Source: an uncultured Clostridia bacterium (GTDB taxonomy: Bacteria; Bacillota; Clostridia; Christensenellales; Borkfalkiaceae). From it: 40,840 bases of DNA. Position 1 is the stretch's first letter; every line of letters begins with the position of its first letter. A model generated the notes under the pieces. The model saw only the letters and a program-made list of their open reading frames with translations. It was not told the DNA's origin and did not search any database. Location: NCBI GenBank assembly GCA_947587085.1, contig CANPXX010000008.1, positions 1-40,840 on the forward strand, written 5' to 3'. The position numbers and the translations under genes were made by a program. This document shows, piece after piece, positions 1 to 40,840 of this stretch.

Positions 1-1
1 G

Positions 2-241
2 GTAGTCGCGCGCAACGAGCTCAAAATGCGCGTATGGGAGCGCGGGAGCGGGGAGACGTGGGCGTGCGGCACGGGCGCGTGCGCCGTCGCCGTGGCGGGC
101 GTTTTGAACGGTTTGTGCGATATGGGGGCGGATATCCTCGTCCATCTGCGCGGCGGCGATCTGACCGTCTGTTACGACGGGACCACCGTCCGCATGACGG
201 GACCTGCCGAGATCGCCTTCTGCGGCGAAGTGGAAGTGTAA
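2..241 (+). CDS. dapF: Diaminopimelate epimerase, C-terminal part (5' end outside window)
   Basis: This enzyme converts LL-diaminopimelate to meso-diaminopimelate in the cytoplasm, for lysine and peptidoglycan synthesis. The last 79 residues are in frame from base 2 and end in TAA at 239-241. They contain the family motif [16 protein letters not shown]; the Cys encoded at 65-67 is the second of the two catalytic cysteines, and the first lies upstream of the window. The stop is 18 nt before pyrG. dapL, the preceding step of the same pathway, lies just beyond pyrG, which supports the assignment. The start codon and N-terminal half cannot be seen. Confidence 0.93.
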
Positions 242-259
242 ACGGATGCGAGGTTGCAT

Positions 260-1864
<1,605 letters not shown>

Positions 1865-1879
1865 GCCGAGGAGTTTGGC

Positions 1880-3073
1880 ATGAACATCAACGAACATTTC
1901 AAAGAGCTCAAAGAGAACTACCTCTTTGCGACGGTGGGGGCGAAGTTCGCCGCCTACCAGAAGGCGCATCCCGAGCGGAAGGTCATCAAGCTCTCCATCG
2001 GGGACGTGACCCGTCCGCTGGCGCCCGTCGTCATCGAGGCGATGCACCGCGCCGTGGACGATATGGCGCACCGCGAGACCTTCAAGGGATACGGTCCCGA
2101 CCAGACCTGCTACGGGTACGACGTCCTCCTCGATTCCATCCGCAACAGCTATGCGCGGAAGGGGGTGTCGCTCGGCGCGGACGAGATCTTCATCTCGGAC
2201 GGCGCCAAGTCCGATTGCGGGAACATCCTCGACCTCTTCTCCGCCGACAACACCGTTTTGGTGCCCGACCCCGTCTATCCCGTCTATCTCGACACCAACC
2301 TCATGGCGGGACGGCGCATCCTCTTCGCCGACGCCAACGCTTCGAACGGCTTTTTGCCGCTCCCCGACGACGGGGTGCGGGCGGACATCATCTACATCTG
2401 CTCGCCCAACAATCCCACGGGCGCGGCGTACAACCGCGAACAGCTCAAACTGTGGGTGGATTACGCCAACCGCATGGGCGCCGTCATCCTGTACGACGCG
2501 GCGTACGAATATTTCGTCACCGACCCCGCCCTCGCGCGCAGTATCTTCGAGGTGGAGGGGGCGAGAACGTGCGCCATCGAGCTGTGCTCGTATTCCAAGA
2601 CGGCGGGCTTTACGGGCGTGCGGTGCGGCTACACGGTGGTCCCGCGCGAGCTCGTCCGCGGCGGCATGCGGCTCAACCGCATGTGGGCGCGGCGGCAGTC
2701 CACCAAGTTCAACGGCGTGAGCTACATCACGCAGATGGGGGCGGCGGCAGTCTTTACGGAGGAGGGAGAACGGCAGATCGCCGAAAATCTCGGCTACTAC
2801 CGCAACAACGCGCGCATCATCTCCGAGTGCCTCGACGGGCTCGGCATCTGGTACACGGGCGGAAAAAATTCGCCCTACATCTGGTTGAAGTGCCCCGGCG
2901 GCATGGAGAGCTGGGCTTTCTTCGACTATCTCCTCGAAAACGCCAACGTCGTGGGGACCCCCGGCAGCGGCTTCGGCAGGAACGGCGAGGGATATTTCCG
3001 CCTCACCGCGTTCGGAACGGAGGAGAACACCCGCGAGGCGTGCCGCAGGATCGCCGCCCTTTTACAGTCATGA
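1880..3073 (+). CDS. dapL: LL-diaminopimelate aminotransferase
   Basis: A PLP enzyme of 397 residues that transaminates tetrahydrodipicolinate directly to LL-diaminopimelate with glutamate, bypassing the succinylase or acetylase branch; DapF then epimerises the product. The N-terminus (MNINEHFKELKENYLF), the segment SIGDVTRPL and the PLP-lysine motif SYSKTAGFTG (Lys240) are typical of DapL rather than of general aspartate aminotransferases. GAGGAG at 1868-1873 is 6 nt before the ATG. The stop codon overlaps the malQ start (ATGA at 3070-3073), implying translational coupling. With dapF two genes upstream, this defines the aminotransferase variant of the lysine pathway. Confidence 0.95.
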   Translation: MNINEHFKELKENYLFATVGAKFAAYQKAHPERKVIKLSIGDVTRPLAPVVIEAMHRAVDDMAHRETFKGYGPDQTCYGYDVLLDSIRNSYARKGVSLGADEIFISDGAKSDCGNILDLFSADNTVLVPDPVYPVYLDTNLMAGRRILFADANASNGFLPLPDDGVRADIIYICSPNNPTGAAYNREQLKLWVDYANRMGAVILYDAAYEYFVTDPALARSIFEVEGARTCAIELCSYSKTAGFTGVRCGYTVVPRELVRGGMRLNRMWARRQSTKFNGVSYITQMGAAAVFTEEGERQIAENLGYYRNNARIISECLDGLGIWYTGGKNSPYIWLKCPGGMESWAFFDYLLENANVVGTPGSGFGRNGEGYFRLTAFGTEENTREACRRIAALLQS

Positions 3074-4554
3074 TCGATACACGTTCGGCGGGCGTGCTGT
3101 GCCATATCTCATCCCTCCCCGGGAAGTACGGCATCGGTTCGCTCGGCAAGGAGGCGTACGCCTTCGCAAAGCGGCTCGCAAAGAGCGGCATCAAATTTTG
3201 GCAGATCCTGCCCCTCGTGCAGACGGGCTTCGGCGACTCGCCCTACCAATCGGTGGCGTGTTCCTCGGGGAATCCCTATTTCATCGACCTCGAGCTCCTC
3301 GCCGCGGACGGGCTTATCACCAAGCAGGAGTTGAAGGAGGCGAGAAGCGAGGGCGACGTGGATTTCGGCTCGCTGTACGTCCGCCGCTATTCCCTGCTGA
3401 GGAAGGCGTTCTCGCGCTTCTTCTTCGACGGTGCGGACTTCCGCGCCTTCATCGACAGCGGCGTCGCCGAGGATTACGCCCTCTTCATGACCGCCAAGAC
3501 GGTCTTTGGCGGCTCCTTCTCCGATTGGGAGGAGGGAATCAAGTACCGCCGCGCGGAGGCGATCGAACGGCTCCGCACCGAATATCACGAGGAATATCTC
3601 TTCTGGAACTTCCTCCAATACGAGTTCTACGCGCAGTGGCAGGCGCTCAAACAGTACTGCAACGGGTTGGGCGTGCAGATCATCGGGGACATCCCGCTCT
3701 ATGTCGCGTACGACAGCGCCGACGTGTGGGCGCATCCCGAGCTCTTCAAGCTGGACGAAGAGCTCCGTCCCGTCAAGGTGGCGGGTGTCCCGCCCGACTA
3801 TTTCTCGGAGGAGGGGCAGCTCTGGGGCAACCCCGTGTATGATTGGGAGGCGCACGAGCGGGAGGGCTTCCGCTGGTGGAAGCGCCGCCTCGAAGTCGCG
3901 CTCGGCACCTACGACCTCGTCCGCATCGACCACTTCCGCGGCATCGACCGCTACTATGAGATCGACGCGGACGCCAAGACGGCACAGCACGGCGAATGGA
4001 AGGAGGGTCCCAAGGAGAAGCTCTTCGAGGGCGTGGAGTGCGCGGGACGGGTCATCGCCGAGGACCTCGGCGTGATGGACGACGGCGTGAAGAAGCTCAT
4101 CGAACGGACGGGCTTCCCCGGCATGAAGGTGCTCCTCTTCGCCTTCGACGGCAACGAGGAGAACGAGTTCCTTCCCCACAATTTCGGGGAGGACTGCGTC
4201 TGCTACACGGGCACGCACGACAACGACACCGTGCGCGGCTATGTGGAATCGCTCGACGCGCCCGCGTTCATCCTCTTCCGTTCCCGCGTCGCGGCGGAGC
4301 TGGAGCGGCAGAACGTGCTCGTGGAGCTCGGCGCGCGCGGCGAGGGACTCGCGGAGGCGCTCGTGCGGCTGGCGTTCGCTTCGGACGCGCGGCTCGCGGT
4401 CGCGCCCATTCAGGATATTTTGGGGCTCAACAATGAGGCGCGCATGAATTTCCCGGGGACAGACCGCGGGAATTGGCAATTCCGTCTGAAAAAACAGCCC
4501 TGCTCGCGGGCAATGGGCAGGCTGAAAAAAATAGTAAAAAAATATCGGAGGTAA
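3070..4554 (+). CDS. malQ: 4-alpha-glucanotransferase (amylomaltase, GH77)
   Basis: Transfers alpha-1,4-glucan segments between maltodextrins in the cytoplasm, in glycogen or maltodextrin metabolism. The protein has 494 residues, normal for GH77. Motifs in order: HISSLPGKYGIGSLG near the N-terminus, KFWQILPL and GDSPYQS for substrate binding, RIDHFRGI with the nucleophile Asp, VIAEDLGVM with the acid/base Glu, and GTHDNDTVRGY with the third catalytic Asp. All active-site elements are intact. The ATG overlaps the dapL stop (ATGA), and no other start close by would keep the conserved N-terminus. mscL follows after 3 nt. No other glycogen gene is adjacent, so its place in this operon looks incidental. 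Confidence 0.96.
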   Translation: MIDTRSAGVLCHISSLPGKYGIGSLGKEAYAFAKRLAKSGIKFWQILPLVQTGFGDSPYQSVACSSGNPYFIDLELLAADGLITKQELKEARSEGDVDFGSLYVRRYSLLRKAFSRFFFDGADFRAFIDSGVAEDYALFMTAKTVFGGSFSDWEEGIKYRRAEAIERLRTEYHEEYLFWNFLQYEFYAQWQALKQYCNGLGVQIIGDIPLYVAYDSADVWAHPELFKLDEELRPVKVAGVPPDYFSEEGQLWGNPVYDWEAHEREGFRWWKRRLEVALGTYDLVRIDHFRGIDRYYEIDADAKTAQHGEWKEGPKEKLFEGVECAGRVIAEDLGVMDDGVKKLIERTGFPGMKVLLFAFDGNEENEFLPHNFGEDCVCYTGTHDNDTVRGYVESLDAPAFILFRSRVAAELERQNVLVELGARGEGLAEALVRLAFASDARLAVAPIQDILGLNNEARMNFPGTDRGNWQFRLKKQPCSRAMGRLKKIVKKYRR

Positions 4555-4557
4555 CTT

Positions 4558-5085
4558 ATGGCAAAAGAAAAGAAGGGCTTCTGGAAGGAATTCAAGGAGT
4601 TCATCACGCGCGGCAACGTCCTCGATATGGCTGTCGGCATCATTATCGGCGGCGCGTTCACCGCGATCATCACGGCACTCGTGAACAACATCCTCACGCC
4701 GCTCCTGCAACTCATCCCCGGGATGGGCGACGACGGGTTCGGCGCGTTGCAGGTCGTGTTGAGAGCGGCGACGATCGACGCCGAGACGGGCGCGGAGCTC
4801 GCTCCCGCCGTCATCCTCGACTTCGGCATCGTGATCTCGGCGATCGTGGCGTTCCTGCTCACGGCGTTCGTGCTCTTCCTCATCGTGAGAACGGTGAACA
4901 GAGTGCATGAGAAGGCGGAGGCGATGAAGGCGCAGAGAGAGGCGCAGGCCGCTGCGGCTGCGGCGCCCGCGCCCGAGGAACCCGCCCCCGAGGAGCCCGC
5001 TCCCGCGCCCGCTCCCACCACCGAGGAACTGCTGACGCAGATCCGCGACCTGCTCGCCGCAAAGGACGAGACGAAGAAGGAATGA
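4558..5085 (+). CDS. mscL: Large-conductance mechanosensitive channel
   Basis: An inner-membrane homopentameric channel that opens under high membrane tension during hypo-osmotic shock. The N-terminal amphipathic helix (FWKEFKEFITRGNVLDMAVGII) and TM1 are followed by a periplasmic loop and TM2 (about residues 75-103). The protein has 175 residues, longer than the usual 130-150. The extra length is a cytoplasmic Ala/Pro/Glu-rich linker (repeats of PAPEE) before the C-terminal helix TEELLTQIRDLLAAK, which is the family's bundle helix. GGAGG at 4547-4551 overlaps the malQ stop, giving tight coupling. It is the last gene of the operon and is followed by a terminator. Confidence 0.96.
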   Translation: MAKEKKGFWKEFKEFITRGNVLDMAVGIIIGGAFTAIITALVNNILTPLLQLIPGMGDDGFGALQVVLRAATIDAETGAELAPAVILDFGIVISAIVAFLLTAFVLFLIVRTVNRVHEKAEAMKAQREAQAAAAAAPAPEEPAPEEPAPAPAPTTEELLTQIRDLLAAKDETKKE

Positions 5086-5102
5086 GCTTTCGGGCAAAGA
5101 AA

Positions 5103-5133
5103 GACGGACGGCATGCACCGTCCGCCTTTTTTT
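5103..5133 (+). terminator. Rho-independent terminator after mscL
   Basis: A GC-rich hairpin (CGGACGG / CCGTCCG around loop CATGCA) is followed by seven T residues. It lies 18 nt after the mscL stop and closes the dapF-pyrG-dapL-malQ-mscL unit. Confidence 0.88.
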
Positions 5134-5175
5134 GTGGAATGTGCGTGAAAAACGGGGGCGGCGGGCGAAACATCC

Positions 5176-5204
5176 TTGACTTTGTGCGCGCGATATAGTA
5201 TAAT
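5176..5204 (+). promoter_or_regulatory. Sigma-A type promoter of the first lipoprotein module
   Basis: TTGACT at 5176-5181 and TATAAT at 5199-5204 are separated by exactly 17 nt. The downstream leader holds an imperfect inverted repeat (AGTGTAT at 5214-5220, ATATACT at 5228-5234) that could be an operator; that part is weak. Confidence 0.85.
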
Positions 5205-5261
5205 AAACATAATAGTGTATTTATTCAATATACTATGGGTAGTTATCAAACGGAGACGGCT

Positions 5262-6911
5262 ATGAGAAGAAAACTTGTATTTGCGGCTCTGAGTGCGGCG
5301 CTCGCTCTGGCGCTGTGCGGAGCCGTATGCGCTTGCGGGAGCGAGCCGCAACATCTTGCGCACGCTTACGGCGAATGGACGGTGACGGAGCCGACCTGCA
5401 CGGAGGCGGGTTCGCGCACGCGCGCGTGTACACACGAAGGGTGCACGGCGACGGAGACGCAGGTCCTCCCCGCGCTCGGGCACGATTTCGATTCGGGCAC
5501 GGTGACCGTAGAGGCGACCTGTACGGAGGGGGGGACGCGCACGCGCACCTGCCGCCGTTGCGGGACGACCAAGACGGCGGAGCTCGCCCCGCTCGGACAC
5601 GATTGGGTGGAGGGGAGAACGATCTCCGCCGCGACCTGCACAGAGGCGGGGCGCGCAGAGCACACCTGTTCCCGTTGCGACGTCACGGAGGAGTACGATT
5701 CGGCGGCGCTCGGGCACGATTGGAACGTGAAGCGTCTCTCCAATCCCACCTGCACGGCGGCGGGGAGCGAACAGCGGACGTGCAACCGTTGCACGGAGTC
5801 CGAGACGGTGACCCTCGAAGCGCTCGGGCACAGCTGGAACGCGGGCGAGGTCGTCACGGAGGCGGACTGCACCCATGAGGGGCTGCTGCGCCGTACCTGT
5901 ACGCGCGGCTGCGGCGCGACGGACGAGGTGGTGACCGAAGCGCTCGGGCACGATCTCGAAGAGGACTTCACCATCGATACGCCCGCCACCTTCGAGCACG
6001 CGGGGGAGAAATCCCGCCACTGCGCGCGCGGATGCGGCTTCAAGGCGGAGAGCACGGTCATCCCGCAGCTCAACGACAATACGCCCATCGTCTATGAATT
6101 CCGTCTCCTTCGCAACAACGGGGAGAAACTGAATGCGTCCGCCTCCATCACCGTTTACGAATCGGACGGCGTCACCGTCGCGGCGACGGGCGCGCCCGCC
6201 GATTTTGCGGGCGGCGTGTTCACGGCGGAGCTCCGCCCGCGCACCTATACCGTGCGGGTGACCGACCTGCCCGCGGGCTATTCCGCGGAGGAGAGCTACA
6301 CGGTGGAGGCGCTTTCGCCCGTCTGCCCCGTCTACCTCACGGCGCACCTCCTCGAAGGACAGGCGCCCTCCGGCACGCGGTACCGCGTGGGGTCGGTGAT
6401 GTACGACTTCACCATCCCCGCCTCCGAGACCAATCTCAACAAGGAGATCAAACTCAGCGAGGTCCTCGCGACCAAAAAGATGGTATTTCTCAACTTCTGG
6501 TATACGACGTGCACCTATTGCATTCAGGAATTTCCCTATCTGCAAGCGTCGTACACGGAGAATCGGGCGGACGTCGAGGTGCTCGCGATCGACCCGATCG
6601 ACGCCTCGATGGGGGACATCTGCGCCTTCATGAACAATTTGGGGCTAACCTTCCCCGCGATGAAGGACAGCGCGAAGCTCAGAGAGATGTTCGGCGTGAC
6701 CTCCTATCCCACGAGCTTCGTGATCGACGGGGAGGGCGTGGTGTGCGCCGTCCTCGAAGGCGCGTCCGAAAAGGCGACGTTCGATTATTACTTTGAAAAA
6801 TATACGGCGGAGAGCGGGCGGAACGACATCGCCGCGAGCCTTCGCGACGTCGCGCTCCCCGCTGAGAGCGGGGACAGCGGCAGAAAGACCAATGCGGAGG
6901 TGATACGATGA
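5262..6911 (+). CDS. Lipoprotein with LGHxW Cys repeats and C-terminal thioredoxin-like domain (copy 1)
   Basis: Predicted secreted, lipid-anchored protein of 549 residues; exact function unknown. A signal peptide ends in AVCAC, with Cys25 the likely lipidated residue. Residues about 30-270 are five repeats of about 40 residues with the pattern TCTEAG...TCxxC...ALGHDW, plus a degenerate sixth. Each repeat offers three Cys and one His. A beta-rich linker domain (about 275-380) follows, then a TlpA/AhpC-like thioredoxin fold with FLNFWYTTCTYC (Cys417 and Cys420) and the cis-Pro motif TSYPTSF. I chose the ATG at 5262 because GGAG at 5252-5255 fits it; an in-frame ATG at 5235 has no such site and would precede the signal peptide with polar residues. 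The stop overlaps the next gene (ATGA), so both are made together. Paralogue of 18458-20122. Confidence 0.85.
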   Translation: MRRKLVFAALSAALALALCGAVCACGSEPQHLAHAYGEWTVTEPTCTEAGSRTRACTHEGCTATETQVLPALGHDFDSGTVTVEATCTEGGTRTRTCRRCGTTKTAELAPLGHDWVEGRTISAATCTEAGRAEHTCSRCDVTEEYDSAALGHDWNVKRLSNPTCTAAGSEQRTCNRCTESETVTLEALGHSWNAGEVVTEADCTHEGLLRRTCTRGCGATDEVVTEALGHDLEEDFTIDTPATFEHAGEKSRHCARGCGFKAESTVIPQLNDNTPIVYEFRLLRNNGEKLNASASITVYESDGVTVAATGAPADFAGGVFTAELRPRTYTVRVTDLPAGYSAEESYTVEALSPVCPVYLTAHLLEGQAPSGTRYRVGSVMYDFTIPASETNLNKEIKLSEVLATKKMVFLNFWYTTCTYCIQEFPYLQASYTENRADVEVLAIDPIDASMGDICAFMNNLGLTFPAMKDSAKLREMFGVTSYPTSFVIDGEGVVCAVLEGASEKATFDYYFEKYTAESGRNDIAASLRDVALPAESGDSGRKTNAEVIR

Positions 6912-9900
6912 AGGGCAAGAGAAAGATCTTGTTCGCGCTCACGGCGCTCCTCGGGTTCATGTTGCTCCTCGCGGCGGCGGCTTGCTCGCCCTCCCGCGTA
7001 AAGCTCTCCTTCGAGACCAACGGCGGCGCGGCGGTCGAGTCCGTCGAGACGACCGCGGGCACCGTCGTCCCGCTCCCCACGCCCGTGCGCGAGGGATACG
7101 TCTTTGACGGCTGGTATCCCGACGTCGATCTCTCGGGCGAGGCATGCGGCGAAACGGTCACCGCGGAAAAAAGTGCGACCTATTACGCCAAGTGGACGGC
7201 GGGGTACCGCCTCACGCTGGACGCCAACGGCGGCACGCTCTCCACGGCGGCGCTCTGGCTGAGGGAGGGGGATTCCCTCCAAGCGGCGGTGGCGGGACTC
7301 ACGCCCGTCAGGGAAGGCGCCGTGTTCGGCGCGTGGTTCCTCGGGGAGGACGTCCTCGCCTCGCAGACGATGCCCGCCTCCGACCTCACGCTCACGGCGA
7401 AATACCGCGTGGATTACCTCGTCGAAGTGTATCTCGCCAACGTGCGGGGGACGGCGTACGTCCGCAGTGACGCCGACGCGTTCTACGGCACGGGCTACAT
7501 CGGGACAGCCGTCGAGGCTACCGCTCCCGTCGTCGCCAACTTCTATCTCAACGAGGAGCCGCAGAGCGGCACGCCCGTTTCCCGTCTCGTCCTCTCGGAG
7601 AAAGAGAGCGAGAACGTGTTCCGCTTCTACTTCGACCGCATGCGCTATGCCGTGTCCTATGCGGCGAACGCGCCAGCGGGCACCATCGCGGAGGGGACCA
7701 TGTCGCCCACCGAGGCGCCCTACGAGGCAAAGACGGCGCTCGCCGCCAACGCCTTCACGGTGGAAGGGTACCGCTTCGCGGGTTGGAGCACGCGCCCCGA
7801 CGGCGACGTCGAGTACACGGCGGAGAGCGAATTCGAGACGTTGCAGAGCGTCACGTTGTACGCCGTCTGGGACAGGGGATATACCGACCGTCTCGGCGGG
7901 ACTGACCTTCTCTTCTTCCCCCGTCTCGCCCCGACCGAGGCGATCCTCAGCCGCGGCGGCGTGGAGTTCAAGGGCGTGCGCGACGGCGACGCCTTCACCT
8001 TCCGCACGGACGCATGGGAGCGCAATGGCAAGGTTTTCGGCTCCACCTTCTGCTATGCGGACGACGCCAACAAGGGCGAATACCGCTACTTCGAAAACAA
8101 CCCCATTGACCCCGACATCGACGACAACGCCCGTCTGCACGAGGACATCGTCCTCACGGTGGACGAGTACATGCAGGCGACCTACCGCAACGGCGGGCAC
8201 AGCTGCGTCGGCTCGGTGGAGTTCGACGGCTTGCGGGGCGATTATTTGTTCCGGAGCGACGACCATTCCTTCCACTTCCTCACCGCTTCCGCGGAGAACA
8301 CCGAGATCGGCAAGGACGTCTTTTACCGCGGCGGGGAGGAGGCGGGCGTCTATATCGACCTCATCATTCTCGACGCCGAGACGGGCGCGGTGCAGTCGGA
8401 CGGATACTTCCTCGTCCTCGACGGGTACGGCAATCTCCAACTCACCACGCCCTCCGAGGCGGACTATTACGGCTACTATTACACCGACGGGACGTACGGC
8501 GATTCGGCGGGCGACGTCTACTACAAGATCAACCTGCTGTTGAACGACGCGGACGGCGCGCTCACGGGCGCGATCGGCTGGCACGAACAGTATCTCTACA
8601 CGAGACCGCTCCGCCCGACGTACGGCGGATACGTCTTTGCGGACGGGTACCGCGGCGACTATGAGGGGACGGACGGCGGAACGCTCACGCTGGACGGCTA
8701 TTCGCAGTTCGCGGACAGTGCCAAGTACACCGCGGCGGACGGCAAGTCCTATCAGGGCAGTTATACGATCGAGGAGCGCGTGCTCGACGGCACCATCCTC
8801 ACCATCTCGCGCGCTGGCACGGCGCTGATCTCGTTGAAGCTGGATCCCGAGGCGCGGAGCGTGGAGCCGTTCACCGACTCCCGCGCGCCGCACACGGAGT
8901 ACCGCCGTCTGACGGACGGCAGTCCCGCCTTCCCGCTCCTCGTGCTGTATGAGACGGACGACGGCATGACCGCCGAGCTCTACCGCGAGGGGAACAATGG
9001 CGTGCCCGACGCAACGGGGACCGTCACGCAGGAGAGGCAGGGGAACGTCCTCTTCTACACCTTCACGGACGGGAAGGGGAACAGCTTGAAGTTCTACACC
9101 ATCTCCCTCGTCAACTATACGACGCAGGAGGCGGTCAACGTGTATTGCGTGCTCGAAGAGAACGGCGAGAAGAAATACGAGACCATCCCCGTGACGGGCG
9201 GCGGCGAGCTGTGGAACACGGGCGCCGCGCTCGGGAGCGGCGGCACCCTCTACTTCACCGCGGACGGGCAGGTGTTCGAGGGCGGGCTCTCCTATGTGCA
9301 GAGCGCCAACTTCGAGATGTCGTATGCGGAATTCCTGTATGCGGACGAACAGGCGGGCGAAGCGGGGACGCTCTATTTCCTCATCGACGCGGGCAGGGCG
9401 ACGCTCATCGGCACGCCCGAGCTCATGCTGTACGGATATATCGAGTACATTCCCGATTCGGGCATCGGCGACTACGAGATGACGCTCTGCATCAACTGTC
9501 TCGGCGATGCGCTGTATTACGACTTTGCCGCGATGCGGACCTACCCCGGGACGTACAAAACGAAGGGCAAGACGACGTTCGGCGAGGACATCTACACCTT
9601 CACGGCGACGGGCACCTATCTCACCTTCGACTTCCTCATCCACACGTTGGAGGAGTACGGGGACGAGTATCTCTTCTATGAAATATACGACAGGAGCGCG
9701 GAGGGGACCTTCCGTTCGGACGCGGGAGAGGTGCTTCTTCTCGACGGCTTCTACCGCGGACGGTACACCGACGCGGCGGGCGCCGAGCACGAGGGGACCT
9801 ATTCGCTCAAAAACGACCTCGAGCTCGCCGTGCGGTTCGAGACGGAGGACGGGGCAGCCATGGTATTCAGCATCACCAAGGGGTTCCTCCGCAACACCTT

Positions 9901-11902
9901 CCGCGCCGTGGATTACGCCTACGGCACCGCATGGGTGCTCACCAACAGCGCATACGAGCCCGTCGGATATCAGCTCGTGTTCGACGGGCAGGGCAACCTC
10001 ACCGCGAACAGGGAGGGCGGCGCGCGCATTTTAGGATACTATGAGATATTGAACGCCGAGAACAACGAATATCTGCTGCATATCGACCTTCCCGGGCTCT
10101 TCGCGGAGGACCTGCTCGTTACCCTCATGGAGAACGAGCTCCTCGGCGCGCACATCTGCGTGCTGTATGACAGGAACGTGAACGGCGTGTTCGTGGACGG
10201 GGATTGGAACATCCTGCGCCTCGACGGGTACGGGTACGGCGATCTCGTGACGGACAGGGAGGAGACGGGCGGCAGCGGGCTCTATACCGTTCTCGACGAG
10301 GAGAAGGGATTCGTGCGGTTCAGCTTGCAGAGCGCGGACGGCGAATCCGACACCGTAGATACCTTCGTGGCGCTCGATTACGAGAAAAAGAGCTTCCGCT
10401 TCCTCGACTATGCCGCATTGGGCGCGGTCTATCTGAGCGCCGATCTTAAGGTGCTCGTGTTCGGAGAGGACGGGACGGGCTACCTCGGCAGTGAGGCGGG
10501 CTTCTACTTCGCGGCGGCGGATAAGACGTATTTCTACCTCGACAGCCCCACGGAAGGCGTGTACGAGTGCGTGGAGATGAACGCGCTGACGGGCGCGGCG
10601 ACCTTCGAATACGGCGGCGTGACCTATTACAAGTGGGATGGGGAGGAGATCGTGCTCGACGGCACGATCGAGCTCTTCGACGAGGAGGGCAACGCGTGGG
10701 CGGAGAAGCCGACCGCGGCGGCGCGCCTCACGTTCACGCCCAACGGCAGGTATAACAACCGCGTGGAGGCGGTGCTCTCCATCGACGGCGAGCAGTACAG
10801 CGGCTTCCGCATCAACTTCTATGTGGGGGATGCGTTCGAGCCGAGCCTCGTCTACAACGGCGTGCAGTACGACATCGTCTCCTGCAACTATATCCCGAAC
10901 GGCGCGCACACGTTCACCGTGCGGGCGGGCGCCAAGACGGTACGCTACCTCGATTATAACTCCCGCTACATCGAACCGGGCGAATATACGAATGTGGCGG
11001 CGCGCGGCGGCTGGATCGAGCGCACCACGATGGGCATCGGACCCGTGGAATTCCGCGAGGCGACCTACAAGGGCTCCTTCTACTACCTGTACGACGCGGC
11101 GACCTTCGCCGAGCCCATCACCTTCGACGGCGAGACGGCGATCGTCATCGGCTGGCGCAGGACGTACGACGAGACGTACGAGATCGTGTTCGACTATGAA
11201 GGAACGCGCTACGCCGTGGACTTCTATTTCTATGAGAGCAACGGCACCATCTATTACCTGCTCCACCAATTCTATACCTATGAGGAGGTGGACGCGGGCG
11301 AATACACCGTCGGCGTGAAGTACTTCCGCTATACCAACCTCTCGGGCACCCCCGGGTACGGCGACGCCGAGGCGTACATGGGCAGGGCGGTGAACGCCAC
11401 CGTGTTCCGCAAGTCCGACCAAAAACCCATGATCGCGTTCGACAACTATACCGCGCTCGGGCTCACGGGGAGAGCGGTGTGGCTCATCGAATGTTCCGAC
11501 GAAAAGGCAGACGGCACCCGCGACGCGGCGGACGGCTTCTTCGTGCAGTTCGAACTCGGCACCGACGGCAAGACGGTGACGGGCGCGACCGTCACCCGCC
11601 ATACCGTCCTCGACGTGCGCCGCACCAACGAATACTATGTGCACCTGTTCCTCGATGAGGCGGGGAACATCGCCCATGTGGCGGCGGCGGGCAAGTATTC
11701 GAACGGCTCCTATCGGTGGATCACCCGCTCGGAGGGCATGACCTACAATGCGGATAAAACGGAATGCACCTTCCAGACCGTCGAAGAGGTGCGCGCGGGC
11801 GGCATCGTGACCGAGATCATCAGAACGGAATACCGCTTTACGTTCACGCGGAGCGTGGAAGGGAACAGCTACACCATGACCGCGACAGAAGAAAGAAAAT
11901 AA
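6908..11902 (+). CDS. Giant B-repeat lipoprotein with LDGYG modules (copy 1)
   Basis: Predicted cell-surface lipoprotein of 1664 residues, no known function. Signal peptide with lipobox AAAC (Cys26). Residues about 30-320 contain three InlB/Listeria-Bacteroides type B repeats (signatures VREGYVFDGWYPD, VREGAVFGAWF, VEGYRFAGWSTRPDG). The rest is a long Tyr/Asp/Gly-rich beta region with six spaced motifs: LDGYGNLQ, LDGYSQF, LDGFYRGRY, FDGQGNLT, LDGYGYGDL, LDGTIEL. No LPXTG sorting signal or C-terminal membrane helix is visible, so the lipid is the only evident anchor. It is translationally coupled to the thioredoxin lipoprotein by an ATGA overlap at 6908-6911. It aligns along its length, in the same motif order, with the product of 20208-25673. 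No clear terminator directly follows. Confidence 0.85.
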   Translation: MKGKRKILFALTALLGFMLLLAAAACSPSRVKLSFETNGGAAVESVETTAGTVVPLPTPVREGYVFDGWYPDVDLSGEACGETVTAEKSATYYAKWTAGYRLTLDANGGTLSTAALWLREGDSLQAAVAGLTPVREGAVFGAWFLGEDVLASQTMPASDLTLTAKYRVDYLVEVYLANVRGTAYVRSDADAFYGTGYIGTAVEATAPVVANFYLNEEPQSGTPVSRLVLSEKESENVFRFYFDRMRYAVSYAANAPAGTIAEGTMSPTEAPYEAKTALAANAFTVEGYRFAGWSTRPDGDVEYTAESEFETLQSVTLYAVWDRGYTDRLGGTDLLFFPRLAPTEAILSRGGVEFKGVRDGDAFTFRTDAWERNGKVFGSTFCYADDANKGEYRYFENNPIDPDIDDNARLHEDIVLTVDEYMQATYRNGGHSCVGSVEFDGLRGDYLFRSDDHSFHFLTASAENTEIGKDVFYRGGEEAGVYIDLIILDAETGAVQSDGYFLVLDGYGNLQLTTPSEADYYGYYYTDGTYGDSAGDVYYKINLLLNDADGALTGAIGWHEQYLYTRPLRPTYGGYVFADGYRGDYEGTDGGTLTLDGYSQFADSAKYTAADGKSYQGSYTIEERVLDGTILTISRAGTALISLKLDPEARSVEPFTDSRAPHTEYRRLTDGSPAFPLLVLYETDDGMTAELYREGNNGVPDATGTVTQERQGNVLFYTFTDGKGNSLKFYTISLVNYTTQEAVNVYCVLEENGEKKYETIPVTGGGELWNTGAALGSGGTLYFTADGQVFEGGLSYVQSANFEMSYAEFLYADEQAGEAGTLYFLIDAGRATLIGTPELMLYGYIEYIPDSGIGDYEMTLCINCLGDALYYDFAAMRTYPGTYKTKGKTTFGEDIYTFTATGTYLTFDFLIHTLEEYGDEYLFYEIYDRSAEGTFRSDAGEVLLLDGFYRGRYTDAAGAEHEGTYSLKNDLELAVRFETEDGAAMVFSITKGFLRNTFRAVDYAYGTAWVLTNSAYEPVGYQLVFDGQGNLTANREGGARILGYYEILNAENNEYLLHIDLPGLFAEDLLVTLMENELLGAHICVLYDRNVNGVFVDGDWNILRLDGYGYGDLVTDREETGGSGLYTVLDEEKGFVRFSLQSADGESDTVDTFVALDYEKKSFRFLDYAALGAVYLSADLKVLVFGEDGTGYLGSEAGFYFAAADKTYFYLDSPTEGVYECVEMNALTGAATFEYGGVTYYKWDGEEIVLDGTIELFDEEGNAWAEKPTAAARLTFTPNGRYNNRVEAVLSIDGEQYSGFRINFYVGDAFEPSLVYNGVQYDIVSCNYIPNGAHTFTVRAGAKTVRYLDYNSRYIEPGEYTNVAARGGWIERTTMGIGPVEFREATYKGSFYYLYDAATFAEPITFDGETAIVIGWRRTYDETYEIVFDYEGTRYAVDFYFYESNGTIYYLLHQFYTYEEVDAGEYTVGVKYFRYTNLSGTPGYGDAEAYMGRAVNATVFRKSDQKPMIAFDNYTALGLTGRAVWLIECSDEKADGTRDAADGFFVQFELGTDGKTVTGATVTRHTVLDVRRTNEYYVHLFLDEAGNIAHVAAAGKYSNGSYRWITRSEGMTYNADKTECTFQTVEEVRAGGIVTEIIRTEYRFTFTRSVEGNSYTMTATEERK

Positions 11903-12011
11903 AAGAGGGTTTCGAGAAATTACGAGCGTTACGGCGAGAATGAAAAAGGGTCACCACTGCTGACACAATTGAGTTGGACAAAAGGGGAGCTTCCTTATTG
12001 TCATGTTGAGC

Positions 12012-12044
12012 CGCGAGCCCACGTCCAGCGGACGTGGGCTCGCG
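12012..12044. repeat. 15-bp inverted repeat (hairpin)
   Basis: Perfect stem of 15 bp (arms 12012-12026 and 12030-12044, loop AGC) just before the first TCTC...GAGATG core. It has the same position and design as the hairpins at 12451-12481 and 12956-12986 but a different arm sequence. Confidence 0.85.
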
Positions 12045-12361
12045 AGTCGAAACATCTCTACAATGTTAAGGTAGAGATGCCTCGACTATGCTACTTCGCG
12101 CTTCGCGCTCGTGCCGCCCTTGGACAATAAAGAATGTGCGGGCGGGGCGGCAGGACAGAGGAGCGAATGGACGGCAGGACAAAAAGGAGAGAACGGGACG
12201 GCAGGACAGAAGCGCGGGGCTTTCTTCCTTATTGTCATTTCGACCGACGCGTAGCGTTCCATTATTATTGTCATTTTGCCCGACGCGTAGCGGCGCACGA
12301 GCCATAGGCGAAGTAGCGGAGGCGAAGCGCTTCCTATTGTCATTTTGAGCGGAGCGCAAGC

Positions 12362-12498
12362 GAAGTCGAAAAATCTCCACAATGTAATAAGGTAGAGATG
12401 TTTACTTCGCGGCGTTGCCGCTCGTGCCGTTGCAAGCAACGGGGCGACACGAGCGCCCGCGTCCATTGGACGCGGGCGCTCGGCTCAACATGACATTA
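12362..12498. repeat. 137-bp direct repeat, copy 1
   Basis: Identical by eye over 137 bp to 12867-13003. It contains the TCTC...GAGATG core, a CCGTTGC-AA-GCAACGG palindrome and a terminal 15-bp hairpin at 12451-12481 (GAGCGCCCGCGTCCA and its complement around one T). Confidence 0.93.
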
Positions 12499-12866
12499 GA
12501 GCGAATGGCGGTATGATAGAAGAGCGGGGCTTTCTTCTTATTGTCATTTTGCCCGACGCGTAGCGGCGCACGAGCCATAGGCGAAGTAGCGGAGCGCAAG
12601 CGAAGTCGAAAAATCTCCACAATGTAATAAGGTAGAGATGCCTCGACTACGCTACTTCGCGCTTCGCGCTCGTGCCGCGCTTTGTTTACAATAGAAGCCT
12701 CGCGCGGGGCAACATGACAAATTGGAGCTACTTCGGCGCAAAGCGCCTCGTGCCGCGCTTGGACAATAAAGAACGTGCGGGCGGGGTGGCACATGACATT
12801 AAAGAGGGCGGCAGGACAGAAGAGCGGGGCTTTCTTCTTATTGTCATTTTGAGCGGAGGCGAAGCC

Positions 12867-13003
12867 GAAGTCGAAAAATCTCCACAATGTAATAAGGTAG
12901 AGATGTTTACTTCGCGGCGTTGCCGCTCGTGCCGTTGCAAGCAACGGGGCGACACGAGCGCCCGCGTCCATTGGACGCGGGCGCTCGGCTCAACATGACA
13001 TTA
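12867..13003. repeat. 137-bp direct repeat, copy 2
   Basis: Second copy of the unit at 12362-12498, 505 bp further on. Its terminal hairpin is at 12956-12986. Perfect identity implies recent duplication or gene-conversion-like homogenisation. Confidence 0.93.
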
Positions 13004-13050
13004 AAGCGAATGGACGGCATGACATTTGAGAATAGAGAGTGGGGGAAGGG

Positions 13051-13088
13051 AAAAAAAAGAACGGTTCGGAAGAACCGTTCTTTTTTTT
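13051..13088. terminator. Bidirectional terminator
   Basis: Symmetric A8-GAACGGTTC-GGAA-GAACCGTTC-T8: a 9-bp hairpin with an A tract on one side and a T tract on the other. It works for transcripts from either strand. It is the likely end of the minus-strand lipoprotein transcript (stop at 13226) and could also stop read-through from 11902. Confidence 0.9.
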
Positions 13089-13097
13089 GTGTTGTGC

Positions 13098-13205
13098 TGA
13101 CCTTGGGGCGTTGCCTCCGCTTGGGGGTCAGTGGCTGACCTTGGGGCGTTGGCGCCGCTTGGGGGTCAGGGGTTGACCTTGGGGCGTTGCCGCCGCTTGG
13201 GGTCA
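13098..13205. repeat. Three tandem repeats of a 38-bp period
   Basis: Units at 13098-13130, 13136-13168 and 13174-13205 share TGACCTTGGGGCGTTG, then a variable middle and CGCTTGGGG(G)TCA. Each unit starts TGACC and ends GGTCA, so it is also a short inverted repeat. The array lies between the minus-strand stop codon and the terminator, that is, in the 3' UTR of that mRNA. Confidence 0.88.
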
Positions 13206-13225
13206 AGGGTGCTTGGTCAGAGGTG

Positions 13226-16200
13226 TTACATGAGACCGCCAACACCACCGCCCATGCCGCCAGGAGAGTACATTCCCACCACATCTGCCAAGTGGTTCTC
13301 CATGATGTCTCCGTACGCCTCACCAGACGTAGGAGCATCAAAACCGCCCTCGTCCGTTGATTTGTAATTGCACATCAGAATCCCCTGAACCATTCCGTCG
13401 CCTTCATCCGCTTGGACATATTGAATAATCAACCAATAATCCTTGCTTTGATAGTTAATTTTTACAGAGAAGAATATATTGGTCATTCCCACATCGCTCT
13501 CGGAACCCTTCACGGGAGCCTCGTCCGAAACGGTTACAGTAACCGTGTTACCCGCTTGCTGTTCCTGCATGGATGTCGTGATGGTTATCGTACCGTGTTC
13601 ATCGATAACGAGAACCGAGCCGTCGGTCTGACTCATATAGGTACCCTTATATTTCGCAAGAGGGGAGGTTCCCGCAGCTTCAGCCGTGAGGGTGTACGTC
13701 TTGCCCTCTTCCCAATTCTCCGCGAGGGTGAACGAAGTCTTGCTCGTGGTGGTGAGGGTGTACGTCTTATCCTTCGCCGCATTGGTGAAGATGAGCACCA
13801 ACTGATTCTCTGCCGTGACGTCGAACGATACAGGCATAAGCGTGTCGTCAAGGCTACAAGTTAAGCCCTCGTCCGATATGGTGAACGTCACAGGCACTTC
13901 ATCAGCGGACTTATAGGTGATGTTTGCCGTGAGGTAGTCGTTCATGTCCAGAGGTTCAAGGGTAGCGGAAGTCTCATCGGAGAGCACCACCCCGAGCTGG
14001 ACATCGTCCTCAGAAAGCATTGCCATCAAGGTGACGGGCTCTTCCAAGCTATCCGTCGTAAATACGATTTGGATCATCGTTACGCCATGCTCACCGGGCT
14101 GTACTCCCATATACACGATGGTTGCAGTCTCGTTCTTGTAAATGATGGTGCTATCGGCGGCGATCATCAGACCGCCCAAGATGGTTTCTTCGTCCTCGCT
14201 GACTACCTTGTAACCGCCCGACGCCGAGAGGATAGCAGAAGGAAGTCCCTTGAGGGTAAAGACGTGGTTAATCGAATCGTCCACTTCATCGGGCTCTACA
14301 AGCGAGATCTTGAGGGGACCCATGGAAGGCATTCCTCCGGGACCTGCCGATAGCTCCATAGGATACAACTGACAGCTCGTTCCTTCAATGGTCAGATTGG
14401 CATAGCCATCCTCCAATCCAACGACAGTCACGGTTCTCGACCCCCATACGACGCCGCCCTCTTCGGTGATGACGAAGTCGTCCTGTTTGTCTGCCGTGTA
14501 CGTACCTGCCACGAACCCTGCATCAAGGAGAGAAGGTGCGGGCGCGTCTTTGGGCTGGAAGGTATCCGTGTCGCCATCGACCGTCATCACCAATGCCCAC
14601 GAAGAAGGACCGACCTGCTTATTTTCCAGCGTGCCCGAAACGATCGTGCCATCTGCCTTTTTGATGAGGACAAGATAGTCTCCATACGAGTTGGTACCGA
14701 TGACGACGATGGTTACGTTCGTCGCGCTGATCGCGCCGTCCTCGGCGATCGTGAGGTCGCCATAGTCAACATCCGAGCCGCTACCGGGCGCCTTCTGATA
14801 GGTGTTTGCCCAATCGGGATCCACTTTCAAAGTCGTTGCCGTATAGGTATGATCGGTGCCGTCGTTGAGCGAGACGGTGTAGGTCTCTTCGCTCTGCGTC
14901 AACGTAAGGGTGTAGAACGCGATGTTCACATTGCTGATATTGCCCTTGTTGACGCCGAATTTGTAGGTGTACGACGTAGGAGCGCTACCGCCAACCTCGA
15001 GGACTACGACCTCCTTGCCGTTGTACATGATCTTGCTGTCCGAACGGAGCACCAAGTTCTGCAATTCTTCGGCGATGTACACCGTTGCCATTTCACCGCT
15101 TGCCGCTTCGGGGATGGTGGGGGTTGCGACCACGTTTTCTTCATCATAGAAGTAGTAGACGGGGGTTTCGCTATCCGTGGGCACCATCTTCAGCATTTTA
15201 AGAGACTCATCATACGACAGCGTGTAGAGCTTGCTACCCCACATCACCGTATAGGTATCGGTCTCTTGGGCGATCACGCCGAACGTCTGGCTCGGCCAAG
15301 CAATGCTATTCGCATCAATCGTGAGGGCCTGATAACTGAGATCGACCGCATGCCAGGTGCCTTGGAAGTTCGCAGAGAAGGTAGGATTCTCCACAACGTC
15401 CATCACAAAATTCACGGTGAAGCTACCGGCGGCATAACTCGTCAAATCTGCGGGAACCGTAAAGACAATGGTCAGCGTCTTTGCTGCCGCGTCATACGTG
15501 ACGCCCTTGTCCGCATTCGTCTCAACGGGAAGGGTTTCGGCCGTCGCGACGCCGACACGATAGCTGAATGTCGCCGGGAACTTGTAGTGTTCCTTGGGCG
15601 TGAAGGTGAGCGTGACCATATCGCCGACTTCATAGACAGTCTGGTTCGGCACTTTCGTGTAGGTTCCATTCTGCGAAGAACCGGCAACAGTGTACTGTTG
15701 ATGTGCCGTTACCTCGACTCTCGTCGTATCCGTGATCGTAAAGGTGCAGGTCTTTCTCGCGTCCGGAGTGAGAACGGTACCCTCGGTATCTGCGCCGACG
15801 TAGCTCTTGACGGAATCGAGAACAACATACGTCTTTGCGCTGAACCTGATCGCGACCGTGCTCCCTTTGGCAATTTTGGTGAGATCGGTCGTGGTGGTGC
15901 CGTCTACCGTGACCGTGTAAGGCGTGGTATTGAAGAGGGTGGTGGGAAGCACGATCGTGAGCGTGCACACCGCCTCCGCGTCTGCCTCTGCCTTGGTGAT
16001 GAACACGGGCTTGAAGTTCATGTCGCCCGTCACGGTGAAGGTATACGTTACAACGCCTTCCGTGGAGACCGTATATTGGTCCTCAGCGACCGTCTGCATA
16101 TTGACTTGGAGAGAACGGAATACATAGTCGGTCGCGGGGGTGATGGTAGCGGTCACCTGCGTGCCGTGCGCATACTTGTTGCCCTCAGCGGCGGGAGAGA

Positions 16201-17848
16201 AGGCGATCGTGCCGCCCGCGCCCACCGTGGTGGTGAGGGTATAGGTCGGGACGCCGATCGTGAACGCATAGTGGCGTTCGGCGCTTCCGACGACAACATT
16301 GGTATCGTCCACGGGGGTCACGTTCACGGTCATGGTGTACGTGCCCGCGGGGAAGGTGTGGATATCCACGCTGCTCTGGAGTTCCTTATAGAACACCCAC
16401 TCCGGCGTCGTTTCGCCCTGCTTGACGAAGAGGAGATAGGGGAGGGAACTCGTTGCGCTGTCCGCGGTGACCCGCACCGTCGTTTCTTCGGCGAGCGTGA
16501 AGGTGAAGTAGAGGGGAACCCAATATTCTTCCTCCACCTTTCCGGAGCCGTCCGCCTTGTCAACTTCATGCACGCCGCGCTGGAGCCACACTTCATAGTC
16601 GCCCACAAGGCTCGTGAGCGTGAAGGGGGTCTCCTCGGTGCCGGCACCCTGCCAAGGATAGGTATGGGTACCTGCCGCCGCGCGAGCAGCGAACTGATAC
16701 TCGGGTTCGCCATTGCTGGTACCGATTCCCAACATGGTGCCCATGCCGTCGCTCGGAATGACCATCAAGAAGTTGAGCTCATCGTCCAACGTCACGATAT
16801 AGATAGCGGTGCCTTCGGGAACATCCGCGCCCTCCGTCACGAGATAGGAGGTGACGTCTGCGAGGACGACCACTTCATGCTCGCCCCACGTCACGCCGCC
16901 ATCGGCTATGACGAGCTCTTCATCGCCTTCCGCGACCTCATCAGCCGTATTTTCATAGGTTGCGTCGAGGGTATCGGGAAGGGTAGGCTTCGTCACGTCG
17001 GTGGGGAAGGGATCCTTCACATAGACGTTGCGGACGCCCGCCGTGCCTTGGAGCGCGAGCACGCCTTTGGACACGCTGACGGTGTAGTCGCTATTCTCGA
17101 TCTTCGCCGTGAACACATCGCCAGACTTGGTGACGGTCGAGGCGATCTCGGTGCCGGAAGCGCCCGTGAGAACGAAGGAATCCTCCGCGATGACGATCTT
17201 TTCGCCGTCAACCGACTTCCACGTGCCGACATAATCCGCCGTGAAGCCGAGGGTGGGCGCCGCCGACACGAACGTGACGGTGATCTCCACATCCGCCGTG
17301 ACGGTGAAGGTGAATTTGCCGTCCGTCAGCGTCTTAGCCTCCGTGCCGAGCAGTACGCTTTGCACAACGTACCCCGTTGCGGCGGTCACGGTAACGGTGA
17401 TCTCGGTGTTCTCCGCATAATTTCCGTCTGCAGCGGCGGGCGACAAGGTCACCGTTCCCTGCGAAGAAGTATATGTGGCGGTCACATGGAACATCGTCGG
17501 CGTTGCCACCGCGTCTTTGAAGGTCGCCGTCACGGTCGTATTCGACTGGATGGCGAACGTGTACTGCCCCTCGGTAAGGGTCTGCGCCGTGCCGTTGACG
17601 GTGAACGCGTCTACTTCATAGCCCGTGTTCGCCGTGACCGTTACGGTGACCTGCTCGTCCTTCTTGTATGCAGTGCCGTCTGCGGGAGAGCTTACCGCCA
17701 CAGTGCCTTTGGTCGCATCGAACTCGGTCGAGACGGTGTACGTCTCTTCCTGTTCGGTAGGACCGCATGCGGCGGCAACCGCACCGACGCCGAACGCCAT
17801 GCACAGAACGAGACCGAGAAGCGTGATACGCTTCAAAAGTTTGTTCAT
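13226..17848 (-). CDS. Giant divergent-B-repeat surface lipoprotein
   Basis: Predicted lipoprotein of 1540 residues; function unknown. Signal peptide with lipobox VAAAC (Cys28). Two divergent InlB-like B repeats follow (about residues 35-170, for example GTVAVSSPADGTAY...VTVTANTGYEV), with more near the middle (GTIAFSPAAEGNKY...). Between and after them are repeated beta modules of about 80-100 residues with a 'GTY....D...L.I.EDG.I' pattern (examples: YGDLTIAEDGAIS, DDFVITEEGGVVW, GSVLVIDEHGTITI). The C-terminus is Gly/Met-rich and has no sorting signal. The start at 17848 is set by AAGGAGG ending 5 nt upstream on the minus strand; an in-frame ATG at 17881 lacks such a site and adds polar residues before the signal peptide. 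It stands alone, opposite in direction to the flanking modules, and has no thioredoxin partner. Confidence 0.87.
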   Translation of the reverse strand: MNKLLKRITLLGLVLCMAFGVGAVAAACGPTEQEETYTVSTEFDATKGTVAVSSPADGTAYKKDEQVTVTVTANTGYEVDAFTVNGTAQTLTEGQYTFAIQSNTTVTATFKDAVATPTMFHVTATYTSSQGTVTLSPAAADGNYAENTEITVTVTAATGYVVQSVLLGTEAKTLTDGKFTFTVTADVEITVTFVSAAPTLGFTADYVGTWKSVDGEKIVIAEDSFVLTGASGTEIASTVTKSGDVFTAKIENSDYTVSVSKGVLALQGTAGVRNVYVKDPFPTDVTKPTLPDTLDATYENTADEVAEGDEELVIADGGVTWGEHEVVVLADVTSYLVTEGADVPEGTAIYIVTLDDELNFLMVIPSDGMGTMLGIGTSNGEPEYQFAARAAAGTHTYPWQGAGTEETPFTLTSLVGDYEVWLQRGVHEVDKADGSGKVEEEYWVPLYFTFTLAEETTVRVTADSATSSLPYLLFVKQGETTPEWVFYKELQSSVDIHTFPAGTYTMTVNVTPVDDTNVVVGSAERHYAFTIGVPTYTLTTTVGAGGTIAFSPAAEGNKYAHGTQVTATITPATDYVFRSLQVNMQTVAEDQYTVSTEGVVTYTFTVTGDMNFKPVFITKAEADAEAVCTLTIVLPTTLFNTTPYTVTVDGTTTTDLTKIAKGSTVAIRFSAKTYVVLDSVKSYVGADTEGTVLTPDARKTCTFTITDTTRVEVTAHQQYTVAGSSQNGTYTKVPNQTVYEVGDMVTLTFTPKEHYKFPATFSYRVGVATAETLPVETNADKGVTYDAAAKTLTIVFTVPADLTSYAAGSFTVNFVMDVVENPTFSANFQGTWHAVDLSYQALTIDANSIAWPSQTFGVIAQETDTYTVMWGSKLYTLSYDESLKMLKMVPTDSETPVYYFYDEENVVATPTIPEAASGEMATVYIAEELQNLVLRSDSKIMYNGKEVVVLEVGGSAPTSYTYKFGVNKGNISNVNIAFYTLTLTQSEETYTVSLNDGTDHTYTATTLKVDPDWANTYQKAPGSGSDVDYGDLTIAEDGAISATNVTIVVIGTNSYGDYLVLIKKADGTIVSGTLENKQVGPSSWALVMTVDGDTDTFQPKDAPAPSLLDAGFVAGTYTADKQDDFVITEEGGVVWGSRTVTVVGLEDGYANLTIEGTSCQLYPMELSAGPGGMPSMGPLKISLVEPDEVDDSINHVFTLKGLPSAILSASGGYKVVSEDEETILGGLMIAADSTIIYKNETATIVYMGVQPGEHGVTMIQIVFTTDSLEEPVTLMAMLSEDDVQLGVVLSDETSATLEPLDMNDYLTANITYKSADEVPVTFTISDEGLTCSLDDTLMPVSFDVTAENQLVLIFTNAAKDKTYTLTTTSKTSFTLAENWEEGKTYTLTAEAAGTSPLAKYKGTYMSQTDGSVLVIDEHGTITITTSMQEQQAGNTVTVTVSDEAPVKGSESDVGMTNIFFSVKINYQSKDYWLIIQYVQADEGDGMVQGILMCNYKSTDEGGFDAPTSGEAYGDIMENHLADVVGMYSPGGMGGGVGGLM

Positions 17849-18213
17849 AGTTGCCTCCTTAAAAAATTTTTGCATATTCAAACGGCTTTTCTGCCGTCTT
17901 TGCCGATGGGGCGGGGCGCCGTACGCTGTTAAAGCGAAGGACCCGCGACTTTCTCGCCGAGATGCCGCCGCGTATTTGCATATACGCGCGCATAACCAAT
18001 AGTATTATACCTCTTTTTATTCTTCAAGTTTACAGCATGAACATGAAAAAATCAACGAAATGACCGCGCGGTTTCAAAAGTTTGGAATTTTGATTGTTTG
18101 CATGAATTTTTTAACGAAACTTTCATAAAATAGCGCAGAAAATCACAAGATATCCCATTTTTACACAACTTATTTGCGAATACGGGTGTATGCTTGCGGC
18201 GGTTATACGGTAT

Positions 18214-18228
18214 ATATTCGACGAATAT
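18214..18228. promoter_or_regulatory. Palindrome ATATTCG-A-CGAATAT, possible operator
   Basis: Perfect 7-1-7 palindrome in the divergent intergenic region, about 140 bp upstream of the plus-strand promoter. The regulator is unknown. Confidence 0.35.
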
Positions 18229-18364
18229 TCACGGTGCGGCGGAGGGGCGTCCGCGCGGGAGAAGGGGGATTCGGCACGGCGGAAGGGGAATTTCGCCCTC
18301 GCGCGCACCATTAAGAAATCTATGTGAAAATCTATGAAAATTCTCATCGGGCGGTGAGATTTCC

Positions 18365-18393
18365 TTGACATCGCGCGCCGCGTCGCGTATAAT
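18365..18393 (+). promoter_or_regulatory. Full-consensus sigma-A promoter of the second lipoprotein module
   Basis: TTGACA at 18365-18370, a 17-nt spacer, and TATAAT at 18388-18393. Both hexamers are perfect. The start codon of the next gene is 65 nt downstream of the -10. Confidence 0.93.
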
Positions 18394-18457
18394 GGAGCAG
18401 GATTTATACATACGCAATATTTCGCGCCGCCCCGCGCGGCGCCGCAAAGGAGTCAAT

Positions 18458-20122
18458 ATGAAGTTCAAAGTCCGCATCCTGCTCGCTTTGGCATCGGTCG
18501 CTTGCTTCGCCCTCGTCGGCGGCGTTTGCGCCTGTGCGCCCAAGGAGTCTCCCTCCGAGCACACCGAGCACAGCTACGGTGCGTGGGCGGTCACCCGCGA
18601 GGCGACCTGCACCGAGGCGGGCGAGCGTTCCCGCAAGTGCACCGAATGCGACGACACGCAGACGGAGCCCATCCCCGCGCTCGGGCATGTGTTCGGCACG
18701 GGGAAGGTCACCAAGGCGGCGACCTGCACCGAGGAGGGCGAGCGCACCTATACCTGTTCGCGCTGTGAAACGACGACGACGGAGGCGCTCCCCGTCATCG
18801 ACCACGACTGGATGCGCGTCGGCAGCTATGTGAAGGAGCCCACCTGCACCGAAGCGGGCGAGGGAACGCAGAAGTGTTCCATCTGCGGAACGGAGCGTTC
18901 GGGCGAGCTCCCGCCGCTCGGGCATCTGTTCGGCGACCCGACCGTCTCTCCCGCTCCCACCTGCACCGAGGACGGCAAGCAGGTGCGCAAGTGCACGCGG
19001 TGCGATTTCGAGGAGGTTACCGTTCTTCCCAAGTATGAGCATCGGTGGGTGATCGAGACGAGAAACAGCGAGCCCACCTGCACGGCGGCGGGGAGCGCCG
19101 TCTACCGCTGCGATCTGTGCGGCTCGGAGGAGACGCGGGAGATAGCGGCGCTCGGGCACGACTACGAGAGCTTCTACACCGTGGACGAACAGGCGACCTT
19201 CGACCATGCGGGGAGCAAGTCCTATCACTGCAAAGTGTGCGGAGATAGGTCGGGCACGGTGGAGATTCCCCAGCTCCACGAGGGACAGGCGATCTCGTAT
19301 GACTTCCGCGTGGTGCGCAACAACGGCGACCTCATCAAGAGTTCGTCCTGCATCATCACCGTGAAGGACGGGGAGAACGTCGTCGCCACGAGCGACCGCA
19401 CCACCCTCGTCGATGGCGTGTTCACCGCGCAACTCCTTCCCAAGGAATATACCGTCACGGTGGAGAACGTGCCGCTCGGCTATACCGCCGCGGCGAGTTA
19501 TACCGTCTCTCCCTTCGACCCCAACTGCAATCTGTGGCTGACGGCGGCGCCCATCTCTTCCTCCGCGCCCGCCTCCCTGCACTACCGCGAGGGGCAGGTG
19601 ATGTACGACTTCACCGTCCCCGCCGCCAATTCGGATACGGGCGTGGCGGTCTCGCTGAGCGAAACGCTCAGAGGGAAGAAGCTCGTCGTGCTCAACTTCT
19701 GGTATGTGGACTGCGGCTGGTGCCAACAGGAATTCCCCGGGCTTCAAAACGCTTATAGGAACTATTCGGACGACGTGGCGATCATCGCCGTGAACGGCTA
19801 TTCGACGGATACGCTCGCGTCCATCCGCTCCTTCAAGGGAGAGTATCGCCTCACCTTCACGATGGTGCGCGACGAGGGCTTGGATCTCGTCTCCAAATTC
19901 AACGTGACCAGCTACCCGACCAGCGTCTTTATCGACGCCGAGGGAGTCATCTGCGAGATCCATACGGGATATACGGAACAAGCCGGCTTCGAGACGCGCT
20001 TCAAGCGGTACATCTCGGATCGGTATTGGGAGAACGGACACGGCGCTTCCGCGGCGTCGGTCGTCTGCACGCAGCCCGAATGCGTGCTCCCCGATAAGCG
20101 GCTTATGGGGGACGTGCTGTAA
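18458..20122 (+). CDS. Lipoprotein with LGHxW Cys repeats and C-terminal thioredoxin-like domain (copy 2)
   Basis: Paralogue of 5262-6911 with the same architecture, 554 residues. The signal peptide ends in GGVCAC (Cys26 the likely lipidated residue). Five repeats of the TCTEAG...CxxC...ALGHxF/W type cover about residues 35-250; two have lost the exact LGH (VIDHDW, KYEHRW) but keep the His. A degenerate sixth repeat (ATFDHAG...CKVCG) follows, then a beta linker and a TlpA-like thioredoxin domain with LNFWYVDCGWC (Cys419, Cys422) and TSYPTSV. AAAGGAG at 18446-18452 lies 5 nt before the chosen ATG. A likely role is extracytoplasmic thiol-disulfide exchange, but the substrate is unknown. It is followed after 85 nt by the giant partner gene. 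Confidence 0.85.
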   Translation: MKFKVRILLALASVACFALVGGVCACAPKESPSEHTEHSYGAWAVTREATCTEAGERSRKCTECDDTQTEPIPALGHVFGTGKVTKAATCTEEGERTYTCSRCETTTTEALPVIDHDWMRVGSYVKEPTCTEAGEGTQKCSICGTERSGELPPLGHLFGDPTVSPAPTCTEDGKQVRKCTRCDFEEVTVLPKYEHRWVIETRNSEPTCTAAGSAVYRCDLCGSEETREIAALGHDYESFYTVDEQATFDHAGSKSYHCKVCGDRSGTVEIPQLHEGQAISYDFRVVRNNGDLIKSSSCIITVKDGENVVATSDRTTLVDGVFTAQLLPKEYTVTVENVPLGYTAAASYTVSPFDPNCNLWLTAAPISSSAPASLHYREGQVMYDFTVPAANSDTGVAVSLSETLRGKKLVVLNFWYVDCGWCQQEFPGLQNAYRNYSDDVAIIAVNGYSTDTLASIRSFKGEYRLTFTMVRDEGLDLVSKFNVTSYPTSVFIDAEGVICEIHTGYTEQAGFETRFKRYISDRYWENGHGASAASVVCTQPECVLPDKRLMGDVL

Positions 20123-20190
20123 CGTCCCGCCTTCGGACGGAACCGTCCATCGGACGACACCGTCCATCGGGCGGTAGCGCCCATCAACAT
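20123..20190 (+). repeat. Run of three small hairpins between paired genes
   Basis: The 85-nt gap holds CGTCC...GGACG, GTCC-ATC-GGAC and GGGCG-GTAG-CGCCC hairpins, with CCGTCCATCGG present twice. No T run follows, so this is probably not a terminator. It may set mRNA stability or the relative expression of the two genes. Confidence 0.5.
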
Positions 20191-20207
20191 TCTCAGGAGG
20201 ACCGATC

Positions 20208-23200
20208 ATGAAAAAATTGCGCAAAAGTTTGCTCGTGATGATCTCCGCGCTCTTCGTGCTCGCGCTCGGGCTCGTGGCGGCGGCATGCAACTCCAACGCA
20301 AAAAAGGTAACGCTCTCGTTCGAGACGAACGGCGGGAGCGCGGCGGAGTCCATCGTTGCCGAACCGGGCACGACGGCGGAGCTCCCCGCGACCGCGCGCG
20401 ATGGGTTCGTGTTCGACGGCTGGTATCTCGCCGCCGACTTCTCGGGCGAAGCGTGCGGCGGGACGGTCACCGTTCCCGAAAAGAACACCACCTATTACGC
20501 GAAGTGGGCGACGGGGTACGAGGTCAAGCTCGAGCTCGACGGCGGCACGACCGCCACGGGGACCACGTCGCTGTGGCTCAAAGAGGGCGCGAACGTCTAT
20601 GACGCCGTGCAGGGCGTCCAGCCGACCAAGGCGGGGCTCACCTTCGGCGCGTGGTTTGTCGGCGACGACGAGCTCTCCCGCACCCTCACGATGCCCGCGG
20701 AGACCGTCACGCTCACCGCGAAATATAAGGTGGGTTACGTCGTGCAGATCTACCTCGCCAATGTGGAGATTGGCTATCAGCGGCACGACGAGTTGGAGGT
20801 CTCGGGCAGCGATTACGTCGGCAAGACGCTCACGGTGGAGGAGCCGCAGATCGCGAATTTCGTGCCCAACGATGCGCCCGAAGGCGCGGCGCCCTCGTTG
20901 ACGCGCACGCTCTCCGAGAATACGAGCTCCAACGTGTTCCGCGTGTATTACGACCGCCAGCACTATCAGCTCAGCTATCTGCCCAATCTTCCCGCCGATG
21001 TGACGGTGACGGGCACGATGGAGGCGCAGGACCTCGTCTATCAGGCGTACGCCTCTGCCGCCGCATGCGGCTTTACGGCGGAGGGATACCGCTTCGCGGG
21101 GTGGAGCACCGCTCCCGACGACGAAGTGGAATACCGCGAGGCGGAGGCGGTGCAGGTCCTTGCCAACACCACGCTGTACGCCGTATGGGATAAGGGCTTG
21201 GAGGACCGCTTCGGCAGTACCGATTACATCTTCTATCCCCGCTTCGAGCCCGACAAAGTCATTCTCTACCGCGGCGGGCATGAGTTCGAAGGGACGGTGG
21301 GGGAGAACGACACCTTCTCCTTCACGACGCCTTCGAAGAGGACCTTCTCGGGCAAGCGCTTCGGCGATACCTTCGTGCTCGAGCGGGAGGACCTCGTGGG
21401 GACGTATACCTATTATTATAACTACTACGATCCCGAACTGAGCACCGAGGAGCGGTTCGACAGCGCGCACACGCTCGAGATCGACGGCTTCCTCGGCGCC
21501 ACGTACACCAAGGACGGCGTGAAGGTGGAGGGCTCGCTCGACTATGACGTCGATCGCGGCGACTATCTCTTCCGCTCCAACGACGGCACAAAGGAATTCT
21601 ATTGCTCCTTCCAGGAACGCGACATGGGGACGGGGCTTCGCAAGATCTTCGCATTGAGCGGGGATGAGTTCGGCTATTACGTCAATTCGTACGGCGAGAC
21701 GCTCGTCCTCGACGGCTACGGCGGCGCGTTCATGATCATCTCGGACGGAACGGGCTACCAGCAGAGCGTGGACGGCTACTATTCCGTCGAGCCCAAGATC
21801 ACCCTCTGGGATCGCTTCGAGACCTATCGCACCTATTGCCTCATGAACGATCAGGCGGGGCTCATCGACGGCAACGTGGGCATCAAGGAATTCAACCTCC
21901 TCATGGTCCCCAACTACTTCAAAGTGCTCGGAGAGGAGGAGTACGAGCAGTACGGCTATTGCTTCTTCTCCGATACGTCGCGCGGGACGTACACCGTCTC
22001 GGACGGCAGTAAATTGGTGCTCGACGGGCACGGCTACTTCGACGACAGCGCGGTCTACACCGACGCGAACGGGAATGTCGTGCAGAAAGGTCCCTATGCG
22101 GTGGAGAGCGGCTATGTGAAGGGCAACATCGTCTCCATCTTAAAACCGAACGCGAACTCCGTGGAATTCACGGCGGCGGACGTCGTCGCGAAGTTCCGCA
22201 TCGACCTCGAAGAGCAGACGTTTGCGGCATATACCGACCCCGAAGAGGTCTCCACCGAGTACTACTTCGTGGAAGGCAGCACCATGCACCCCGTGCTCAT
22301 GGCGATGTACGAGGGCAAGGACGGGTCGTTGCGCGTGGAATTCCATGCGAACGACTCCAACGGACATGCGCAGTATGCGGGCGCGGGGACCGTCGAAAAG
22401 GTGTCCCTGATGGACGGGTACGACTTCACGGCGTACCGCTTCACGCGCACCGCCGTCGTCAGCGGATACGAACAGACGATTCCCGCGACGATGATCTTTA
22501 CGACGGACGTCGTTGAGAGCAACGGCTACTATTACGACGCATACACCATGCTCGAACGGGAGGGCGTGAAGCTCTATAAGACGGTCGAACTCAAGACGGC
22601 GACGGGCAACAACGACGGCGTCGTCTGGGCGAGCACGAGCGTGACGGACGTGGACGGCGTCGGGTCGCTCTACTTCGCCCCCGGCGGCAAGGTCTATCGG
22701 TGCAGTTTCCCCGACGAGAACGATCCCTTCTTCGGCGTGCACTTCGGCGAACTCCGCTATCGTGACGACCTCGGCACGGGGCTCACCCGCCTCTACACGC
22801 TCTCGGATTCCACGACGACGGAGGACGGCTGGGTGGCGACCGTTGCGGCGAGCTATCCGACTTCGATCGAATACTACTATCCCGGGTACAGTGCCCTCTA
22901 CGGCACCTACACCGTGCTCGCGGTGGAGGGCGACCTCGCGCGCGACAGCGAGGGCAGGGCGAAGTTCGACGACTTCGGCGCCGACCGCGATCCCACCGAT
23001 ACGAACTATGTCAACGTGTGGGATACCGACGCCACTTGGAGAAGGACGGACGAGCGGACCCTCCTCGGCGACGTCGTGTATTCGCTCGTCATCGGCGGAC
23101 AGGAAAAGTTCAAGTTCACCTATACCGAGTTCAACTACTTCGGCACGCCCTATCCCATGCTCCTCGTCTATATCGGCAAGGAGGGGGTCTATACCGCGGC

Positions 23201-25673
23201 GGACGGCAGTACGCTCACCCTCGACGGGTACGGCAGGGCACGCTATTCGGGCGGCGCTTCCGCCGACGTTGTGGGCAACTACTACTTCTATGACGTGAGC
23301 GCACAGCGCGGCGGCGACACGAGCGGCGATCCCACCGCGGGCGGCACCGTGTTCGACGGCACGAGTCCGTTCTCGGGCGCGTTGCAGAGCGAGGGTTTCC
23401 GCGACGTCAAGTTCATGTTCGGCGAGGGAGACGACTACAACGAGCGGAGCTTCGAGCTCTCCTCCGAGACCGCCTTCGTCGCTCTCGACTACGCGGTCGG
23501 CGTGTGGGATCTCGTCAATTCCAACTTCCTTCCCTACAACGCGAAGATCACCTTCAACGGGAAGGGGCAGTACACCATCCGAGCCTATTCGGGCGGCTTC
23601 CCGCAGACGGGCTCCTATGAGGTGGTGGACCCCACCTATCCCGAATATGTCCTCTACGGGGTGAATTTCGGCGGTTTGAGGGGCAACTACAACGTCCGCT
23701 TCATGGAATATGCGGAGTATAACAACTTCAACTGCGTGGTCCGCTTCAAGTCCACGGGCGTGTTCATCGACGACGATTTCAACGTGCTCCATATCAACGG
23801 CTTCGGCGCGGGCAACATCTATGGCGAGATCGCGGGGAACATCAACGTCAACTTCATCGACGAGGAGCTCAACTTCGGTTACTTCATCGTCATGGACGAA
23901 ATCTCGAGCTATTACGACCAGCTCTTCCATTTCCGCCTCGACGTGGAGAACGGGACGTTCTCTCTCGTGGAACAGGAGGCGCAGTTCTATGTTGCGGCGG
24001 ATCTCGATCCCTTCCTGCTCCGCGAGGACAACGCGGCATTCGTGGGCTCCCGCAGCGGCGACTATCTCATCGACGGAGACACGCTCTACCTGTATTTGCA
24101 GACCTCGGGCGGCACGTACGAGAGGCAGGAGCTTCCCGCGCCGACGGGCAACGTGTACGCCTATAAGGCGAACGCGGACGCCGCGGAGAAGAAGTATTAC
24201 AAGTGGAACGGCGAAGAGTTCGCCTTCGACGGCACGGTGGATATCCTCGACCACGTCGATAAGGACGGGGACGGCAAAAACGACACCGAGGAAAAACAGA
24301 GACCCGTATTCGGCAAGGACGGCAAGCAGGAAACGGACGAAGAGGGGAACTTGAAGTTCGAGACATACGAAGAGGAGATCTTGGAAAAGACGGCTGAGGT
24401 CGCCGCCACCATCCGCTTCCAGCCTCAGATCCGCGGCTTCTACACCGTTCCCGTCTCCTTCGACATCGGCGGCGTGAACTACAAAGATTTCGTGCTCAAC
24501 GTGTATACGAGCGGAAAGGCGGACCCGAGAATCACATGGGAGAGCATCAACTATCAGCATGTGGAATTCTCCTATGACGAGGCGACGGGCAAGCGCTCCT
24601 TCCACGTCACGGACGCGGGCTACCGCCTCATCGAGCGCACCGACTATCTGCTCCGCTACTTCAACGAGGGCGGCACGGATAAGGCGAACGACGGAATGTA
24701 CCGCAGCCGCGGCGCCGAGTTCGCGGAGACCTACTTCGGCTTCGGCGGCTATCAGCACGATCCGAACCGCAAGCCCACCGCCAAGGTGTACGTCAACTAT
24801 CTGTACGACCCCGTCGCCGGCTCGCCGACCTATCGCACCGAGCCGATCACGGGAGAGGTGGAGCTTGACAGCAAGCGGCTCATCGGGTACGTCAACATCT
24901 CGGGCACATATGTGAACGGCACCCAGCCGCTCTATGAACTCCTCTTCGAGGACGGCGGAGTGCAGTACGCCATCGACTATATCCTTTACGATTACGAGAG
25001 CATCGGCTACTACAACAGCCACTTCTACCTGCACGCCTTCTACCGCTATGAGGAGCTCGACGCGGGCGACGACTACAAGGTCGGCGTGAAGTACATGCAA
25101 TACGTCGGCATGAAGGGCATCGCGGGCTATGAGGACGAAACCTTGCGCGACGTTGCCACGAGCATTACGCTCATCCGCAAGGACGCACAGGGAACGGTCG
25201 TGCCCTCGCTCGAAGTCGGCATGCGCTTCCTCAAAGACACGAACGGGCTGTATCTCATCGAGTACGACTCCTCCAAGACCAACAACGCGGGCACGGCGTA
25301 TCTCGTCACGTTTACGCTCGGCGCCGACGGAAAGGCGGTGACGGCGGCAACGGTCACCGAGAACGATCTGATCGTCGTCGGCTATTCCACGGGCTTCGCG
25401 TTCTATGTGTTCACGCAGGGCAGCGAGACGAATCCCGACGTGGTGGAGATCGTGAGCGCCATCCGCGCGGGGAGACGGTTTGCGAGCGTGCGCGACCTCG
25501 TGGAAAACGCGGACGGCACATGGTCCTTCTACGGCAAGGAGGCGTCGGACAGCGTGGAGCAGAAGTACACCGTGCGCATCGGCGTCGTCCAGATGGAGGG
25601 CGTCACCCGCTTCACGGTGAACGTGACGGTGGAGAGCATTCCGCAGTCCGAGCAATCGCCCGCGGAGGCGTAA
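20208..25673 (+). CDS. Giant B-repeat lipoprotein with LDGYG modules (copy 2)
   Basis: Paralogue of 6908-11902, 1821 residues; predicted surface lipoprotein of unknown function. Lipobox VAAAC (Cys27). Three B repeats at about residues 28-320 (DGFVFDGWYLA, KAGLTFGAWFVG, EGYRFAGWSTAPDD). The Tyr/Gly/Asp-rich body has LDGYGGAF, LDGHGYF, LDGYGRARY, FNGKGQYT, INGFGAGNI and FDGTVDI, in the same order as the six motifs of copy 1. After the sixth motif it has a charged insertion absent from copy 1 that holds an EF-hand-like loop, DKDGDGKNDTEE (residues 1351-1362). CAGGAGG precedes the ATG. The two copies are clearly homologous but diverged, so the duplication is not recent. Confidence 0.86.
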   Translation: MKKLRKSLLVMISALFVLALGLVAAACNSNAKKVTLSFETNGGSAAESIVAEPGTTAELPATARDGFVFDGWYLAADFSGEACGGTVTVPEKNTTYYAKWATGYEVKLELDGGTTATGTTSLWLKEGANVYDAVQGVQPTKAGLTFGAWFVGDDELSRTLTMPAETVTLTAKYKVGYVVQIYLANVEIGYQRHDELEVSGSDYVGKTLTVEEPQIANFVPNDAPEGAAPSLTRTLSENTSSNVFRVYYDRQHYQLSYLPNLPADVTVTGTMEAQDLVYQAYASAAACGFTAEGYRFAGWSTAPDDEVEYREAEAVQVLANTTLYAVWDKGLEDRFGSTDYIFYPRFEPDKVILYRGGHEFEGTVGENDTFSFTTPSKRTFSGKRFGDTFVLEREDLVGTYTYYYNYYDPELSTEERFDSAHTLEIDGFLGATYTKDGVKVEGSLDYDVDRGDYLFRSNDGTKEFYCSFQERDMGTGLRKIFALSGDEFGYYVNSYGETLVLDGYGGAFMIISDGTGYQQSVDGYYSVEPKITLWDRFETYRTYCLMNDQAGLIDGNVGIKEFNLLMVPNYFKVLGEEEYEQYGYCFFSDTSRGTYTVSDGSKLVLDGHGYFDDSAVYTDANGNVVQKGPYAVESGYVKGNIVSILKPNANSVEFTAADVVAKFRIDLEEQTFAAYTDPEEVSTEYYFVEGSTMHPVLMAMYEGKDGSLRVEFHANDSNGHAQYAGAGTVEKVSLMDGYDFTAYRFTRTAVVSGYEQTIPATMIFTTDVVESNGYYYDAYTMLEREGVKLYKTVELKTATGNNDGVVWASTSVTDVDGVGSLYFAPGGKVYRCSFPDENDPFFGVHFGELRYRDDLGTGLTRLYTLSDSTTTEDGWVATVAASYPTSIEYYYPGYSALYGTYTVLAVEGDLARDSEGRAKFDDFGADRDPTDTNYVNVWDTDATWRRTDERTLLGDVVYSLVIGGQEKFKFTYTEFNYFGTPYPMLLVYIGKEGVYTAADGSTLTLDGYGRARYSGGASADVVGNYYFYDVSAQRGGDTSGDPTAGGTVFDGTSPFSGALQSEGFRDVKFMFGEGDDYNERSFELSSETAFVALDYAVGVWDLVNSNFLPYNAKITFNGKGQYTIRAYSGGFPQTGSYEVVDPTYPEYVLYGVNFGGLRGNYNVRFMEYAEYNNFNCVVRFKSTGVFIDDDFNVLHINGFGAGNIYGEIAGNINVNFIDEELNFGYFIVMDEISSYYDQLFHFRLDVENGTFSLVEQEAQFYVAADLDPFLLREDNAAFVGSRSGDYLIDGDTLYLYLQTSGGTYERQELPAPTGNVYAYKANADAAEKKYYKWNGEEFAFDGTVDILDHVDKDGDGKNDTEEKQRPVFGKDGKQETDEEGNLKFETYEEEILEKTAEVAATIRFQPQIRGFYTVPVSFDIGGVNYKDFVLNVYTSGKADPRITWESINYQHVEFSYDEATGKRSFHVTDAGYRLIERTDYLLRYFNEGGTDKANDGMYRSRGAEFAETYFGFGGYQHDPNRKPTAKVYVNYLYDPVAGSPTYRTEPITGEVELDSKRLIGYVNISGTYVNGTQPLYELLFEDGGVQYAIDYILYDYESIGYYNSHFYLHAFYRYEELDAGDDYKVGVKYMQYVGMKGIAGYEDETLRDVATSITLIRKDAQGTVVPSLEVGMRFLKDTNGLYLIEYDSSKTNNAGTAYLVTFTLGADGKAVTAATVTENDLIVVGYSTGFAFYVFTQGSETNPDVVEIVSAIRAGRRFASVRDLVENADGTWSFYGKEASDSVEQKYTVRIGVVQMEGVTRFTVNVTVESIPQSEQSPAEA

Positions 25674-25769
25674 CGAAACAAGAACGAATTGGTCCGCGGG
25701 CGCACTGCGGATCAAGCGGAAAGGGCTGTTTGCCTATGGACGGGGTGCAGAATCGGAAGATCTGCGTCT

Positions 25770-25795
25770 CCCGCCCTCGGCGGGCAGTCCTTTTT
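25770..25795 (+). terminator. Terminator after the second giant lipoprotein gene
   Basis: Stem CCCGCC-CTC-GGCGGG followed by CAGTCCTTTTT. It is 97 nt after the stop of the giant gene and precedes a new promoter region. Confidence 0.7.
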
Positions 25796-25840
25796 CGTGC
25801 GCTGTCACACAATTCCCGCCCGCGCGATACAATGATATGT

Positions 25841-26515
25841 ATGCGAATCTGTTTTGTGACGAGCGGGACCCTCGCCGATTTTTCCGAGAAGTGCGCCGCC
25901 CTGCGGGCGGACGTCATGTGTTTCTCCTTTCAGGCGCTCGGCGAAGTGAGCTATGAGCGGGAGCTTCGCGGCGAGACCGCCCTCTTCGAGGACGTCGCGC
26001 TCCTCTCCAAGGAGAAACAGAACGTCGTCCTGTGCGGATGTTATACCGACGCGCGCGGCGTCCGCCGCAAATCCGTCGTCATCGCCGAGCGGGGCAGGAT
26101 CCTCGGCGTGTCCGACATGGCGAACCGCCTCGACTCGGGCGAATTCCGCTGCGGCGCGGGAGTGAAGATCTTCGAGACGGGCGTGGGGAAGATCGGCGTC
26201 ATCGTTGCCGAGGATCTCTATTTCCCGCGGGTCGCGGAGACGATCTCGACCTGCGGCGCGGAGCTCGCCGTCTGCGTATTCGAGGGGCTCAACGAGAGTT
26301 TGGAGCAGACCCTCCTCCGCGCGCAGTCCTTCTTTTACGGCGTCCCCATGTGCCTGTGCGCCTTCGGGTATGCGCAGGCTTCGGACATCGGCGGGAAGCT
26401 CCGCTTCGCCTCTCCCAAGAGCCCGTGCGTGTACGATTTCGAACGGGAGCAGGAATACCATCTCGTGGAGACGCGGCGGCGCGGCTTCTATCGCAGGAAG
26501 AAGAGCGGATTTTGA
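25841..26515 (+). CDS. Nitrilase-superfamily-like protein lacking catalytic residues
   Basis: A 224-residue protein with the carbon-nitrogen hydrolase fold signature: GVIVAEDLYFPRVAE matches the family's GVLICYDxxFPE strand, followed by CGAELAV and a helix with RAQ...GVPM as in nitrilases. At the place of the catalytic Cys there is Ala123. The usual FPE Glu segment reads CFSFQAL, and no YRK-type Lys motif is present between residues 75 and 100. It is probably inactive as an amidase and may bind a ligand or partner, or be degenerating. Start: ATG at 25841, 7 nt after a TACAAT box (25828-25833), possibly leaderless; the in-frame ATG at 25832 overlaps that box. The -35 is weak. Its neighbours give no pathway clue. 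Confidence 0.7.
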   Translation: MRICFVTSGTLADFSEKCAALRADVMCFSFQALGEVSYERELRGETALFEDVALLSKEKQNVVLCGCYTDARGVRRKSVVIAERGRILGVSDMANRLDSGEFRCGAGVKIFETGVGKIGVIVAEDLYFPRVAETISTCGAELAVCVFEGLNESLEQTLLRAQSFFYGVPMCLCAFGYAQASDIGGKLRFASPKSPCVYDFEREQEYHLVETRRRGFYRRKKSGF

Positions 26516-26533
26516 GAAAATTCGCCCGCCCCC

Positions 26534-26562
26534 TTGAATCTCGGGGGCGGGCATGGTATAAT
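26534..26562 (+). promoter_or_regulatory. Promoter abutting the HEPN-motif/CBS gene
   Basis: TTGAAT at 26534-26539, 17-nt spacer, TATAAT at 26557-26562. Only GGGAGC separates the -10 from the ATG, so transcription would begin at or next to the start codon. Confidence 0.82.
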
Positions 26563-26568
26563 GGGAGC

Positions 26569-27273
26569 ATGAGTAACGCCGTCGAATTTATTTCCGCCTA
26601 CAATACGGTGGACGCGAGGTTGCGCTCGCTCTATAAGGGGAAGGGGAACTTGCAGTTCTCCGACCTCGTCCGCCGCTGTGCCGAGTGCAACGCCACGGTG
26701 AAGAAGTACGAGGGGGAGCTCCTCACCTTCGCGAAGCTCCGCAACGCCATCGTGCACGAGAGCACGCGCGATTACATCATCGCCGAACCCTGCGACGAGG
26801 CGACCCGCCTCTTCACGCACATCGCCGAACTTCTCTCCACGCCGCCCAAGCTCTCCCTCCTCCGCGAGCGGGGCGCGACGGGCATTTCGGCGGACGCCAC
26901 CCTCGGCGACGCCATCGTGAAGATCGCGGACAGCAACTTTTCCAACCTCCCCGTCTACCGCGGCGAGCGCATGCTCGGCGTGCTCAACAACCGCCGCGTG
27001 GTGCGGGTGCTCGGGAAGGCGCTCGAACGGGGCGAAGAGATCGAACGCGTGCTCGCGACGCCCTGCGCCTCTGTCCTGCGGGAGGAGGACCTCATCCGCT
27101 TCTACAAGGTGCTCGGGCAGGACAGCCCCGTGCAGGCGGCGGTGGACGCCTTCGCGCAGAACCGCAAACTTCTCGCCGTGCTCGTAACCCGCTCGGGCGA
27201 GGTGGGGGACCGCATCGTGAACATCCTCACGAGCTCCGATCTCCCGCGCCTTATGAAACTTCTCGAAGAATAG
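26569..27273 (+). CDS. CBS-domain-pair protein with N-terminal HEPN-like motif
   Basis: A 234-residue cytoplasmic protein. The N-terminal half (about 1-90) is helical and ends with KLRNAIVHEST, which fits the R-N-x3-H signature of HEPN folds (Arg58, His63). The C-terminal half (about 100-234) looks like a CBS pair (ISADATLGDAIVKIADSNFSNLPVYRGERMLGVLNNRRV, then a second half ending NILTSSDLPRLM), which usually binds adenosine nucleotides. A regulatory or RNA-related role is possible, but R-N-x3-H also occurs in non-nuclease HEPN proteins. No antitoxin-like neighbour is present. The ATG is 6 nt after a TATAAT box with no separate ribosome site. It converges with degV. Confidence 0.72.
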   Translation: MSNAVEFISAYNTVDARLRSLYKGKGNLQFSDLVRRCAECNATVKKYEGELLTFAKLRNAIVHESTRDYIIAEPCDEATRLFTHIAELLSTPPKLSLLRERGATGISADATLGDAIVKIADSNFSNLPVYRGERMLGVLNNRRVVRVLGKALERGEEIERVLATPCASVLREEDLIRFYKVLGQDSPVQAAVDAFAQNRKLLAVLVTRSGEVGDRIVNILTSSDLPRLMKLLEE

Positions 27274-27276
27274 CAA

Positions 27277-27304
27277 AGAGCCCGCCGATCGGCGGGCTCT
27301 CTTT
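27277..27304. terminator. Terminator between convergent genes
   Basis: Perfect palindrome AGAGCCCGCCGA/TCGGCGGGCTCT followed on the plus strand by CTTTT. It serves the CBS gene and probably also the facing degV transcript, although the minus-strand T run is short. Confidence 0.82.
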
Positions 27305-27312
27305 TAACTATT

Positions 27313-28182
27313 TCATTTTGCGATGCGCATACATCCCACGGCGAGCGCCCCGGGACCGATATGGCAGGAGACGCTGAGCGAGAGGGGATCCGCAAAGGTG
27401 ACGGGAATGGCGGGGAACGCCGCCTGCAATTCGCGCTTGAAGAGCGCCGCCTCCTCGTCGTTGGCGGTATGCGCGACGGCGATGTTCATCTCGCCCGCCG
27501 CAACGTATTCCGCAAAGCGCGTTTCGAGGTCGCTTTTGATCGCCGCGAGCATCACTTCCTTCGCCTTTTTGAGCGTCTGCACCTTCTTGAAGGCGTCCAG
27601 CTTCTCCCCTTGGATCTGCAACACGGGCTTGATCTTCAAAATGGTGCCGATGAGCGCGGCGGCGGGGGTGAGCCGTCCTCCCTTTTTGAGGTATTTCAAG
27701 GTGTCGAGCGAGATATAGATGCTGCTGTCGAACTTGGTCCGCATGAGCCAATCGGCGATCTCCGCGGCGCTCTTTCCCTGTTTCGCGAGGAAGAGCGCGT
27801 CGAATACGCTCTGTTTTTGCGTGATGGAGATGCGCTGGTTGTCCACCACGTGCACCCGTCCGCCGTATGCCTTGGCGGCGCTTTCAGCCGTATGACAGGA
27901 CTCCGAGAGCCCGCTCGACATGGGGATGTGCACCACTTCGGCGCCGTCCGCAAGGAGGGAATCCCAAATATCCGTCACGCTCGCGATGGCGGGCTGGGAG
28001 GTGGAGACGCTCGCATTGGAGCGCAGGTGCTCGTAGAACGCGGGCTGGGTGAGGTCGATGTCCTCGAAGTATTCCTCGCCGTCGATCAGAAAGGGCATCG
28101 GGACGACGGAAATTCCCAGTTTTTCCGCCTCCGCCTGTGTGATGCCGCTGTTCGAGTCGGTGACGATCTTGATGTTCGCCAT
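27313..28182 (-). CDS. DegV family fatty-acid-binding protein
   Basis: A 289-residue DegV-family protein. DegV proteins (FakB type) bind a fatty acid and present it to the kinase FakA for phosphorylation. The N-terminus MANIKIVTDSNSGI, the block VSTSQPA, and the segment HIPMSSGLSESCHTA are diagnostic for the family. YLKKGGRL and the C-terminal HIGPGALAVG are also typical. The start at 28182 is supported by GGAGAG on the minus strand and by a strong promoter further upstream. It is transcribed divergently from nfnA and stands alone. No FakA gene lies in the window, so the lipid role is from family knowledge only. Confidence 0.92.
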   Translation of the reverse strand: MANIKIVTDSNSGITQAEAEKLGISVVPMPFLIDGEEYFEDIDLTQPAFYEHLRSNASVSTSQPAIASVTDIWDSLLADGAEVVHIPMSSGLSESCHTAESAAKAYGGRVHVVDNQRISITQKQSVFDALFLAKQGKSAAEIADWLMRTKFDSSIYISLDTLKYLKKGGRLTPAAALIGTILKIKPVLQIQGEKLDAFKKVQTLKKAKEVMLAAIKSDLETRFAEYVAAGEMNIAVAHTANDEEAALFKRELQAAFPAIPVTFADPLSLSVSCHIGPGALAVGCMRIAK

Positions 28183-28216
28183 AGTACTCTCCAAATCGGT
28201 ATATATGAATAGATGT

Positions 28217-28245
28217 ATTATAGCCGAATCCTGCGGGAAAGTCAA
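28217..28245 (-). promoter_or_regulatory. degV promoter
   Basis: On the minus strand TTGACT (28245-28240), a 17-nt spacer, and TATAAT (28222-28217). Confidence 0.88.
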
Positions 28246-28284
28246 GAAATTAAACTGAGTTTTCGCGTTTTTACCGCGGGATAT

Positions 28285-28313
28285 TTGACATTTTGTCCTG
28301 CGGGCGGTATAAT
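28285..28313 (+). promoter_or_regulatory. nfnAB promoter
   Basis: TTGACA at 28285-28290, a 17-nt spacer, TATAAT at 28308-28313. Full consensus, back-to-back with the degV promoter. Confidence 0.92.
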
Positions 28314-28339
28314 GAAGGCAGACTCGCATGGAGGGAGCT

Positions 28340-29182
28340 ATGTTTCGGATTCTTGCGAAAGAAAAATTGAATCCAACCGTCACGCGGATGGAGATCGAGG
28401 CGCCTCTCGCGGCGCGCAAGGCGCAGGCGGGGCAGTTCGTCATTCTCCGCGCCGACGAGCGGGGGGAGCGCATCCCGCTGACCATCGCGGGGACAGACCG
28501 CGAAAGAGGGTCGGTCACCGTCATCTATCAGATCGTGGGGGGCGCGACGATGGCGCTCGAAAGAAGAGAGGCGGGGGAGTGCATTCCCGACCTCGTGGGA
28601 CCGCTCGGCACGCCCACCGAAGTGGAGGGGCTTCATAACGTCGCCGTGGTCGGGGGAGGGGTCGGCTGTGCCATCGCCCTGCCCGTCGCGCGGCGTCTGC
28701 ACGAGTTGGGGGCGCGGGTGACCTCCGTCGTCGGCTTCCGCTCCCGTGAGCTCGTCATTCTCGAAGAGGAATTCCGCTCGTACAGCGACCGCTTTTTCAT
28801 GGCGACGGACGACGGGAGCTGCGGGGAGCGCGGCAATGTCTGCGGTCCGCTCGGGCGGCTGCTCGCCGCGGGGGAGCGGTTCGACCGCGTGATCGCCATC
28901 GGTCCGCTCGTCATGATGAAGTTCGTGGCGGAACTCACCAAAAAGTATGGCGTGCCCACCGTCGCGAGCATGAATCCCATCATGATCGATGGGACGGGCA
29001 TGTGCGGCTGTTGCCGCGTGAGCGTGGGCGGGGAGATGAAGTTCGCCTGCGTGGACGGACCCGATTTCGACGCGCACCGCATCGACTTCGACGAGGCGAT
29101 CTCGCGCGCGAAACTGTATGCCGATTTCGAGGCGCGCGCCCGCGAAAAGGGGTGCAACCTCATGAAGAAGGGGGTGCAATGA
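28340..29182 (+). CDS. nfnA: NADH-dependent ferredoxin:NADP oxidoreductase subunit A (NfnA/SudB-like)
   Basis: A 280-residue FAD/NAD-binding subunit of the ferredoxin reductase family. With NfnB it likely forms the electron-bifurcating complex that links NADH, reduced ferredoxin and NADPH in anaerobes. Motifs in order: QAGQFVILRADERGERIPLTIAG (FAD binding), VGPLGTPTE, NVAVVGGGVGCA (NAD binding), and the C-terminal GTGMCGCCRV...FACVDGP, which supplies the [2Fe-2S] cysteines. The ATG at 28340 follows GGAGGGAG closely; an alternative in-frame ATG at 28328 lies before that site. The stop overlaps nfnB. A close alternative name is sulfide dehydrogenase subunit SudB; sequence alone does not separate them. 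Confidence 0.88.
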   Translation: MFRILAKEKLNPTVTRMEIEAPLAARKAQAGQFVILRADERGERIPLTIAGTDRERGSVTVIYQIVGGATMALERREAGECIPDLVGPLGTPTEVEGLHNVAVVGGGVGCAIALPVARRLHELGARVTSVVGFRSRELVILEEEFRSYSDRFFMATDDGSCGERGNVCGPLGRLLAAGERFDRVIAIGPLVMMKFVAELTKKYGVPTVASMNPIMIDGTGMCGCCRVSVGGEMKFACVDGPDFDAHRIDFDEAISRAKLYADFEARAREKGCNLMKKGVQ

Positions 29183-30576
29183 TGCGGTACGATCCCGATC
29201 CGAAGATGAATCCCATGCCCGTGCAGGACCCTGCCGTCCGCAGCCGCAACTTTTCGGAGGTCGCCCTCGGGTACGACGAGGCGACGGCGGTGAAGGAGGC
29301 GGGGCGGTGTCTGCACTGCAAGAACCGTCCGTGCGTGGAGGGCTGTCCCGTCGGCGTGGCGATTCCCGAATTCATCGCCCTCGTCGCCGAAGGGAAGTTC
29401 GAAGAGGCGTACGCCGTCATCCGTGAGACGTCCTCCCTCCCCGCCGTCTGCGGGAGGGTGTGCCCGCAGGAGCGGCAATGCGAGAGCAAGTGCACGCGGG
29501 GCATCAAGCACGAGCCCGTCGGCATCGGCAGGCTGGAACGCTTTGTCGCCGACTACCACATGGCGCATGCGCCCGTGCCCGCGCCCGTCCCGCCGCGGAC
29601 GGAGGGGAAGCGGGTCGCCGTCGTCGGGTCTGGACCCGCGGGGCTTGCCTGTGCGGGCGATCTCGCCAAGCTCGGCTATGCGGTCACCGTGTTCGAAGCG
29701 TTGCACGTCGCGGGCGGCGTGCTCGTGTACGGCATCCCCGAGTTCCGTCTGCCGAAAGCCATCGTGCGGCGGGAGGTGGAGGGGCTCCGCGCGCTGGGCG
29801 TGGAGTTCGTCACCGACGCCGTCGCGGGGAGAGCGTTCACCGTCGGGGAACTCAAAACGGAGTTCGGCTTCGACGCGGTGTTCCTCGGCACGGGCGCGGG
29901 GCTTCCCAAGTTCATGAACATCCCCGGAGAGAACGCAAAGGGCGTGTTCTCCGCCAACGAATATCTCACGCGCGTCAACCTCATGGGCGCCTATGAGGAG
30001 GATTGCGAGACGCCGCTCTACCGCGCCGCGCGGGTCGCCGTCGTGGGCGGCGGGAACGTCGCGATGGACGCCGCCCGTTGTGCGCGCCGCATGGGGGCGG
30101 AGGTCACCGTCGTCTACCGCCGTTCGGAGGCGGAATTGCCCGCCCGCCGCGAGGAGGCGGAGCACGCCAAGGAGGAGGGAGTCTCCTTCCTCTTCCTCAC
30201 CAATCCCGTGGAAGTGCTCGCCGACGAGAGCGGGAAGGTGCGCGCCTTGAAGTGCGTGGAGATGGCGCTCGGCGAACCGGACGCCTCGGGCAGACGCCGC
30301 CCCGTCGAAGTGAAGGGGAGCGAGCGGGAGATCGAAGCGGACTGCGTCATCATGGCGCTCGGCACGTCGCCCAATCCGCTCGTGACGCGCACCACGGAGG
30401 GGCTCGCGGCGAAGCCCCGCGGCGAGATCGTCGCCGACGACGGGGGGCGGACCTCCCTCGACGGCGTGTTCGCGGGGGGCGACGCCGTCACGGGCTCGGC
30501 GACCGTCATCCTCGCCATGGGGGCGGGCAAAGCCGCCGCGAAGTCCATCGACGAATATCTGCGCTCCGAAAAATAG
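29179..30576 (+). CDS. nfnB: NADPH-binding subunit NfnB / glutamate synthase small-subunit-like oxidoreductase
   Basis: A 465-residue GltD-family flavoprotein. The N-terminal iron-sulfur region has CLHCKNRPCVEGCPVG and CGRVCPQERQCESKC, binding [4Fe-4S] clusters. An FAD motif VAVVGSGPAGLACAG and an NADPH motif VAVVGGGNVAMDAARCARRMG follow, and the C-terminal GDAVTGSATVILAMGAGKAAA is typical. It is translationally coupled to nfnA (ATGATGA at 29179-29185; a second ATG three bases later would also serve). Pairing with NfnA rather than with a GltB large subunit is the reason for this name. A terminator follows. Confidence 0.9.
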   Translation: MMRYDPDPKMNPMPVQDPAVRSRNFSEVALGYDEATAVKEAGRCLHCKNRPCVEGCPVGVAIPEFIALVAEGKFEEAYAVIRETSSLPAVCGRVCPQERQCESKCTRGIKHEPVGIGRLERFVADYHMAHAPVPAPVPPRTEGKRVAVVGSGPAGLACAGDLAKLGYAVTVFEALHVAGGVLVYGIPEFRLPKAIVRREVEGLRALGVEFVTDAVAGRAFTVGELKTEFGFDAVFLGTGAGLPKFMNIPGENAKGVFSANEYLTRVNLMGAYEEDCETPLYRAARVAVVGGGNVAMDAARCARRMGAEVTVVYRRSEAELPARREEAEHAKEEGVSFLFLTNPVEVLADESGKVRALKCVEMALGEPDASGRRRPVEVKGSEREIEADCVIMALGTSPNPLVTRTTEGLAAKPRGEIVADDGGRTSLDGVFAGGDAVTGSATVILAMGAGKAAAKSIDEYLRSEK

Positions 30577-30582
30577 ACGAAA

Positions 30583-30622
30583 GGGCGCCCGACGCGATGC
30601 GTCGGGCGCCCCGTTCTAAATT
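30583..30622 (+). terminator. Terminator after nfnB
   Basis: A 13-bp perfect stem (30583-30595 with 30599-30611, loop GAT). The tail is only moderately T-rich (CGTTCTAAATTT). Confidence 0.72.
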
Positions 30623-30647
30623 TGTCCCATCGTCCATAGAATACGGT

Positions 30648-31352
30648 ATGAAGTTCTTGTATCGTCATCGCGTGGCGCTGGGATTTTTCATGCTGACGCT
30701 CGCCGTCATCTTCACCTTCGGCGTGTGTTTCTTCGCGCTGGCGCGGACGGCGGTGCAATCGTCGCGGCTCACCATCGTCATCGACGCGGGCCACGGCGGC
30801 GTGGACGGCGGCGTGGTGGGAGTGCAGACGGGCGTCAAGGAGAGCGACGTCAACCTCTCCGTCTCCCGCCTCTTGCAAAGTGAATTCGAGGACGCGGGCT
30901 TCCTCGTCATCCAGACCCGTCTCACCGAGGCGGGGCTGTACGGCGCCGCGACGACGGGCTACAAGCGGCGGGACATGAACAGGCGCGCCGAGATCATCCG
31001 CGAGAACGCGCCCGCCGCTGTCATCTCGGTGCACCAGAACTTTTTTTCGCAGACCTCCCGCCGCGGCGCGCAGGTATTCTACCGCGGGGCATCGGACGGG
31101 GGAAAGACGCTCGCCGCGTGCATCCAGACGGCGCTCAACGAGATGCCCGAGTGCGTGAAGCGGACGCAGGCGCTGGAGGGGGACTATTTCGTGCTCAATT
31201 GCAGCGACCGCCCCTCCGTCATCGTGGAATGCGGCTTTTTGTCCAATCCCGAGGACGAGGCGCTCCTCGTCACCGAGGCGTACCAGAGGAAGCTCGCGGC
31301 GGCGATCGCCTCGGGAACGCTCGCTTTTCTCGCCGCGGGCGCAAACAATTGA
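30648..31352 (+). CDS. N-acetylmuramoyl-L-alanine amidase, CwlD-like (Amidase_3)
   Basis: A 234-residue exported or membrane-anchored zinc amidase that cleaves the bond between N-acetylmuramic acid and L-alanine in peptidoglycan. An N-terminal membrane segment (about residues 9-33) precedes the catalytic domain. Zinc ligands and catalytic residues are seen: His in VIDAGHGGVDGG, Glu in GVKESDVNL, His in ISVHQN, and Glu in VIVECGFLSN. Size and layout match CwlD, which in spore formers makes muramic delta-lactam in cortex; no other spore gene is nearby, so that role is unproven. The ATG has no Shine-Dalgarno site and lies 5 nt after a TAGAAT box (30637-30642), so the mRNA may be leaderless. Confidence 0.9.
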   Translation: MKFLYRHRVALGFFMLTLAVIFTFGVCFFALARTAVQSSRLTIVIDAGHGGVDGGVVGVQTGVKESDVNLSVSRLLQSEFEDAGFLVIQTRLTEAGLYGAATTGYKRRDMNRRAEIIRENAPAAVISVHQNFFSQTSRRGAQVFYRGASDGGKTLAACIQTALNEMPECVKRTQALEGDYFVLNCSDRPSVIVECGFLSNPEDEALLVTEAYQRKLAAAIASGTLAFLAAGANN

Positions 31353-31361
31353 ACGCGGCGC

Positions 31362-31390
31362 TTGACTTTCAGCGCGCAGAGTGATATACT
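31362..31390 (+). promoter_or_regulatory. Promoter abutting the acyl-ACP thioesterase gene
   Basis: TTGACT at 31362-31367, a 17-nt spacer, TATACT at 31385-31390, then only 7 nt to the ATG at 31398. This predicts a leaderless or nearly leaderless transcript. Confidence 0.85.
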
Positions 31391-31397
31391 TGACCGT

Positions 31398-32129
31398 ATG
31401 AACGTCTATGCGAACAAAAAGACGTACGATCTGCGCTATATCGACTTTGATTTCAAGGACGAACTCAAACTCTCCGCGCTCCTCGGGCTGTTGCAGGAAT
31501 CGGCGGGGCTCAGCGCGACCGAGCTCGGCTTCGGCTATCATGCCCTCAAAGCCAAAGGATACGGCTTCATCGTCGTCCACACCTATTGCGAATTCCGCCG
31601 CCCCATCCGCCTCGGCGATGAGGTCACGGTGGAGACGTGGCCGCTCCCGCCCCGCCACGTCATTTTCGAACGGGACTACCGCGTGACGGGACGGGGGGGA
31701 GAGGAACTCGCCGCCGTCGCCTCCCGCTGGTGTCTCGTCGATCTCGGCTCCTTCTCCCTCCTCACGCCGGATAAGCTCGGCGAGGCGAACGACCGCTGTC
31801 CGTACCGCGCCGAACAAGCCGTCGTGCCGCCCAATTGGAAGATTCCGCACGCCGACGGCGACGAGGTGCGCCGCTTCCGCGTGGGGTGCTCGGTGGCGGA
31901 TCACTATCTGCACGTCAACAACACCCACTATGCCGATTTCTTCCTCGACTGCTTTTCGATGGAGGAGCTCGCCGCCCGACCCGTCCGCGCCTTCCGCATC
32001 GCGTACGCAAAGCAGGTGAAGGAGGGGAGCGAGATCTCGTTTTACAGGCGCGACATGGGGGACAGCACCGTTTTGGAGGCGCGCACGGACGGCGAACCCA
32101 CGACCCAATTCCAACTCTATTTTGCATGA
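31398..32129 (+). CDS. Acyl-ACP thioesterase (double hotdog fold)
   Basis: A 243-residue cytoplasmic enzyme that releases free fatty acids from acyl-carrier protein, related to plant FatA/FatB and bacterial acyl-ACP thioesterases. The N-terminal hotdog runs from TYDLRYIDFDFKDELK through GFIVVHTYCEFRRPIRLGDEV and YRVTGRGG. The second hotdog carries VADHYLHVNNTHYADF; this D-x-x-x-H-V-N-N-x-x-Y segment holds the catalytic Asn/His region. The length fits bacterial members. It is followed by a flavin-reductase-like gene 10 nt downstream and may form an operon with the next two genes. Substrate chain length cannot be read from the sequence. Confidence 0.88.
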   Translation: MNVYANKKTYDLRYIDFDFKDELKLSALLGLLQESAGLSATELGFGYHALKAKGYGFIVVHTYCEFRRPIRLGDEVTVETWPLPPRHVIFERDYRVTGRGGEELAAVASRWCLVDLGSFSLLTPDKLGEANDRCPYRAEQAVVPPNWKIPHADGDEVRRFRVGCSVADHYLHVNNTHYADFFLDCFSMEELAARPVRAFRIAYAKQVKEGSEISFYRRDMGDSTVLEARTDGEPTTQFQLYFA

Positions 32130-32139
32130 GGTAATACCG

Positions 32140-32697
32140 ATGAAGATCCAATTGAAGCCCGCAACGAGCCTTGCCCCTCTGCCCGCCGTGGTCGTCACCT
32201 GCGGCGACGAGACGGAAAACAACGCCATCACCCTCGCATGGGTAGGAACGGTCAATTCGGTGCCGCCCATCCTCACCGCCGCGGTGCGCTATTCCCGCCA
32301 TTCGCTCGGCATCATCGAGCGGACGGGGGAATTCACCGTCAACCTCATCCCCAAGGAACTGCTGCACGGGCTGGATGTGTGCGGCGTGACGTCGGGGCGG
32401 GATTGCGATAAATTCGCCGCCGCGGGCTTCACCCGCGCGAAGGGGGTGAACGTGAAGTGCCCCCATATCGCCGAGAGCCCCGCGAGCCTCGAATGCAAGG
32501 TCATCCGCCGCGTAGACCTTCCCACGCACGCCGTGTTCTTCGGCGAGGTGGTGTCCGTCCTCGCGGACGAGCGGTATGTAAAGGACGGGCGCCTGCGCCT
32601 TCCCGAGGGGATGCTCGTGACCTATGTGAACGGGCAGTATCTCGAAACGGGCGCCGCGATCGGCACATACGGATATACGGCAGGGGAGTCCAAATGA
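32140..32697 (+). CDS. Flavin reductase-like (flavoredoxin) family protein
   Basis: A 185-residue FMN-binding split-barrel protein. The N-terminal pattern LAPLPAVVVTCGD...NAITLAWVGTVNSVPPILTAAVR...SLGIIERTGEFTVNL matches flavin reductase/flavoredoxin proteins, which bind FMN and pass electrons to partner proteins or flavins. The C-terminal HAVFFGEVVSV and YVNGQYLETG also fit. ATG at 32140 has GAGG at 32128-32131 as its ribosome site, overlapping the thioesterase stop. The next gene overlaps by ATGA. The natural partner is unknown; NfnAB nearby is a possible electron source but there is no direct evidence. Confidence 0.88.
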   Translation: MKIQLKPATSLAPLPAVVVTCGDETENNAITLAWVGTVNSVPPILTAAVRYSRHSLGIIERTGEFTVNLIPKELLHGLDVCGVTSGRDCDKFAAAGFTRAKGVNVKCPHIAESPASLECKVIRRVDLPTHAVFFGEVVSVLADERYVKDGRLRLPEGMLVTYVNGQYLETGAAIGTYGYTAGESK

Positions 32698-33149
32698 AAG
32701 AGGGCGTGGTCAAATATGTGAAGATCGTGAAGCGCCTCTTCATAGCCGTGAGCGTCGTCGCCATTCCCGCGCTCATGGTGAGCCTCGTGCTCGCGTTCTC
32801 CCACCGCGTCCTGTGCTACTACCTCGCGCCCGCCATCGCCGTCGCCTATTTCGTCCTGTACGGCTACTATGCGTTGCGCGTTTCGCTCGGCACCGCGCTC
32901 TCGGTGGAGACGACGGACAAGGTCGTCCACATCAAGACCAAGCGCAAGACGTTCACCTACGACCTCGACGGGGGATGCGTCTCCCTCAAAACGTACAAGA
33001 ACAAGTTCGTCGGCGTCTTTGAATCGCAGACCTCCCGCGAGAAGTTCGTGTTCTACCGCCGCGTGCTCTTCTCCAAATATTCGGAGGAGCAGTTCACCGA
33101 AGAGGACCTCCGTCCCTTCCTGCCCGCGGAGACGGGACCGTCCGCCTGA
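32694..33149 (+). CDS. Small membrane protein of unknown function
   Basis: A 151-residue protein not recognised as a named family. Two hydrophobic helices are visible (about residues 14-34, LFIAVSVVAIPALMVSLVLAF, and 40-60, CYYLAPAIAVAYFVLYGYYAL). A soluble C-terminal part of about 90 residues follows, rich in basic and aromatic residues (VVHIKTKRKTFTYDLDGG, EKFVFYRRVLFSKY), which resembles the PH-like tails of small bacterial membrane proteins, but that is only an impression. The start overlaps the stop of the flavin-reductase-like gene (ATGA at 32694-32697), so the two are coupled. Confidence 0.75.
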   Translation: MKEGVVKYVKIVKRLFIAVSVVAIPALMVSLVLAFSHRVLCYYLAPAIAVAYFVLYGYYALRVSLGTALSVETTDKVVHIKTKRKTFTYDLDGGCVSLKTYKNKFVGVFESQTSREKFVFYRRVLFSKYSEEQFTEEDLRPFLPAETGPSA

Positions 33150-33240
33150 ATCAAAATATTCAGTCGATACGAATAAAAATACGCATATTATACATTTGTC
33201 ACAAAAAATATTCGAAATACAGAATAAAATATTTCGGCGG
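33149..33240 (+). promoter_or_regulatory. ARG-box-like operator cluster upstream of argG
   Basis: AT-rich island with three sites resembling the ArgR/AhrC consensus (TGAAT-W4-ATTCA type): AATCAAAATATTCAG at 33149-33163, TACGAATAAAAATACGCATA at 33168-33187 (three mismatches in 18 by my alignment), and TACAGAATAAAATATTTC at 33218-33235. Their position just upstream of a strong promoter fits repression by arginine. The regulator gene is not in the window. Confidence 0.6.
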
Positions 33241-33252
33241 GGCGCAAAGTGC

Positions 33253-33281
33253 TTGACTTGCGCCCCGCCGTTCGCTATAAT
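33253..33281 (+). promoter_or_regulatory. argG operon promoter
   Basis: TTGACT at 33253-33258, a 17-nt spacer, TATAAT at 33276-33281. The argG start is 33 nt downstream. Confidence 0.92.
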
Positions 33282-33314
33282 AGCAGGGAAATCTCGGTGA
33301 AAGGATAAAGATTC

Positions 33315-34541
33315 ATGGAAGAAAAGATCAAGAAAGTGGTACTTGCCTATTCGGGCGGACTCGACACGTCCATCATCATCCCTTGGCTCAAAGAGAATTA
33401 CGACAACTGCGAAGTCATCGCGGTCTCGGGCGACGTGGGGCAGGGAACGGAGCTGGACGGGCTGGAAGAGAAGGCGAAAAAGACGGGGGCGAGCAAGCTC
33501 TACGTGCTCGACCTCAAAGAGGAATTCGTGAAAAATTACATCTTCCCCACCATGCAGGCGGGCGCCGTGTACGAGGACAGGTATCTGCTCGGCACGTCGT
33601 TCGCGCGCCCCGTCATCGCGAAGGCGATCGTGGAGATCGCGAAGCGCGAGAAGGCGGACGCCATCTGCCACGGATGCACGGGGAAGGGGAACGATCAGGT
33701 GCGTTTCGAGCTCGCCATCAAGGCGTTCGCGCCCGAAATGAAGATCATCGCGCCTTGGCGCATCTGGAACATCAAGTCGCGCGAGGAGGAGATCGAATAC
33801 GCCGAGGCGCACCACATCCCTCTGCGCATCAACCGCGAGACCAACTACTCCAAGGACAAGAATCTTTGGCACCTCTCGCACGAGGGGCTGGACCTCGAGG
33901 ACCCCGCCAACGAGCCGCAATACGAGAAGGAGGGTTTCCTCGAACTCGGCGTTTCGCCCATGCAGGCGCCCGACCGCCCCGAATACCTCACCATCCGCTT
34001 CGAGAAGGGGATTCCCACCGCGGTGGACGGACAGCCGCTCGGCGCGGTGGAGCTCATCGAAAAGCTCAACGAGGTGGGGGGGAGGAACGGCGTCGGGCTC
34101 GCCGACCTCGTGGAGAACCGCCTCGTCGGCATGAAGTCGCGCGGCGTGTACGAGACCCCGGGCGGCGCCATTCTCTATGAGGCGCACCGTCTGCTCGAAA
34201 CGCTCTGCCTCGACAAGGCGACCCAGCACTATAAACAGCTCGTGGCGGTCAAGTTCGGCGAGCTCGTGTACGACGGGCTTTGGTTCACGCCGTTGCGCGA
34301 GGCGCTCACCGCCTTTGTGGATAAGACGCAGGAGCGGGTCACGGGGGACGTGAAACTCCGCATCTATAAGGGCAACGTGACGAGCGCGGGAATCGTCTCG
34401 CCCTATTCGCTTTACAGCGAGGACATCGCCACCTTCTCGGACGACGGCGGCGCCTATTCCCAAAAGGACAGCGAGGGCTTCATCAACCTGTTCGGGCTTC
34501 CCGTCAAGATGAAGGCGCTCCTCGACCGCCGCAGGAAATGA
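33315..34541 (+). CDS. argG: Argininosuccinate synthase
   Basis: Condenses citrulline and aspartate with ATP to argininosuccinate in arginine synthesis. 408 residues, the usual length. The N-type ATP pyrophosphatase loop is [13 protein letters not shown]; further family blocks are [24 protein letters not shown] and [27 protein letters not shown] lies 8 nt before the ATG. It is the first gene of the operon, directly behind the ARG-box-like sites. The stop overlaps the argC start (ATGA at 34538-34541). argH, which usually follows argG, is not here. Confidence 0.97.
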
Positions 34542-35464
34542 TCAAGGTATTCATCGACGGCAGGGCGGGGACGACGGGTCTCCAAATCGAGGAACGGCTC
34601 AAACGGCGGGAGGACGTCTCCCTCCTCACCTTGACGGAGGAGACGAGGAAGTCGGAGGAGGCACGCCGTGCGGCGATCGCCGCCGCCGACGTGGTGTTCC
34701 TGTGCCTCCCCGACGATGCGGCGCGGGAGGCGGTCGGCTTCGTGGAGAATCGGAATACCGTCGTCATCGACGCGTCCACCGCGCACCGCACGGCAAAGGG
34801 ATGGGCATACGGCTTTCCCGAGCTCTCGCCCGCCCATCGCGCCGCGGTCTGCTCCTCCAAGCGCATCGCCAACCCGGGCTGTCATGCGAGCGGCTTCCTT
34901 GCGCTCGTCTATCCGCTCGTGCGGGAGGGGGTCGCCCCGCGCGACTATCCCTTCGTCTGCCACTCCGTCACGGGGTATTCGGGCGGCGGGAAGAAGATGA
35001 TCGCGGAGTACGAGGGAGAGGGCAGGAGCCCGCTCCTCGGCGCGCCCCGCGCCTATGCGCTCGGACAGGCGCATAAGCACCTGCCCGAAATGACGTCGAT
35101 CGCCTCGCTCGCCCGTACGCCCGCGTTCGTGCCCGTTGTGGGCGACTTCGACTGCGGGATGTGCGTGACGGTCCCGCTGTTCGCCGATCTCTTGGAGAAG
35201 AGATATACGCGGGCGGAGCTTTTCGCGCTGTATCGGGACTACTACGCGGGTCAGCGCTTCCTCTCGGTCACCGAGCGCTCGGAGGATGGGTACCTCAGCG
35301 CCAACGCGCTTCGCGGCACCAACCGCATGGAGATCTTCGTGGGCGGGAACGACGAACGGATCCTGCTCGCCGCCCGTTTCGACAACCTCGGAAAGGGCGC
35401 CTCGGGCGCCGCGATTCAGAACATGAATCTCGCTCTGGGGCTTGACGAAGGGCTCTCATTGTGA
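34538..35464 (+). CDS. argC: N-acetyl-gamma-glutamyl-phosphate reductase (short type)
   Basis: NADPH-dependent reduction of N-acetylglutamyl phosphate to the semialdehyde, third step of ornithine synthesis. 308 residues, matching the shorter, less common ArgC form rather than the form of about 340 residues. Features: [13 protein letters not shown] (nucleotide binding), [19 protein letters not shown], and the catalytic Cys115 in [10 protein letters not shown], followed by [13 protein letters not shown] and AHKHLPEM. Start by ATGA overlap with argG. Its last codons overlap a promoter that reads into argJ. Confidence 0.95.
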
Positions 35465-35470
35465 TATAAT
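35442..35470 (+). promoter_or_regulatory. Internal promoter in the end of argC, reading into argJ
   Basis: TTGACG at 35442-35447, a 17-nt spacer, TATAAT at 35465-35470. The -35 lies within argC codons and the -10 directly after its stop. Confidence 0.82.
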
Positions 35471-35492
35471 CGTAAAGATAGGAAAGTTTGGC

Positions 35493-36707
35493 ATGTTGGA
35501 AGAAATCGGGGGCGGCGTCTGCGCGCCCAAGGGGTTCCGCGCGAACGGCGTCCACTGCGGGATCCGCAAGAACAAGATCAAGAAAGACCTCGCGCTCATC
35601 GTCTCCGATGTGCGCTGTACGGCGGCGGGCGTCTATACGCGCAACCTCGTGAAGGGGGCGCCCATCCTCGTCACGCAGGCGCACCTTGCGGACGGGCACG
35701 CGCGGGCGGTCATCGTGAACAGCGGCAACGCCAACACCTGCAACGCGGACGGCGAACAGATCGCCGAGGGCATGTGCGCGCTCGTCGAGCGGCACACGGG
35801 CATCCCCGCGGGAGACGTGCTGGTCGCCTCCACGGGCGTGATCGGGCAGAAGCTCTCCCTTTCGCCCATCGAGGGGGGGATGGAGGAGCTCGTCGGCGGG
35901 CTCGGCGCGAACAGCGGGGCGGCGGCGGAAGCCATCATGACGACGGACACCGTCAAAAAAGAGGTCGCGTGCACCTTCACGCTGGGCGGCAAGACCTGCC
36001 GCATGGGCGCCATCGCCAAGGGGGTGGGGATGATCTGCCCCAATATGGCGACCATGCTCTGTTTTGTGACGACGGATGCCGCCGTCTCTTCCGCCATGCT
36101 CTCCAAGGCGCTCGCGGCGGACGTGCGGGATTCCTTCAACATGCTCTCCGTGGACCGCGATACCTCCACCAACGATACCCTCTGCATCATGGCGAACGGG
36201 CTCGCGGGGAACAGGGAGATCGTGCAGGACGGCGCCGATTACCGAGCGTTTTGCAGGGCGCTCCGTTTTATCACGGTGAAGATCTGCCGCATGCTCGCCC
36301 GCGACGGCGAGGGCGCGACCAAGCTCATCGAATGCGACGTGCAGGGCGCAAGGAGCAAGCAGTCCGCCCGTCTCGCCGCGAAGGCGGTCGTCAATTCCAA
36401 TCTGCTCAAAGCCGCGATGTTCGGCGCGGACGCCAATTGGGGCAGGGTGCTCTGCGCGCTCGGCTATTCGGGCGCGGCGCTCGATGTCTCGAAGATAGAC
36501 GTCGATTTTCGCTCGGCGGCGGGGACGGTCGCGGTCTGCCGCGGCGGCGCGGGGATTCCCTTTTCGGAGGAGACGGCGAAGGAAGTGCTCTCCGCCGACG
36601 AGGTTTTCATCGCCGTCCGCCTGCATGAGGGCAGGTACGGGGCGGCGGCGTACGGGTGCGACCTCACCTATGACTATGTGAAGATCAACGGAGATTACAG
36701 GACGTGA
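35493..36707 (+). CDS. argJ: Bifunctional ornithine acetyltransferase / N-acetylglutamate synthase
   Basis: Transfers the acetyl group from N-acetylornithine to glutamate, recycling it in the cyclic pathway; many members also make N-acetylglutamate from acetyl-CoA. 404 residues. The precursor cleaves itself before the nucleophile Thr187 in ICPNMATMLCF, giving alpha and beta chains. Other motifs: GIRKNKIKKDLALI, VNSGNANTC, DTSTNDT, GADANWGRVLCALGYSG, and the C-terminal CDLTYDYVKINGDYRT. The ATG at 35493 begins the conserved N-terminus; an in-frame upstream ATG at 35442 lies inside the -35 box and argC. Presence of ArgJ means that ArgE and a dedicated ArgA are not strictly needed. Confidence 0.97.
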   Translation: MLEEIGGGVCAPKGFRANGVHCGIRKNKIKKDLALIVSDVRCTAAGVYTRNLVKGAPILVTQAHLADGHARAVIVNSGNANTCNADGEQIAEGMCALVERHTGIPAGDVLVASTGVIGQKLSLSPIEGGMEELVGGLGANSGAAAEAIMTTDTVKKEVACTFTLGGKTCRMGAIAKGVGMICPNMATMLCFVTTDAAVSSAMLSKALAADVRDSFNMLSVDRDTSTNDTLCIMANGLAGNREIVQDGADYRAFCRALRFITVKICRMLARDGEGATKLIECDVQGARSKQSARLAAKAVVNSNLLKAAMFGADANWGRVLCALGYSGAALDVSKIDVDFRSAAGTVAVCRGGAGIPFSEETAKEVLSADEVFIAVRLHEGRYGAAAYGCDLTYDYVKINGDYRT

Positions 36708-37561
36708 TGGATAAGCAGACGCAGGCGGAAGTGCTTCTCGAAGCGATGTCGTACATCGAGAAGTATCGCAACAAGATTCTCGTCATCAAATACGGCGGGA
36801 ACGCCATGCAGAGCGAGGACCTCAAACAGATGGTCATGCGCGATCTCAGCATCCTCAAATTCGTGGGAATCAAGGTGGTGCTCGTGCACGGCGGCGGGCC
36901 CGAGATCTCGCAGACGCTCGACCGCATGGGCATTCCGACCCGCTTTGTGGACGGATTGCGCTATACCGACGGGGAGACCGCGGAGGTGGTGCGCATGGTG
37001 CTCGCGGGCAAGGTGAATAAGTCGCTCGTGAACATGCTGTGCATGCGCGGCGCGCAGGCGGTGGGGCTCTCGGGCATGGACGGAAATCTGCTCCTCTGCT
37101 CCAAACAGAGCGAAGAGCTCGGGTTCGTCGGCAAGATCGAGAAGGTGAACGTGAAGGTGCTCACCGACTGTTTGGACGCGGGATATATCCCCGTCGTTTC
37201 GTCCGTCGGGTGCGACGGCGAGGGGAACGTGTATAACGTGAACGCCGATACGGCGGCGTCCGCCGTGGCGGGCGCGCTCAAAGCGGAGAGCCTCATCCTC
37301 ATGACGGACATCCGCGGACTGTTGCGGGACCGCTCGGACGACGAGAGCCTCATCCGCAAGGTGTACGTCTCGGATATCCCCGCGCTCGTGAAGGACGGCG
37401 TCATCTCGGGCGGGATGATTCCCAAGGTGGAGTGCTGTAAAGACGCCATCCGCAAGGGCGTGAACCGCGTGTTCATCACCGACGGCAGGGTGAAGCATTC
37501 CATTTTGTTGGAGCTGCTCTCGGACGAGGGCATGGGTACAATGTTTGTAAAGGGAGACTGA
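36707..37561 (+). CDS. argB: Acetylglutamate kinase
   Basis: Phosphorylates N-acetylglutamate, second step and usual control point of arginine synthesis. 284 residues. Motifs: VIKYGGNAM, VLVHGGGPEIS, the central GLSGMDGNLL, and NADTAASAVAGALKAESLILMTDIRG. It carries an N-terminal helix of about 24 residues before the first strand, which in known enzymes accompanies hexamer formation and arginine feedback inhibition; sensitivity here is inferred. The ATG at 36707 overlaps the argJ stop (TGATG); a GTG one codon earlier is possible. Confidence 0.96.
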   Translation: MDKQTQAEVLLEAMSYIEKYRNKILVIKYGGNAMQSEDLKQMVMRDLSILKFVGIKVVLVHGGGPEISQTLDRMGIPTRFVDGLRYTDGETAEVVRMVLAGKVNKSLVNMLCMRGAQAVGLSGMDGNLLLCSKQSEELGFVGKIEKVNVKVLTDCLDAGYIPVVSSVGCDGEGNVYNVNADTAASAVAGALKAESLILMTDIRGLLRDRSDDESLIRKVYVSDIPALVKDGVISGGMIPKVECCKDAIRKGVNRVFITDGRVKHSILLELLSDEGMGTMFVKGD

Positions 37562-37600
37562 TGTTCCGATCAGCCTTCCTTTTAAGGTGAAGGAGGAAGT

Positions 37601-38761
37601 ATGGACTTTTCAGAGATCCGCGCGCTCGACGAGCGCTATCTCGCGCAGACGTACGGGCGCTATCCCGTCGCGTTCAAGGGCGGGAAGAACGCCACGCTCC
37701 TCGGAACGGACGGCAGGGAGTATATCGACTTCGGGGCGGGCATCGCCGTCAACGTGTTCGGCGTGAACGACGAGGCGTGGAAGGAGGCGGTCATCCGCCA
37801 GCTCAACGCCGTCCAGCATGTGAGCAACTACTACTATTCGGAGCCCGCCTCCCGCCTTGCAGAGCTCTTGTGCGAGAGGACGGGCGCAAGGCGGGTATTC
37901 TTCGGCAATTCGGGCGCGGAGGCGAACGAGTGCGCGCTCAAAACGGCGCGGAAGTATTCCTTCATGAAGTACGGAGCGGGCAGGAGCAAGATCGTGTCGC
38001 TTAAAGACAGCTTCCACGGCAGAACGCTCTTCACCCTCACCGCCACGGGGCAGGACGCCTTCCACCGCGACTTCGGACCTTTCGTCCCCGATGTCGGCTA
38101 TGCGGAGCCCGAGATGGCTTCGGTGGAGCGGGAGGCGGAGGGCGCGTGCGCCGTCATCATCGAATGCGTGCAGGGGGAGAGCGGCGTGAACGCGCTCGAT
38201 CCCGCGTTCGTGAAGGCGCTCGCGGCGTTTTGCGCGGCGCGCGACCTGCTTCTCATCTGCGACGAAGTGCAGTGCGGCAACGGGCGGACGGGCACCCTGT
38301 ACGCCTATGAACAGTACGGCATCTCGCCCGACATCGTGACCACGGCGAAGGGGCTCGCGGGAGGGCTCCCCATCGGCGCGTGCATGCTGTTCGAAAAGAC
38401 GAAGGACGTGCTCTCGGCGGGCGACCACGGCTCCACCTTCGGGGGGAACCCCGTCTGCTGTGCGGCGGCGGTGAACGTCATAAGCCGCCTCGACGAGCCC
38501 TTCCTTTGCTCCGTCCGCGAAAAGTCCGCGTTCCTCCGTTCCGAGCTGAAAGCGATCGGCGGCGTGGACGGACTCACGGGGCTCGGGCTCATGGTGGGGC
38601 TCAGCGTGCGCAAACCCGCCAAACAGGTGGCGGCGGAATGCCTCGGAAGGGGACTTCTCGTCCTCACCGCGCACGACCGCGTCCGCCTTCTTCCGCCCCT
38701 CACGGTCACGGAAGAGGAGATGGCGCGCGGAACGGAAATTTTGAAGGAGGTGCTTGAATGA
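37601..38761 (+). CDS. argD: Acetylornithine aminotransferase
   Basis: PLP-dependent class III aminotransferase making N-acetylornithine from the semialdehyde with glutamate. 386 residues. Motifs: VFFGNSGAEANECALKTAR, SFHGRTLFTLTATGQ, LICDEVQCGNGRTG, and the PLP lysine Lys250 in TTAKGLAGGLPIGA; GDHGSTFGGNPVCC contacts the phosphate. GAAGGAGGAAGT precedes the ATG. A 39-nt gap from argB contains a small CTGAT/ATCAG hairpin. The stop overlaps argF (ATGA). Succinyl-DAP transaminase side activity is known in the family, but DapL makes it unnecessary here. Confidence 0.97.
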   Translation: MDFSEIRALDERYLAQTYGRYPVAFKGGKNATLLGTDGREYIDFGAGIAVNVFGVNDEAWKEAVIRQLNAVQHVSNYYYSEPASRLAELLCERTGARRVFFGNSGAEANECALKTARKYSFMKYGAGRSKIVSLKDSFHGRTLFTLTATGQDAFHRDFGPFVPDVGYAEPEMASVEREAEGACAVIIECVQGESGVNALDPAFVKALAAFCAARDLLLICDEVQCGNGRTGTLYAYEQYGISPDIVTTAKGLAGGLPIGACMLFEKTKDVLSAGDHGSTFGGNPVCCAAAVNVISRLDEPFLCSVREKSAFLRSELKAIGGVDGLTGLGLMVGLSVRKPAKQVAAECLGRGLLVLTAHDRVRLLPPLTVTEEEMARGTEILKEVLE

Positions 38762-39663
38762 AGCATTTACTCACACTCAAAGATTGCACGAGGGAGGAGA
38801 TTCTCTCCATCCTCAATCTTGCCGACCAACTCAAATACGAGCGGAAGAACGGCGTCGATCAGACGGGATATTTGAAGGGAAAGACGCTCGGCATGATCTT
38901 CCGCAAGTCGTCCACGCGCACCCGCGTCTCCTTCGAGGTGGGCATGACGGAACTCGGCGGCTATCCGCTCTTTCTCTCGAGCGCCGATCTGCAGATCGGG
39001 CGCGGGGAGCCCGTGCAGGATACGGCGCGCGTGCTCTCGCGCATGCTCGACGGCATCATGATCCGCACCTTCGACCAGAGCGAAGCGGAGGACCTCGCCA
39101 AATACGGGACCATCCCCGTCATCAACGGGCTCACCGACTATTGCCATCCCTGTCAGGTGCTCGCCGACCTCATGACCATCCGCGAATACAAGGGGACCTT
39201 CCGCGGCTTGAAGGTATGCTTCATAGGGGACGGCAACAACATGGCGAATTCGCTCATCGCGGGCGCCGTGCGCATGGGGATGAAGTTCTCCATCGCCTGT
39301 CCGAAGGGGTACGAACCGAACGCCGCGCTCGTCGCATGGGCGAAAGAGGAGGGCGACTTCTTCATGACGGAGAGCCCCTGCGAGGCGGCGAAGGACGCCG
39401 ACGTCGTCTATACCGACGTATGGGCTTCCATGGGACAGGAAGGGGAGCGCGAGAAGCGCGCGAAGGCGTTCGAAGGGTTCTGCGTGGACGACACGGTGAT
39501 GAAAGCCGCCAAGCGGGACGCCATGGTGCTCCACTGTCTGCCCGCGCACCGCGGGGAGGAGATCACCGCGGAGGTGTTCGAGGCGCACGCGGACGAGATC
39601 TTCGACGAGGCGGAGAACCGTCTCCATGCGCAGAAGGCGGTGCTCTGCAAGCTCCTGAGATAA
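38758..39663 (+). CDS. argF: Ornithine carbamoyltransferase
   Basis: Forms citrulline from ornithine and carbamoyl phosphate; the carbamoyl phosphate comes from CarAB encoded just downstream. 301 residues, typical. All signature blocks are present: the carbamoyl-phosphate loop SSTRTRVSFE, HPCQVLADL, and the ornithine-binding HCLPAHRGEEIT; VYTDVWASMGQE is typical of OTCase rather than ATCase. The ATG overlaps the argD stop. The setting among biosynthesis genes argues for the anabolic enzyme, not the arginine deiminase pathway form. Confidence 0.97.
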   Translation: MKHLLTLKDCTREEILSILNLADQLKYERKNGVDQTGYLKGKTLGMIFRKSSTRTRVSFEVGMTELGGYPLFLSSADLQIGRGEPVQDTARVLSRMLDGIMIRTFDQSEAEDLAKYGTIPVINGLTDYCHPCQVLADLMTIREYKGTFRGLKVCFIGDGNNMANSLIAGAVRMGMKFSIACPKGYEPNAALVAWAKEEGDFFMTESPCEAAKDADVVYTDVWASMGQEGEREKRAKAFEGFCVDDTVMKAAKRDAMVLHCLPAHRGEEITAEVFEAHADEIFDEAENRLHAQKAVLCKLLR

Positions 39664-39679
39664 CGTAAGGAAGGTCGCT

Positions 39680-40750
39680 ATGGCGAAGAAGGCATATATC
39701 ACGCTGCAAAACGGGAAGGTGTTCGAGGGATATTCGTTCGGCGCGGAGAAGGAGGCGCTCGGCGAGCTCGTGTTCACCACGGGCATGACGGGCTACATCG
39801 AAACGCTCACCGACCCGAGCTATTACGGGCAGATCGTCACCCAGACCTTCCCGCTTATCGGCAATTACGGCATGATCTTCGAGGACCGCGAGAGCAGGAA
39901 GTGCTGGGTCACCGCGTACATCGTGCGCGAAAAGTGCGACAGTCCCTCCAATTTCCGCAGCGAGGGCACGCTCGAGCGGTACTTGAAGGAGCAGGGCATT
40001 CCCGCCGTGTACGGCGTAGACACCCGCGAGCTCACGCGCATCGTGCGCGAGGCGGGCGTGATGAATGCCGCCGTCACGTTCAAGCCGCTCGCCGATCTCA
40101 CCCCCCTCATGAACTACCGCGTGACGGACGCCGTGCGCGCCGTGACGGCGGGGACTGCCGCAGAGGAGGGGCGGGAGGGCTCTCCCCACGTCGTCCTGTA
40201 CGACTTCGGTGTAAAGGCGAATATCGAACGGGAACTGTTGCGGCGGGGGTGCCGCGTGACCGTCGTCCCCGCCTACACGACGGCGGAGGAGGCGCTCGCG
40301 TACCGTCCGGACGGCATCATGCTCACCAACGGACCGGGCGACCCCGCGGAGAACGTCGGAATCATCGAGAATCTGAGGCGGCTCGCGGGGAAGAAGCCCA
40401 TCTTCGGCATCTGTCTCGGGCACCAGCTCTTCGCGCTCGCGATGGGCGGGGAGACCAGAAAGATGAAGTACGGGCACCGCGGCGCCAACCAGCCCGTCAA
40501 GGAGCTCAAAACGGGGCGGGTGTTCATCTCCTCGCAAAACCACGGCTACGAAGTGGTCGCCTCCTCCCTCAAAAACGGCGTGCAGACGTATGTCAACTGC
40601 AACGACGGCACCTGCGAGGGGATGGAGTATCCCGACTTCGGCGCCTTCACCGTACAATTTCATCCCGAGGCGTGCGGCGGTCCGCATGACGCGAACTATC
40701 TGTTCGACGTCTTTCTCGCGCGCATGAACGCCGCAAAGGAGGGGAACTGA
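39680..40750 (+). CDS. carA: Carbamoyl-phosphate synthase, small (glutaminase) subunit
   Basis: Hydrolyses glutamine and passes ammonia to CarB for carbamoyl phosphate synthesis, needed for arginine and pyrimidines. 356 residues. The N-terminal CPSase small-chain domain has [19 protein letters not shown]. The class I amidotransferase domain has the nucleophile Cys245 in [13 protein letters not shown] and the His/Glu pair in [19 protein letters not shown] precedes the ATG, 16 nt after argF. Its place in the arg operon suggests an arginine-controlled CPSase; a separate pyrimidine copy could exist elsewhere. Confidence 0.97.
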
Positions 40751-40751
40751 G

Positions 40752-40840
40752 ATGCCCAAGAAGAACGAGATCAAGAAGGTGCTCGTGATCGGCTCCGGCC
40801 CCATCGTGATCGGGCAGGCGGCGGAATTCGACTATGCGGG
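40752..40840 (+). CDS. carB: Carbamoyl-phosphate synthase, large subunit (N-terminal start only)
   Basis: The first 29 codons are visible: [20 protein letters not shown], then [10 protein letters not shown], the invariant CarB N-terminus with its ATP-grasp pre-domain glycine motif. It starts one base after the carA stop and runs off the window. Its ribosome site (AAAGGAGG) lies in the end of carA. Confidence 0.95.

Follow-up and report, generated by a model that had tools for sequence, protein, structure and literature searches.

Paired genes for stalked TlpA-type lipoproteins and giant B-repeat lipoproteins in a Clostridia genus, and their possible link to an iron-sulfur membrane protein

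The window, a stretch of 40,840 nucleotides from an uncultured Clostridia bacterium with a genome of 1.38 Mb in 80 contigs (93% complete), carries two gene pairs; in each, the first gene encodes a TlpA/ResA-type lipoprotein with a stalk of Cys repeats and the second a giant B-repeat lipoprotein. The pairing recurs across the genus, and every giant-bearing genome in our sample also has an iron-sulfur (Fe-S) unit, which in this genome lies outside the window and consists of a CD1871A-like membrane protein and a NapH-type protein fused to a TlpA domain. We put at about even the chances that each pair is the operon of an extracellular thiol-redox relay fed by this unit.

Two gene pairs in the window

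As the preliminary description of this DNA had it, the two pairs agree in gene order, domain layout and strand, both being on the forward strand. The features are as follows:

5176..5204, + strand: sigma-70-type promoter-like site upstream of copy 1, TTGACT-17-TATAAT, 11/12, a consensus match only
5262..6911, + strand: copy 1 TlpA/ResA-type lipoprotein, with signal, Cys-repeat stalk, prealbumin-like stretch and TlpA domain with CTYC
6387..6743, + strand: copy 1 AhpC-TSA/TlpA domain, P0001 residues 385-503 (ORF numbering from 5235), E=4.7e-16
6908..11902, + strand: copy 1 giant lipoprotein, 1664 aa, with an ATGA overlap with the TlpA gene
7004..7873, + strand: B-repeat region (Flg_new, Flg_new_2) of the copy 1 giant
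7895..11467, + strand: all-beta region of the copy 1 giant by predicted structure, residues 330-1520, with LxLDGYG-type motifs
18365..18393, + strand: sigma-70-type promoter-like site upstream of copy 2, TTGACA-17-TATAAT, 12/12, a consensus match only
18458..20122, + strand: copy 2 TlpA/ResA-type lipoprotein, 554 aa from the Met at 18458, with CGWC active site
18608..19240, + strand: Cys-repeat stalk of copy 2, five C-x9-C-x2-C-x12-H units and a CXXC remnant, likely zinc knuckles
19592..19951, + strand: copy 2 AhpC-TSA/TlpA domain, P0003 residues 410-529 (ORF numbering from 18365), E=4.5e-17
20208..25673, + strand: copy 2 giant lipoprotein of 1821 aa, in which a long stretch besides the B-repeats matches no family

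In copy 1 the stop of the TlpA gene and the start of the giant form the ATGA overlap (5262-6911 versus 6908-11902), while the genes of copy 2 are 85 bp apart (18458-20122 versus 20208-25673). A lipobox-like signal was seen by eye at the start of all four translations, so both partners are probably lipoproteins, as had been proposed. The two TlpA lipoproteins (P0001 and P0003) are 42% identical over 540 columns and the two giants (P0002 and P0004) 32% over 1771 columns. The promoter-like sites stop 57 (copy 1) and 64 (copy 2) bases ahead of the TlpA start codons. Scanning 5000-20400 gave 10 sites with at least 9/12 matches, compared with 5.0 (sd 1.8) in shuffles, and none of the sites is immediately before either giant. 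With a promoter-like site before the TlpA gene and none before the giant, each pair looks like a two-gene operon.

Several other features surround the pairs. An MscL gene (4558-5085, + strand) lies directly upstream of copy 1 and is followed by a terminator-like stem at 5105-5124. Short tandem repeats are found after copy 1, at 12143-12212 (26-27-base unit, 2.7 copies) and 13096-13209 (38-base unit, 3.0 copies), and a gene for a lipoprotein-like protein of 1551 aa with Flg_new_2 repeats (13226-17881, minus strand) separates the two pairs. About three copies of a 17-base unit containing an inverted repeat were seen by eye between the genes of copy 2 (20133-20185).

Recurrence and history of the pair

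We called the TlpA family at E≤1e-25 and the giant at a minimum of 600 bits in a sample of 103 genomes of the genus. The TlpA family is present in 61 of these genomes and the giant in 36, with 57 giants in total; copy numbers are lower bounds, as up to four candidates were scored per genome. For 36 of the 57 giants, a TlpA-family match is found upstream on the same strand at no more than 1.2 kb, a distance taken between model matches, and for six more at no more than 12 kb. The remaining 15 have no TlpA-family gene so placed up to 12 kb away; one of them has the reversed order (G273:C3), three start about 1 kb or less from the contig start, and the rest have no evident reason. Gaps between the two genes, measured in the 28 of 35 pairs with a settable start (seven were dropped), range from -38 to 22 bp in 22 cases and from 41 to 526 bp in the others, and four of them are 4-bp overlaps.

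A separate genome scan gave 80 loci, which partly overlap the genus-sample genomes and were kept out of these counts. The giant is directly downstream in six of them (L007, L008, L009, L010, L011 and L014), all from uncultured Clostridia MAGs, and follows 4.5 kb on with other genes between in L013. Two further loci have other large surface-type proteins in the giant's place downstream of the TlpA lipoprotein (L012:4572-10847 and L015:2741-6286, both + strand). These have HELGH/HEMGH motifs and are presumably M60-like, and the L012 protein also has Cys repeats. The pair was found in another family as well, where locus L223 has a giant scoring 1416 bits at 82 bases from a five-repeat TlpA lipoprotein. 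Homologues of the two proteins are therefore often adjacent, and the suggestion that the pair is a conserved functional unit gains from its recurrence across the genus and in this other family. The two-gene pair is likewise not limited to this strain, while two pairs close together on one contig were seen just once besides the window (G084:C4, where about 16 kb separate the pairs and the second has a gap of 5.4 kb).

Although the preliminary description treated the two pairs as a duplicated module, a simple local duplication does not fit the trees of 35 pairs (branch support not considered), in which the two copies do not group as sisters for either gene and each is closer to pairs from other genomes. 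Recent tandem duplication was rejected on the same ground. Distances in the TlpA and giant trees are correlated (r=0.73, against ≤0.22 in 999 permutations), while the deep branches differ between the two trees and copy 1 changes position. Such a correlation is expected for linked genes anyway; what it suggests is that cognate pairs stay together. Several genomes have two to four pairs on different contigs.

The TlpA lipoprotein

AhpC-TSA/Redoxin families in Pfam match both P0001 and P0003, and both proteins have a prealbumin-like stretch between the Cys repeats and the redox domain; a SpaA-like match was obtained for P0001 only, at 18.3 bits and thus under the cut-off of 23.1. The AF2 model of the copy 2 protein is locally confident (mean pLDDT 88.4, pTM 0.59), and its last domain matched ResA, StoA, Etrx1 and Etrx2 in Foldseek, the best match being ResA-type with TMt up to 0.91. 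We aligned 40 of 48 picked family members, leaving out eight shorter or cut ones. The active-site CXXC is present in 40/40, with a variable inner dipeptide (CGPC, CVYC, CPNC, CTYC and others), and proline P487, a candidate cis-proline by sequence, is invariant. By model and alignment, the protein has the predicted ResA-type thioredoxin fold, the CXXC and the conserved proline together, and the idea of a membrane-attached redox protein is supported for this partner. Scores with the ResA subfamily model NF002854 of NCBIfam are 80.4 and 72.6 bits versus a curated cut-off of 170, so the proteins are ResA-like and not ResA.

The giant lipoprotein

Flg_new (PF09479) matches the two giants at 99.7 and 80.4 bits (cut-off 27) in their N-terminal part only, and no Pfam family besides these B-repeats was found in either giant at E≤0.1. 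B-repeats are a typical feature of surface proteins. The AF2 model of residues 330-1520 of the copy 1 giant is almost all-beta (pLDDT 86.7, pTM 0.62), and the LxLDGYG-type motif occurs six times in P0002 and five times in P0004. None of the 50 PDB matches that Foldseek listed is global (TM≤0.13), with local likeness among them to DDB1-type propellers and teneurin, and a sequence search of PDB with the giant returned nothing at E≤0.1; we thus rejected a known fold for this protein.

The preliminary description proposed that the giant is a surface client of the redox protein. In the disulfide sense this is not supported, as the lipobox Cys alone is invariant in the giants and the next best cysteine columns reach 73%, 58% and 42%. 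Without a conserved Cys pair, the giant is unlikely to be a classical disulfide client, a thiol substrate is not evident there and the term redox client is unproven. In a comparison grouped by score alone, giants have only slightly more cysteines than their lower-scoring relatives (5.3 per 1000 aa in 37 giants, 3.9 in 13 relatives, p=0.007). No Msr match was found among the window ORFs scanned, which included the giants.

The same cysteine counts bear on a different role for the TlpA lipoprotein, as a folding helper (disulfide reductase or isomerase, or holdase) for the giant during export, with the Fe-S unit only recycling TlpA. Such a role would agree with the adjacency of the genes with TlpA first, the promoter-like site before TlpA, the near-zero gaps and the agreeing TlpA and giant trees. 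However, the Cys-poor giants with no conserved pair would offer few disulfides to shuffle, and we regard a folding helper as unlikely.

The Cys-repeat stalk

The number of CCCH units in the 40 aligned TlpA lipoproteins was counted with a pattern of about C-x9-C-x2-C-x12-H (spacings allowed 8-11, 2-5 and 10-16), giving five units in 31 proteins, four in seven and three in two. In a search of solved-structure sequences, the Cys repeats weakly match the Thomasclavelia ramosa IgA protease (E=1.2e-5). Excerpts of the report on this enzyme (IgAse) describe its ZBD1 and ZBD2 as predicted zinc sites with 2Cys2His or 3Cys1His and no disulfides (PMC12237041). Because of the CCCH pattern and this weak likeness to the IgAse zinc domains, the repeats look like tandem zinc knuckles that would form a stalk. 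The same two observations disfavour disulfide or redox modules, and they call for caution before the common Cys repeats of gut Clostridia are read as redox modules.

A zinc stalk would also suit a reading in which TlpA lipoprotein and giant are joined in a single surface complex that serves adhesion or glycan or mucin binding. The stalk and the giant would then be structural, and the TlpA domain would shield from oxidants either the cysteines that bind zinc in its own chain or the surface. The B-repeats, matched here by Flg_new and generally of surface habit, would fit such a complex, and so would the presence, in one chain with TlpA, of CCCH repeats that each contribute three thiols (compare the zinc sites in the excerpts of PMC12237041). 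Yet this leaves unexplained why the pairing is with the giant rather than any other surface protein, and we consider the complex improbable, to about the same degree as a folding helper.

An iron-sulfur unit outside the window

Contig C40 of the same genome (G000) encodes a fusion of a NapH/Fer4_5-type 4Fe-4S membrane protein with TlpA (L183:1504-3600, + strand). Directly before it is a CD1871A-like membrane protein (L183:615-1493, + strand) ending in ICTECIGLG, which was recognised by motif alone. Among 36 loci scanned, 29 hold the NapH-TlpA gene, and all 29, this genome's own included, have, a short distance upstream and on the same strand, a gene ending in CXXC-(I/V)-G. The C-terminal domain of this upstream membrane protein (216-289 aa) scores 34.5-40.3 bits with NF040920 (cut-off 32) in 4/4 proteins scanned. 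Two NapH-TlpA fusions were scanned with models: PF12801 and Fer4_7 are over their cut-offs, the NapH models score under theirs, and no FMN-binding match was found. In six genomes (G042, G155, G165, G190, G110 and G245) the order TlpA lipoprotein, giant, CD1871A-like protein and NapH-TlpA is found on one strand; five of these loci have other genes between the TlpA lipoprotein and the giant, some of them on the opposite strand in L190.

The preliminary description had considered the pair by itself, but its distribution follows that of the NapH-type Fe-S/TlpA membrane protein, so a self-standing unit is not what we find. Of the 103 genus genomes, the TlpA family and NapH-TlpA are both present in 59, the TlpA family alone in two (G092 and G230, with no Fe-S unit detected), the Fe-S gene alone in one and neither in 41; all 36 giant-bearing genomes have both. 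In a family sample of 201 genomes, NapH(-TlpA) is present in 57 and the TlpA family, at E≤1e-10, in 60, one of which (G116) proved on reading to be the fusion itself. In an order sample of 297 genomes, the TlpA family is present in 37, 35 of them with the Fe-S family, which occurs in 81 overall with matches that often cover the Fe-S part only; by genus, the Fe-S family in this sample is found in 14/15 versus 28/110. Fisher tests give 3.9e-25 (genus) and 4.9e-7 (by genus, order sample), values that are overstated since the genomes are related. In 20 of the 60 genus genomes that have it, the Fe-S gene has a TlpA-family gene or a giant no more than 15 kb away; in the other 40, including the genome studied here, it is farther off or on another contig. 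Outside the family, TlpA and Fe-S genes are within 15 kb of each other in 13/20 genomes, where some TlpA hits are short and perhaps not stalked lipoproteins.

CcdA/DsbD_TM (PF02683) was also considered as electron donor and rejected, as it was not found in this genome (93% complete) and is present in 1/103 genomes of the genus, with 27.8 bits versus a cut-off of 27.1. The likely electron donor is NapH-TlpA with the CD1871A-like protein.

Other genes near NapH-TlpA may point to further partners. Prealbumin-like lipoprotein-type genes with a V-Q-L-C...C-type motif (e.g. VQLCGGPTGAC) were detected by script in 7/29 NapH-TlpA loci (L185:3786-4190, +; L186:4169-8335, minus; L192:1095-1802, +; L193:15303-15968, minus; L230:7745-10609, minus; L233:6142-6864, minus; L241:4963-7149, minus), and one more was seen by eye in the genome studied here (L183:3713-4480, minus). 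The script also fired in 5/141 other loci; inspected by eye, four of these hits are Cys-repeat proteins and one is an unrelated frame. Judging by their motif, these lipoproteins are a possible thiol client. In addition, 18 genus genomes have a long form of TlpA in a frame of 879-1224 aa (e.g. L184:7764-10874, minus; L185:4225-7017, +; L186:8434-11055, minus); in three long forms whose whole sequence was read, the TlpA domain near the N-terminus leads into a long C-terminal region. None of these genomes has a giant of 600 bits or more, which argues that the giant is not needed for a relay and is one of several partners.

A possible surface thiol-redox relay

Gene order, phyletic coupling, the intact CXXC and the predicted folds are the observations that speak for a relay, and from them we infer the direction of electron flow and the contact between its parts. 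Electrons would leave the cytosol through the CD1871A-like membrane protein and the NapH/Fer4_5-type 4Fe-4S protein with its outward TlpA domain. This domain would reduce the TlpA lipoproteins, held on their putative zinc-knuckle stalk at the outer face of the membrane, at their CXXC. The TlpA lipoproteins would in turn act on the giant of the same operon, so that its few cysteines or a ligand that it holds stay reduced, and probably on other surface lipoproteins too. One cell may operate several paralogous pairs side by side. The least secure step is the role of the giant as substrate, which, like any function of the giant, we infer; the giant may be a structural partner instead. Alternatively, the two genes could simply be neighbours within a cluster of surface lipoproteins that is passed on as a whole, their products having no physical or functional contact. 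This would account for the other lipoprotein-like genes in the same clusters at several loci but is quite improbable given direct adjacency in the same order and strand in 36 diverged cases, mostly with near-zero gaps, and the several genomes that keep at least two copies of the pair on separate contigs.

On the relay reading, this Clostridia genus seems to use a NapH-type Fe-S protein in place of CcdA, with a terminal thioredoxin apparently tied to giant surface lipoproteins without assigned function. A more specific form, which we favour somewhat less than the relay itself and hold a little short of even, is a CcdA-free surface thioredoxin system in which CD1871A/NapH-TlpA would power parallel stalked TlpA lipoproteins, each with its cognate giant, giving a gut bacterium subtype-specific redox control over its giant surface proteins. 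The relay offers a testable role for three uncharacterised families, CD1871A, the NapH-TlpA fusion and the giant.

Comparison with known systems

Among the open-licence PMC papers listed by our searches, none has a title or abstract start that describes NapH-TlpA together with surface TlpA lipoproteins, and CD1871A does not occur in the 10 papers listed of 13 from one search. A possible parallel to the mau cluster (MauD/MauN) was dropped when the literature search gave no support. The CD1871A family (NCBIfam NF040920), whose model name states no function, is shared with the C-terminal domain of the membrane protein upstream of NapH-TlpA, over cut-off in the four proteins scanned.

The repeated Cys/His quartets of the stalk are like those of IgAse ZBD1/ZBD2 (PDB 9qa6; excerpts of PMC12237041), with weak sequence likeness; those domains are part of a sortase-anchored peptidase, whereas here the repeats form the stalk of a lipoprotein thioredoxin. 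With the Bacillus thiol-disulfide oxidoreductases ResA, StoA and TlpA, the TlpA lipoproteins share the fold and the CXXC domain, but they differ in the Cys-repeat stalk, the variable CXXC dipeptides and the giant lipoprotein partner.

NapH-like systems, as excerpts of PMC8238504 present them, have a multi-helix PF12801 Fe-S membrane protein that passes electrons outward to varied outer partners. The unit described here is similar in its PF12801 Fe-S membrane protein and modular outer partners, with a TlpA domain, in the two fusions scanned, in the place of the FMN-binding domain that serves as outer carrier there (excerpts of PMC8238504).

The closest parallel is in Streptococcus pneumoniae, where excerpts of PMC3914529 describe surface thioredoxin pathways fed by CcdA (CcdA-Etrx-SpMsrAB2). 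Etrx1 and Etrx2, too, are thioredoxin-family lipoproteins at the cell surface that work with a donor in the membrane and with a surface partner (same excerpts), and their structures are among the Foldseek matches listed for the TlpA domain. Unlike the Etrx pathway, the genome studied here has a NapH-type Fe-S/TlpA fusion as donor candidate where CcdA/DsbD_TM was not found, a zinc-knuckle-like stalk, and as neighbour a giant beta-rich lipoprotein without Msr match. By this analogy, the likeliest description of the relay is one that would resemble CcdA-Etrx-SpMsrAB2 (excerpts of PMC3914529) with the donor replaced by a NapH-like Fe-S unit (excerpts of PMC8238504).
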